A stretch of 64,000 nucleotides of DNA from Coriolopsis trogii. Lineage: Eukaryota; Basidiomycota; Agaricomycetes; Polyporales; Polyporaceae. Below are positions 1 to 64,000 of this stretch, piece after piece; the first letter of the stretch is position 1; each line of letters opens with the position of its first letter. The stretch covers positions 124,001 to 188,000 of the forward strand of contig JAHYIO010000004.1 in assembly GCA_020543525.1 (NCBI GenBank), written 5' to 3'. The notes under the pieces are model-generated. The model ran no database searches. It was not told the DNA's origin and saw nothing but the letters and a program-made list of their open reading frames with translations. The position numbers were made by a program, and so were the translations under genes.

Positions 1-308
1 GTTGGACACGTTGTCAGGCATCGTCGGGTTCGAAAACAAGTTGGGTATGGGCACACCTCAAGAGAGCTATAGTCTACGATGTCGCCTTCCACGACATGCA
101 CGTTCTGCATGCCGTGGATGGTCTTGGCGAGGTGGGTGGACGTTTGCGCGTTCCTCACGATGGCGAAGACAGTCGTGTCGGTCCGAGCGGCCTAAGAGGC
201 AGTCAGTAAAGACCAAAAGCAACCCAGTTGAATGTGCGGACGTACCAGCTGGCGAACATATTCGAGGCCAATACCGCGAGAGGCTCCAATAATGGCGTAG
301 GTAGGCAT
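1..308 (-). CDS. SDR copy A, 5' part (short-chain dehydrogenase/reductase, runs off the window)
   Basis: This is the first part of an NAD(P)-dependent short-chain dehydrogenase read on the minus strand. Exon 1 (308-246, 21 codons) starts at an ATG and contains the Rossmann motif GASRGIG. A 54-bp intron (245-192, GTACGT...TTAG) follows, then exon 2 (191-57, 45 codons) with VFAIVRN and NVHVVEGDIVDYSSL. A donor GT lies at 56-55 and the rest is outside the window. Exon lengths of 63 and 135 nt and the phase-0 junctions match copies B and D exactly, so this is a paralogue of them. Both visible exons are open. Whether the whole gene is intact cannot be seen, and the substrate is unknown. Confidence 0.85.
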
Positions 309-1991
309 GCTCTTCGAGGTTTGGTCGATTCGCTGGAGAGGGCAGTGTGGAGAGGGACTCGGATGAGCTGGTGGAATACTAGGTGGCATCGTGGGTCTTA
401 TATACCTCTGGGGCATGGTCGACTCAATATCTTCCTGAGGTTACAATCGTCGTCCAGTATGCCCTGCCGTTCATGCCGAGGATTACAGAGACTCGGCAGA
501 GAACATGTGAATCAGCTTACGCCGGAAGTGCAGGCAAGTCCACCGGTTGAATGTGTGCATACCATGATAGATATTTGACATCACACAATGCTGATAATGT
601 TTGTGCCGGATGTCTGAGGGAGAGAGGGAGGAGCAGACTCAGCACAAGCTGCCCACCGACGTGCGATGCGTTGCCACTGTGATGGCAGCCACAAGTGACG
701 TCACAGTCACACATCTCCGTCACGTCGTAGCAAGCGTCGAGTCCTGAGCGCTACGCATGATTGAAGTTTTCCACTCGCCGACAAATGCTCGTTGCTCCAC
801 GAACGTGCAGATTCTGTATTCGGACGGTATTCACCCTCACAACCTGTTTGAGACTCAGTGCCTGAGCATGCCTGGTGAGACCCACTCATAAATGTGCTTT
901 GTCCGCGTTGCAACTGCTGCTTTGCCAGGTCACGTAGCTGCCAGGCATGGTGGCATCAACAGACACGACATAGCCGTCCGTCAAATAGCGTCATTCATTT
1001 CTACTCGCCTCTTTGATTACAAAGCGGTAAGCTCACTGGAGAGCAACCTCGTGCCGAGGTAAGTGCTATCGCCGATACCCGAACTACTTGTCGCGGCATG
1101 CTGATGAAGCCTCCTTGACTGGCATTGAATCAGGCTAAGTCAGACTCTCAGGTGGTACGTATAAATGATGCGCTGTTATGGTACCCCGGCAGATCCAGGT
1201 AGATCTGCGCAGTGGGGTTAGTAGTTCGTTGACAAGTGATTCAACAGCACTGCCACACCACAAGGACGAGGTTACGACGATTGATGGGCAGGTAGTGAGC
1301 TACAACGTCTCGCACCATGGTGAGTTGTCAGCGAGTACGAGAGGAATGACCTCTGAGGCGTTCGCTGGTTACGCGCAGTTCGAATTCACCGGACAACTTT
1401 GGCGAGGACACCGCCAAGCGTGTGTCTGCGAGACGTTGACCTCATGCAAGGGCGAGCGCTCGTGAACGCCGGCTGAGGTGGAGGAACGGAGCAGGAACGG
1501 ATGTCGAACACATGACGGCCAGTGCGCTCATCGCGTCTCGTAACCACACTGATCGCTCTGGTACTTGCTCGCAACTCGGCTGATCACAATAGTCTCGGAG
1601 CATTGCGGCTTTGAGGCTTTATGGAGAACAATGAGAAAGAAGGGGACCGGCAAAACTGCGGCATGAGGCGCTGAACTTGATCACTTACCCTTTTCGGTGC
1701 CGCCCCCTAACCAGGTGGTGTGGCACTCATTCTGTCTGGACGACTCCTGCGAAAGAACGGACTAATAGGGATGTACCCGACGAACTCAGGTATGGAGAGA
1801 AGTGAGCGCCAGTCCCAAATTTGACAAAGCGTTAACATAACCTTTGGGCATGATGGTGAGCTTTGTCTCCTTTGTCCGTTTCGTTGCTGGTATTAGATCA
1901 CTACGTCCTTGCGCTTGCTTTCTTCACTTTCCTTCCCGCTTCTCTCCGTTCTGTTACCTCACCCTCCCTCATCTCGTTGTTTGCCAACACC
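309..1991. other. Intergenic; upstream half of a duplicated leader
   Basis: No coding gene can be supported here. From about 1,015 to 1,150 the sequence resembles 3,830-3,960 (shared blocks such as CCGAGGTA, ATCGCCGA and TTTGTCGCAGCATG-like text), so it belongs to the duplicated unit of the zinc-finger genes. A pyrimidine-rich stretch at 1,860-1,990 directly before the first zinc-finger ATG resembles 4,775-4,977 before the second. Confidence 0.5.
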
Positions 1992-3247
1992 ATGGTCCTT
2001 TCTGTCTTCGACCTCAAGGAAATTCGAGACGTTCGCACTGAGTTTCCTGCGAGAAGGGTCTCAACAGTCGATCCACCATACACGTCCCCCTCCTGGCTCA
2101 CCCCGAACGCTCTGCGGAGACAACAGGAAGTTTCTGACAGCGAAGAAATCAACGACGAAGACCTCGAATCGGATTCTGACTCGTCCGATGCCATTTCGTC
2201 GGTTGATATCTCTGACGACGAGCCGGAGATCGGCTCTCCTCCTGCAGGTGCGTTTCACATTCATATAACCATCCCTACTCCCCAATTCACTCCTTTCCCC
2301 CATGATCGTTTGGGAAGTTTCTACAGACGTGGGACATACCCCTAACCACGTGCCTTTGCCAAGAGCGCTCCATCCGTCGCTTCTCGTCTCTCAGGACGTC
2401 CCCTTCAATGTCGAGCACACCCCGTTTGCTCAACTTTCCGTCGGAAAGCGTTCACGTAGCTCCGAGAACGCGGCAGCGGGCTCAAGTCGTCCGCGAAAGC
2501 GACTGAGGCAGTCATCACGTCCAGCCTCTCCCAACTCCGCCGTAGCTAACAAGACGCAGAAAAGAGGTCGCGATCGCGCGTGGAAAGAGGAGTTGATTGT
2601 CCACATGCGTACAACGAAGCTGGGCGGAAACCTGATATGCGGCATTGATGGTTGCACCAAGGAGCTCCGACCCGAGAACGGCGCGGCCGAGCGAGAGCAC
2701 ATCCGGATACACTACGAACCTGAGCGTGCTAACAAGCAGAAGGGAGGGAAGCGCACGAGGGGGAAGGGAAAGCAGAAAGCCCAGCCTCCCAGAACGTACC
2801 GGTGCCGCGTGGCCAGATGCAGGCAGACGCACGTCGAGTTCTTGATCGAGGGCATTGTGCGCCATATGGAGCAGGCGCATATCGGATGGGAGTACATGTG
2901 CCCGGCTGCGGAGTGCTTTGGGGGGACTGGGGGGAAGGCATACACGAGGTGGGAGGGTCTCAGGAATCACGTCACAGTTGCGCAGAAGAATGGACTTCAC
3001 ACGTCTAGTGAGCCTATTGTTCCTACTCGCTGATGCATATACTGACTGTCATGAGTAAGTCCCGGACATGTACGCATGGGCTAAAGAACGTGCTGAAGAA
3101 CGTCGCCTCCGGGAGGTTCAGCAGGGTGGATCTGACCAGCATGCAGCCCTATCTCAAGGCCTCGAGGAAGACGACGACTACGACTACGAAGAAGAGGAGG
3201 GAGACGAGTTTGAGAGTGAGTACGATTCCGAATCTGAATACGAATAG
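1992..3247 (+). CDS. C2H2-type zinc-finger protein, tandem copy 1 (374 aa)
   Basis: Three exons (1992-2247, 2327-3007, 3060-3247) close in phase to give 374 residues. The N-terminus is acidic and serine-rich (DSDSSD). A basic segment (RPRKRLRQ) is followed by three C2H2-like units: CGIDGC with a HX3H pair, CRVARC with HMEQAH, and a CPAAEC unit with later histidines. The tail is strongly acidic and ends in SEYDSESEYE. Such a layout suggests a nuclear DNA-binding protein, but no target can be inferred. It is paralogous to the gene at 4978-6461, with the same three-exon structure and intron phases. The first intron acceptor was chosen at 2326 because the later acceptor at 2394 breaks the frame. 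Confidence 0.8.
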
Positions 3248-4977
3248 AGTGTTGGTACATACTTTGCACGCCCTTTCCTAGTTTGAACCATCTCCTAGTA
3301 CTCGAACCAATTTCAAGTTCTTCCGTCCACACTCCCTTGCGATTCCATGTGCACATTTTCTCATATATGCCGGCCTATGTATATGCTCTTGATACTCTAT
3401 GCGTTTGTTCACTATATGTACTCTCTCTTAGTATACACACACTCTCCCTTTCGCCATACCATTGTAGCCTTGCATGTCATTGTTCTCGTCGTAGTACTGA
3501 TCTGGCGCAGCTGGCCTGTGTTTCCCACGTATTGAACACCTGACTTTATGCGACAATGGGAAGAGTGCGAGCAAGTCTTTCTTAGCTGAAGCGTGCCCTC
3601 CTGTAAATGTCGGGCCAGTGGTTCGTAACATTTAGTTGAACACCATCACCGGGGCCAATTCAATGAACGCGTCGAGACTACGGGAGAATATCACGTGACC
3701 ATATCACCGTGTGAAGTTCGCGCCGCCCCTGACAGTGAGAGTGCGTTTGTGACACTGCCAGCCACTGTCTTTGACAACGCTCCCAATCTTCGCCCACGAC
3801 GACTATCGGTCGTCGTCACCACCTGCTACTTTCGTTCACAGGATACTATATCACCGAGGTACGTGTAATCGCCGAACTCAAAGCTCAAAGCATTTGTCGC
3901 AGCATGATGCTAACGAGACTGACACCGGAATAGGCCCAATTATATATGTTCTGGCGTTCTACACGCCGTGCGTCGTTACGACACGCAGAGCATCCACCGA
4001 GGCAGGCCCCGGTAAATCTGTGCAATAAGGTAAGTGGGTTCATCTCTCGAGTGAGTCAGCTGGAACTGCTAGACCCAAGTACGAGGTTGATGTGCTCGAT
4101 GGGTAGATTGTTGGGCGAAGATCTCGGACATTCGGGTCATGGGATGTGGCGCGAACGAGAGGAGCTGCGCTCAGGATTCATACGACCTCCAGTGCAGTGC
4201 TTGATATCGGACAGTCGGGCTGGTACGACAGGACGCCCAGGCCGCCAATAGCGAGTCTGACAGACGGTGAACCCGGATGGGGAAGGATATGCGGTGTGCG
4301 AGCCCGTGCTTGTGATCTGCGCTTGGAGAGTATCTCTCTGTGCTCACGCAAAATGCATGCTGGGCTGTAACGTCCTTTCTCACCACGTAACCACACCCGT
4401 TATACAGTTTTGGCTGCAAGGACGTGCTCGACTCGCGGATAGACGGTGTCTACGATGACAATAGGGATCATGAGTATGCGGCTATGGGTCTTTGCAGAGG
4501 AAAATAACACAGGCTCGCTATTGGGCTGAAAAGGGGCCGGAGCTGCGGCAGGATAGGAGCGCATGGGGAGAACCTTTCTTTGGGGTGCATCCCTCGATCC
4601 AGGTGCAGTTCGAATTCAGAGCCCTTGGTTATGTGTGTAAGCCTCATCCGCCTCGCTCACATCTCCCTACAGGAAAGAGCACAATGCCCGTATGCGATGA
4701 ACTGGGAAAAAGTAGAGAATCATGAGCGCCAGCCACGAGCCCCCTAAAGCGGAAACATAGCCCCGCGCGTGATGGTAACCTTTCCCTCCTTTGTCCGTTT
4801 CGCAGGTGCTTTGGCCCGTCCCGGGATCTGCCGCCTCGCGTACACGCTTGTCTGCACTCGTGTCGTTGTTGGTATTTCACTACTGTGCTTTCGCATTTTC
4901 TCTGTCCGTGTTCGCTTTCTCTCCCTCCCTTCTTTCCCTCCCTTTCTGTTCCTTGTCCGAGTTATCTGGCTCACACA

Positions 4978-6461
4978 ATGGTTCACCCCCACTACTGGTC
5001 CGACGGGGAAAGCCAATCTGAAGGATCCTATTCCGACTCATCTTCCTCTTCAGATTTGGTTAGACTGTCCTCGGACGAGGAGGTCGTCAAGGCCGCTGCT
5101 CCATCCCTCACAGATAGGTTACAGCCTCGTGCCTCTAGCAACGATGAATTCATAGGCAAAGACGATACTTCTGACTCGGATTCTTCCGACTCCTCATCTG
5201 ATCAAGCCGACGCTGAGGATTACCACAACGTGGAGTCCGAGTCCACCAGGCTCGGCGCGATACGTACGTTTTATCCTGACTCTACTGTACATATCCGCAC
5301 CGCTTAACACTCCCGCACCGCATGCAGTCAGGCTGATGACGAATCCGGCTCCTGCGCTTGGTCCCTGCTCAACTAACCTTCCCGTCAACTCTGAGCCCCG
5401 ACGCGCCATCCTCAAGCGGCACCGGGGTCAGGAAAATGTGGAGGTGGGCTCCGACCCTCCTTCCAAACGTCCGAAGCACACGGCGCGTTCTCCTTCCCCT
5501 ATCCCCGAGCGCCCTGACTCCGACGACCACTGGTCCGACTTCGAGTCCGATCGCAACGACTCGGACTTTGACCCTAAAGGCAAGGGCCACGGCAAAGCAA
5601 AGGGCAAGAAGTCTAAGAAACCGCGAATCCGTAAGACGAAGACGATGAAGAGCAAGGTCAAAAAGACGGTCGTAGCGGAGGAGGAGCCGGCAGAAGGAGG
5701 GGAAGACACGGTTACCGGTAGGGCTCCTCGGTGGACAGACGAGGAGGCGAGCGTGGTACGTGTGGCAAAGCCGGATGGGAACATCGTCTGCAAGATCGAT
5801 GGTTGCAAATATCTGTGCGACCCAGCAAATGCCAAGGGTGCCCGTGAGCATTTTCGCAAGCATTACGAACCTGAGCAGCCGAATCCTCCCCAGGCAAGCG
5901 AGGGTATCCGAGACGGCGCGCACGACGGGCCCTCCGAAGTCACAGCCAAAGGCAAGAGGAAGCAGAAGCCCAACAAGAAGAATCATATGGCGAAGAAGTA
6001 TCATTGCCGTGTCGAAGGTTGCTCGAAGTCGCACGTCGCGTTCAACATCAACCAGATCGTGCGGCACATGGAGCAGCACCATGTCGACTGGCTGTACCAG
6101 TGTCCTGTGGAGGCCTGCAAAGGCCAAAGCTTCAAACGATTGGACATCCTCACGGGGTCTCACGCTAAGACATGCAACAAGAACGGCAAACATAAGTCAA
6201 GTGAGTGTCCTTTCATCTTCGTTCAGGGGTGTGAAATGCTCATACAACTGCCTAGTGCCCGATATGCATCAGTGGGTCCGTGTGGTCGTCAAGGAGCGGA
6301 GAGCGCAGGGGTTGCTTCCGGCCACTGATTCCGCAACAGGGCTTGTTGCGAACGAAGCTGACGCGCCAGGCCGGCGAGTTGGAGAGGAAGGGCTCAACAA
6401 CGAGCATGAGGAGATCGAGTTGGATGCGGAGAATGAGTATGACGCCGACTCCGAGTACTGA
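4978..6461 (+). CDS. C2H2-type zinc-finger protein, tandem copy 2 (454 aa)
   Basis: Three exons (4978-5263, 5328-6200, 6256-6461) close in phase to give 454 residues. Order of parts: acidic serine-rich N-terminus (SDSDSSDSSSD), lysine-rich middle (KGKGHGKAKGKKSKK), then three cysteine/histidine units at CKIDGC, CRVEGC with HMEQHH, and CPVEAC, and an acidic tail. The fingers align with copy 1 in order and spacing, and the motif RHMEQ-H-H is shared. The 80-residue excess over copy 1 lies in the low-complexity regions. Probably a nuclear regulator of a lineage-specific family; the function is not known. Confidence 0.8.
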
Positions 6462-6950
6462 TTAATTATAGCGTACTCGAAGGATGGCCTGGCAAAAATT
6501 GTATGGGTAGTAAGTACTGGTAACCTCCCTTCCCCTTTCTCGAACGCCTCTCGGTTCTACACCCCGCTCAGTCATCTACGCAAACTCATTTCTGCACAGT
6601 CTTCTATGCTAATCCTTCCTTCACCATGCGTCATTATCTCAACATGTATGCTTCACTTTTCTCTCTCTTTTGTTCCACCGTACCTCTGTAGCCACTTGTT
6701 CAAGCATGACGTTGCCATGAGTCTCTCGGAGTCGCAGTGCTCTTTCGGGTGCATCTGGCCTGAATTGCCTGAGTTTGTTATTTGACCCGCTCGACATTAC
6801 TTCCGCAGCTGCCTCGGCGGTAACAGTCGAAATACTTGGTGCAGAACGTAGTCAGCAAGTGAACGCGGCAGCGAGTGTTGGCTTTGAGCGTGTCGCGCGT
6901 AGTCCGGAGCGTGTCATGTGACCGTGCCACCGTGCGAAGTTCGTGCCCCT

Positions 6951-8355
6951 GAGCGCACGCGTCGTGTGGCCGACTGTCTCTCTAATCCTACACTCCGTCT
7001 GCAACCAACTGGCTTGTTGCCGCCACTCATGCTACTTCATGCTATACAAGCACTTGCATAGTCTATTTCTTTGTACTTCGTGAGGTTGACGAAGATCCCT
7101 CGACCATATTTACGGGTATTTTCCGAGTCGGAGAAGCCGACATTCTCCTCAACTATCCTAGCTTGCTTCATCCAAATAGCAGCGGCGCGGAGACTTACTG
7201 AAGCGCGACTGGAAGACTATCACGTACGCAGCAATACCAGCAATACCCGCACATTTCCTCAGCCTGGGATGATCCTCATCACTGCTGCCGGCTTGGAACG
7301 CCGCATCCACGGGTTACCTGTGCTGGAGGAGTTGGACTCCGTCGAAGTCGTCTACTAAGCGAAGGACGAACAGGCGCTGTGCTACCTATAGAGGTCAAGC
7401 CTGTCAACAGTCGTTTGCTGGTCCCGATGGAAAGTGTGTCTTCGTCTCATTATTTCTATCTGAGTGTACTGAACGTATTCCAGCCTAGCGCGAGTTCTCT
7501 TTGCAATGATACAGAATATAGCCTATACTCGCTTGTCCGTGAGGAAAATACGAACTATAACGCAGTGACGGTCATGGCAAAAATCGACCGCCTCCTTCAA
7601 CAGTCAAGACTCAACCCTTATGTGTGCCCTTATGCTGTCGCTCGTATGTATGTTCATATTCTTCGCAACAGGACAAGTCTAAGTCAGACAAAATACCGCA
7701 TTCAGAAGAGCCTAGTGACTCCGAGTCCGACCACGCATCTTCCCGGACGACAGACTTCCGTGCTGCCGCGGCGGTCGCTTCTCTGCGATCGTATTTTTTT
7801 CTGGTGTGTCATCGTTGCATAATCAGGTGCGTACAATGGCGGATGTTGCGACGTTGGATTGTAAAGTGATCTTGGTACCGCTGCCTCCTCACGAGGCACA
7901 CAAGTTGCCAGTCACAGGAAGCTGCATTTATTGTACTTAGGGCGTGCGTCCCAAGCCTGGACATGCGATGCGGGCCAATTCGCCGCCGTGAGTAGCACTC
8001 TGGTCACTGGTATGACATCTCGTCATATACTGGTCATATCTGGAGTCACAACGTCGCTGGCGTCAGCTGGACGGCATGGCGGACAATAAATGCTTTGCTT
8101 CCGGTCAACTAACTCACACCAGATAAAGGACGAGCGCTCCGGGATACCTTTGTTCAAGTGTTTCTCGTCATCTTCATGGTCGTCGGCAACCCTTTTGCGC
8201 AAGCAGTCGGCACACGGGACGTCCATGGGAATGGATGGTCATGTAGATTGGTCCGTGGGCGCTCTCTTTCCGTATATATTGAGGCTGACTTGAAGGAGAC
8301 AAGCACAATCCAACACTTGGTTCTCTCGCAAAGCATCATACATCACCTTTCCGCT
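6951..8355. other. No recognisable gene
   Basis: Short open stretches at 7,071-7,358 and around 7,379-7,869 have no motif I recognise and no clear splice logic. A short stretch near 7,020-7,050 faintly resembles the leader at 3,820-3,845, so part may be a decayed third unit of the duplication. The last 100 bases are the promoter of SDR copy B. Confidence 0.35.
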
Positions 8356-9478
8356 ATGGCTTTCTACGCTGTCGTCGGTGCTTCGAGGGGAATCGGTCTT
8401 GAATTCGTTCGACAACTGGTGAGCGTCTCACCCTGGGCGTTGCTGTGCTCGCAGTCAATGTTGGTTGCAGGCCACTCGACCCAATTCGACGGTCTTCGCT
8501 ATCGTGCGGAGCCCCTCCAAATCCACCTTCCTTACAAATGCTGTCTCCGGGTTGAAGAACGTTCACGTCATTGCTGGGGATGTCGCCGACTACACCTCTC
8601 TTCAGGTACGTATATATCCCAAACTGTGTACCAATCGTTCACTGATCACTCGTTTGTAGCGGGCTGCTCAAGAGATATCCGCGATTGCTGGCGGGAAGCT
8701 CGATGCCCTTTTCCATAACGCAGCTCGCATGGACATAGGGAGGATCATGCAAGGCTACGACGATTTGTGAGTCCTTCTCTTCATTCTGATCTGCCGCGAC
8801 TTCATCCACTCCTTATGCCCCCCCCAGCCCTAACATGGAAGCTCTCGATGCCGACTTGATTGATGCGGTACGTATCTCACGCTCTTAGGACCCCTTACCA
8901 AATGCTCGCTCACTGGTCACCATCTTCTCAAGTTCAAAGTCAACACGCTGGGAATAGTCCACAGCTTCGCCGCCTTCGTTCCTCTCCTTCGCGCCTCCAC
9001 CGCCCCGTTGAAAAAGGTCGTCGTGATCGGCACCCGCGGCGCTGATCCCGCCTTCGTCCGCACCAAGGGCATACACCGGTTGGCCGCCTACGGCATCACC
9101 AAGGCGGCCGCGTTGAATGCGACGACCAAGTGGGCCGTCAAGCTCAAGGACGAAGGCTTCGTTGTCATTACCGTCTGCCCCGGGGTGGTGAATACCACGG
9201 GGACGATCCCTCCCGAAACTTGTGAGTCCCTCACGAGTCGCAGATTAGTTAGGAGCGTGCGCGGCGTGGTGGCTAACGATGTACCGTTGACAGGGGAGGA
9301 CCCGGTCGCGAAGGCAGCTTTCGATGCTATGGTGGGATCTGCGACCGCCCTTGGGAACTCTGGGATGCAGTTCAAGACTCCGGAACAGGCTGTTGGGGAG
9401 CTGCTGAAGATCACCGATGAGCTGAAGCCGGCCGATAATGGTTTGGCTTTGTCAGCTGATGGTCCATGGAGCACGTAG
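8356..9478 (+). CDS. SDR copy B (short-chain dehydrogenase/reductase, 272 aa)
   Basis: Six exons (8356-8418, 8471-8605, 8660-8766, 8828-8867, 8933-9221, 9294-9478) close in phase to 272 residues. The cofactor motif GASRGIG is at residues 8-14, HNAAR follows in exon 3, and the catalytic pair is Tyr168/Lys172 in YGITK. The segment before it reads VIGTRGAD, where classical SDRs carry the catalytic serine; here it is Thr-Arg. The C-terminal half has VCPGVVNTTG, the usual post-catalytic PG motif. Likely a cytosolic NAD(P)H oxidoreductase with unknown substrate. Intron positions are identical to copy D (57,688-58,821), and exon lengths differ only in the last exon. Confidence 0.88.
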
Positions 9479-9875
9479 CAGATCGCCCCAGTGGGCCCGT
9501 AGTCTCTTCCATTCTGCGGGTACGGTACCTTGATACTGCGCTCACATGCATCTGTCCGAGCATGCAAGTTAGCTAGGTTCGTACGCAATGTCCTCCGGAC
9601 GCGTATGATCCTGTGAACTATTCCCCGCTGTGGTCTTGTTCTCAATCGTAAATGTATTACTATCTGCCTTGTTCAATGATCCAATATCGTGCAGCTGTGT
9701 CTGCCGTGGCTTGGATCGGGTTGCAAAGTAAGTTGCTTGTCCTCATTCGGCTGGTCTAGACACGTGGGGGTTGCTCAATCGGGAGGCGCCGGCTCGAACG
9801 AACTCTCTCGATGGCGGAGTTCGTACACGTTTTGATGCTCTTTTTGCTCACACTCTTGAGTTGGACGAAAGATCT
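9479..9875. other. Intergenic
   Basis: Downstream of SDR copy B and upstream of the F-box relic. No motif or RNA gene seen. Confidence 0.4.
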
Positions 9876-11664
9876 ATGGCTAGCAGCAACACCTCCCTAC
9901 CCTCGGAGCTATGGTTTGCGATTGCTTGTGCTTTGCCTCGCCAGGATTAGAGGGCGTGTCTGTCTGTATCCAAGTTACTCCACGATGTTGCGATCACTTA
10001 CATATTCGCTCACATCTCCGTCTCTATTGGCCTCTGGTGGCCGGGAGTCGACAGTGAGGATTACGAACACGACAGTGCCGATGAACCCATTGGGTACGAT
10101 GACGAGGACGATGACGAAGACGGATACGACGTCGAAATTCAGACTGAGTATGAGCGGCAAGCGGAGATCACGATGGGGCTCTTGGAACGCATCGCTGGGG
10201 ACGCCAAATTCGGGGACGTTGTCAGGGCACTTTCTGTGCGAGCCTTCGGCACTCGTCGTGCATACTTCGAGCTACGTGAGTGCTAAGTAGTCTCAGTTGC
10301 TCTTTCGAGAAAATGCTATACGATCATTCTGTTCTACTAGGATGACTGTCAAAGGCCCTTGGGAACCTCCGCAATCTCCACACATTCCAGTGGCACGGCT
10401 CCTTACCAATCCCTCCCGTGAGGCTCATCGAGACTCTCTTACAATTCTCCGGGTCAACACTAAGGCGTATAACCATTCCGTAGGTTTTTGACGCTTGTTC
10501 AGGGACAGTGTTCGTTGATGCTCAGAAATCATCTACAGTCCCAAGCTGTCCGTGGAGATGCTCCATTGTCTGCGATCTGGATGCACGCAGCTGGTTGATC
10601 TGGTGATTACACATCGGCACTTTGCTCATCATTGGCCAACGGTGAATTGCGAAATTTCTACAGCAACTTTGCGACTCATGGAGGTCAATCGTGCTACCCT
10701 CCGCCGGCTCTGTATATTCGGGAAAACCGCCTGTCGCCTGGCGACGGCGCTACCCACATTTTTTTACCTTGAAGAACTCGAGATCATCCATCCAACGACA
10801 TACAGCAAGATGGATGCGATCTTTGCGCACTGCACGCATCTACTATCCTTCACTTTAATCGAGGACAGGTCAACCGCCGATTGCACTAAAGACTTCATGG
10901 ACATCCTCAAAGCACACTCGGCCGCCTTTCCAAAGCTCGAGAGCCTCAAACTCTGGCTGCGAGTGACCGGCGCTGCATCGCTCATGCTCGACATAGCGCA
11001 TCTAGTCCAGGGCAGAGCTGCATTACGACGATTGGATGTTATGGTCGAGGAACGGATGCAGTGGAGTCCTTGCTCTCAATCGACCCCGTGCTCGACGTCT
11101 TGTCCACGCTGAGTAACCTGGAGGTTCTCGGCTTCGACATCACATGCAGGGTTTTAGAGACGGAACACGTGAAGTCGCTGGACGACCGGCTGCCGCTCGG
11201 GTTAACTGCGCTACTCCTGCAAATTGTCGAACTGAGGATGGAGTTGGTTCCTCTCGAAGACTGGATGGATTTCGTAAGTGATTCCTCTCATGTGTCCAGC
11301 TTGGTCGTGCCGTCTGCTCATGGCCGCTTGCTGTTCTCAGCTACACAAGCGGACTCGCTTGCGATACCTTCGTGACGTTATCTCACCAGAAGGGCACAAA
11401 GTTGGGTTCGAGGATGCCTTGCTCAAGGGTCCGCCGCCGCATTTGGAACTCCTCGGACACGGTATGGACATGAGATGGGTCTCGCGCGACTCCAGGACGA
11501 AAATTGCCGCCCTCGCGGCAATGCCTGAAAAGCGGTGGTCTTATCCAAAGGTCTTCTTCAGAACGTTGGAAGATTTCGAAGGAGAGGGTGACTGGGAGTG
11601 GCTTCTACGCCATCATGGACGAGTAGATGATGAGAATCGTGAGCTTACATTCGAAGGGTCCTAA
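9876..11664 (+). pseudogene. F-box/LRR-type protein, disrupted
   Basis: The reading frame opens at ATG 9876 with an F-box-like LPSELWFAIACALPRQD, then meets an in-frame TAG at 9948-9950. The same frame resumes at once with RACLSVSKLLHDV, as expected if a Leu codon TTG became TAG. An acidic loop follows (DDEDDDEDGYD), then leucine-rich segments typical of basidiomycete F-box proteins: ALGNLRNLHTFQWHG, LRRLCIFG, FFYLEELEIIHP and LSTLSNLEVLGFD. Two more breaks are seen. Near 10,340-10,355 the frame needed for ALGNL is entered through a stop, and near 11,050-11,070 the frame changes between RRLDVMVEE and DAVESLLSID. Introns near 10,275-10,340, 10,483-10,525 and 11,275-11,340 look normal. The TAG is certain; the other two lesions depend on my exon choice. 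Confidence 0.7.
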
Positions 11665-12050
11665 CCCAGGTGCGGTGTGATACAGCTGACAATTTGCGCC
11701 TTAGTGATGTCTCCTGACTACTGCGAAGAATTCCCGTAGGACAATGGTCTGTCGACTCTTCATCTGTTCTGCATTCGTACACCTGCAAATACCGATGCTC
11801 ACGCGCTTCGCAGGCACCCAATTCCTTCTCGCCTCGTTGTCCAACTCGAGACATGATATCTGACTCAGGATTCGCATTCCGGTGTCGGAGACGCGGGAGT
11901 GGCTCTCGGGCGGACATAGTAGTATGTCATAATAGAATACATTGGAGTGCGTTGGAAGGATATGGACTCACTGCGCGACTCAGCGAGAGCTGGCAACATA
12001 TATGCATGGCAGATAATGACAATAACACTCCTCGGGGGCTTTTTCCCGCT
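11665..12050. other. Intergenic
   Basis: Convergent spacer between the F-box relic and SDR copy C. Nothing recognised. Confidence 0.4.
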
Positions 12051-13054
12051 TCAAGTACTCCACTGACCCTCAACCGCCAATACCAGACCGTTGTCGGACG
12101 GCTTCAGCTGGTCAGCAATCTTGAGCAGCTCACCGACCGTCATCTCCAGAGTCGTGAATGGCAATTCGTGGTCGCCGAATCCACTCTCGGCACTCAATGC
12201 AGCTTCCATAGCCGCCTTGCTGGACTGGCCCCCCTGTCAAACACAGTGACGCCGGACCGTCAGATCCTCTGCCTATAAGTAGCCGTAGTCAGCGAAGAGA
12301 CTTACGAGTCTCGGTAGAAACCGTGTTCGTCGTGTACACCAAACCAGGGCAGACAGAGACTATGACGAAACCTTCGTCCTTCAGTTTCACGGCCCACGTG
12401 GTCGTCGCAATGAGCGCAGCCGCCTCTGTGATACATGTATGCGGACATGTTGTGTATGCCTGCGGCGCGCACGAACTGGGGGTCGGTGCTGCGTGTTCCA
12501 ATCACGAGTATCTTCTTCAAGTCGACAGTTGAGACGCGTATAAGTGGGACGAAGGCGGCGATACTGTGCACCATCCCTAGCGCATTGGTTGTGAACTTCA
12601 CAGACATTGGCCGGTGAGAATAGCACGGAGAGACCCTGAGGCAATCATGCCACGTACAGCATTGATGAAGTCGGCGTTGAGGGCATCAATGTCAGGGCTG
12701 ACTTGGCCTAACAGTGAGTTCATATGTCGGCATGAGGAGACGCAGCGAAAGCGTACAAATCGTCGAAGTCTTGCATAAAGGTCTCCACGTGCATGCGTGC
12801 CGCGTTGTGAATGAGAACGTCCAGCTTTCCTCCTGTGACGGCTGATATCTCCTCAGCTGCCCGCTATCGTGAGGAAGGGGACGTTCGTAGGTCAGTACAC
12901 AATCTGAACCAGACACCATCAATGAAACTGTATCTACCTTGAGCGAAGCACAGTCGGCCACATCACCCATGATGCCATTCTCAGGCCAGAAACGGCACTC
13001 ATGGGGTGATGCGAGTTTGCGGGATCCCGCACGACAGCGAAGACCTGCGCGTTC
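12051..13054 (-). pseudogene. SDR copy C, exons 2-6, cut off from exon 1 by the KDZ element
   Basis: Read on the minus strand: the 3' part of exon 2 (13,054-12,938), exon 3 (12,863-12,757, 107 nt), exon 4 (12,697-12,658, 40 nt), exon 5 (12,595-12,306) and exon 6 (12,233-12,051). Exons 3 and 4 have the same length as in copies B and D. Exon 5 is 290 nt instead of 289. The extra base falls just after the catalytic Tyr in SAY, and the Lys codon of YxxxK has become Glu. Exon 2 is 15 nt shorter in total than in the paralogues. C-terminal VGELLKIADQLKPSDNG and EGQWST are preserved. The missing exon 1 is at 33,887-33,949. Confidence 0.88.
13047..13054. repeat. Left target-site duplication
   Basis: GCGCGTTC, exactly repeated at the right border. 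Bases on either side differ (T before and A after here, G before and G after on the right), so the repeat is exactly 8 bp. Confidence 0.85.
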
Positions 13055-14006
13055 ACTCGATTCAATAGAAATACTCTGTATGCTGTGTCCCTCGGCGGTG
13101 CAAATGCACTGTGTGGGCGTGCCATTCGGCGCCGCGCGGTCGGGTCGTGGGAACCTCGGGGGTGTTCCGCGCGGGTGGTCGGCCGGGAGGCATAATGGTG
13201 AGCCGCGCGGACCGGGTATGGGTGAGTGATCGGGTGGTGGTCCGGGGTAGGGGGACCGTGTTATGAGCGATCTGGACGTGTTCTGGGGTTGTAGACTGTC
13301 TGTATTCACCTGCATAGTCCCTGTAGGCACTGTGAGTGACAATGCAACGTTTACCGGGCGTATTAAAGCAACACGAGGGGTGAAACAGTGAGTTGGAGCG
13401 GTCCGGGCAGGGGGACCGGGTGGCGGCTTGTGGGCCGGGAGGCAGGTGGATGGGTCCGGACGCCTTGGGCGAGTTATGGAGGCTACTCCCATGCTGGGAG
13501 ATGTGGTTTAGAGGGCATATGGGGCCTGTGCGAGGCGGTGCGGGCGGTGGGGGATGGGGGTAAGGGGTCGGGTTGTGGTTCGCCAGCCGGCTGCTTTGGC
13601 GGCTCGGACGGACAGCCTGTGTTCGTCGGAGCATATGGGTCCGGGCATAGCGTTTGGGACCTGTGGAAGCGGGTGTTGAGTGGAAAATAATATACAGCTA
13701 TGGTCAGGATGGTGAACCGAGCGGCATTGGAGATGGTGGTCCGGTGACCCGCGCGGAGTTGGCCATGTGGTGCGATGGGTACCGCGCGGCCCGACGGCAA
13801 GCCCGATATGGTGTTCCGCGCGGGCTTCACCCTGACTTTGGGTGTCCGAGCCGCGCGGTCGGTGTCACCTCTGGTATTGGTGCGCCGCGCGGCTCGGTGG
13901 AAAGCAGTGCAAGGCGTTCCGCGCGGCCGCCTGCCCACTGCACCAACCGAACCGCGGGTGCACCAGCCGACCCGGATGCGACCCCACACTCCTCCTATGA
14001 GGTTCT
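13055..14006 (+). repeat. Left terminal inverted repeat of the KDZ element
   Basis: About 950 bp matching the reverse complement of 32,870-33,820. The outermost 15-20 bases are only partly conserved (shared ATTCA...AATA), then identity becomes high from CTGTATGCTGTGTCC inward. It contains nine perfect CCGCGCGG sites in two groups (13,132-13,210 and 13,749-13,926). Long open frames inside it are by-products of base composition, not genes. Confidence 0.88.
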
Positions 14007-14211
14007 GGTATGGTCCACCTTGTATGCCAGAGCGGCCCTTGTGCAATCCTCATTTATTACGCCTCTAACAAACTGTGCTTCAATGGTATGACTTCGTACC
14101 GCGCGGAAACTCTGGACCTCTCGTGCGCCCGAACCGCGCGGGCCGCTGGCGCCAAGTCGTTGACCGAGCCGCGCGGAGAGCACAACTGCTCGGATGGCTT
14201 GAGCCGCGCGG
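13749..14211. repeat. Phased CCGCGCGG arrays, left end (first block)
   Basis: Perfect sites start at 13,749, 13,782, 13,816, 13,851, 13,885 and 13,919 (steps 33, 34, 35, 34, 34), and again at 14,099, 14,134, 14,169 and 14,204 (steps of 35). Three further sites at 13,132, 13,167 and 13,203 lie nearer the tip. Only the 8-mer and its spacing are conserved; most of the 26 bases between sites vary. Confidence 0.9.
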
Positions 14212-14594
14212 CCATCTGTTCTATGTTTCCGGTCCATATGGTGTTCAAATTATGTTGGAACAAACAACACATTCAATAGGCATGGCGCATACCTTCTTTG
14301 TGGTCAGATCAAGCTACACCCGGATCGACATGTGGTCGCCACCTCGCCGTTTACCGTACCAAGTGCACATCATGATTCACATTGTCATGCGCTCACAATG
14401 GCAAGAGCGAGGTTAAAAGGGAAGTCTGGGCCATACTCGCTAGCAATGGAATTGACATGTGATCCAAATTTAGCTTCCTGAACGAGGATCTACCCCGCCG
14501 CCATGGACGCCGACTTGGCAGTCTTTCACGGACGACGCTGCTGGAGCGACTTGTAGGTCAGGCATGCTATGCTCCTGGTGGAAGATACGTTTTG

Positions 14595-14880
14595 GACCGC
14601 GGTGATCCAGTGATCCGCGCGGAGCTGGCAAGGTGCTGGGCAAAGTACCGCGCGGGCGTGGGATGACGCTGGGAAGGTGTCCCGCGCGGGCTGTACAAAG
14701 ACTTTTGTTTCTGAGCCGCGCGGTCGGTGCCGCTTCCAGTGTCAGTGCGCCGCGCGGCACGGCATAAAGCAGTGCACTGCATTCCGCGCGGCTCGGCATA
14801 AAGCAGTGCACTGCGTTCCGCGCGGCTGCCTGCCCACCGCACCAACCGAACCGCGGGTACACCAGCCGACCCGGATGTGA
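14595..14880. repeat. Phased CCGCGCGG array, left end (second block), a diverged copy of the inner TIR module
   Basis: Seven perfect sites start at 14,615, 14,648, 14,682, 14,716, 14,750, 14,784 and 14,818, with steps 33, 34, 34, 34, 34, 34. The block ends with the same GC-rich text as the inner end of the TIR (ACCAACCGAACCGCGGGT and ACCAGCCGACCCGGATG), in the same orientation. It is therefore a direct duplication of 13,749-13,985. Confidence 0.85.
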
Positions 14881-15036
14881 CGGACCGCTGGCGCCCTGTC
14901 TCAGACTGACCCTGTGGGCTGACCCCCCTAAAGTGGGTTTGGCAGAATTGGCTGTATGCCGGACACATCCTGGTGCGGCTGGGCAACTCCGGTGGTCACT
15001 TCCATGGTTGTACTATGCGGTTACATGGGCACTGTG

Positions 15037-15872
15037 CTAGTTTAGGGTTTGGATGTTCTCGTCAGCGCCCTCCATGTGCCCTTCCGCCTGTTGTGCCTCC
15101 ATCCTGTCTCCGAGCCGGGAGGCCTCGCCGTCATCTGCGCCCTCGCCGGTGATGATCGCGAGGTCGTGAACAAGGGTGTCGTAATTGTCAAACATGGACT
15201 CGGTTGCTTGGGTGATGGCATCGAGGTGGACATTTATATCAACAACATCCCAGGCATATCCTTGCAATGGCTGCGGCTGAGCATACAAGGCTATGAGCTC
15301 GAACTGTACCCCAACAAGAAATCAGAACTCACCACAAATTCGGGAGGAGACAGCCACCAGCTATGACCCTCCACAATTTGAACATTCTGGGCGTCTTCGG
15401 GCCACTCCCACCACCTTCGGACCATAGGTATTTCAACATTCATCTCGGGGACGTCTTCAGCCAGTTGTTTGAAAGCCGCCAGGTTCAGGTCATCCATTGC
15501 GATTGACATGGAGAGTCCTCGCCATGCGGCATGACGTAGGAGCTCTGTGATGATTGCTGGCAACACCGGATCAGCCGACTGGGTCGCCCCGGTGGGCACT
15601 GCAGGCGATAGTGCTTTGCCGGTACAGTGTATTCCGTAGGCCGCTATGGCGTCCCACTGGTAAAAGTAAACAATTAGTGACGGCGCGCTTGAGTAGTGGT
15701 GAATCTTGGGACCTACGCATTCTATTGCGAGGCCTGTTCCCCATCGCTGTTTGGTTATCTGCGACGGGTGTTCGGGATAGGCCTTGAAGGCGGTAGCGAC
15801 CTTGTTGGCGATCCATTCGAGTTCGAACCTTCCGCACTCCGAGAGCATAATATCGGCGGCGAGTGGAGGCAT
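15037..15872 (-). CDS. KDZ-element unknown protein (239 aa)
   Basis: Three exons on the minus strand (15,872-15,717, 15,656-15,333, 15,276-15,037) join in phase 0 to 239 residues from an ATG. Visible traits: a Trp-rich patch (RRWWEWPED and HSWWLSPPEFV), an acidic C-terminus, and no zinc cluster or membrane span. It starts 162 bp after the transposase stop on the same strand, the third gene of a compact row TET/JBP, KDZ, this gene. I recognise no domain. It could be an accessory factor of transposition or of host interaction. The longer open frame upstream of the chosen ATG is less likely because it overlaps the region just after the transposase stop. Confidence 0.6.
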
Positions 15873-16034
15873 TGGTATGATTGTAGGAGGGCAAGATGGG
15901 GCGGATAAGCTTTCGGAAGCTGTAGCCTTTGTCACCAGCGGGCCGGGCCAACGAAGTAAACGCCGGCCGTGGCCCGGGCCGTCATCCGAGCCGCAATTCA
16001 ACCGAGTAACTCAGAACGTACATACTAAAGTGAA

Positions 16035-19000
16035 CTATAAGGATACAGTGGGGGCTTTCCAAATACGCTGTGCCTCGAAGAACTCTCTGGAGGCATGAAT
16101 TGCCAGGGAATCCCAAAGAGCAGCCTGCCGGCATGCCCAGGCACGATAACCGCGGCCGAGCGATGAATCTTTGCGCTGCAGCCACTCGTCCCGATTTTTT
16201 TGGAAGGAGGTCTCCGTCCGGAAAAACTCTTCGCTCACAATGTCTACCTCCTCCTCCCATCGCGTCTTTCTCGCATGGGCTCTCAGCCAGAGAACTCGGT
16301 ACACTGTGGTCAGCCGGCCCGGGTCAGAGCTGCGGGATGCTAGAGAGACGATGGCTACTCACATTCTGCCATCCAGGCGCTGCCCTTTGTTTCCATGTTG
16401 ACGTCAAGAGACCAAAACCAGGGGAGGTGCTCGTGCGAAACACCGCGGACGTCGTGTTCGATTAGGGTTGTGTTGGCCTTGAGGTCTGATTTCTCCAGGA
16501 CCCGATATTTAGCCAGCATCTCCTCCTTCAGCTTAGCATCCGCCGGAATGCTGTCGTCATAGAGACTCATGAGGGAGGTTCGAGCACACATATACAGACG
16601 GGCATGTGCCAACGTGTCTTGATTGGAGTTATGCACCTCGTCAAAACTTCGGAGGCGTGCGCGGTACGAAGTGGCCCGTCGGACAGACGATCGGTAGAGG
16701 AAAGACTTGTAGGCGACGCCCACGCGAACTGCGTGCAGGGCGTCGTTCATCTGCCCCACGCGAAGGCGCCGCTCTTTGACAACGAGGTCTTTTAGCCCAT
16801 GCATAGCGCACAACGCGGGTCCGAGATTCGAGGGCAGGCCGATAGTGATCCGTTCCGACGGCTGTACCGGACCGGTCGACTTTCGAGGGGTGGATGTGGC
16901 ATTAGGTGCAGTGGTGGCAGACGAAGATTCACCCACTGTTCTCGGCTGGTTCTCAGCGCTGGAAGCAGCATGGGACTCCAGGTTGGATTGTGGGAGTGGA
17001 TCTTCGTCCTCGTCATCGCTATGATTGTCGACCGGTTCAGCATCGGCCGAGCCGGACCCCGGCTCGGATGGCTTGAGCGTATCCCAGCCGGCGCCCAGTG
17101 ATTTCGTGGATGGCGGAAGGAATAATGCCGTTGAGAGGGCTGCAGCTGGCAAAAACCGGCTGGCCTCCTTATGGAACTTCTCTATGTCCCTTAGCAGCCT
17201 CACGCGCATCTGCTCGAGAGCCAGATGGTCCTTGGTGGGCGAGGTAGACCGAAGTTTTCGGGCGGTGGCTGCTATTTCGAGACTGCAGTGCAAGTTCTCG
17301 TTAGATACAGCTATATGACCTCCATGAGATCACCGTTCGTACCGTTTCTCCTCAATCTTGAGGCCTGTCTGTAACCAGGCAACCGCTCCACGCAGCTTAG
17401 AGGGGTGTTTGGTCTCCTCTTTCGTCAGCTCCAGAGCGATCTCTTTTCTTGTGGGCACTGTCTCCAAGACTCAGTGAACACACGTCGTGCGATAGAGGGG
17501 GAGAGTACTTACGGCTGTCTTCTGACATGTCGTATATGTCCATAACTTTGATGTTCTGTCTTCGTTGCTCGGCCGCTTCCTTCGCCATCCGCGACCATAC
17601 ACGCACGTCATTTGGGTCAGATGTGGCCGTGATGGAGCGAAATCCCTCTTGGGCACCCGGTGTCTCCTCTGCGGCATTTCGCCACTTCTTCACGAGAGAT
17701 GCGGCTTGCAGACCGTTAGCCGGAACATTTTTCGGGTGGGGGGCGCATGCTTACTTAGGCGGGTGAGCTTGTTCCAATTGGAATCGTTCATGAAATCGTC
17801 ATTGAACTCTTGACGGTGCGCAGCCGACATGCCACGTGTGCTATCGCTGATTTTGTTCAGAGGAGCCCAGAGCGTTTCGATGATGTCCCCGGTTTGGACT
17901 CCGGCTCCGGGTACAAAGTGAGGTGAGTACCGCGGGTAGCATTCCCGCTTATGACCATGGACGTGAAACTGATCAATACCACCCGAAACGACGAGGCCCT
18001 CCGGAATTGATATGCCGGGGCTCTTCTCCATTCGGGTGAGCAGATGAACGGAGTAGAAGCACCATATGTCGTAGAACACAAGGAGGAACGTCAGCCCGGC
18101 CAGGAACGACATGGCCTCGCTGAGGACATAGTCCATATGTCGTTGACTGTGTGCTCTGTCAGTGGCGGGCTGTCATGCTTGACGTCAACACACTGACCCT
18201 TCGCCTGCGTCAAAATCCACACATGAGTGGGGATAGAAGAATCCATGACGACTGCAAACTGCCGCCCCTATTCCAGTTGCAGCCAGCTTGGCACGCTCCG
18301 TGGACGATCCGAGGACTGCGCGATGCTCATGGCATTCCAGTTTCTGCCAGGCTCGATCAGCATCTATTGGTCAGACTGATTTCGGGCCGGCTCAACTGAC
18401 CTGTCGAACTCGGAAAGCAGTTTTCAGGTGCTCCTTGAAGGGAGAAACTGCAACCGCGCAGCCATGCCCGTCGGCGAACCGCACGTCTAGTTGTGGATAC
18501 TTCTGAAGCTGATGTTGTGCAGCGAAGTTGCCATCGAGCATGCATGAGCCGGCATGCTTCCACCTGCACCGTATGTTCCAATGTACAGTATGAACATCGG
18601 AATAAGCACTGACGAACTTACCAACGTTTGTCGGTCTTCCATCCGTCCCTCATGTTCCGGTTCGGCCATGGACAAGCCGGGCACCGGAAGATGAACTGCC
18701 CTCGCCCTGGCTGGAGCAGATCCTCATATCCAACCCCACTCGTTTTCCATGACTTCAAGTTTCTCCACTGTCGTGAAACACGTAGCAACTCTCTGTATCG
18801 ATTCTGAAGTTGAGACGTTAGAAGTGGGGTCGGTGCATGTGTCAGCCGGAAGGCAGCCGTACCGGGACGGAATGTGGGAAGAGATCGTCGGTGACACGTC
18901 GCAGCTTGTTGTAGTAGTTTTGTATCGAGGTCTTGCACTCTTTTGTTGTTAGCAGCACGTCGTCCAGGACCCGAAACGTGAAAAGTGTCTTGGGCCTTGC

Positions 19001-20335
19001 GGTGGTGGCCGGATACAGGCCGAGCCGTAACAGCTGAATGTCGAGTGGAGGGGAGTCGTGGCACGCACAGGATACCACTGGAAGTTCGTGCACCCCTGAG
19101 GTATCCACAACTACCATTACCCTGGTGTAGTCGCCTTCCATGTCCGAGAAAACTCGGTTCAACCCATCGGGCGGTGCCCCACCCGAGCCGGGCATGTGAG
19201 CCGCGTCGTCCGACTTCACACCGTAGGCATCGTCCGGATTGTCTTCTTCGGCCTCCAGTATGTCCTGGATATTCTCCTCCGGAACCTCTACATCTGGCCC
19301 TTCCAGACGTTGTCTTGTCATACGAACGTTGGCGTCGTCTTCTGACTCAGAGTCGGAGTCCTCTGGCTGGGAACGTTTCATGGGGGTGATGCTCGGGCCG
19401 GCCGATGGCCCGACCCGTGGGCCGGAATATGGGCGCCTGGGGAGACGTCTCGGCAAACTTCTGACAGGTGTATTTCTCGCAGTAGACCTTAACGATAGCA
19501 CTGGACTAGATGGAGTAGAGGAGGCGGGCAATGGAGATGAGGGTGGTGGTGGCGTCCCTGGTTCGGAGTGATATTCGTGCCCCGGTTCAGAGATGGGCGA
19601 CGATGCGCGATTGTCGTCGTGCTAACAGAGTGATGAGCTTGAGCCACTGCCAGGTATTACGGATGCATACCTCGGGAGGTTCACTGGGTGCGGTTGAGTG
19701 CGGTTGTCTCCAGCTCGTGTCATCCGTCCATTTGAGACTCGGACAGACTTCTCCTCCGTGACCGAGGTAGATACGGACGCCCGTGGACCGAAGACTTGAC
19801 TTTTGGTAGTGAGTACCGGTCCACTGCTCAACGCGATGATAGGGATGTCGAAAGTGGGCCTCTTTGCAGCACCTCCTACACTGCGGCCGTTGGCTAGAGC
19901 AGTCGAGGCAACGCCAAAGTGCTGGTCCCCCACACCCGCACATGACGTCGTCTTCCTCAGGCGGGGCCTCCCTCTCGTACAGCTCGCGGAGGTACGTGGC
20001 TCGGAATTCTCTCAGCCATAGAAGCTGGTACTCATTGGGCTTCTATTCCAGCGGGCCGGCCCGTCAACCTTCCATTTGGATCCCCAATTACACCAACGTA
20101 CCTGTGGGCCTACAAAGGTGAATTCCCCAACCGACATCTCCAGAAAGTCGGGGTTGTTCGAAGTAGGCAATACCTCTTTGGGCTCCCTGGGCTTCCTCAC
20201 CCGTCGCTGGGCCCCCGATGGTGCTCCCGCTGCACTGGCTGTCCATACACGCTGGGTGCCTCTTTTCGTTGTCTTGGTGGCGATAGTCAGAGTCTGATAT
20301 GCGGGATGTGGTGTAGCACGAGGACGACGCGTCAT
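16035..20335 (-). CDS. KDZ transposase with CxC2 cysteine cluster (1250 aa, intact)
   Basis: Eleven exons: 20,335-20,102, 20,042-19,671, 19,621-18,863, 18,803-18,622, 18,563-18,401, 18,343-18,198, 18,146-17,755, 17,704-17,513, 17,457-17,334, 17,282-16,363 and 16,303-16,035. All phases close and introns are 49-59 bp. The CxC2 cluster starts at Cys113 (CGCGGPALWRCLDC, then CRRCC and HPYH) and continues to YLGHGGEVCP. A proline/acidic insert of about 150 residues separates it from VVDTSGVHELPVVSC. The catalytic region follows: MLDGNF (Asp526), HEHRAVLG, GIGAAVCSRHG, FYDIWCFYSVHL (Asp645), PGAGVQTGDIIETLW (Glu709), then the C-terminal helical part ERRLRVGQMNDALH. Asp526, Asp645 and Glu709 are my candidates for the acidic triad. 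It should cut and paste the element by binding the terminal repeats. Start codon: ATG 61 bp after the TET/JBP stop. Confidence 0.93.
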
Positions 20336-20396
20336 GATAGAGTTATGCAAAGGCGTTACAAGTACAGAGGACGATTCAAGCGCGGCGTTGAGTATA

Positions 20397-21696
20397 CTAT
20401 GGTCCGGATAGCTCGTCCCGCGTAACCCAAGGCACATCCTCGCCAGAGAAATTGTTATGTAAGGAAGCGGACATGTACCAAGTGTAGCATATACGGTCCG
20501 GCTCAACTTTGGCTACCCCATGGTGGATAAGCCGGCTGGACATCAACACCGCCGTTCCCGGAAGGTATCCGACTTGTATTCCGATGTTCCGGAGGACCAG
20601 TGCTGCCTTGGAACACGTTCCGAGTGACATGAGGAGCTCGTACCATGTGTCTTTGCCAGAGGTGTCTCGATGAAAGGGAGTCTCGCGGTTTATGATTACT
20701 TGGGTACTGTGCCATACCGCAGGCCACAGCCTGTGATGTTCTCCTACCGCGGTTGATGCTGCGTCTGCGGCTCGGGCCATCGTGACCCGGGCCGCGCGGT
20801 ACAGGGCCGGATGAGTCACAAACAGCAGAGCGCTGCACAGCGCGCCTGATTCCTTCATACGGTTGCACCATACAGCTCCGGCAGGCGTATTAAGCTGTTT
20901 AGATGGCCCTGGCTTGGTGGCTTTGCCCTGCAGCAGTATTCACGCGTTTGAATGGTCGTCCGGTCAATTATTCATTGCGGCTCACCTGGTGCCCGCACGG
21001 ATACTGGACTGGACTGCCGAGCCACTGGCCGGACTGCCATATGTGACCCGGGCCGTAAAAGGTAGGAGCCGACCGCCACTTAACCGCGGGATCGTGTGTG
21101 GGCGGGCCAATAGTAAACTGAGCCTTGATCGCATCTGTAGCGTGCAGCATGGCGTCCTGGAACTCAAGATTAATTTGTCATCAGCGCTATTGCAAATCAG
21201 CTCGCTTCACCTGACGCTCAGAGCTTAACACCCCTGGCAGGTACCAAAGCAGGATGCGATTCTGTGGGTCGACAAGTACGGCCGGCCGCCGTAAGAGCGG
21301 AAAGTTATTCTGAAGCACAGCTTCAATACCACACATGGGCGGGAACGTGTCTAGCAAAGCGTCCTCAAGGGCCATGCACAAGCCGCTTGGGCGCTTGGAG
21401 AGTTGGTCTGCAAGATCTTGAGCATTCCAGGGCACTGGAACTATCGGGGAGATGGTCAGCGATTGTGAGCCGTCCGCAGTCTGGATCAAATATCTACCCG
21501 GGTAGCTCCACGCGGATGAAATCACATCTGCCGCCCGTTGGAGATCGGCCTCCAGTCCATCGGTCCAGTCTGATATGCCAATGCCTGTGGGAACTGTTGG
21601 ACTGGATACTATGCAGATTCGCGCAAGTACTAGGTCTCTGAGATGAGCAGAGACACGGTCGTGGAACGCGCCAGAGTCAGCGGGATATGCATCCAT
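20397..21696 (-). CDS. TET/JBP-family 2OG-Fe(II) dioxygenase (395 aa, intact)
   Basis: Three exons (21,696-21,211, 21,156-20,986, 20,927-20,397), all phase 0, give 395 residues. The family oxidises 5-methylpyrimidines in DNA, using Fe(II) and 2-oxoglutarate. Visible signature: RRPAVLVDPQNRILLWYLPG in the N-terminal half, then INRETPFHRDTSG with the iron ligands His305 and Asp307, YLPGTAVLM, RLIHHGVAK with the distal His (354 or 355), and the 2-oxoglutarate-binding Arg364 in DRICYTWYM. All key residues are present, so it is probably active. It lies 61 bp upstream of the transposase on the same strand and 304 bp from a divergent gene. TET/JBP genes linked to KDZ transposases are known in basidiomycetes. 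Whether it acts on the element's own CpGs is inference. Confidence 0.9.
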
Positions 21697-22000
21697 GGCG
21701 GAGCAGGGTCAAGGGTCACGCGTCAAGTCTGTGGCGTGATAAGGTGTCGTGTGGAGGGTTTGATGCGCAATCAGCGTGCCTACTTGGCGCGAGGCGGGAG
21801 GAGAGGATCGCCACATTGTTCTGCCGCCCGTATCGATGGCCGGACCGGTCCCATCCGACCCGAAAGCCTCATCCAGGCAACGACCCGCGAGCTGCCCCAC
21901 CGCCCGGATGACTTAGTATCAGGACGAGGGCTACGACCGGGCCAGGGATTATCATTGCTTTGTTTTGTTTATACGCCTTTTTGCTGCACAATCCACCACA
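21697..22000. promoter_or_regulatory. Divergent promoter between TET/JBP and the 942-aa gene
   Basis: The 304 bp between two start codons facing away from each other must hold both promoters. A T-rich tract (TTTGTTTTGTTTATA) lies about 40 bp before the plus-strand ATG. No CCGCGCGG sites occur here. Confidence 0.5.
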
Positions 22001-25000
22001 ATGGCCGCCGTGGCTGAAGACCTAGGGCTCACCGAGAAGGAACAGAAGTATCTCGAGGAGCACCTTGAGTCGTGGCTCACCATGTCTAAGAACGAGAAGA
22101 CCTTGGTGAAAAACGCCCTGACCACCAAAATTCTTGAGGGGCGGGAGCGCGATGCCAACGATCCATATGCGCGTAGCTTCATTCAGTCGGTGAGTGCTCT
22201 TGCATGCGTCGGGCCGGGCCGTCGACCGACCCGATCCTTAAGAAAATCAACTCCTGGTTCCAACTGAACCTGAACACTGGGGCCAACCGGGTGCCGAAGG
22301 AGCTGAAGATTACCTGGAGCGGGTGGGAGGTGCACAAAGAGCTTGAGTACGAGGCTATCGTTGCCGAACGCGACGCGATTCTCGCCAAAGAGGAAGCCGG
22401 GAGAGACCCGGCCGTCGTCCTCGATGCGGGTCATAAACGGGGGAAGGAATTGGCGGCCTTCAACCAGGCAAGAAGCGCGCTGTGGCGGGCGTTACCACCG
22501 GCCAAGCAAACCAGGTACGAGGACATTGCTCGTACTTGGACTCTCCAAGGGCCGCCGGACAATGTTCGGCTCCTGTAAGTTGTGCTCGACGCGTGGGCAG
22601 AATCGTGGCAAGCTCATATTTTATGTTGCTCAGGTTAATCAAGAAGCGACTACCACATTGGGTGCACGGCTTCCTCAAAATGCTGTGGGACCAGACGAAG
22701 TGTTTTGGCACCGTTGTCCTGACATACAACGACGACAAGGGGATCCCGCATACCATGCAGTATGTGCAAACTTTACGTTCCCTACGATTGCAGCTCACCC
22801 GAGCCGACCCATAGATCGGACACCAGCCAGATTTTGAAGGAGAACGATCTGCCGCCCTTCGGTGCAAAGTATCCCGGCTGGTTCGAGGGTCCGGCTGATA
22901 AGTGCGTCCAATACATGAGACTTCTGTACGAAGACATCCCTGCCGAAGGGGACGATCAACCCGACCCGCCGCCCATTGGAAAGATTCCCTACACCGAGGA
23001 CGGCTGGCCCATCCTGCCCGAGACCGACCCGGCAACGGGCCGGCCCATCGTCGGGTCGGAGATCAAGAAGAAATACCTCCTCGCGTACTTTAAGGCCTTG
23101 TATGGTGAGCCTGCCATATTTTCCCCCAGTCGCTCCACGCATTGAATTGGAATTGCATGCTAGGTTTGGCCAAAGGTTACCCTCGGGGCAGCGACCCCCA
23201 GGTCCCGTGGAAACTCATCGGCAAGGATCCGAACAAGTTCTTTGAGCCGGGTCTCGTGCCTTTAGACCTGGGGGAAACATTCACTGACCCCCCGCATATG
23301 CCGCGTACGTCCGCGAGGTTGTGGACGGAGATTCAGGCTCGTCAGAAGCTCCCTGGGGAGGAGGCACGAAAGTTTCGGTTCACTCATTACGCCGTCGGTT
23401 TATCAGCGGAGCTCATCGAAGCGACGTATGGCCAGGACGCTCAACCTCCACCTCAAGGGCCTCAAGGATCCCGGGCGGCGAAGAAGGCAGATGCTGCGAA
23501 GAGCTTAGCCCCGAAAGCTGCGAAGGCCGCAGCCGCTGCCGCCGCTGCTGCAGTTACCGCAAAGGGTGCTGCAGATGGCGCCGACCCATCAGGGGTGCCT
23601 GCTGATGGTGCTGTGGGTGCTGCTGATAGACTGCCGCAGGCGCCTCATGCCGGGTCAAAAAGAAAGAAAGGCAAGGGTGCGGTGGGTGGGCGGAGTCGCT
23701 CGGGCAAGCGACCAGCCAAGGACATTGTGGACGATAGCTCGACCGATGAGGGGCATTTCTCCACCCGGGGCTCAAGCGGCGACGACACCCCGGACGAGAT
23801 GCTGGGTGGTTCGGCTGCAGCACCGTCGACTGCCCCGGGTCCAACTCGTCGCCTTCCCGCTCGCGCGGCTCGAGCTGGGACCGCTAAACATGGTGCCGCG
23901 AACGCAGACCCGTCCCTTGCTTCGACTGTTCTTTTCCCTCCCGACCCGGAGTTGGTTTCGCAAGCCAGATGCGAGGGGACCATGTGGGCCGTCGACATGG
24001 AGGACCCATGCGCTTACCTCTACAGCCTGGGCAACCTCCCCGAGTTCCACCAAGTGCTCGAGTCTTGGCGGCATATGGTGAGCAAATCGGAGTGGCATTG
24101 AGCGCGACTCGTTGAACCTGACCTGTAATGCTCAGCTTACCAAGTGTGCGACTGTCATTTCCAATCCAGAGGACCGGATGCTCGGGTGGGTCAGCTGGCA
24201 GGACGACGTCAATGCGGTCCCGGCACGGTTTCACCAGAGCCTGAGCAGCTGGACCGAGCTGATGGAACATCTGAGAGACCGGGTCCCAACGTCACGATCG
24301 TCGGCCGGTGAGCTCCAGCGATGGCTCCTCGCTGTGGCGCTATCCATCCGCGACTTGTTCCGGGTCAACGACACCGAGAACGACGAGTCGGAACCAGTAG
24401 CCTACGACGGACCCGAATATATACGCCGCAGCCAAGCGGACTGGACTCACCTCCAAAGCATCCTCGCTCCGGCTTGCAAGATGGCCGTGTACCGCGGCCC
24501 GGATGGCGAAGACTTTGGTCCCGGTGTCCTGCCTAGGTCAGCCAGGCGGCAGGGTGCAACGGCCAACGCCACAGGTGATAACGCAGGTGCCTCTTTGCCA
24601 AACCCCATGTCTGTCGATGACGTGGAGTCCGAAGGGATATCGGCCGGTGAGGTCGAGAATGAGGTTATGGCTGACGACGACGGGGACCTGTCGTCCACCG
24701 GTGGGCCACGGGCTAACAGACCTAAAAGTGAGTTTTCCATTATAACGGCAGATGCAGTTTCCCCGCTGACATCATTGATCAGGGGGACCATCCGGGAAGT
24801 CTAAAGGTGAACAGCCGGCGCGGATCACGGCCGTGCCTGAGGATCCTCGACCAGCCGGCGGCTCGGATGGGGATTCCACGATCCCGGCGACATCCTCATT
24901 GGCTCCTGCCATGGATGGACCTGGACCATCGTCCTTCCCCGGATCATCGAACGTAGGCGCGCAGGTACCCGACCCCGCAATTGATGCCCCGAGCAACGAG

Positions 25001-25147
25001 ACGCCTACCGGTAATGACATCACAGAGGACGCCGGTGGCGCAGCGAAGGGTAAGACAGGCAAGAAGAAGGCAAGGCGTGGGGGAGCATCTGAGGGGGAGA
25101 GCCATCAGCCCGTGCGTCGGTCGGCCCGTAAGGCCAAGAGGGTGTAG
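22001..25147 (+). CDS. KDZ-element unknown protein (942 aa, intact)
   Basis: Seven exons (22,001-22,189, 22,243-22,574, 22,634-22,759, 22,794-23,104, 23,164-24,077, 24,136-24,727, 24,783-25,147) close in phase to 942 residues. The first 300 residues resemble a conserved part of basidiomycete transposon-linked proteins: LTEKEQKYLEEHLESWL, then KINSWFQLN, then FLKMLWDQTKCFGTVVLTY. The middle has an alanine run near residue 445 and a Lys/Arg patch (GSKRKKGKG). The C-terminus is low-complexity and ends in a basic tail (RRSARKAKRV) that could be nuclear or DNA-binding. No named domain is recognised. It is transcribed away from TET/JBP and converges on the gene at 26,148-28,681. Confidence 0.75.
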
Positions 25148-26147
25148 AACGTGTGCCGAAGGGATGGTGGCTGCGTCTTCGTCCAATGTGGTATCTGTCC
25201 GCGTATTTTCATGCATTGTTGCTCACGAATGTGGTACTCTCATTGTGTCTTCCACGGACACCTGTCGGAATGTCTTTGAGTACATGACCCGCAGTCCCGG
25301 CCCGACTGGCTTGGCCCGATCTTCGGCTGCCATTCTGAAAGACATAGTGACTGCATCTGCGAAGAAAACATTTGCATCAGTCATTCCTGTTGTATTGTAA
25401 CATCGAGTGACTGGGGCGGTGGCACGATTGTTATCCCCATGCTCTCCCGTTCCGGTCCGGACCGGCGAGAAGAGAGGAATGCATGGATGGGGAATGGGGA
25501 CCTGGCCATTAAGTGATATTTACGCAGGGGCTGGAGCCATTATTGAACACCGAAAAACATCCCACCTCATGTATCATCGGATGTGGAACCATTATCGGAA
25601 GCACTGAATGTCAATCTGCGGCAACTTTCGCACCATGCTAGATACCAAACATGTATTCCAACTTGAAGACGATGTTTATTATTTCAGAAGTCCTCGAGAT
25701 GCTACACACGACCCTGCAAATCTGGGTGGGGATTGACGCAGATACCGACCCGACGCTCGGGCCGGCCCGCGATGAGAGGCCACACAGGCGCATAGCTGTG
25801 GAGGAGACACTGGAACGCGAGCAGGACCCAGAAAAAGGTTGTATTGCATATCCGTCAATGTTGTTGAGTATTGATACGCGAAGAAAGCAATGTCCGGACA
25901 GCTCTCCTTGTCTATTTTTTCGAACCGAAGGTCTGTTCATTAACACGAAGACTGTAGGTGGGTATTGTACTAGCGGAAACGTACAAAAATCATTTCAATA
26001 CATTGTGCAAGATACAGAAAAATTCGCTGCCGGAGTGCATGCAACAAGATCACCAAAAAAACTGCCGGAACCAATGCTCGCCCGCCATTGCCTGACCCGT
26101 ATGTCCTACCCGCACCGCAATCATTTTAATATTCGTCAGTCTAGTAG
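25148..26147. other. Convergent intergenic spacer inside the element
   Basis: About 1 kb between two stop codons. An open frame at 25,651-26,151 has no protein-like pattern. GC-rich words of the GGCCCGGCC type (for example near 25,300 and 25,760) recur here and elsewhere in the element interior. No RNA gene seen. Confidence 0.4.
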
Positions 26148-28681
26148 TTAGCGAACATTCAAAACAACCATTGACTTACAATTATTTTGCGGAGTCGTTG
26201 AAGCTCCCCCTTGCAGGTCCTTGTCATGATCGACTTGCATGAGCTCCTCGTCTTCCGGGCCGGAGTCCGGCTGGGGTTCCGGCACCCCTGTCATGTCGTA
26301 CTCCTCGTCCACGCCCTCCTCAGGCTCGGGAGACAGGCTCTGCGAAGCCCGAGCCCGCTGTTTCCCCTTGTCCTTCTTCACGTGGCGACGCGCCTTCCTG
26401 GATTGCGGGCTGGGCGATGACGATGGGTCGGAGGGGATATATGGCGGGACGGGAGTGGACGGATGCAAAAGGGAGCTTCGGGGGGCGCGTCTGGTGGCTG
26501 CGGCAGATGTTGTGGGAAGCCCCTCCTCCAGGTCGAGAATGCGGGCCATGAGCACGTCCATGGCGCTCGACTGACGTTTCTGTTCCTCCACAATGCGCGT
26601 CTCCATGGCGAGTTTCTCGGCCTCCAGCGCTTTAACCCTGTCCTCGAGTTGAAGGACCTGGGTGAGCAGCGAGGTCGAGACGTCCTCCAGCCGCATGATA
26701 CGACGCCATATATTGTCCGGCTCGGGATCACCATCCGACCCGGCGGCCTCAACGTCCTCCTGGGCCGTGGACGGCCCGGCAACGGCAGACGACGAGCCCT
26801 GCCCGACATTGACGGAGGTCGCGGCTGCCTTGGCTCGTCGTGTGCGCACCTGGGGAGGGGGGTGCAAGTCCTCGACGGCCGGGATGTCGTCCCAATCACC
26901 TGCGGGCAATAACAGTGAGCAAAACCAAAAACAGCGGACCGGACGAAAACTCACGGTCGTCGGGCTGGACCGCGGTGATCTCCTGGGTCGGACGAGCACG
27001 CTTGGCCGGGCCTGGGCCTATCTTGGACGACTATGAACTGGTTAACAACAGTAACTGGAACCCGTTAAAAAAACACGTACGGCTGGGCCCTCCTGGCTCA
27101 CGGCGCTTGAGACCGAGCCGGATTTCTTGCGCTTTTTGCCCGAGGTGTTCGTGGAGGGCAGTTCCGGCTCGCCCACCTCTCTCCCGGGAACGTCGGCGTT
27201 GGTCTCGTGCAGCTTCCAAAACTTCTTCTCCCACCACTCAGGGACAGGCGCCGTTGCGAACTCGCTGTCCGCAGAGTATTCTTTGGGATGTTGGTGTTGG
27301 AGCGCCTTGTCCTTAAACCAGCGATACAGCCGGTATGTCGACTTCTTCGACTCCTTGCGGAGTTGCGGCGCAAAAGAACAAGACGTCTTCCCCTGGGCGC
27401 AGCAGTTGCATGTCGACCTGTTCGCGAGATTAACCAGGCAGAGGAGGTTCCGGCGTTCGCAGCGAGAACATTTAATTGGCTCAAAAGACCTCAGTTCAAT
27501 GATAAAACTTAAAATAAAAAAGAGCACTCACCGGACGACGCCACTCGTTCACCAGCGGCTTCTTGAGGTCAACCTCTTGGTACCGGTGGGCGGCTCCTGT
27601 CCCTGATGGCTGAGCTCTGCCTTTCTTGCTCATCGCCGAAGACGAAGGGCGTCCGGCGCCTGCAGATGACGCTGCGCGGGAGCGCGTCCTCATTCCAGTG
27701 GAAGCGGATGCGCTGGCCGAGTCGGGTGCCATGGCCGGTGTGGCGGAAGTTGGAGCCTGGCCATCGTCGGCCCGAATCGCGGCGGCCCGGGAGCTCGCAC
27801 GTCGCCTGCGGTTGGGGGTGGGCGTCGAGGGCAGTTCCACAGAGGGGAGCGATTCCGCCGCGACCGGGGGCTTCATGATTAATCTTGTTGCGCCGGTGCT
27901 AGCAGGGGCGCCTCGAGGGGGGGTAGGAGTGGGTTGGTGGGGCGGAGGGGGTGGTGCATTCGGGTCGGGTGTGGCCGCGAACCGAACCGATTTGTCGGAG
28001 AGCTCGAGGGAGGAGGAGACCCGCCGGCTAGGTGGCGTAACATTCAGAATGTCCACCCGCTTCGACCCATGTTGAGGGTGGGAGAAGGTCGGCCCGGCTG
28101 TCATGGGGTCCCTGGATGCCGAGCCGACATCCGTCGGCCGAGCCGTGGATGAAGAGGCGGTGGTGGGAGCAGGAATGTTTGCAGGTTCCTCATCCCTGAG
28201 TCCGGACGGCGCTGGAATGCTGGCCGAATGCTGCGCTACGGCTGAAAAGCGGTCATAGAATGAGTGGGATGCATAACAGGGCGGTGCGTCCTTTCCGGAC
28301 GTCATGAAAGACAAGATGAACGTTAGACTTACCCGGCCGTGTCCACCAGCCCTGTACCGTTGGAGGCTCGCGGTACTCCCGGTCCAAAATGAACCATTTG
28401 CCGATCTGGGCCGGCGCTCTCTCGAGATCTATGGCATCGACGTCGATTTGGCGTCCGGGTTGCTGAAAGGCGGCATTGTTCTGATGGACAACCGCGTTGA
28501 CAAAAGGGGGAACGAGGGTTGGGGCCGTAATGCCCCTCAGGGCGGTTAGGAGGGATTTTAGCAATTTGGAGAATTGCAAAGCCCACTGCGCCCGGGCCGG
28601 GTCGGTGGACGCCGGTCGCTCCCGCCAGGCACAAAGGCATTGGAAGGCGAGTTCGTTGAGAGCAGGGTTACGGGAGGCCAT
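26148..28681 (-). CDS. KDZ-element protein with a Zn2Cys6-spaced cysteine cluster and coiled coil (758 aa, intact)
   Basis: Five exons (28,681-28,333, 28,241-27,532, 27,479-27,081, 27,021-26,955, 26,899-26,148) close in phase to 758 residues. The acceptor of exon 4 (AAG) is unusual but is the one that keeps frame. Residues 1-120 are helical. About 120-340 is Pro/Ser/Ala-rich with basic clusters (PNRRRRASSR). Cysteines 357, 360, 367, 377, 380 and 387 have spacing CX2CX6CX9CX2CX6C, which fits the fungal Zn(II)2Cys6 binuclear cluster. Residues about 573-630 form a heptad-rich coiled coil (LEDRVKALEAEKLAMETRI). Zn2Cys6 proteins often dimerise by coiled coils and bind paired CGG triplets. Here the cluster is internal rather than N-terminal, so it may instead be one of the cysteine modules linked to KDZ elements. 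Confidence 0.75.
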
Positions 28682-28953
28682 GAGTGCAGCAAGATAGATA
28701 GCAAGTGCAAAGCAGAGCACAGAAGAAGAGAGGGGAAAAATGGGAGTCGTTGAGTTGCGACAGTTGTCTCCGTCCGAAGACCTCTATAATGCTAATAGAC
28801 GCCCATATCGTACCCTCGGCCCGGCCCGGACAATAAAGTTCACGCACGGACCAAGGCTTCCATGTCCATTGTTCAAATTTCATGGTTCTTCAGAGGACAA
28901 AAACTCAAGCCCGCCCAAGTCATTGACCGACTAGCAGCATCCCGTCGCCAAAC
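28682..28953. promoter_or_regulatory. Divergent promoter between the Zn-cluster gene and the 476-aa gene
   Basis: 272 bp between two divergent ATGs. It contains CTCTATAATGCTAA near 28,780 and a GGCCCGGCCCGG block near 28,820. The TATA-like text could serve the minus-strand gene. Confidence 0.4.
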
Positions 28954-30506
28954 ATGTCCCAGGTTTGTCTTCCCCTGCTCTATTCCCTGGGCCGAGCCGC
29001 AAATATTTACCTCAACCAATTTCCAGCCACCACAGTCGCGTGAAGAAGCAACAAACAACTCTACGGGTCAAAACAACGCCGACAAACCACCCGGCGAAGG
29101 CACAAACGGCAGCCGTTTCTCCACTCCTCAGATGGAGCCCTGGTTCCGCGACCTCCTCACCGGCACTACTCAACCGGGTCGCTCGCCGCCTGGACACCGC
29201 CCGCCAATTGCCCGTACCTTTCCAACGTCCCCTATTATGAATTGGCGAGAGAAAATGGTTGCTGCGGTGAGTTATAAGCTTGGCATCACGCCGAACCACT
29301 AACTGACTACCTGACGCTCGACAGGGTATGCAGGAGGTTCAGGTTTCCGGGTCGCCTATTCCAACCAACACGGATTCCAGTGAGCAAGGGGCGTCGCAAA
29401 TAGGTGCCAGGCAAGAAAACCCACCCATTGCCGACCCCTTCTTTCCGGACGCATCCCCTGAGCCGGTTCAAGAAGAGGAAGAGGCTAGTGGCTCGCTCTG
29501 CCGAGCCGAGGGTTTCGTTGGAGAGGAACCGCCTGACCTCTCCACGGTTGAGCCAGAGAGAGACACCTCGTTTACTCAGCTCAAAGACGACGACGCATCT
29601 GGGAGCGTATCTCTGCTTGTCGCTGAGCACCGGTTCGGTGACGACGGGTCTGGACCGGGCGAGGTTCACCAAGACCCCGATGCCTCCCTCTTCGTCGCCG
29701 AGGATCGGTTCGGCGACGAATCCCCTGAGCCGGGCGAGGTTCACCAAGACGCCGACGCCTCCCTCTTCGTCGCCGAGGATCGGTTCGGAGACGAATCCCC
29801 TGAGCCGGGCGAGGTTCACCAAGACGCCGACGCCTCCCTCTTCGTCGCCGAGGATTGGTTCGGCGACGAATCCCCTGAGCCGGGCGAGGTTCACCAAGAC
29901 GCCGACGCCTCCCTCTTCGTCGCCGAGCATCGGTTCGGTGACGAATCCCCTGAGCCGGGCGAGGTTCACCAAGACGCCGACGCCTCCCTCTTCGTCCCCG
30001 AGCATCGGTTCGGTGACGAATCCCCAGCTGGGGCCGACCCGCAAATAAACAACCCTCCGCAGCCGGCCCAGGAACCCTTTCCGGGGGGGCCGATGTTTTT
30101 TTCTACGCAATATTTTGCCCGTGAGGAGGCTCTCGCAGGGTCTGACGAGATGCTCGTCGATACATTCTTTGGCGACCAACCGGAGCCGGCGGCACCTGGA
30201 CCCTTTGAGGTACGCCCGCACGCTGACCCGGTCCTGCGCCCTCGTTCATCCCCGAATCTCCCCGCGATCACTGCACAGGAAGCGTCCGACAGCAACGTGG
30301 ACGCCTCCGAAACGATTTCTGTTACCGCACTCGTCATGAGGTACGTCGACGCCGAGGTCAGGCATTGCCACTACATCCGACAACTTGTCGGCCAGGTTCA
30401 ATCGCGTGCCCTGATGCAAGAGGTGAACGGGGGCTACGGTAATCATTGGGATCACGTCCTCGAGGAGGTGCATAGGCAGCTGGGAGGGGAGGATACAGCA
30501 GACTAG
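28954..30506 (+). CDS. KDZ-element repeat protein (476 aa, intact)
   Basis: Exon 1 is only nine bases (28,954-28,962, Met-Ser-Gln). Exon 2 is 29,027-29,266 and exon 3 is 29,325-30,506; phases close. After a polar N-terminus (MEPWFRDLLTG, MNWREKMVAA) the protein holds five to six copies of a 25-residue acidic repeat with the core FVAEDRFGDESPEPGEVHQD. The C-terminal 60 residues are helical (MRYVDAEVRHCHYIRQLVG). No domain is recognised. Exact copy number may vary between individuals because the DNA repeat is nearly perfect. The tiny first exon is supported by a good donor and by phase but needs transcript evidence. Confidence 0.65.
29595..30030 (+). repeat. 75-bp in-frame tandem repeat
   Basis: Units begin at 29,679, 29,754, 29,829, 29,904 and 29,979 (exact 75-bp steps), preceded by one diverged unit from about 29,600. 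Each encodes 25 residues with alternating Glu/Asp and Gly/Pro. Confidence 0.9.
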
Positions 30507-30801
30507 ACGATCACGCGAAAATGTACATCACATAACACGCTGTAAACATCTTGCTTTCTTGCCCAGTTGGCGACGCCTGCACACCTATAATTCTTACAAA
30601 TTGGGGTTGCTCATTTTGAGTCATGGATGGACATTGGAAGGCATTAGAGGTCTTTCGATTTTGCTTGTCCGGATCGGACTGAGCACCCGGATGAACCAAA
30701 GATCGGCCAAGATGAGTGCGCGGCCCAGCTGCCACATCGGCCCGGCTCAGCTGACCCGCTACTCACTCCAGTGATCCAATTCAACGTTCTTGAATAGTAC
30801 C

Positions 30802-31014
30802 CCGCGCGGGAGTCAGTGGCAAGGGAATTGTGCCCCGCGCGGTGTGATGCGGGGGTCTAGATGGTGTACCGCGCGGTGCGTCGTGGGACTCCAGATACTC
30901 CACCGCGCGGTTCATCGTTGGATCACTTATTTGATATACCGCGCGGCCGCTGCATGAGCGCTGCACACTGATCCGCGCAGCCTTTCCATTGCTTGAAGGA
31001 GGTGGACCGCGCAG
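30802..31014. repeat. Phased CCGCGCGG array, right end (block 1)
   Basis: Perfect sites at 30,802, 30,835, 30,869, 30,903 and 30,939, then two decayed sites CCGCGCAG at 30,973 and 31,007. Steps are 33, 34, 34, 36, 34, 34. The decayed sites keep the register, and the change is G to A in a CpG, as expected from deamination of a methylated C on the other strand. Confidence 0.88.
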
Positions 31015-31384
31015 CTTCCAAAGCCCGAACCAATAGGGCTGCTCAATTCTGTCTGCTTGCTCAGATTCCTGCTCCTCAGCTCAAAGCCAGGCTGCTGAGG
31101 GCCTGTGTCTGCTATGCTTGTCTTTGACAGAGAGATCCTCTTGTGGACTCAAATCGCCAGGCCGCGAGGTGCTGCATTCCGGCTCGGCTCACGTTCGGCC
31201 CGGTGCACAATTCACCAGCGCTCATAGCCCAGCCATGCAAGTTACCATTCAGCACATGGAGGAGAGCACAGTGATTAATCTACCAAGGCTAGCATACGTT
31301 CGAGGTGAGAGTTGATATAGGAATGTTGCATGCAAGCAGCATTGACAGTCATGCCACCACACTATGACTGCAACAGATGGGTCA

Positions 31385-31632
31385 CCGCGCGGTCCATGTG
31401 ATTGTACCATCGTGAAGACCGCGCGGTCCATGTGATTGTACCATCGTGAAGACCGCGCGGTCCATGTGACTGTAGCATTGTGGAGACCGCGCGGTCCATG
31501 TGACTGTAGCATTGTGGAGACCGCGCGGTGCTGGCCACCAGAACCCCGCTATTACCGCGCGGTGCACAAGCTAGAGTACCACTTATGGCACCGCGCGGGA
31601 CATTGCGCAGACATGTGCAGAGGGCCGCGCGG
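31385..31632. repeat. Phased CCGCGCGG array, right end (block 2)
   Basis: Eight perfect sites start at 31,385, 31,419, 31,453, 31,487, 31,521, 31,555, 31,591 and 31,625, with steps 34, 34, 34, 34, 34, 36, 34. The first five units are also true tandem repeats (GGTCCATGTGA...), so this block grew by unit duplication. The last three share only the 8-mer. Confidence 0.92.
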
Positions 31633-31988
31633 CCCACTTGTGTACATACTTCGGGCTCAATGACAGATCTTGCTTTTGATCGGCAATAACTTGACAATAT
31701 TTAGACCCCAGAGTACCTACAACTCCAAGTCATTGTAATTCGCACCCAACGCACGGTCCGGTGGCTGCATATGCTCAGGGGAAATTTGAGGCCCAGGGGA
31801 GCACCGCTCGGCTCGGATGAGAAGTCACCTGCTAGGATGCCGTTTAGCCGGTTCTACAGGTCGTCATGCTCGTCAGCAGTTTGGTAGTGAGTACCACCTG
31901 AACTCACGCTCCCAGGGGCTCCTTGATGACTGAGATGGAGGCCGGCGAGCTCAGTCTGACAAAGCAGGGCTGGAACAGTGTGAGCGGA

Positions 31989-32746
31989 CCGCGCGGTACG
32001 GATGGACATGACCCATGGGAGGCCGCGCGGATCGGTCACATAGTAGCCACACCCGGCCACGCGTTTCAATGTAAAGATTTGCAGCCAACCTCCGTGCGGT
32101 ACAGGCAGCCGGTTTATGTTGAACGACGGCGCGGCACACAAATGTATTCCCGGGTCGGGTCGCATTTACTTGTCGCACTGCCGACAGCAGTATTGTGCTC
32201 GGCCCAGCTTGGCCTGACCGCCGCTGGCTTTGGTTTGGAATGAGGTGCCCTCTACCCTGAGACAAGGTAAATTGAGTTATAAGCCATGCTTCAGTGGGCT
32301 GGGCTTCGGTCCAATCTATCGCCTCGGGCCAGCGGGAGAGTCGCGCATGAGAGAGGGCGTCTAAGAGGACGGAAAGTGGCATATCCCAGCCGATTAGGTT
32401 TTTGTACCAACCGGGCGAGCCGCGCCACATGGATGGTCGCTTGACCCAGTTTAAATACAGAGGAAAGGTCAATCAATGGCAGCTTACGGGATTGAGACTT
32501 TACAACCTAGCCTAGGTAGATACACGCCCGACGGCCGCGCGGACCGCATTGCAGTGTATTATGTCGGACCGCGCGGGACAGAATAACCAGGATGTGCGAC
32601 ATCCACGTGGCACAGCGACAAAGGGTTTTTGTGCATCCCGCGCGGATCATCGGTGCGGTCTCACCAGCCCACCGCGCGGTACTGTGACTACCATCCGGCC
32701 AACCCCCGCGCGGCTCATTGAATAACCATCTTCCAATGCCGCTCGG
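31989..32746. repeat. Phased CCGCGCGG arrays, right end (blocks 3 and 4)
   Basis: Sites at 31,989 and 32,023 (step 34), then 32,535, 32,569, 32,638, 32,672 and 32,706 (steps 34, 69, 34, 34), then a decayed CCGCTCGG at 32,739. The 69-bp gap is two periods with a missing middle site. Between the blocks (32,031-32,534), minus-strand open text from 32,472 (PSMWRGSPGWYKNLIGWDMP) looks protein-like but I cannot name it. It may be a relic gene. Confidence 0.8.
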
Positions 32747-32869
32747 TTCACTGACCTGACTATGGCTGGATCTTTTCCCAGCTTTGACATACCTCTCTAG
32801 AGGTCTATAACACTACACCAACCCTCCCGGTTTTGGTACAATACCAGTGGACCGTTTAAGCCGCCAAAG

Positions 32870-33820
32870 AAGCCCGTAGAGGGAGTGTGGGATCGCATCC
32901 GGGTCGGCTGGTGCACCCGCGGTTCGGTTGGTGCAGTGGGCAGGCAGCCGCGCGGAACGCAGTGCACTGCTTTATACCGAGCCGCGCGGCGCACCAATAC
33001 CAGAGATGACACCGACCGCGCGGCTCGGACACCCAAAGTCAGGGTGAAGCCCGCGCGGAACACCATATCGGGCTCGCCGTCGGGCCGCGCGGTACTCCTC
33101 GCACCACATGGCCAACTCCGCGCGGGTCACCGGACCACCATCTCCAATGCCGCTCGGTTCGCCATCCTGACCATAGCTGTATATTATTTCCCACTCAACA
33201 CCCGCTTCCACAGGTCCCAAACGCTATGCCAGGACCCATATGCTCCGACGAACACAGGCCGTCCGTCCGAGCCGCCAAAGTAGCCGGCTGGCGAACCGCA
33301 ACCCGACCCCTTACCCCCATCCCCCACCGCCCACACCGCCTTGCACAGGCCCCATATGCCCTCTAAACCACATCTCCCAGCATGGGAGTAGCCTCCATAA
33401 CTCGCCCAAGGCGTCCGGACCCATCCACCTGCCTCCCGGCCCACAAGCCGCCACCCGGTCCCCCTGCCCGGACCGCTCCAACTCACTGTTTCACCCCTCG
33501 TGTTGCTTTAATACGCCCGGTAAACGTTGCATTGTCACTCACAGTGCCTACAGGGACTATGCAGGTGAATACAGACAGTCTACGACCACAGAACGCGTCC
33601 AGATCGCTCATAACACGGTCCCCCTACCCCGGACCACCACCCGATCACTCACCCATACCCGGTCCGCGCGGCTCACCATTATGCCTCCCGGCCGACCACC
33701 CGCGCGGAACACCCCCCAGGTTCCCACGACCCGACCGCGCGGCGCTGCGTGCCACGCCCACACAGTGCATTTGCACCGCCGAGGGACACAGCATACAGTA
33801 TATTCTTACTGAATGGGCTG
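32870..33820 (-). repeat. Right terminal inverted repeat of the KDZ element
   Basis: Inverted counterpart of 13,055-14,006. It carries nine perfect CCGCGCGG sites (32,948-33,125 and 33,664-33,742) in mirror-image positions, plus a shared degenerate site CCGCTCGG near 33,153. The inner boundary, where similarity fades, is near 32,870. Confidence 0.88.
32948..33125. repeat. Phased CCGCGCGG array inside the right TIR
   Basis: Six sites at 32,948, 32,982, 33,016, 33,051, 33,085 and 33,118 (steps 34, 34, 35, 34, 33), the mirror image of 13,749-13,926. A further trio lies at 33,664, 33,700 and 33,735. Confidence 0.9.
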
Positions 33821-33828
33821 GCGCGTTC
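33821..33828. repeat. Right target-site duplication
   Basis: GCGCGTTC, the partner of 13,047-13,054. It lies in SDR copy C exon 2, three bases after the acceptor when read on the minus strand. Confidence 0.85.
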
Positions 33829-33949
33829 GGCCTGCATGTCAGCGATATGAGTGGCAGACGCAGCGGCCTCGTGATGATCTTCTTACCAGTCGGCAAACAA
33901 AACCAAGACCAATTCCCCTGGAGACACCGACAACAGCGTAGAAAGTCAT
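33829..33949 (-). pseudogene. SDR copy C, exon 1 and first bases of exon 2
   Basis: Exon 1 reads from ATG at 33,949 to 33,887 (63 nt, 21 codons) and contains FYAVVGVSRGIGL, the cofactor motif. A 55-bp intron (33,886-33,832, GTAAGA...GCAG) follows. Then come three bases of exon 2 (33,831-33,829) and the 8-bp target duplication. Exon 2 resumes at 13,054 on the other side of the KDZ element. Joining at a single copy of the target site leaves an open frame through exon 2, which supports this reconstruction. Confidence 0.9.
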
Positions 33950-34655
33950 GGCGAACCGTATACTTGGAACCCGGCTTGCGATGTTGTGGGCTGTGTAGTA
34001 TTTGTTGTATTAGTCTATACTCATACATACCGAATGAGAGCGCCGAAAGACTCGCCTATTCGGACATCCGCCGAACACTCCGGACAAATATGCACGCGTG
34101 CCGTAGTCTATTCACGATGATCGTGGACGAGCTCAGCTGCCAGTGAAGCCCTGACATTGAAGGTTTTGACTCTGTCCATGGCTAGAGTCGCTGTAGTACT
34201 ACTCACCTGATGCCCCATGTCTATTCACGAGCGATTCCTGACTAGTTGGGGGTCGAGAGACATATGCGTTCACAAGACGGCGGCTTACGTGGCAGACGAC
34301 GCGTGCGTCCTTGCATGCTTCGACCAGCTGCCATGCTGGGTGGAGCTGTGTGCCGTACAACATATTATCCTCTGTTCGCTCAGCTGGCCGTCAGGTTGTT
34401 TGTCCCTGTTTGTCAGTTTGGCCCCATCGAGAACTCAACGCCGGGCGCTTCTGACTTCTTCCACGTTCGTTCGCGACCATTCCGCCCGCATCGCCGACGC
34501 GGACTCCCGGCCCCGAGATTCCCTCCATTTCAAACGTTCTCGAGCTCGCGGGATGATTCAAAAGTTCTATTGCGTCCCTATGGAGGTCATCGTTGACCTC
34601 ATCGTTGACCATCGCCTGGAGTCCTGCTGGACGATTCTAGGGCCGCGCTACGACG
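33950..34655. other. Intergenic
   Basis: This holds the promoter of SDR copy C and the upstream region of the small heat-shock gene. An open frame at 34,217-34,675 has no recognisable motif and overlaps the TATA box of the next gene, so I do not call it. Confidence 0.4.
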
Positions 34656-34662
34656 TATATAA
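34656..34662 (+). promoter_or_regulatory. TATA box of the small heat-shock gene
   Basis: TATATAA lies 80 bp upstream of the ATG at 34,742, a normal position for a strongly inducible gene. I did not find a convincing array of heat-shock elements by eye. Confidence 0.6.
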
Positions 34663-34741
34663 CAAGCCGCTCTGAGGCCAACCAAGTCAACAAACACATT
34701 GCTCAAACCATTGAAATACACCCATCACGTCTATAGCGAAC

Positions 34742-35338
34742 ATGTCGCTCATCTCTACTCTCTTCAGCGATCCCTTCTCCAGCGAGTTCGACCGTCTCTT
34801 CGACGAGGCGTTTGCTCGCCGCACCGGCAACGCTGGCTCGCAAGTTGCGCGCCAGGACTCATCAGCTCCCAGGACGCTGAGACCAACGTGAGTGTCATAG
34901 AGTTTTTCACCACTGATGTGAGCGTAATATCATGCTGACTGGAACACACAGGGTCGACCTGCACGAGGATGCTGAGAAGAACCTCGTCACGGCGACGTTC
35001 GAGCTCCCCGGCCTGAAGAAAGAAGACGTCAGCATTGACATGCGGAACAACATCCTCACCGTTTCGGGCGAGACGAAGCAGGCCGAGGAGCGCAAGGAGG
35101 ACGGATACGTCGTCAAAGAGCGTCGTTACGGCAAGTTCTCCCGGTCGTTGCCTGTCCCCCAGGGCATCAAGGTGCGTCTCTACTCCTGTACGCGGTGGTG
35201 TGGATGCGAGGACCCAGGCTTACCCATGGTTGTCTGCAGCCTGAAGAGATCAAGGCGTCCTTGGAGAACGGTGTCCTCACCGTGACGTACCCGCGAACCA
35301 CGCCCGAGCAAGCTCCGAAGAAGATCACGGTCGCATGA
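34742..35338 (+). CDS. Small heat-shock protein, Hsp20/alpha-crystallin family (154 aa)
   Basis: Three exons (34,742-34,887, 34,952-35,171, 35,240-35,338) close in phase to 154 residues, the usual size. The N-terminus starts MSLISTLFSDPFSSEFDRLF. The alpha-crystallin domain spans about 50-145, with ATFELPGLKKEDVSI, ILTVSGE, YGKFSRSLPVP and the closing ENGVLTVTYPR. It ends PKKITVA. Its role is an ATP-independent chaperone that holds unfolding proteins in the cytosol. It converges on the ferric reductase gene 1.2 kb away. Confidence 0.93.
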
Positions 35339-36517
35339 GGAGGGGCCCGATTCTGTTTTTCTCGCATCTTGTCTTGTACGCACTGTATCAGTAGGCTCAA
35401 TGTACTTGTAATGCGGACGCGTGGCATGCAGTTCGTTGTTTGGGACATGATGCGAGGGTTTCCGGGAAGGGACGACGGGCGACCCTCAGTCTGTCAGAGA
35501 GAGAACTCGTTCCAAGGGTCGCAAAGCTGCGACGTCCTCACCAAGAATGTTGTAGGTGAGAAGCGTGTGTACTGGCGCAATCAAAGCCCATTAAAAGAGA
35601 ATGGCTTGCGGTCTCGGATACCCCTACTCACGTTCTTCGACCGCCAACGAAGAGAGGTTGGTATAGCCGTGACTTGAGGAACACGCGAGCAGGATCCGGA
35701 TCTTTCATGTCTCGGAAAACTAGAAGGAACTCTTGCCCAATGCCCAATGGTGACTGATGGAAGAACGGCTCGGCGGGGTGCTGCCAGAGCAGGATGGAGA
35801 GCATGATCTTCTGGATGTCGCGAAGATGGTGTGGTTCGGTCAAGCAAAGAGGATACATTGCAGGTAGACCGTATTTGTGTGCTTGACGGTACTGGCGAGA
35901 GAGAATGCTCGAAAGGGATTCGTGCCAATCCCTGCCCGATGAGACATGTGAAGGAAGATGTTGGATCTTGGTCTCCAATCCTCACCATAGTACCAGCCTT
36001 ACTGTCCTCCCGCGAGCGTGCTTCGGCCAAGTCGCCTGACCTAAAAAAATTGGAAGGTATGTGGTGGGACAGGTTGCTGGCGATTATGCAGCTATGGTGC
36101 GCTTGACCATTATTGAAGACAGACAAGAAACAGAGAGCAAGGGCAAAGCATACGTCAAGCAGGACACAACATGCATGTGGACAGAGGACAGCGTCGCCCT
36201 TCAGACGCCTGAACGATCACATGACCTCTATCCCAACGAGAGTCGCACTAGGATACACTATCATACAGGGTCGCCCAGTGTACGATGAATGGCTTGGATC
36301 AAGTAGGGCAAATAAAACACACACCACCTTGCTTATCCCGCCTTCATATTCGACGACAGGTGAAATCCCCTCGCACAACATGCGTCCAGCGCATCCACCA
36401 TCGCTGCTCTCGCAACGTCGTCAAGTCATGAAGCATTACACTACATCACAACATCCCACACATAATATTACATGACATCCGAATCACTGTCCCAAGGCTC
36501 CCACCCAAGCCCGATCC
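35339..36517. other. Convergent spacer with a possible relic ORF on the minus strand
   Basis: Minus-strand text at 35,978-35,628 reads like true protein (HKYGLPAMYPLCLTEPHHL, LLWQHPAEPFFHQSPLGIG, VFRDMKDPDPARVF) and ends in a stop, but no start or upstream exon can be joined. It may be the remains of a gene or an unrecognised 3' exon. The rest is featureless. Confidence 0.35.
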
Positions 36518-38651
36518 TCAGATCGCAAACAGCTCCGTGTGCAGCCCGACGCCGCCCAGCTCGACGCCCCTCGTCATGCTCACCCGCGCGACCGCATTGT
36601 GCGCCTCGCGCGTGAGCGACTCGGGGCCCGCCGCGCACACCGCGACCCCGCCTCCGAGCCCGACCCAGTTCAGCCGCGCCGACGCCGACACCGACGGCGC
36701 CATCTCCAGCGCCAGCTCGCTCTCCTCCGAGTCGATCGACTTCGTCTCGGCGTCCCGCCCCTTCGCGGAAGACGTCGACGACGACGAGGATGGGGGTGGA
36801 GGAGTGATGACGTCCCGGAGGAGCCCGGTGACCGACGGCCGTGTCGCGACGACGACGTCCATGTTGGGGATCGAGGGGACCTCTTCGGGGTTGCAGAGGC
36901 AGGTGACGTATACGGTGATGTGCAGGTCGAGGGATGTGCCCTCGAGCGCATGCGCGATCTCCGTCAGCATGGGAGCGAACCAGTGGATAGCGCCTACGTC
37001 AAGAGCCGCGTCAGCCACGGGACGTCAGAAACTCGAGCGACGCCTGGCGGAGACTTACCGTACGAACGGACACACCACGCGAACTCGATGCGGCGCGTCT
37101 TCTCTCCGTGCTCCCTGCCGAGCTTGACGCAGCGCGCAACGATGTCGTCCAGGAGGCCAAGGGTGAAGGTGGCGCCAGATCCTCCGGCAACGAGCAGCAC
37201 AGTCTCGTAGTCTGCAAGGTCGATGCTGCTCCCACCGTAGGGGCCGTCGATCATGACCTGGATGGGCACACCGGACTGCTCGCCCTTCTCGACGCCCAGA
37301 CGGGCCTGCTCGGTCTGGGCATACTGGTTGATTGCGCGGGTCCAGTCTCCTACCGCACGCGCGGCGAGAGTGATGCTGTTGCCGGGAATGCACGAGGATG
37401 ACGCTGGGGCGTTGACAATCGTGAGCGGGTGAGACTCAAAGACACGGCCCGAGAAGAAGACGCGGAGGCGGACATGCTGGCCTGCTACCCAGCCATCATC
37501 GCAGTCGTGAACATGAATCTGATGAGGGATTATAGGTCAGTTATGCGAAGCAAGTAACCCACAAGGATGAGACATACCAATGTCATCTGATTGTCGATAG
37601 GGACCAGAGTGGCATCCTTGATGCGGTAACGGAACATGCGTAGGAGAACGTCGAAACCGTAGAAGGCTAGAGGAGGGAAGATCCACGGCGCGGCGTACAT
37701 TGTGTGGTAGCAAATGGTGACGAAGAACGCTACGTAGCCTAGCACGTGGACGATGAAGAAAGATTGGTAGAGGTACCGCCGGATGGGGCGGAAGGACGTA
37801 AGCACCAGGACACATAGAACTCCTAGGGCAGCAACGCCTGACGTCTCCTTCTGCTGTCCAAGGATGGGGATGTCGTACTCAAGGTGATTGCTGATCCAAA
37901 GAGCGCCATGCACGGTGGAGCCGATGAACATGCCGCGGCCAGCCCAGCGATGGATGTAGTTGAGACTCTCATAGCCGTGGCCGGGACCGAGAAGCAGGGA
38001 CAGTATTGAGTTCTTCGTAGCGAAGAGGAAGACGACGGGGAACTGGGCGAGCGCCAAGAATCCTGCCCGAATGTTAGCGGGATGCAGAGACAGCGAACGA
38101 CGATGGACGCTTACCCGCTCGATTGGGATTTTCAGCGAGGGGTGCGTGCATGGTGATGCACGCGATGACGAGTGCGAGATATGCAGCGATGACGATCACT
38201 GGCAGGACAGAATGAGCGTCCGATCGGACCGCAGCAAGAGGAAATGGAACGCACTCTGCCCCAAGTCTAGTTCCACGCCAGGTAATGTCCAAAGCGTTGG
38301 TGACCATAGGGTCTCTAAGATGCCCGAAATCCTCCGTCTTGACCGTGAAGGCGGGACGTCTGCGCCCCCCGGCGAGACGTATCCTTTACCGCTCTCGGTG
38401 ACGCCCGTAACGAGTCCGCGAAATAGCCGGCGGGTCCTGAATGCTCGGGCGACGTGGGGGACGGAGGCTAGCACTGCAGCGCCGAGGGCCGCTGCCCATA
38501 TGATGGAGAACTTCCTCTGCCATTTCGGGTCCTCGACGTAGGAGCTGTGGGTGTATTAGATAGAGTCGGGGAGCGAGAGCAGAGAGGACGGCACGGACTT
38601 GTACTGTTGCAGCTCTGATGGAATGACTGGCGGAGCTCCGAAGTCGGTCAT
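36518..38651 (-). CDS. Ferric/cupric reductase, FRE/NOX family transmembrane flavocytochrome (615 aa)
   Basis: Six exons (38,651-38,599, 38,544-38,255, 38,198-38,115, 38,062-37,578, 37,518-37,059, 36,993-36,518) close in phase to 615 residues. The N-terminal half is a multi-span haem domain: AYLALVIACITMHAPL, LALAQFPVVFLFATK, IHRWAGRGMFIGSTVHGALW and SFFIVHVLGYVAFFVTICYH, whose histidines are the haem ligands. The cytosolic half has the FAD motif SHPLTIVNAP, then GPYGG and VAGGSGATFTLGLL for NADPH, and CAAGPESL near the end. It should reduce Fe(III) or Cu(II) outside the cell with cytosolic NADPH. It is divergent from a Ctr copper transporter, so cupric reduction for that transporter is plausible. 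Confidence 0.9.
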
Positions 38652-39106
38652 GGTCGGAGGGAGGACGTCGCTGAGCACAGGTCAGGCCGACGGGATGGTG
38701 GGGATGGCAGAGGGGGGAGTGGTCGACGGCGTCTGAGGAAAGTGTCCGGAGCAGTTATCGCACATGGAGCGCCCACGGCGTGTTTGGGCGGGCCAAACAA
38801 GAGAGAAAAAGTCTTTCACGTTGACAGACGTTCGAAGCGCTGACTGGACGGGTTCCTGCCACAGTACTCAGTGCACGCGCACGACTCGCCATGGCCCAGC
38901 GACTCTTGGCCTGCGTTCCAAGCCTCCTCCAGACCGTCTGCAGCCGATCGCAATACTTTCCAAACATGCAAACTACTCGCTCAGAGTCTGGAACAAGACA
39001 GTGCTCGCATAAATTGACCGACAAACCGACAGGAGAACGTCTGCGTGGTCGCCCATCGTCTGCGTCTCTCCCATAAGCCCCCACCCTCATCCATCTTCTC
39101 ACCGTC
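38652..39106. promoter_or_regulatory. Shared divergent promoter, ferric reductase and Ctr copper transporter
   Basis: 455 bp between the two ATGs. A GCATAAATT element near 39,005 lies about 100 bp before the Ctr start. CTCGCTCA at about 38,970 is close to, but not the same as, copper-regulator sites known from yeasts. Co-regulation by metal status is inferred from the arrangement. Confidence 0.5.
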
Positions 39107-39941
39107 ATGGATATGTCCATGACTACGACCTCGATGACAGCAAGCATCACAGCATCCGCTGCGCATGCCACGGCGAGCATGAGCATGGACATGGGAAGCA
39201 AGAGCTCATGCAAGATCTCCGTGAGTCTCCTCATCGTCCGTTCTCGGCTGTCCACCATACCACCTTCACACATGATGTAGTTCTTTGTCGTTGCTACTTA
39301 TGACTAGGTTTTTAGACGTTAGATATACTCACTCGTGGTCCTTAGATGCTGTGGAACTGGTACACGGTCGACACATGTTTCATCGCTAGTTCCTGGCATA
39401 TCACCAGCAAGGGGATGTTCGCCGGCTCTTGCATCGGCGTCATCTTGCTCGTGATGGCCCTCGAGCTTCTCCGCCGCGGCCAGCGCGAGTTCGACCGCTA
39501 CCTCCGGCGTGTCAACACCGTAGTCCTCAGCGACTCGCGCGGAGACAACGGCAGTACGAACCTCGACTTCAAGGGCTCGACTCCGAGCTGCGATCGGGTC
39601 GTCCGAGTCGACCGCTTGAAGCTTTGGCAGCAACTCATCCGTGCCGCGCTCTTCACTGTTCAGTTCGCAGTCGGGTACTTTGTGATGTTGCTCGCTATGT
39701 ACTACAACGGTACGTTCGCTTGTCGCTCACGTCAGCCGACTTCCGTTCACGAGCCCTATACATTTGATGCAGGTTACTTCATCATTTGCATCTTCATCGG
39801 TGCTTTCCTTGGCTCTACGCTCTTCCAATGGGATACCTTCGCCAACGGCGAGTACGTGTTTTATGTACTGTTACTTCGTGTAACAAATATTAACCACTGG
39901 CATACAGCGGTCCGGAGACACGGGATTCGTGTTGCAACTGA
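39107..39941 (+). CDS. Ctr-family copper transporter 1 (196 aa)
   Basis: Four exons (39,107-39,220, 39,346-39,709, 39,773-39,851, 39,908-39,941) close in phase to 196 residues. The extracellular N-terminus is Met-rich (MDMSMTTTSM, MSMDMG). TM1 follows CKISMLWNW. TM2 has MxxxM at Met152-Met156 (MLLAM). TM3 has GxxxG at 169-173 (GAFLG), and the C-terminus ends with two cysteines (CCN), as in copper-delivering tails. It imports Cu(I) as a trimer in the plasma or vacuolar membrane. The reductase next door would supply Cu(I). Confidence 0.92.
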
Positions 39942-40298
39942 GCGGTCCGAGTGCTGACAGTATGAAGTATTTGGGCGACTGTGATTCATTGTCATAGTAT
40001 GCGCTTTCTCTCTACGGACCCAACTTTTTGGCGTTGCGAGCTCTCTGAATGCCGGATAAACGTACAGTCGAATGCTGCGGCGTATGCATTTTGATTGTGC
40101 TTCGAGCTTGTGTGATTGTTTGGGTCGTGATCGAGCGTCGAGTACTCCGAAGATTGTCCCGTGTCTGCGCAATGATGACCCCAGATGTAACAACATCACT
40201 ATAGCCGAGATACAGCAGAGGCTCAAAGGGACTGCAGCGATGCGGGCTGAAGCCCCAGTCGCTCGAGAACCGCGTCGTTCATTGTACCTTAGATCACC

Positions 40299-41121
40299 AT
40301 GGTTCGCATACTCGCATCCCTCGTCAGCGTTTCCCTACTGCTCTGCACACCTACTCTTGCGCAAGCCCAGAACACGACCAGTAAGCCATCCCAGCTCTCC
40401 TATCCAGCTCACGACAAGTGTCCGCTACTGCATACACCCCACTCACAGCCCCAACCAAGTTCGGCATCATCCTCTTCCCCGCCTTCGAGCCCATCGACGT
40501 CTTCGGGCCCGCCGAAGTCCTCCAGATGCTCTCCCGCAGCACGCACCTCGACCTCTACCTCATCTCCTCCTCCACCAGCCCCTCCACGCTCGACCCATTC
40601 AGCACCGCCCCGCGCTCCCCCTCCATGAACCCGTTCAACTCGACCTTCTTCCAGTCCGTCGTCCCCACGCACACCCTCGCCACCGCCCCCGCCGACGTCG
40701 ACGTCCTCCTCGTCCCCGGCGGCCTCGGCACGCGCGCGCCCACGACCTCGGCCCGACCGTCGCGTACATCGCCCGCGCGTTCCCCCGCGTGCACTCGCTC
40801 ATCAGCGTGTGCACCGGCGCGCTGCTCGTCGCGCAGACGGGCCTGCTCGACGGGAAGCGGGCGACGACGAACAAGGTCGCGTGGGGGAGCGTTACGCCGC
40901 TGTACCCTGCCGTGCGCTGGGACAGGTCCGCGCGGTGGGCCGTCGACGGGAAGATCTGGTCGTCGGTCGGGAGGGGTGAGTGCGGGGATCGACATCGTCA
41001 CGCTCGCGTGGATCGCGGAGGTGTACTGTATGGCGAGGCGGCGGCGAGGGACACGGCGAACCGGATCGAGTACGAGTGGCGGAACGATCCTAGCTGGGAT
41101 GTCTTTGGCTACGTATGGTAG
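40299..41121 (+). pseudogene. DJ-1/PfpI-like (GATase1-fold) secreted protein, frame-disrupted
   Basis: Exon 1 encodes a signal peptide (MVRILASLVSVSLLLC...AQAQ). After a 67-bp intron the frame runs through FGIILFPAFEPIDVFGPAEV and DVLLVPGGLGTR. It then must shift at the CG run near 40,729-40,740 to reach HDLGPTVAYIARAFPRV, VCTGALL (nucleophile Cys) and DGKRATTNKVAWG. A second shift near 40,970 is needed for VSAGIDIVTLAWIAEVY, and a third near 41,025-41,035 for the closing GEAAARDTANRIEYEW. With three indels it is either a young pseudogene or carries sequencing errors in GC-rich DNA. The family includes isonitrile-hydratase-like and thiol-hydrolase proteins. It sits between the two Ctr genes. 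Confidence 0.7.
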
Positions 41122-41752
41122 AGCAGCTATAGCCCTCCCGTAATATCGGGAATCGCAATGTAAGCACACAGCGGATCTATAGACCCGAGACCGAGACCGA
41201 GAGGCCAGAATGCCCATCCGCCCGCTCAGCGTCGTGTATCCCCGTCAACAACCTCCTCCCTCAGGATCCTCCTCGCCTCCACCAAAGCCCTCCCCAACAG
41301 ATTCGTCCCCCACCCCCACCCCTCCCTCTACCCTCCCTCGTCCAGTGCCCTCACGCTCCTCGCCGTCCGGCAGGGTGACGCGCGCAGTGAACGGGGAGGG
41401 GTACCACTAAGATGCCCAGCCGTGCAGCTGCTCGGGCTTCCGAACGAAGACGAAGACGTCTGGCGTGTGGGGCATCGTTTCAGGGACGTGATGTTGTGGA
41501 GGATAGTACTGGTTCGTGTGGGTGGCTGTGGGAGGGTGGTCGACCAAGTTGAGTCGACCAGCGTACATGACACGATGGTGGCGTAGACAACAGCGGACCC
41601 GCGTTGTCATTGGAGGTCATGTACAAAATATCAACATCATATATAGCCATGAGCATCGTGAGCGAGTAGGTGTACATCTGTGCGAGACTACAGAGTGTCC
41701 AACAAACGAAAGGTCGTACTGAGCGAATCTGAGCTCCGTTTGGCAGCGCCTT
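41122..41752. other. Intergenic, no gene seen
   Basis: Pro/Ser-rich translations from 41,210 reflect CT-rich low-complexity DNA. The remainder is featureless. Confidence 0.4.
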
Positions 41753-42496
41753 TCAGTGGTGACCGGCATGGCTGGCGAACCTTCCAAACAGAGTCTCGCC
41801 CACACCCAGTCCGACCACGATGGAGATGATGAACGACACTTGGAAGGTCCTGTGACATTTGTCAGGGCGGACATCAGCAGACGAGACAGATCGGGAACGT
41901 ACATGATCGCAAGCATGATCGCAAAATGGAGTGCGGACTGGACGGCGTGAATGATGCCGCGGGGAATGTCGTGGGCAGCGATGAAGGGAGGGCCGTTGCG
42001 CAAGGTGACAGCGTCGCGGACGCGGCTGGCAGCCAGGCCACGAACCTTATCCTTCCCCGCCGAGGAAGCGTTCATCCGGTCAGCCAGGATAATTTGAGCC
42101 CTGCTCAAGCATCAGCGATTGAAACTCGTAGGAATGTGATGGGTGTAGGAATAACGAGACAATATGGATAAAGGAAAGAGCAAGTACAACTTACCTCTTG
42201 CTCCAGTGGGCTTCCATGACCGCTCGGCACACAGCCATCCATCGGTCGACAAGACCCAACAAAAACAACCCAATGCATGTTCCGACCATTGCGCCCTTGC
42301 TCGAGGGTACCCAACCGTAAAACCAGAGGACGTCTCCAGGCGTGAAGTGGAGCCAGGGGATCATCATGCCCGCAGCGAGGTCCATGGCACCATCCATGGA
42401 CATGTCCATACCATTGCCGTGTGCGCGAACGACGGACGCAAGCACGGCCGTCAGGGCGAGGGGAGTCAGAAGGCGGGAGAGACTGAAGGGGGACAT
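41753..42496 (-). CDS. Ctr-family copper transporter 2 (198 aa)
   Basis: Three exons (42,496-42,195, 42,100-41,903, 41,849-41,753) close in phase to 198 residues. A cleavable-looking signal (LLTPLALTAVLASVVRA) is followed by a Met/His motif (HGNGMDMSMDG). TM1 holds GAMVGTCIGLFLLGLV. TM2 ends in MxxxM at Met163-Met167 (MLAIM). TM3 holds GLGVG, a GxxxG match. The C-terminus ends HAGHH, a possible metal tail instead of the cysteines of transporter 1. It is a diverged paralogue, not a tandem duplicate, and may act in a different membrane. Confidence 0.9.
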
Positions 42497-44102
42497 GTCT
42501 TTAGGCGAGTGTAGCGGGGCAAGGCACCTGGGGGGTTGAGTGGGAGCGTCGACGACGAATGATAAGACTCTTCCTGTGATTACGTAATCACACCAAACAA
42601 GCACAATCACATTCTTGAGCCTCGACCTGTTGGGCCTGGCGAAGCGTCTCCGGGGCGTTTCTCGGCGACTCATCCTGATAATCTCACTGCGATGGGCGTG
42701 GAGACGCCGCTCGACTCTATGGTATTGGAGCAATCGACGGCTGGATGGGCGTAGGGGTCCGATGGGCAACACGCATTACGACCTGGGCGCCATGGGAGCC
42801 ACAGGAGGCTAGGAGAAGCCAGATATCCTGCGTCAGTTCCCCGAGTCAGGCAATGCGTGAGAGGCATTCTCCGAGTAAAATGGCAGCAGCATATGACAGT
42901 CCGCAGCCGCCGAGGTGCCGTCGTCATTTGAAGACCTCTCCGGTGCCAGCGATGTCCAGACGACCAGGGCAAAGGGCAACAATCGGAACAGCCAGCAGAT
43001 TGGGCCAACCAGCCATCAGCGATCCATCGATGTTGATCATGACGAGGCAGGCAGACGTTGTTGAAGACGGCGAGGAGGAAAGGGCTGCCAAGTATTGGAG
43101 AGGTAGCGTCGGTCGGTGAAGACAGCAGAAGCCACAAAGAGACCAAGGACTTGTGAGTCACGATTTGCGTGCGTACTGGCCTGGATACGTTGTTTTGGAA
43201 AGACGACCAGAAGCGCCTATCTGCCCGAGCGCTGGGAAGGCTACGTTGCCAGGTTCTTGCGCGAGTGTAGGATGCCCGGTAGCGAAGACGTATCAGGTTA
43301 CGTGCAAAAGTGTGCTGTCGACGTAGACGGCCCCGTGGAAGAGGAAGTGACACTTAATTTGGACATCGTGTCGTGCACCATTGAAGGACGCCAGGCATGA
43401 GCGATAGGGTGGGCGACATTCTTGATGCGTTCAGCAGAAACCCAAAGACCTCGCTATAGAAGTGATGAGCAAGTACCCGACATGCAGCAGCCGGTAGCCA
43501 CGCATGTATGCCCAATAGGATGATCGCCCACTGCTCAGTTTCGCAAGGAGATCCTCTCACTGAGCAGGGTGGACGTCTGTACTGCGGTACACACCTTGGA
43601 TCCAAACCGTTGAGCCCGCGCCTTCGAACTTCTGTACTTCCCCACCAACGGTATTTCATCCCAAACCACCATCCTGCAATACCTCCTGAATCATCCAGCT
43701 TGATGGTGAGGCCGTTGGGGGACAATTTGAGCTTGGTGAGGGTACCTCCCACTCAGAATCGTCAGCCCGAGGCAGAAGCATGCCCATGTAGTCGATGGCG
43801 GGGGGCAGAGGACGGGCGGATGGAGTGGGTGCGGGCTGGGGGCAGGGAGAGATGGGGGTTCGGGGGCAAGACGCGCTCTTGCGGCATTTTGGCGATGAGG
43901 CAATTCACCCATTGGCTCGCCTATGTGCCTGTCGGAGCTGCAATCGGAGACTCTACTTTGCCGCAAATGTTGGATGCTCCGCATGAAAAGGCTGATAGGG
44001 ATCGGCAACGTGGCCCGTTATAGCCGACAACGTCAGGCTGCACGGGCACGGTGCAGCTGCGGTGCTCTCTCCATCCAGCTTGTCCTCTCCTCGTCCTCCT
44101 CC
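42497..44102. other. Unassigned stretch
   Basis: Several overlapping open frames exist (for example minus 43,353-42,670 and 43,752-43,354). Some contain hydrophobic runs (AIILLGIHAWLPAAACRVLA), so a decayed or unspliced membrane-protein gene on the minus strand is possible. I cannot join exons, so no gene is called. Confidence 0.3.
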
Positions 44103-47100
44103 ATGTCCTCTGCACCTCAGCGTCCGTCGAGTCGAGCATCCGCCCCGAAATGGAGGTCGTCGTTGTCTAGTCCGAAGCGGCAGAAGCCAGCAGCCGCAGT
44201 CTCGCTCGTATTCGCCCAGCCAGAACAAGGCTCCAAGCTCGCATCGGCCATCGACCAGCTCCCCGCAGTCGGCATCGACGACGCAGCAAGCTTTATGAGC
44301 GAGGTGTCCCGGAAGCGAGAGAGGTTGAACTCGAATGCATCCAGCTTCATGAGCCAGCTGGAACCACGCAGAGAGGCTCCGGTCACCTCACCAGAGACTG
44401 GAGACGTTTCGAGGAAGCGGTCAAAGCTGAGTGTTGACGACCACGATACAACGGGTGTGGATGCTGGCGCACCCGGGAACGTTTCAGGCGCACCAGACGC
44501 TCCAGGTATGTCTCTTCATCTTCGCTTCTTCGTGTTCTTTCTCCATGCGCGAAAGTTATTCGATAAAACACTCGCCTCATCAAGTATCACATGCATTTCC
44601 GTATCCCCGCTCGAGCGCTCCTGCGTGCTGCTCGCACTAGAACGCGGGTGGAGAATGCATGTTCCAATGCCATTTCGTCAACGTCGAGCTGTTGTTCTGC
44701 AGTGAGCTTAGCTAACCCCACATACCAGGCTTGGCAAATCACCCAATTGACGACAACGACACGACGACTGTAGGTACGGGCTCACACGGGAACGGACCAG
44801 GAGTAGTGAATGGTGGACTAGGTGTTCCAGGTATGTCTCCTACATTCTTGTATTGTTTCAGTGCAGACGTCATTCGTTTGTGATACACGTCGCTGACCTT
44901 ACATGCAGGCTCGGCAAGCAACCCAGTTGACCTCACGGAGTCTCCGAAGCCAATGGATGTAGACCTCCCCCCATCCATTGTTGTCGACAAGGTTGCTACT
45001 GACATCGCACCTTCGGAAACGCAAACACAACAGTCGGGGCTGGTGCCGTTCCCAACCTCGGAGCCACCGAAAAGCGTCCGTACTTCTAAGTCCACGCCGT
45101 CTCGCTCTTCGTGGTTCGGTTTTTCTCGCGCAAAGCTGGGCGAAGACGACTCTCCAACCACCCCAGAGTTTAATGCCAAACCAGGCAGCACTACGCCTAC
45201 CCAGTCATCCGCCAATCCCAAGTCGACGCAATCAGAACAAGGTCAAGGATCGGGCGTTCCCACGAACACGGTAGAGACTGTCGACCTATCGAATACGTCG
45301 CCGCAACCTGCGGTTGCCACGTCGCCACCCCGCAGCATTCCTCCGACCAGCAAACAACCCGAGCCCTTGGCATTCTCCTCAGTACAGTATTCTCCGCCGA
45401 CCCAGGTATTGAAGAGCAACACGACATCAATATCGTCAGTGGACGAGGAAGTTCCCGGCCCGCGCTTCATGAGCATGGACGGTAGCACACATATCGCGAA
45501 CTCTCCAGTCGTCCTTGAGCCGCAAGATACGAAGATCGCTAGTCGCAAACCGTCTATCTCTTCCCTCAACCCATCGACTAGTCGCTTCACGCTCAGGTTG
45601 CCCCTGTTGGGGCGACCCAAGATCCCTCTCGAGCAAGCGGTCGCTACTGCGCAGGCCGAAGATGTTCGGGAGCCTCCTGCTGAATCCGATGATGTGAAGA
45701 CACCGAGTAAGCATCTTGATGCGCGCCTCTTCACTCGTGATTGAACTTTGACCGTCCCAGCTACCCCAGTCGCCCTAGAGGAGAGCCAAGCTGAACAGAC
45801 TATCAACATCGTGCCACCCACTCCCGATGAACGACCCGCGAACCCGGGAGATCAATCCGCTCAGAGCGGCAGCGAGTCCCAGGCCGAGTCAGATTCTCGT
45901 CCGGCCTCGTGGTGGGGTTATATTGGTTGGGCTGGACAGCCCGCGGCAGAGCACGCTACGAACGCAGTACGGAAGGATGATAGTGAAGACGAAAGCTCTA
46001 AAGATACATCTCAGGCGACGCCTACCCCCGTTCCTGAAGCTGAACCCTCGCAGTCATCGGAGGAGCCCGCCAACGCTGCAGACCAAAGCGCCGCCCCGGC
46101 TTCTGAGAATGCTGTTTCAGATGCCTCCGATGCCAAGCCCGACAGGAAGCCCGCATCCATCCTCTCTGCTGATACGACGAAGAGTCAGGTCTCGGCTTGG
46201 TACTCCCCTTGGGCATGGTACTATTCTTCTTCGGCGAACGCCTCGACTGCTGACGCCCCTCAAACGTCGGAGGCGTCTGGGGCATCGGATACGACGAAGA
46301 CAGAGTCCGAGCTGGTGAAGGAGGAAGCCCTTGCACGCGAAGAAGAGCGTGCGAGTCAGGCCGAAGCAGTGTCAACGCCAGAGCCTGCTGCCGCCTCCGA
46401 GCCCGAGCCCGAGCCAAGTAATCCGATACAGTCCACCATCGCCGACAACAGGTCGGGGTGGATGTCGTTCTTTGTCTCCAGGGCTGCCACCATGAAGGCC
46501 GTCACAAACGACGCGGGTGAGAAGCAGGAGAGCGGGATGGAGGTCATGGAGATTGACGAGGAAGCGGAAGCCTCCACCGCTGCGGTTGAAGTCGCCATAC
46601 CCGCTCGCAAGGGCGACAGTAAGCGAACGTCGGTTCCTTCCCCTCTGTCCCTGCTCTCGACGTCCCCGAAGCCCTCATCGTCTCCCACACCGTCCTCCAC
46701 CCCAGTCCCCAAGTCGCCAAAGTCGCCGGGCGTACCCCCGCAGGAGCGCCAGCCCAAGAAATCAGACCCGCCCGCGCCGCCGCTGACGGACTCGGAGTCG
46801 ATCAAGCGGGACACGGCGCGCGGTGCGCGTTCGCCCTCGCCCACGCCATCCAAGGCGTCGACGCCGCCGGGGAGCGCCAAGCCGACGCCGCCGAACCTCG
46901 TCCTGCCCACATGGGCGGACACGTTCCACAGCCCGCCGCGCTCGTACACCCCACCGCGCACGCCGAACCCGAAGTCGAAGCTGACCGGCGCGCTGTCGTA
47001 CGTTGCTGGCGCGCTGTTTGCCAACGTCAGCTCCGAGGGCGGCGGCAAGGCGAAGGGGAAGGGGAAGGGGAAGAATAAGGGCAAGGAGCGTGAGCAGTTC

Positions 47101-49041
47101 GGGACGTGGTCCGCTACCCCTGGAGCCGGCTCTAGTGCGGGTACTGGACAGCAGAGTGCAGAGTTCTTGACCTTCGGACAGGACTTGCCGAAGGCGCTGG
47201 ATGTCCTTGGGGAGCAGTTGAATCCGTACATCCTCAATGGGGGCTGTAGGGTCGCGGTGATAGGGGTTGCTGGCTGGTCGCCGGGTGCGTATGCTTCGGC
47301 TTCGTGGGGCATTGCTCCGGTCAAGGAATTGTGGAGCCTGATACTGATGTTTTGTGGTTGCGTACAATAGGCGCCGTGACACGAACACTTGCGGGCGGGG
47401 TGAGGCCTTTCTATCCATCTCGATTTACAATCCGAACGGAACTGACAGCCGACACGATAGCTGCCGTCTTCGAGCAACAAGTTCGTCAGCATGACCGTGA
47501 CGGCCCTCGAGCAGTTTGCCGAGGAAAACGGGTTCAAGTTCAAGAAGATCACCCCGATGCCGCTCGAGGGCGACGGCACGATCAGGAAGAAGGTCTCGAG
47601 GTAGGTGGTCGGTGCATGAGCAGACTGCACATGGGACTCCTTGCTGACATTAGGGAGCAACGCTCTCACTATTCAGGGTGTACAACCATCTATTGGGCAA
47701 CGAGGAATGGATGGAAGACCTACACGCTGCAGACGTGATATTCGTGGCTAGCCATTCACAGGGCGCCGTCGTCTCTACGCACCTTGTGGACCGGCTGATC
47801 GAGGACGGACATATTCTGACCGCGCGTAGCGTGGATACCCTTGCAAAGACCGCAGCTGCTATTGGGGGCAGTGGGACGGCCTCGGTGCCTACCGCTCAGG
47901 CGCAAAAGGTGTGCCTGCTAGCTCTCTGTGGTGTTCACTTGGGCCCTCTACGGTACCTCAAGACGAGCTCCCTGCTGCAGCCGTACTTCCAGGTGAGAAC
48001 GAGGCACAATGCTATGACTTGCTATTTGTAGCTGATGGGAGCGTTCCTCTCAGTACGTCGAGAATGCATCCGCGCGGGAGCTATTCGAGTTCCAGGTATG
48101 TACTTATGGTGCCTGAATATACCTGGTGTTGAAGCGGCGTAGGACACGGAGTCCAAGGTCTCGAAGAACTACGTCGGAGCATTGCGAAACATCCTAGACC
48201 ACGGTGTAAGTCCACGGAATCTTGGCACTGACAGCCGCTCACTATTTCCGCAGTCGAAGGTCGTGTATATTGCGTCCTTGAACGATCAAGTCGTCCCAAT
48301 ATATTCCGGATTATTCACCGCAGCATCTCATCCTAGGATTCTGCGCGCCTTGTACATAGACAATGACGCCTACCAGTACGTGTGCCCGCGCTCAAACCGC
48401 ATATTCGATGTCTAACCACCTCCTGCAGCTCTTCCGACTTCCTCTCCAACTTACTGATCCTTCTAATCCGGATTCTTAACGCGGGGTTATCTGATCGCGG
48501 GTTGTTGGCCCACCTGTCCGAGGCGACCGCTGGGACGCTGAGCGGCGTTGGGCATTCAACTGCTTATGAGGAGCCAGCGACGTACTCGTAAGTGCCATGG
48601 GAACATTGCATTCCTGCACCCCTGTCTGACTTCTATCCATCAAGGCTTGCGGTCAAGTACTTTTTCATGACGAACGACGGCTCTAACTCCGACGCAGAGT
48701 TGGTCATCAACCCGTTCAACGCCGTGGAGGAGCAGAACGACTACGAGGTGCGTTCCTTACGCTGCGATTGGCTCGGGGATGGCGAGATCTGTAGATGCGA
48801 GATTGGGAGAGCTGATCCACATTGCCCAAACCTCCACCAGATCCCGTGGTTACTGCGAGACATGATCGCAGACGGCAAGATCTCGCACTTTTTCGCGCGC
48901 GAGTTTGCCCAATTGCGGGACGCGTTCGACGAGTGGCAGCCGAAGACGACCATTCTCCGTGACATGAAGAAGAAGTTGCAACCGATCACGCGCTTGTCGA
49001 GCACCAGCTCCCTTGCGTCGGGTTCCATCAGCAAGCTGTAG
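44103..49041 (+). CDS. YMC020W-like alpha/beta-hydrolase protein with long disordered N-terminus
   Basis: A many-exon gene from ATG 44,103 to TAG 49,041. The first 900 or so residues are low-complexity, rich in Pro, Ser, Thr and acidic residues, with short Trp-containing motifs (SWWGYIGWAG, SAWYSPWAWYYSS) and a GKGKGKNKGKERE basic patch. The conserved C-terminal part starts near 47,160: DLPKALDVLGEQLNPY, RVAVIGVAGWSPG, KFVSMTVTALEQFAEENG, then VASHSQGAVVSTHLVDRL, where SHSQG is the nucleophile-elbow serine, then VVYIASLNDQVVPIYSGLF and WLLRDMIADGKISHFF. This matches the fungal YMC020W-like hydrolase family. Substrate unknown. I place introns by phase near 47,290-47,370, 47,420-47,470, 47,600-47,675, 47,990-48,050 and downstream; several short exons are uncertain. 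Confidence 0.75.
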
Positions 49042-49490
49042 AACATGTTCGCCGTACGCGTTTCCCTTTCTTGTCTGGTTCTCTTGCCTTTCTCCTTCCC
49101 GCATGTATCCTGCTTCCCTTTCCCGGACTCACATACACACCTTCATGAACGGACTTCCATGCTGGCGCCCATCGCATCCCATACACACGTAATGTACAAC
49201 ATGTAGATTAAGTTGCTGTAAGTTAGATCTCTCACGTACCTTGTCGCTGTCAGGCATCGCACGTCGCATACAACCCAGTCTGGGAAACTGATACATTGGG
49301 CTGCTCGTACACATCAGAGTCGTAACGAAGAAGCCGGTACTACGAAAGACTTCTACACACGTGCGTCTTCCGGTGCTACATCTATCCACAAGAAGAGCCG
49401 CAGGCTATCGAAACCTACTCCAAACACGTATTCTTGGGCATGCAAGCGCGCTGCCTGTAGGGTTGCAGAGTGCGCGGGTGCGCTCCGAGT
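49042..49490. other. Convergent spacer
   Basis: 3' flanks of the hydrolase and aldo/keto reductase genes. Nothing else seen. Confidence 0.4.
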
Positions 49491-51160
49491 CTAAGCCTGT
49501 GCTCGATACTCGGCACCACAGTCGCCGATCGTCATTATCATCCGGCCGCTGTTGGACTGGGCGAGGACGCGCTCGATGTCGGCCTTGTCTCGGTCCGTGA
49601 GCGCAAACGCGAACACCTTCGCGTTGTCGTCCGTGTTGTCGCTCAGCCCGAGGCGGGCACCTGACGAGCGATGGAAAGAAGGAAGGAGAGAGATGATCAG
49701 TCTCGCAATCAGCGGCGGCGATTTCGCCTCGAGAAAGGAGGGGGGGAAGAAGGGGAAGGGCCGGGAAGCAAGTGAAACGGAGCGCCCACCTATTATGACA
49801 GCGCCGACGAACTGATGCTCGAGCACCCAGCGCGTGGCGACGTTCGCGATGCTCACCCCACCATGACGGTCTGCGATGTCCCGGAGGAGCCGGAGGAGGG
49901 TCTGGAAGAGGTCCCATGTGCCCCACGCTTTGAGTATCATATCGAGATACTGGAGAGAGTGGGCCGAACGAGGTGGCGTGTGAGCTCAGGACGGGCCAGG
50001 ATCACAATAGCACAAGGTTGGAAGGCACAGTACCTTTCTCTGCGACGGATTCAGTTGGCCCGAGTACAGCTCTGGCTCCGGTTGGCCGAGCCACCGGTCG
50101 GTGAGAAGACCCCCGCACTGTATCCATGTCAATGTCGTGATGTTGACGGAGGGAGACTGGGACGTAATAATGTGCTCACCAGCGTGCCATACGCCAGAAC
50201 CTTGAAGCCGTACCTCTCACAGAGGTCATTCATGCCATGAAGCGGACGGACGTCGATGAGAGAGAACTGCCGGGGCGTATGTCAGGCTTGTGCAAACTTA
50301 TCAGAATGCGTATGTACTGCACCTGAACCTGGTTAGACACGATACAGCCCCGCCCGAACGTGACACAGATCTCCTCCGTCCTCTTCGTATCGAAGTTACA
50401 CAGCCCCAGGTTACGTATCTTCCCAGTCGAGCGAAGTTCCAACAGGTGCTCCACCGCGGTCAGGTAACTTCTATCTCTGTAGTCCTGCCAGAAGAACTGG
50501 CGGCGCCCATGGATCAGACATCAATCACGCGAGCACAGTGAACTGAGATGTCTGGGCGTACTTGGAGAATGTCGATGCGCTCGGTCTGCATCTGGACCCG
50601 ACGCTCGTCGACCGCGCGTTCGACTCTCTCTTTGGTAATCACGGTGGGTTCGAAGATGCACCACTTCGTGGCGCCGAACGGGCGCGGTTTGTCCGCAGGC
50701 AAGTTGCCGCAGAAGTGGCCCTGTGGTGCAGGATGTCAACGCGGAGTTGGTTGGGAGTGTGGAAGTGATAGTAACTCACGAATAGACCCTCGGCGGGACC
50801 GTAGTGGTCAGCTAGTCCGTTTGGCCGTCAGACGGTCCCCTGTAGTATCAGAATAGGTGGAACGTACCCTGGAATTTTTGGTTCAGGGCGCGATAGAGGG
50901 ACATGTTAGAACATTGTTGCCTAATGTCGTGATAGACCTACCATATCTGTCAGACATCCGTCAGCGGTCACGGCTAACGAGGGGACCTATAGGATGCGCT
51001 TACCGAAGGCAATGTAACCCTTCCCAAGATGGGTATTCATGGCATCGCGAACCCGTTGGGCAGGGGCGCTTCCCCAAGCGTTGCTGGACAGCTGCCAAAG
51101 ACCGACCCATATCCGGGGAAGCTGTGTGGCCGGTGCGAGTGTAAACTGTTCTAAATCCAT
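49491..51160 (-). CDS. Aldo/keto reductase
   Basis: NADPH-dependent reductase with TIM-barrel fold, read in many short exons. Order of blocks: MDLEQFTLAPATQLPRIWVGLWQ; a two-codon exon ending DM; ADHYGPAEGLF with the catalytic Tyr; ATKWCIFEP; RIDILQ; STGKIRNLGLCNFDTKRTEEI; GFKVLAYGTL; QLNPSQRKY; ANVATRWVLEHQFVGAVIIG; ARLGLSDN; and a C-terminus with GDCGAEYRAQA. These are the standard landmarks of the family in the right order. An upstream in-frame ATG at 51,205 would add a Gln-rich leader coded by a CAG repeat; I prefer 51,160 because the family starts there. The exact substrate is unknown. It is divergent from the gene starting near 51,582. Confidence 0.8.
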
Positions 51161-51581
51161 GGGTTCAATGTGTTGCTGCTGCTGCTGAGGAATCCGACGA
51201 CTCACCCACCGTTTTATACCACCTACGGCGAGTAAAGCGAATCCCGTCGTACGCTACGTCGACGACTTGGAGAGTTTAGACGGGTATCCTGTTGTACACC
51301 GACCCGGGTGAGGCGAGTCGGAGGACTATGACCACTTGGAGCCTGGCGGCGAACAGAGTTGGCGCTGATGGGCGCTAGGAAGTTACGCAATCCGGCAAGT
51401 ATGATCAAGTCTGAATTTATCCAATAAATGGGGGTGGATACGTGGCTGACCAGTCGAATTATGGATATGATAGATGTGGCTCACATGCCCGATTTGCTGT
51501 ATAAAGAGCAAGACTCTGTGCTCGTCGTCCAGCAGGCCGAGCCCCTCCAGCGACACGATTCAGCACCTATCGGACTCGACG

Positions 51582-52358
51582 ATGCCCGCGACCGAACTGC
51601 CCACCAGCGGACCACGTACCCTGGGAGCGGGAGACGCTCGCCCTGTCCTAGGCCATGTGTCAGTTTTTACCGCACCGCCCGGATGTCTGAAAGCCGCCGC
51701 TGAGACCGCTGCGTTTACAGGAACCTCATGGTTGACACCCTCATCGCCAACGCTAACCCTGAAGAGTAAGCAAGTGACCGCACCTTCTGAGCTTGAGTTA
51801 GCTCACCCCGTCCACCGCTCCTTCGCTTCTCGTTCCAACAGCCTGCGCGCCATCGTACGCGGCATGCTGGCCACGAGCCCTCCTTCTGTGGCCCACGCGT
51901 TCACTTCTGCAGCCCGGCAGCGCCTGCTTCGTGTGGACGCGACCGCGATACCCGAGACAGCGGGGATATTCGATGCCGGAGCTGGAGGGAAGGACGCGTC
52001 GCCCACCGAGAAGCTGCACGAGATCTTGGTCCGCACCCGGACCCTCTACGGATCAGGCATGGGGTTTGCGAGCCTGAAGATCCTTGGGCGTATCGTGAGC
52101 GCCACGGTCGGACTGCGATGGCAGGAGGATGGCGCGATGGAGGACGTGCTGGCGGAAATCGATGCGGATATCAGCCAAGCGATCCAGAGCTCCAAGGAGG
52201 AGATCGAGGGCGGTCGGATGGTGGATTTCGAGGCTGCGCGCGAGACAGTGCACGAGCTGCGTTCGGCGATCCACGAGAGCCAGACGGACGTGAAGAAGTG
52301 GGAGGGAGTGTTCCCGTTTGAGCGAGCTGCGTCGAGCCTGGAGTACTGGAGGGTTTAG
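51582..52358 (+). CDS. Conserved hypothetical protein
   Basis: The 3' exon (from about 51,840) is a long clean frame: LRAIVRGMLATSPPSVAHAF, ARQRLLRVDATAIPE, EKLHEILVRTRTLYGSGMG, then a helical tail ending SSLEYWRV. An upstream exon with MVDTLIANANPE joins by a donor at 51,768 and an acceptor near 51,838. The first exon may start at ATG 51,582 (MPATELPTSGPRT), but the intron joining it is not clean, so the true start could be the ATG at 51,730. The protein looks all-helical and soluble. No named domain recognised. Confidence 0.6.
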   Translation: MPATELPTSGPRTLGAGDARPVLGHVSVFTAPPGCLKAAAETAAFTGTSWLTPSSPTLTLKSKQVTAPSELELAHPVHRSFASRSNSLRAIVRGMLATSPPSVAHAFTSAARQRLLRVDATAIPETAGIFDAGAGGKDASPTEKLHEILVRTRTLYGSGMGFASLKILGRIVSATVGLRWQEDGAMEDVLAEIDADISQAIQSSKEEIEGGRMVDFEAARETVHELRSAIHESQTDVKKWEGVFPFERAASSLEYWRV

Positions 52359-55317
52359 CGCACGGATTCGCTGGCAGCGCAAGTCTCGAAACGCTTGGGA
52401 ATTGTATCATTTACCTTGTATTTTGGCACTGTATGACCCGCAAAGCACGCTTGGGATTAGGCTCTTATCTCCGAAATGCCAATTTGAGTGAGCGTGTGCA
52501 AGAGCAAGTGGCCTGAGCCTCCGCGTCCCTGCACATTTCCCCCTTATCCGATAATCCGGCGTCCTGTCTAGTCGCCGACTGCGCAACGTGAGTAAACGGC
52601 ACCGGCCAACGGATGGAAGAGCCAGCAGAAACCACCTCGCCGGACAATCGCTTACGGGATTGACACAGACCGCCGTATGTCCTAGAAGATCGCTGACGAG
52701 GTCCAGTCGTCAGACTCGGGCACCTTCGTCACAGTTGCCTTAGCCGCAGACCGATGTGCTCCGGCAACACAACAAACTGACGGACAGCTTGAGCATGGAT
52801 GACATTCATCGACCGCACCGGCCGCGCAAAGGTCACCATGCAAAACATGGATATAGCAGCCAGGACGCCTTGCCGCAACACAACGCTCCACCGAGCATGG
52901 ACAGGTGTCCGACCGCTAGTCACCTGTCCTCAGTTCCCCTCGACCCTGCTGTTGACAGACTGGTTACCGACTTCATAGAAGAGCACAGATGGGAGGAGGT
53001 ACTTACCAAACGTTGCAATGCATTCCCGGGAGACGTGATGAGGACTCGGGCAGGAGTAGGACAGTTACTCCCCAGACGCTGAATAGACCAGAGCCGCACC
53101 TGTCATTGAGCTTCTTAGCCAACAGCAACACGTCTGTGTAGAGACACGTCGAGCACATCCGTAGCCTTCAGACGGACGAGCATGCGCGCATGACCCGACA
53201 GACGACAAGTAATGGGCGTTATTCTCGTCTCTGGCGTGTCTGCGTTGGTTCCTCGGTACAGCCTCGCTCCCACTGAGCGTGTTCCACCGTTGATACAGTG
53301 GCTGCCAGTACCGCCAGTAACTGCAGCGAAGACAGTACCGGTGTCCAAATGGACGGCGTTGTCTGCGTATAGAGTCCACTCAGCTCCGGCGGTGCGTTCG
53401 GTGGATGGCTAGGAGGGCATGCTCAACGCCGAGACAGCGGAAAGCCGAACGTAAACAAGCTCACCAGATTCTGAATGACGCGTTGGGCAGGGGCGGTCAC
53501 ACACCGGAGGGCTGCCAAGATGAGTCTGCTGCCACCCATTCGAGGCCACTGGCAATTGTGCTGGCGCTCCACTTTCTACTTTCGTAGAGATTCGGTGCTT
53601 GAGACAGCATGGGACTGATAATGCCGGTAACTCACCAATCTGAGCTTACTGTTCTTTCGTAGCGCCTCCGATGCCAACCTTCTCCCGCCCGCGCTTGCCG
53701 GGTTGGATTCTGTCGGACCGAGGTACAGGGGCCCATCGCCCCATCGGCCTCTTGACGCGAGCGAGGCTATCTGCACATGGCAACTCGAGGCTGTCGAGAG
53801 CGCATCTGGGCGATAAAACCAGCAGTTGAAGGTCATATGGACATGACTCTCGCCCGAAGATGCCGAGGTCGAGTAACCTCCTGCCACCACGAAGCCAGGA
53901 GATATAGCATCTTGCCCGCCGAAGATTCGACAACGTAGGATGCAGTTGCTTGATTTGGGCCGAGGACGTCGGATGGCTAAAAGGCAGGAGGTAGAGCCGC
54001 CATCGGTGGAATGTCAGTCGGGCGATGGGGGATGCGAGAGAAGGAAGATGGCTCCAGGGGACGTCGTCTCCGCCGTCTATCGTTGTCATCCTCTCAGCCA
54101 GTTCAACACGTTGGAACCTTTGCTATCATCGGGGACGTCATTCGTAGCGTCATATTGTCGTCGTTGTCGCTGTCGGAGTGCCCTTTCACTCCGGCTCGAC
54201 TCTTCCTCATCCTCATCTTCTCCTTCGCCAGCCGACTTAGAAGGCTTAAAGGTCCTGTAGAGAGCTCCGTGTCAACGTCACGGCCTCGTCTTCGTTATCC
54301 TGCTCTCAAGCATGTAGATGGGGAGCTGGTAACGTCGTCGTGCGCATCGGGCAGCACCTTCGACTTGGAATGTGCATGCTCTTGTCTTTGCCCCTAGTGT
54401 CACCGTTGTCTGACCTTGAGCTCCACCACATGCATACGAGCCTTCCGCGCAACGTTGCTCGAGAGCCCGCCAGGGCGAGCTCGAATCTTGTCGTGGGAGA
54501 TGAGGCTGTTCGCCTCAACTAGTCCTATATTCTGTAGGGCGCAAGGTTGGCCATTTTGGCTGGTAAAAAGACGCAAAAAGCGTTTGCGCCCCTCAGGGAG
54601 GCAGTTGAGGTAGTCGTGGAAATCGTGATACTGTGGACAGCAGGCACCCGAGCAGAAGCGCAGTTGTGGTGGGTAGTTCTCGTGATATAGACAGATGGGG
54701 TAACTCACGAGATCGGAGGAAGAGCGGTATCTGAGCTCAACAAGCCAGAGGTCTACTCATGGGAAGGATAGGCTTCTGATGATACGAGCCACGGTGGGAA
54801 ATTCCTCCGTGAGCGCGGTTGTCGGAGGGGGAAAGCCTAAAGGGTGTAGTTGGGCTCGACCATCATCCGTACATCTCCAGCCTTTGGTGATAGGTGAGTG
54901 AAAAATTCCCACTCCCTTGCGTTCAAAAGCCGCCCTATAGCTACTAAGTGAGCAAAAATACATTCAGGGCAAGTCAAGTACGTACCCAATCTCTGCCGTT
55001 GAACAAGGGATCGTCGAGCAGCCCTGCCCAATCGGAACTCTGACGGGTCTGCGCTTCGAGACAAATCTCGCAAAAGTCTTTTGCTGATATTGTCGGCTTA
55101 CTGCGATTTTTCCACCATCGTAGTGCGGTACGTACAAGATGTCAACCCTCCGCGGCGGGGTAGTGATTGCACATCAACGCTACACAGCGGACTTGAGAGC
55201 CTTCTGAGCAGCGTGCGAATGAGTCGAAGCGTGGGAACTAGTGAATTAGCGCCAATTGCTGTGCACGTGTTTGACTGTCCTTTGACGCTCCCAGGCTATT
55301 GCACTTGCTCTCTCTTA
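52359..55317. other. Unassigned stretch with possible gene relics
   Basis: No complete gene can be built. Minus-strand fragments look protein-like: about 54,708-54,540 (CPQYHDFHDYLNCLPEGRK, QNGQPCALQNIG) and about 55,080-54,980 (FCEICLEAQTRQSSDWAGLL), which has a CxxC pair. They may be pieces of one decayed gene. Nothing is recognised in 52,400-53,900. Confidence 0.3.
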
Positions 55318-56664
55318 TGTCGACCCCTGGCTCGAGCGACCAGCTGCCGGGTTCAGCACCTGGCTGTACTCCTTCTATACATACAACAACGCGCGTTGAG
55401 ATTAACGACTCAATTGAAATTCGCTCGCAACAGGAGCTCAAGAATGACATCAGGGCCCAGATTGGAGACCAGGTATTTGAGTTCTCTGCGGACGACATCG
55501 CCGGAATGATCTCCCAAAATCCCCCAAAAAAACGGATTCGACAGTCCGGCATCCCCCATTGTCTGCTTTTGAATGTCTTATCAACAAGTTCACCGTCGTC
55601 AGTACCCTTCCGGAGCTGGCGGTACCAACATGTGAGCATGCTAGCTTCTCTGAGGAGACAGCGTTCCACGACGTGATCTCAAGGTTCCTCGACGAGTGCG
55701 CGACCAATGTTCAACAAGCGTACGAGATGATCTGGGACGAGATTAACGATGGGGCCATTGTAGCTGAGGACGGCTACTGGAAGAATCACAATTGCTCAAG
55801 TACGACAAGGACAACGAGAACGGCGCGCTATTTGGGCCATTCTCGGCGCTGGGAGTGAAGCACCTTTTGGAGAAGATTATTGAGCTCTCCGCTCCCGACA
55901 AAGCGGCCGAGTCTGCTGCGTCTGTGGACACTCTGGAAAACACGGCGGAAGGCTTGTGGCCCACGATGTATGCCCTCGCCGAGAAGATCCCACACCCAAA
56001 GGCGAAGGAGCTCGTGGACGCGGCAAAGGCACTGCAGGATATTCTGGAGCAAGGATCCCGACGGCATGCATGGCGAACATCGCCGACGGCGATATGGCGG
56101 CGTACATGCCGACGTACTTCAGCCTCGAGAACGAGCACCGTGGCACGTTGTCGGTGAGTGTATACGTGAAATCGCACGATGCTTGCATGCTGATTGTGAC
56201 AGAAGGGTACATTGGAGTTCATGTCACGCTCCCTATCGGACGCTGCGGAGGACAAGGAACCATACATACAAACTCCTGTGGACGACATGTGGTCTTTCTT
56301 TCATACGACAATAAGGGCTATCGCTTACGGACGGGACCAGGAGCACACGCTGGCGGAGAACAGGTTGGGTTTGGACATCATACAAGGAGACCTTCGGGAT
56401 ACAACGACCACACACGCGTTGATGAGAGCGGACTTGCTAGGTTCCGCAGATTACTCCAACACGCTAATCACCTTGAGTCCACTTCTATCGACATGGCACG
56501 AATTCCTCGTCTCCAGACATGTGTACCGGCGCAGTTACGCAATCAGCGGAAACCGGCTGGACGCTTTACCCGCCCTTCTTGGATGCCATGTCCTTGCTTT
56601 CCACGGCATAACGGCGCTTGTTTATAGCCAACGCGAGGGTATTCAAGGCGTAAGGCTGAACTGA
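55318..56664 (+). pseudogene. FunK1-like protein kinase relic
   Basis: It begins MSTPGSSDQLPGSAPG at ATG 55,318, a typical disordered start of basidiomycete FunK1-type kinases. It then breaks frame several times: near 55,545 before SAFECLINKF, near 55,795 before KYDKDNENGALFGPFSAL, and near 56,060 before DMAAYMPTYFSLENE. The final exon after a 47-bp intron holds KGTLEFMSRSL and YIQTPVDDMWSFFHT, which match the activation-segment and DD(L/M)WSF pattern of FunK1 kinases. The ATP-binding lobe and the HRD-type catalytic loop are not found, so even if expressed it should not be an active kinase. Confidence 0.55.
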
Positions 56665-57687
56665 TGTGTGTTTTTTTCCTCCTGCACGCGGTTGCTCGGG
56701 TATTAATATACTTTCATGCACATAGCTCGGCCACTACGGGCGTTGCGCACACGTATGACGTTCGATGCGGCCCCTGTGCTGCTCACCGACTATGATTCAC
56801 CTGCTAGGCAGACTGAACCGCCGGGCGGCCTTGGATGATTCACAACACACCACCGTAGCCAGATGTCTACGGGCGGTAATGGCGCTTTTCTAGACGAAGC
56901 TGCAGAGACTGCCGTTCAGCATGTAACATACGTATACAGCGCGTTAGGAGACCGGATCCTTGGGTTTGTCGAGCCCGTCACCACCCATATGCAATGCGTC
57001 TAGCCAGACACCTGTGCACACAATCGAAAGGAGAGACAGTGGCAGCTGGCATGTGGTCCGTCCGAGTACTAATGAACGTCTTCGTGTCATTTTGGTCCGC
57101 GTTGCAGCTTTGCTCCCACTGAACATTGTCTGCTGTACTGTAACACAGCACCGTGTAGCAAGAGCGATAGGGGCTACTCCAAACGACGGACTCCGAACGA
57201 TGAGGAGGAACTGAGGAGGGTGCATTCGATAGGCGCTACACGACACACGTGATGACTCGCCAAGCGTCGCCGGTCGGGCTCTCCTGCTCTTTGTCTCACG
57301 GTGAGTACTTCAAGTTCGAGTGTACGTCCCATGTATCAGCCCCTTGTATTTGCTTCCGGTCCTCATTCGCATGCCCCGACGTTCAACGGCAGCTCTACCA
57401 CAGATTCCGAGCGGGATTTGCTATGTAAAGCTTTTACCACGCTGAAGCAACCTCGTCCAGGCATTTCGCGTCATATCACCGTCTCTGGCACTCTAGCCAG
57501 CTGAGAGACGGTGCCGCTGCCCTACGTTTGTCGTCGGCCGTTTTTCACTTTTTTCAGACTCGGAAGCAATGCTCACCTGGGTGGGAACATGAGCGCCCTC
57601 GTCCCTAATAAAAACTGGGCACCAGCCTACAGGTGCGATGCCACTTTACACACTTCTCGCACGAAGATTTCTGCATCTCAACCAAGC
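56665..57687. other. Intergenic
   Basis: No gene recognised. The last 200 bases are the promoter of SDR copy D. Confidence 0.4.
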
Positions 57688-58821
57688 ATGTCTTTCTACG
57701 CCGTCGTAGGTGCTTCGAGGGGTATCGGTCTCGAATTCGTCCGTCAGTTGGTGAGAGTTCGGACCCTCACGCCGTTGCATATGTCACTCATGCTGCTCGT
57801 AGGCGTCTCGACCCGACGCGACGGTCTTCGCAGTCGTGCGGAACCCCGCGAAGTCCCTTCATCTCACCGATGCCGTTTCGGGATTGCCGAACGTCCATGT
57901 CATAGCAGGGGATGTTGTAGACTATGCTTCGCTCCAGGTGCACGCATCAAGAACCGCCCGCACAGACAGTATGCTGACCGACAAACGCGCCGGTTCTGTT
58001 CACAGCGGGCTGCGCAGGAGATTTCGGCCGTGACTGGAGGGAAGCTGGACGTGCTCATCCACAACGCGGCTCGCATGGACCTGGAGACAATCATGCTAGA
58101 CTTTGACAATTAGTGAGCGCCCCCATCTATCCGGTCGCTCTTCTGCGCCCGCTCACCGCTAGGCATCAGCCCCAACATGGACGCTCTCGACGCGGACTTC
58201 ATCAACGCTGTACGTCGCTCGTTGCCCCAGGCTCTCCATGTTCTACTCACCCATGACGGTCCACATCACGTCCAGTTCAAGATCAACGCGCTGGGCGTGA
58301 TCCACAGTTTCTCCGCCTTCGTCCCCCTCCTCCGCGCCTCCACCGCGCCGCTGAAGAAGATCGTCGTCGTCGGCTCGCGCGGCGCCGACCCCTCGTTCGT
58401 GCGCACCGTCGGCATCCACAACATGTCCGCGTACGGCGTCACCAAGGCCGCCGCGCTCAACGCGACGACCAAGTGGGCCGTCAAGCTCAAGGACGAGGGC
58501 TTCGTCGTCGTCTCCGTCTGCCCCGGCTTGGTGAACACCACGGGCACGGCCCCTGCCGAGTCTCGTGAGTTCCCTACCCCAACGCTTATCCTCTGGACTG
58601 TGCCGCGTGTGTCTGACGGCGAGGGATCGTGTTTGCGCATAACAGGCGAGACTCCGGCTGGGAAGGCGGCCATTAAGGAGGTAGAATTCGCGGGGGATGA
58701 GCTCAGCAAGATGTCCAAGACTCCCGAGCGTGCAGTCGGCGAGCTGCTCAAGATCGCGGACGAGCTGAGGCCGTCTGATAACGGTCTGGCCTTGTCGGCT
58801 GAGGGTCAGTGGAGTACTTGA
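57688..58821 (+). CDS. SDR copy D (short-chain dehydrogenase/reductase, 269 aa)
   Basis: Six exons (57,688-57,750, 57,803-57,937, 58,006-58,112, 58,170-58,209, 58,276-58,564, 58,646-58,821) close in phase to 269 residues. Motifs: GASRGIG, HNAAR, VVVGSRGAD with a serine at the catalytic-serine region (copy B has Thr), catalytic Tyr168/Lys172 in YGVTK, and VCPGLVNTTG. This is the best-preserved member of the four-copy family here and a useful reference for judging copy C. Cytosolic oxidoreductase; substrate unknown. Confidence 0.9.
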
Positions 58822-59443
58822 GAGCCCTCAGGAACGTGCGATGAGTTGCATAATATTGTTAATGTGTTCTCAGTACATATCTCTGAATTGCTCCACACGA
58901 ATCTGGTGGAGTGATATCAATGATGACTCGAATCGTACTGCGCATGGATACCTTACAGTCGCGGAGTACGTTGCGATGAACCCGTTGTGGTCCCTAGCCT
59001 GACGTTACGTGTACCTGTTATCGTGCCCCTACGCAGTCTCATGAGGAACAGAGCAGATGTACAGCTGGTCAGTAAGCGAAAAGAAGAGATTGGGATAATG
59101 GTTTTCGGGTCACGGATGGTGTTGATATCGTCCATCGTCAATGCGCGGCCGGGGCGTATTGAGGCCCCGACATTCTATACACGAACATTCTCTACGTCGT
59201 AATTGTCACCCCCGACTGCTCGGAGCCGCACTTTACCTACTAGTTTATTGAGACAGATTGTAAAACGATTATACACGTAGCAACACATGTGATATAGCCG
59301 TACATGACTCCCGACTCCACAGAAACAATCCATCACACGATGGGTAATTACAATTACGAATAATCACATCTTGCACCCAAGAAGCATCGTATCGTGACTA
59401 CGGAGTATACATACATACCCATCAGACCCCTGCGTAAGTGTAT
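58822..59443. other. Convergent spacer
   Basis: Between SDR copy D and the membrane-protein gene. Nothing recognised. Confidence 0.4.
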
Positions 59444-60977
59444 TCAGACCACGTTAACAGCGAGATCCTTTGGGCTGTTCAACTGGATCGACCCGCGCTC
59501 GCACGTACGTAACACCGACACGTTGATCGCGACAGTCCGGCGGCCGGGGTACTCGTGGCACGAGCTTCGTCGAGTAGTAGCGGCCGATGCACGTCTGTCG
59601 TCGGGGTTCCGCGCATCCGAGAGCGACTCCTCATCTCCAAGTCCGACGCGGATGATGATGAGCGTGAACACGACGCCCTGCGCAGCCACGTCAGTACGCT
59701 GTGCATCCTTCGACCACGACCGACAGCCTTCGACCGGCTCGCGTTGAAGTAGAGACGTACGATCAGAGGCTGGAGCGCGTCGAGGCAGATGTACTGAGCG
59801 TTCGATCCGGCAGCGTAGGTCCCGAGGAGCGAGGCGAGCGCGGCCGAGTAGATAGCCGCGGACTGGACGATCGTCTCGACCACGTTCCAGCGCCACGTCG
59901 GGTTTGAGCCTGCGTAGTGCCGCCAGACCTTGCGGAACGACCACATGATGCGCGCCGTGATGAGGACTGGTGGAGGTGGCAACATGAGGTCAGCGCTGCG
60001 CGGGATGCACGATGCGACGGACAGAACTCTGTGAGTCGGGCGGTCACAGCCTCAGGACGCATGGGACTGGGGTGACATTGACTGATACGATGCGCAGCTG
60101 ACAGGCGACAGCATACGGGCGGCAGCGCAATTGCGTGGGTGTCGGAGAGGGGATGTGGTCTGTGGAGAGGAAGAGTGACTCACAGGTGGTGAGGAGGTTC
60201 GTGGCCAGAGAAAGGGAGAAGAAGGACGCTATCCACGGCATGAGGTTGGCATGGAATATAGGAACGTCGGAGTGGGCGTGCGCGAACTGCCAGCATGCTC
60301 CGTATCCTGTAACTGACACCCTTTAATCAGTCTTGACCTCAGCAGCCACCCGCTCGGACCTACTGGCTGTTGCAATGATGAGCAGAACAGGCAGGACAAC
60401 AATCGACCATTTCCGATTCCAGACGACATAGAGTCGGTATGTCTGGGGGACGAAATAATGGACATTGTTAGCAGACGTTGAACCAACCCAAAAGACGTGA
60501 CACCATACCACAAACGAGTCTCCTAGTAGGGTCGAAGTCTTGAAGATTGCAGACTTCGCCACATGCGTTGGGTCATTTAGCCGGAGAAAGTATGCTGTGG
60601 CGCCATTCTCTTCATCGACGAACCCAGTGATCGCCCGCCGCATGTCCAAGCATAGGTGCTAGACAACATCCATTAGGAGCGAAGTTTGGTGATGGATAGT
60701 ACAACGTACCGCGACAACCAGCATCCACATCAAGGTCGACGTCGCATAGAGGACCTTGCAAAGGACGGGGTTGTTCTGTGTCTTCTTTCTAAAGAGCAAT
60801 ATCCATGTCGCAAGGGCATATAGAACACTATGCACGCCAAATATCATAGACTCAAGACATAGTGCGATGAGCTGCCAGAAAATTCCGTCAGCGCAAATCC
60901 ATGCGAGTCCATGATATGCGAAGATTGAAGAAACGCACCTCAGCTTTGGGGAGTGAGAGACCCTGTACATGAGACAT
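59444..60977 (-). CDS. Multi-pass membrane protein of a basidiomycete-expanded family
   Basis: Minus strand, several exons from ATG 60,977 (MSHVQGLSLPKAE). Hydrophobic spans in order: LIALCLESMIFGVHSVLYALATWILLF, STLMWMLVVA, YRLYVVWNRKWSIVVLPVLLIIATA, LMPWIASFFSLSLATNLLTT, then SAAIYSAALASLLGTYAAGSN, DALQPLI and a last span with FTLIIIRVGLG. The RLYVVWNRKW and IIIRVGLG signatures are typical of the seven-span proteins that abound in Agaricomycetes and resemble receptors. The C-tail is basic and Ser/Arg-rich. Ligand and function unknown. Exon ends were not all verified. Confidence 0.7.
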
Positions 60978-62142
60978 GTCCTGCAGGTTGGAACGGATCC
61001 CGCAGAGTCAGAGACAAAGTGTGCGTGCAGAATGCGCGTACCAGTGTGCAGCGGTATTTAAGCTGGATGACCCCTCTCGTCAGCGGACCGTCCGCACAAC
61101 CTTACAGACTACGTGAGCCGACAGCTGTCAGGGCTGTCAATGCCACACATCGAGGTGGTAGAGCGGACAAGTATCTCTTGTTGTACATCATTCTACACGT
61201 TTGCGCCCGCTCACCTGAGCCTTTGAAGCGAGAGTGAGGTGGCATACTGACGTGCATCGGCGGATCAGAACGGTGAATGAAGCAGGAGGCGCTGCGAGAG
61301 CACGGAGGGTTCGCTGGAGACAATGCTTACGGAGAGAACTTGAGAGAGCTTGAACTAGTCTTCAGTGGTGAGAGAAACACAAGTCATGAGTGGTATGGCT
61401 CGGCCACAATGAACTGATACTGATGTTGTCGCTACCAATACGACAGACATGCGTCTTTGCACTGGCATCTTGTATCCCGGGAGATTGACAGGTCAATGAG
61501 TAAATATCCTTCAAACGCGCTGTTGCTCTCGTATGGCCTGGGGAAAGATGATATGAGTGAGGCTCGTGCCAAATGACGGGTATGAGATTGGTGCAAGGCC
61601 CGGTTGAGAAGCGGCTGTGCAACCATGCCACCAACGCCAGCTATATGTGGCTGTGCTTTGCACGTAATACATTCGCACGGTGTACCCTCTCCTCGAAGTC
61701 CTTGCCATCGATGGCCTCTTCTCCTCTTTTCCTCGACTCGCTCTCGCAGACCACAGACTCGGAGTACGGCTGCTCTCACAACCAAAACAACGGATTTAAT
61801 GCGCATGGATAACACTCTGACAATCAAGAACTCACCCTTCATGGTTGCGAACGCCTGACAAGTGGTTGCCCCGCTCCCTATGCATCTGGCACTCCTAACG
61901 TGGTGAATCATGGATCTCGCTGGTTTCTCTCTTCAAAGACAACTTCGAAGCCATGTGACTATCTAAGCATGGATTGAACGGGTATACAATCTGCCAACAC
62001 AGGAGTAAACGACGCCACGCTTGGAGTCGAGCGAGTCAAGTAGGTGGGGGCTCTCGTCGACTTCCAGGCGACCCCTTCGAAAGGGAGATTCATAGCCCCT
62101 CGGTAGGCTGTGGTAGGCTTGATGTGCTCTTGGGGCACCATA
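60978..62142. other. Unassigned stretch
   Basis: Promoter of the membrane protein, then about 1 kb in which neither strand gives a convincing gene. Confidence 0.35.
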
Positions 62143-63044
62143 CACTGCTGCACACTTTCCCGGTGGAATTCACCGGCGACCCCTGTCACCTAGATTTTAG
62201 GTGCGACGCCAGGCGATATCCACTTGCCCGGCACGCCAGTGGGATCCGGATGGCACACCGGTGGGATTTCAGTCGGCGGTCGGTGGAATCCAGGTGGCGA
62301 GCGCCTATGGGCCGAGGGGCCCATAAGGGAGGATCAGAGGGCTGATGATGGGCTCAAGGGCTGTAAAAGAGAAAAAGATTTTCCCGATCAGAGTCTCGAA
62401 CCCCGACTTTCCTCATGCTTTTCAGCACAGTTAACAACTGCACCAAACAAGTTTAGTGAAGATGGGTTTATAAATATTATATATTGCAAACCTGACGGTC
62501 CATCTGCGGGTCTCTAGGACTCATACACCCACCAGTCACTTGCATGAAGTCGCTAATGTGTTGCACTAGGATACTGACAGGGCAAGAAGGATACAGGTAA
62601 TGATATACGCTTTGCACAGAGACCGAGTCACACACCGTGCAGGGTGTGTATGCACGGTGTATGTGTCGAAAGAATTTGCTAAGTATTGCCTGCAAAACCG
62701 TGTTATAGCCATTGTACTTTGGATTGCTGTTGCAGCTGTTTGGCGTAATGGCTACTCTGAGTGAAATCATGAAGCATAGCATTGTTTCGAGACTCTGATT
62801 GGGAAAATCTTTTTCTCTTTTACAGCCCTTGAGCCCATCATCAGCCCTCTGATCCTCCCTTATGGGCCCCTCGGCCCATAGGCGCTCGCCACCTGGATTC
62901 CACCGACCGCCGACTGAAATCCCACCGGTGTGCCATCCGGATCCCACTGGCGTGCCGGGCAAGTGGATATCGCCTGGCGTCGCACCTAAAATCTAGGTGA
63001 CAGGGGTACGCCGGTGGATTCCACCGGGAAAGTGTCCAGCGGTG
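62143..63044. mobile_element. MITE-like element with long terminal inverted repeats, flanked by TA
   Basis: The first 258 bp (62,143-62,400) and last 259 bp (62,786-63,044) are inverted copies. A 57-codon conceptual translation of the two arms differs at one residue. The dinucleotide TA sits just outside both ends (62,141-62,142 and 63,045-63,046), as in Tc1/mariner-type insertions. Arms start CACTGCTG or CACCGCTG and then ACACTTTCCCGGTGGAAT. The 385-bp centre is AT-richer and has no ORF of note. No transposase, so non-autonomous. Confidence 0.85.
62385..62460 (-). other. tRNA-like sequence with A-box and B-box matches, degenerate
   Basis: On the minus strand TGGTGCAGTTGTTAAC (about 62,446-62,430) resembles a polymerase III A box, and GGGGTTCGAGACTC (62,404-62,391) fits a B box and a T-arm. 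T runs follow at about 62,378. The acceptor stem does not pair and the anticodon arm is irregular, so it is at most a tRNA-derived relic. It straddles the inner end of the left MITE arm. Confidence 0.3.
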
Positions 63045-63844
63045 TACTTGGCCTTGACCAGGACTATCATCACAGTCGACACGCGCTGTTCTCGAGGGGT
63101 GGTATCATGTCATGGAAGTGGTTCCAACATCTGCTTCTCTTCTTGATAGACTTCTGATGGTGGTGGATCATACTCACACTCTGTCACTCAGCATTTACAA
63201 CCAAGGGGTGAAGAGGTACGTCTTGAATGGAGTACTTCTGCGCAACTCGTTGAATGCTGATCTCTATGACCACAGGGAGGAGAACGCCATACACAACGAC
63301 CAATCGCAGGACCACGTTCGATTATGGACTGGTCATGATCTGAGAATACAGATACGGAAGCGATGATGGAGGCGCGACAATGATATGGGCGCGCGAACCC
63401 CCGGAACGATTTTGAGGACTTCTATTACTCCTTTCTTACGCACTGCGCTCATTTCCTAAGCTCTTGACAGATGAAAAAACCGGAGCGCCCATGGCAGTGA
63501 GAACTGTCCATGCCGGCGAACGCCACGAAAGGGATGACACATCGAGGTCTTGGGTACTACAGGCTGCGATACGCCCCGTGACATACACAGTGTAACCAAC
63601 ACTCAACATTCAGCTCCCCGATGGCCATAGGTTGTCGTCGGGTTTTCGCGGGCTCAGGGGCACTCGAGCTACTACCGACGGCATTCCGTAAATTCGTAAT
63701 TCCCTATCACCGAGCGATTTCTGATGGTATTCCCATGACGGCTCCTCGAGCAGTTGGCATCACATCGAGATGCATATCATCACAGCTTTTCACAGTCGTT
63801 AAAGACTCGACCACGGTATCTCGCGCATTCGGTATGCGTCCCCC
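63045..63844. other. Intergenic, no gene seen
   Basis: The open frame 63,112-63,366 has no recognisable motif and no splice context. Confidence 0.35.
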
Positions 63845-64000
63845 ATGGCCAATACAAGTGCCAGTATGCTCGCTGCAACGACGGCTTCCTCTCCCGAGAC
63901 CCCGACGGGTTTCAGGCAGGAACTGAGCTTGCTGCTGGCTGCTTCCGTTTGCGCCGCCTTCCTTCTTCCTCTTCTCGTCGTTCTCCTCTACTCTTCTACC
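63845..64000 (+). CDS. 5' end of a membrane protein, cut by the window edge
   Basis: ATG 63,845 in a good context (CCCCATGG) opens a frame to the window end with a polar start (MANTSASMLAATT) and one long span (LSLLLAASVCAAFLLPLLVV) followed by YSST. The span plus ST pattern is common at TM1 of basidiomycete seven-span proteins. The rest is not visible. Confidence 0.5.
   Translation, partial: MANTSASMLAATTASSPETPTGFRQELSLLLAASVCAAFLLPLLVVLLYSST

Follow-up and report, generated by a model that had tools for sequence, protein, structure and literature searches.

The ends of a 20,767-bp KDZ transposon of Coriolopsis trogii carry ladders of an 8-bp site, CCGCGCGG, repeated about every 34 bp and oriented towards the nearer terminus. 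These ladders are a trait of the ends of one KDZ family, not of KDZ elements generally, as judged from two other families of the genome that have none in the parts read. On balance we favour, with a probability of roughly 0.55, the reading that they are polar arrays for a protein encoded by the element, likeliest a Zn2Cys6-like one, which would pair the two ends for the transposase; binding would probably be sensitive to methylation and aided by the element's TET/JBP dioxygenase.

The Element and Its Ends

The window is a 64,000-nt stretch of C. trogii DNA (assembly GCA_020543525.1, contig JAHYIO010000004.1, positions 124,001-188,000, forward strand); its features are collected in Table 1. Profiles of the KDZ transposase (PF18758, 88.3 bits against a cutoff of 26.6), of CxC2 (PF18803, 80.7 against 27) and of TET/JBP (PF12851, 47.1 against 34.9) all match above cutoff. 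The open reading frame at 21190-21708 is without a Pfam match and was joined to the TET/JBP region by eye. The CA..TG termini are those of Kyakuja elements. The 7-bp target site duplication is exact in 7 of 10 end pairs of the family (W, C36, C25, C5 and C9 by script; C4-2007 and C4-2137 by eye in the same output); among the others, C30 agrees at 6/7 positions, C4-658 has no duplication and C4-1413 is a mirror image. Terminal inverted repeats are absent in two Laccaria Kyakuja families (Kojima, 2025, PMC12730594), whereas the window element has 947-bp inverted arms of 96% identity and is therefore called only Kyakuja-like. Its left end starts with CACTCG and its duplication is 7 bp long, neither of which fits CACTA/Spm elements, so that a comparison with the latter concerns only how the ends may work.

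Table 1. Features of the Kyakuja-like element and its rung clusters (window coordinates).
Feature	Position	Strand	Remark
Target site duplication GCGCGTT, left copy	13047..13053		identical 7-mer directly after right terminus
Kyakuja-like KDZ transposon	13054..33820		termini 5'-CACTCG...GGGCTG-3' (CA..TG), common to other copies
Left inverted arm, 947 bp	13060..14006	+	96% complementary to 32868-33814
Rung cluster I, 3 sites, spacing 35 and 36	13132..13210	+	position and spacing common to subfamily A and B consensuses
Variant rung CCGAGCGG	13717..13724	+	identical in the consensuses of subfamilies A and B; lies 32 bp outside cluster II
Rung cluster II, 6 sites	13749..13926	+	
Rung cluster III, 4 sites, spacing 35	14099..14211	+	
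Rung cluster IV, 7 sites	14615..14825	+	a duplicate of II that has diverged
KDZ transposase region, separate open stretches	15294..20042	-	gene bounds approximate
KDZ	ORF 17693-18172	-	in transposase region
CxC2	ORF 18845-19621	-	in transposase region
B-box-like Cys/His cluster	19836-19910	-	in transposase region, by pattern
TET/JBP dioxygenase region	20400..21708	-	PF12851 matched in ORF 20400-20939
Putative gene with Zn2Cys6-like cysteine cluster (27378-27470)	26151..28681	-	coiled-coil-like stretch downstream of cluster
Open frame, no function assigned	29307..30503	+	includes a tandem repeat of 75 bp (25 residues), 29655-30025
Innermost right cluster, 5 exact and 2 decayed rungs (30973, 31007)	30802..31014	-	polarity seems reversed
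Right cluster, 8 sites	31385..31632	-	overlaps a young tandem repeat with 34-bp units (31384-31529)
Right cluster, 2 exact sites	31989..32030	-	near-rungs 32092, 32127
Right cluster, 5 sites	32535..32713	-	CCACGTGG in register in place of a rung near 32604
Right inverted arm	32868..33814	-	partner of 13060-14006
Right cluster II, 6 sites	32948..33125	-	
Right cluster I, 3 sites	33664..33742	-	
Target site duplication GCGCGTT, right copy	33821..33827		adjoins right terminus

Architecture of the Ladders

We call an exact copy of CCGCGCGG a rung, and a series of rungs about 34 bp apart a ladder. The window holds 52 rungs: 20 at 13132-14825 and 29 at 30802-33742, where an earlier note on this DNA had counted about 20 and about 29, and three strays at 20792, 40928 and 48070. 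The note had seen none in the interior; the stray at 20792 lies there, and one copy in 15.4 kb is background level. The spacing of 33-36 bp, mostly 34, that it described holds for 38 adjacent pairs (34 bp in 23, 35 in seven, 36 in four and 33 in four). When 49 sites are placed uniformly at random in the arms, such pairs number 1.3 on average and 6 at most (10,000 trials). Of eight other 8-mers made only of C and G, seven do not occur in the arms and one occurs once. The rungs lie in the arms, at a distance from gene starts as set by open frames.

Some clusters have related spacers: young tandem repeats with 34-bp units occupy 31384-31529 and 14750-14827, and the clusters beginning at 13749, 14615 and 32535 stem from one block by duplication and divergence. 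Rungs that have decayed but keep the register occur in two inter-cluster gaps (30973 and 31007 in one, 32092 in the other), but a search for degenerate rungs across the inter-cluster gaps returned few in register and no general signal. Continuity of phase from cluster to cluster was rejected: the window's own gaps resemble multiples of 34.2 (p ~0.10), while the 38 distinct gaps from all fetched copies have no significant common phase (R 0.19, Rayleigh p ~0.25).

Polarity and Conservation of the Rungs

A G at position -3 faces the nearer terminus in 71 of 84 distinct contexts, against 27 of 84 for the mirrored position; in the right arm it lies outward at 26 of 29 sites. The site is thus polar rather than a plain palindrome, and each rung has a direction; the consensus, read from the terminus inwards, is YGNNCCGCGCGG.

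The earlier note held that the spacers are unconserved in most clusters and that site and spacing are what is selected. Related spacers in some clusters qualify the first part; the rungs do outlast the spacers. Between subfamilies A and B, the inner cluster keeps 47 of 48 rung bases and 80 of 205 spacer bases (39%), in an alignment that is anchored by the rungs themselves and so flatters their conservation. The G at -3 is retained in B at all six inner-cluster sites of A, where the bases separating it from the rung have changed at 8 of 12 positions, and also at three outer sites where every base is kept. Among the duplicated blocks within the element, rungs agree at 48/48, 46/48 and 46/48 bases and spacers at 123/197, 108/191 and 95/190, an identity of 50-62%. 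A neutral minisatellite, in which 34-bp units were amplified by slippage and then left to drift, is very improbable in the light of these figures: the polarity base is retained, and CpG-rich sites would be expected to drift fastest. The young tandem units and duplicated blocks do indicate how rungs arise, and the rungs of subfamily B are now decaying like other CpGs.

Each rung contains three CpGs, and changes in rungs are mainly CpG transitions, which account for 17 of 19 changes in subfamily A and for 61 of 69 in B and point to methylation. At the ends of subfamily A, transitions affect 17 of 648 CpG bases in rungs and 74 of 1416 elsewhere (p 0.008, first 880 positions); non-CpG bases do not differ significantly (1/216 in rungs, 160/8278 elsewhere, p 0.20). 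CpG decay in subfamily B is equal in rungs (42/480) and elsewhere (56/640, p 1). A comparison over all columns had suggested conservation of non-CpG rung bases within A (1/216 vs. 442/9744, p 0.001); it was discarded because the last columns exceed the homology of left and right arms, and the difference was no longer significant after the cut to 880 positions.

CpG-dense rungs with this pattern of change, in an element that encodes a TET/JBP enzyme, could also be explained by an anti-silencing platform: the rungs would recruit TET/JBP via the cysteine-cluster protein and demethylate the element, and transposition would be independent of them. VANC21, a transposon-encoded protein acting on tandem short motifs with loss of methylation, is a precedent (PMC5735166). 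Nevertheless, the rungs lie only at the ends, whereas silencing needs lifting at internal promoters, and a locus with KDZ and TET genes on C8 has neither ladder nor Zn2Cys6-like pattern within 20 kb. We regard this explanation as possible but doubtful.

Restriction to One KDZ Family

The earlier note asked for the 8-mer to be counted and its spacing plotted genome-wide. The 38.8-Mb genome contains 1465 copies of CCGCGCGG and 1008 of its reversed control; pairs 30-38 bp apart number 199 and 0, respectively. All but one of the 199, which was not located, lie inside fetched stretches of the window element's family, two of these 198 (C4:1433512) being placed in the diverged subfamily C solely via a nearby KDZ fragment. 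Within the family, exact rungs no more than 150 bp apart are separated by 33-36, 67-71, 101-105 or 135-138 bp only (one to four rungs). The note named absence from other KDZ copies as a ground for refutation: it holds for two other KDZ families of the genome, which have no ladder in the parts read, but not for copies of this family. Confinement to the family's ends, presence in other copies, and a site and spacing that outlast the spacers are as expected of ordered protein binding; the note's proposal of a platform for ordered, cooperative binding is partly supported.

The binder might be a host factor, for instance a zinc-cluster remodeler subunit like Rsc3/Rsc30, that keeps the ends nucleosome-free; Rsc3 and Rsc30 bind CGCG, and nucleosome-free regions weaken on loss of Rsc3 (PMC6959994). 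This is improbable, since the 8-mer is barely more frequent than the control outside the family's fetched parts (1138 vs. 1008 copies, 13% above), at most one of the 199 ladder pairs lies there, and outward polarity and family restriction better fit an element-specific binder.

Short copies of subfamily B (3.9-6.3 kb) have the outer 205 bp and rungs in common, and three of five have exact 7-bp duplications; the mobilising machinery therefore probably works in trans. In other sequence collections, the triple-ladder pattern occurs in at least 13 viral and at least 119 prokaryote stretches. The 93 of these loci that were scanned have spacings mostly of 33 (n = 98) and 36 (n = 61), with 34 found only 21 times, and one has eight rungs, equal to the window's longest run. 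The spacings fit codon-multiple repeats in high-GC genes, and we take these ladders as probably unrelated.

The Candidate Binding Protein

Zn2Cys6 zinc clusters follow the pattern C-X2-C-X6-C-X5-12-C-X2-C-X6-8-C. The cysteines of the element's protein are spaced C-X2-C-X6-C-X9-C-X2-C-X6-C, which conforms to it, and all six are kept in a diverged copy. A Pfam search with the cysteine exon at E up to 10, with filters that drop most weak matches, found neither a zinc-cluster nor any other family, and the protein is therefore termed Zn2Cys6-like and not a family member. A sequence search of the PDB gave no credible relative (best E 0.063, photosystem chains), and no relatives appeared among 63 candidates (short proteins only) or 8000 scored proteins of a collection that is possibly poor in fungi. 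An AlphaFold2 model built from two sequences is of low confidence (mean pLDDT 47.8). In two comparisons, the exon has a low dN/dS of ~0.03 (over 47 codons) and 0.17 (over 122). It is not intact throughout: a TAA occurs in the matches of four of the six large copies, and C2 has a TGA as well; of the stops in C2, one lies 47 residues inside the domain and the rest precede it, in a part where an intron is likely.

Matches to the exon (eight, two of them mirror images) are confined to the six large copies and subfamily C, and every locus that has it also carries rungs, an association seen over three KDZ families of one genome, two of them partly read. The rung, as CCG-CG-CGG, resembles zinc-cluster targets, such as CCGN4CGG of LeuB (PMC6221358) and CGCG of Rsc3/Rsc30 (PMC6959994).

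Alternatively, the KDZ transposase itself may bind the rungs through its N-terminal B-box-like/CxC2 part, with the cysteine-cluster protein acting otherwise. Subterminal repeats are often bound by transposases, the exons carry B-box-like and CxC2 cysteines, and the probable mobilisation of the short B copies in trans would agree. Against this, no ladder was seen in the parts read of the two other KDZ families, the rung corresponds to zinc-cluster half-sites, and the zinc-cluster-like gene accompanies the ladder; we consider a transposase binder rather unlikely.

A Proposed Model for the Ladders

In the preferred reading, of pairing by an element-encoded protein, a sequence-specific protein, most likely the Zn2Cys6-like one, would load on adjacent rungs at a constant spacing of ~3.25 helical turns; the spacing alone suggests that loading may be cooperative. 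The loaded protein would identify the two ends to the transposase as belonging together. The three CpGs per rung and their methylation-like decay make sensitivity of binding to methylation probable, and the TET/JBP enzyme that the element encodes may help to keep or render the rungs bindable. Binder identity, cooperativity, a requirement for the rungs in transposition and the role of methylation are what we infer from the features described above.

A stronger version, which we think unlikely, is a self-guided methylation eraser: the zinc-cluster-like protein would form a fixed-pitch filament on the ladder and recruit TET/JBP, and only unmethylated or oxidised ends would be competent for KDZ. 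If so, the ladder would be address label and methylation sensor at once. For the question of how transposon-borne TET/JBP enzymes of mushrooms find their targets, a polar CpG-dense ladder with a candidate DNA-binding protein offers an address system that is concrete and open to test. A natural series of arrays for tests of cooperative binding is available in subfamilies A, B and C.

Comparison With Known Systems

The Kyakuja lineage with TET/JBP shares with the window element the KDZ transposase, the TET/JBP gene, CA..TG termini and 7-bp duplications, and differs, in two Laccaria families, in the inverted arms discussed above; the word "subterminal" is absent from the main text of that report (Kojima, 2025, PMC12730594). 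Transposon-borne TET/JBP genes are numerous in some mushrooms; the same source cites 46 in Coprinopsis cinerea and speculates on non-target-specific oxidation by such enzymes. Cryptococcus KDZ1-3 belong to the same superfamily and have terminal inverted repeats, but of 139-241 bp, with CxC1 and 4-8-bp duplications, and the sections consulted do not mention a ladder (PMC12810828). The ruler-spaced ladder is thus an end architecture not mentioned for KDZ elements in the consulted parts of these two sources.

Among host regulators, LeuB/Leu3 and Rsc3/Rsc30 combine a zinc cluster with everted CCG..CGG or CGCG targets (PMC6221358, PMC6959994), and Rsc3 and Rsc30 form dimers (PMC6959994); the element's protein, in contrast, is without detectable Pfam or PDB relative. 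In Spm/En and other CACTA elements, TNPA binds subterminal repeats (PMC2613891). As proposed here, the window element would likewise combine its transposase with a second protein of its own that acts on repeated subterminal motifs, although Spm/En has a transposase of another superfamily, CACTA termini, a 3-bp duplication and motifs in direct and inverted orientation, and the consulted part of that source describes no uniform 34-bp ruler (PMC2613891). VANDAL/VANC of Arabidopsis resembles it in a transposon-encoded protein, a short tandem-array motif that varies between related elements and a link to methylation; unlike here, the motifs lie in non-coding regions generally, and the portion of the report consulted mentions no element-borne dioxygenase (PMC5735166). 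The likeness to VANC and to Spm TNPA may be understood as an analogy of logic.

Rung Number and Spacing

The exact 8-mer CCGCGCGG occurs 52 times in the window, with 3 copies lying apart from both ends of the Kyakuja-like KDZ transposon (the element); the earlier note had estimated about 20 left and 29 right sites, and the count gives exactly 20 and 29. Neighboring copies (rungs) lie 33-36 bp apart at 38 distances, against a mean of 1.3 when the 49 sites are placed at random in the arms, and 23 of these distances are exactly 34 bp, in agreement with the proposed ruler. The genome-wide count and spacing proposed as a check bore the claim out. Copies number 1465 (1008 for the reversed 8-mer, used as control), pairs 30-38 bp apart 199 (control 0), and 198 of these pairs fall within stretches taken from one transposon family (2 of them, at C4:1433512, assigned to its diverged subfamily C solely via a nearby KDZ fragment), 1 pair being unlocated. 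Starts 47-77 bp apart form 155 pairs genome-wide (control 3), which, among the matches listed, lie at about two rungs. Within the family stretches, distances up to 150 bp fall only in the classes 33-36, 67-71, 101-105, and 135-138 bp.

Features of the element in the window
Feature	Position	Strand	Remarks
Left-end CCGCGCGG sites	13132-14825		n=20
Right-end CCGCGCGG sites	30802-33742		n=29
Left inverted arm	13060-14006
Right inverted arm	32868-33814
KDZ transposase		minus	with CxC2 and B-box-like cluster
TET/JBP		minus
Cysteine-cluster gene	~26151-28681	minus	cysteine spacing of zinc-cluster proteins

The Element and Its Copies

The inverted arms are 96% complementary. Because the termini read 5'-CACTCG and 5'-CAGCCC (CA..TG) and GCGCGTT adjoins on each side, the element is placed at 13054-33820. 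Its left end, used as DNA query, has 24 genome matches, 2 of them weak or partial. An exact 7-bp duplication accompanies 7 of 10 end pairs compared (5 by script, 2 by eye); the other three comprise one duplication at 6/7, one mismatch and one mirror image. Six large copies, including one on contig C2 counted with a single end found and carrying a stop in its KDZ exon, share KDZ and TET/JBP exons that are 97-100% identical in protein. Subfamily B consists of five short copies (3.9-6.3 kb), subfamily C lies around C4:1390500-1436000 and has its KDZ and TET exons interrupted by stops, and one partial copy is located at C4:678561. One subfamily B copy (C4 ~1412000-1419100) sits inside a perfect inverted duplication, the compared windows between 1412000 and 1414860 being 100% identical, flanking subfamily C sequence included; this is either an assembly fold-back or a genuine recent palindrome.

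Conservation and Polarity

Alignment covered 22 of the 24 ends (12 from subfamily A, 10 from B), the 2 weak ones being left out. The A and B consensuses are 96% identical over the outer 205 bp (196/205) and agree poorly beyond. The earlier claim that sites are kept while spacers are not holds in cluster II, the inner six-site cluster of the arms: 47/48 rung columns are the same in A and B vs. 80/205 spacer columns (p 2e-15), a spacer figure that essentially means "not alignable" because the alignment leans on the rungs. CpGs in this cluster are kept at 17/18 in rungs and 2/15 elsewhere. Three duplicated blocks within the element keep rungs at 48/48, 46/48, and 46/48, and spacers at 123/197, 108/191, and 95/190. 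Most rung changes are CpG transitions (17/19 in A, 61/69 in B). Over the first 880 positions of subfamily A these are rarer in rungs (17/648) than at other CpGs (74/1416, p 0.008), with no significant difference for non-CpG rung bases (1/216 vs. 160/8278, p 0.20). Rung and other CpGs of subfamily B do not differ (42/480 vs. 56/640, p 1), the pattern to be expected if non-autonomous copies are decaying. Three clusters have, 32-33 bp away on their terminus side, a variant rung (at 13717, 32739, 33150) that reads CCGAGCGG or the complement of this; the outer one, at 13717, is identical in both consensuses and the variant is possibly a cluster-boundary site.

The rungs also have a direction. Reading inwards, G occupies position -3 in 19/20 left and 26/29 right sites (9 of the 29 duplicating left ones via the inverted arms), and the mirrored position holds its counterpart in 7/20 and 9/29. 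Among 84 distinct flank contexts from eleven copies, which leave out subfamily C and the partial copy, 71 have the outward G and 27 the mirrored one, the latter at background level; these contexts are related by descent and the associated p-values are indicative only. The preceding base is mostly T or C (YG in 60/84). All six A sites of cluster II retain the -3 G in B, with 8/12 bases between G and rung changed, and this retention is more independent evidence of polarity than the 84 contexts. The innermost right cluster seems to have the opposite polarity.

Other KDZ Families

The expectation that other KDZ copies carry the ladder stands for copies of this family, but not for two other families: no regularly spaced 8-mer and no Zn2Cys6-like pattern was found in 20 kb at a C8 locus that carries KDZ and TET or in 10 kb at each of C6 and C4:2143305, stretches that include only some of the ends. 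The C6 and C4 copies have at least 7 kb in common at 99.9%. Top z scores in windowed autocorrelation were 3.4 (C8), 3.3 (at lag 35, in a single window), and 3.8 (at lag 54). Host DNA reached 3.3, and the arms of the window's element gave 4.1-5.0 at lag 34. The measure is insensitive: several windows with a ladder reach no more than 2-3. At C4:2141239-2148317 the different KDZ family is nested inside a 34.5-kb copy of the ladder element; its 99.9% identity to C6:734720-741800 over 7 kb suggests that it moved recently. All comparisons come from one genome, whose gene families point to a fungus (mushroom).

The Candidate Binder

Site, spacing, and direction persist longer than spacer sequence, and the arrays lie at element ends, away from gene starts (placed by open frames), as a nucleoprotein array would require. 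Identical monomers or dimers on successive rungs would be 3.27 turns apart, each rung rotated by ~96 degrees. In the site, CCG-CG-CGG, two everted CGG triplets enclose a central CG. It resembles the targets reported for LeuB (CCGN4CGG, PMC6221358) and for the Rsc3/Rsc30 zinc clusters (CGCG, PMC6959994), and the cysteine-cluster gene is present in every large copy bearing a ladder; for these reasons its protein is the leading candidate rung binder, at roughly even odds (about 0.5), with the KDZ transposase as runner-up.

The cysteine exon, detected in this genome in all six large copies and otherwise only in subfamily C, is conserved as its substitution rates read (dN 0.019, dS 0.56 over 47 codons against C2; dN 0.34, dS 1.92 over 122 codons against subfamily C). 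The exon match contains TAA in 4/6 large copies, and additionally TGA in C2; one C2 stop is 47 residues into the cysteine domain, and the others, upstream of it, likely fall where an intron sits. A heptad-like stretch downstream of the cysteines is read by us as a coiled coil, the Pfam match being weak and sub-threshold (E 0.049). The large copies look mosaic, as if segments had been exchanged: the KDZ exon has 98-100% protein identity in six, alongside the above dS of the cysteine exon (window 27108-27473 against C2). Elsewhere in the element, a 75-bp tandem repeat (4.9 copies, 29655-30025) lies inside an open frame whose product is acidic and probably disordered. Since the element has a TET/JBP gene and the rungs show CpG transitions, a methylation switch would be plausible.

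Comparison with Known Systems

Transposon proteins bound to subterminal arrays are already known. Among the open-licence papers retrieved, none has a title or abstract opening on such arrays in KDZ elements; the arrays described here stand out by their strict spacing, by the direction of the rungs and by the TET gene that accompanies them. Kyakuja is described in one report (PMC12730594), for two Laccaria families, as without terminal inverted repeats, whereas the window's element has inverted arms. The proposed role of the cysteine-cluster protein would parallel that of TNPA of Spm/En, reported to recognize subterminal repeats that are cis-determinants of excision (PMC2613891). Alternatively, it would resemble VANC, whose reported binding to short motifs in tandem arrays leads to loss of methylation (PMC5735166).
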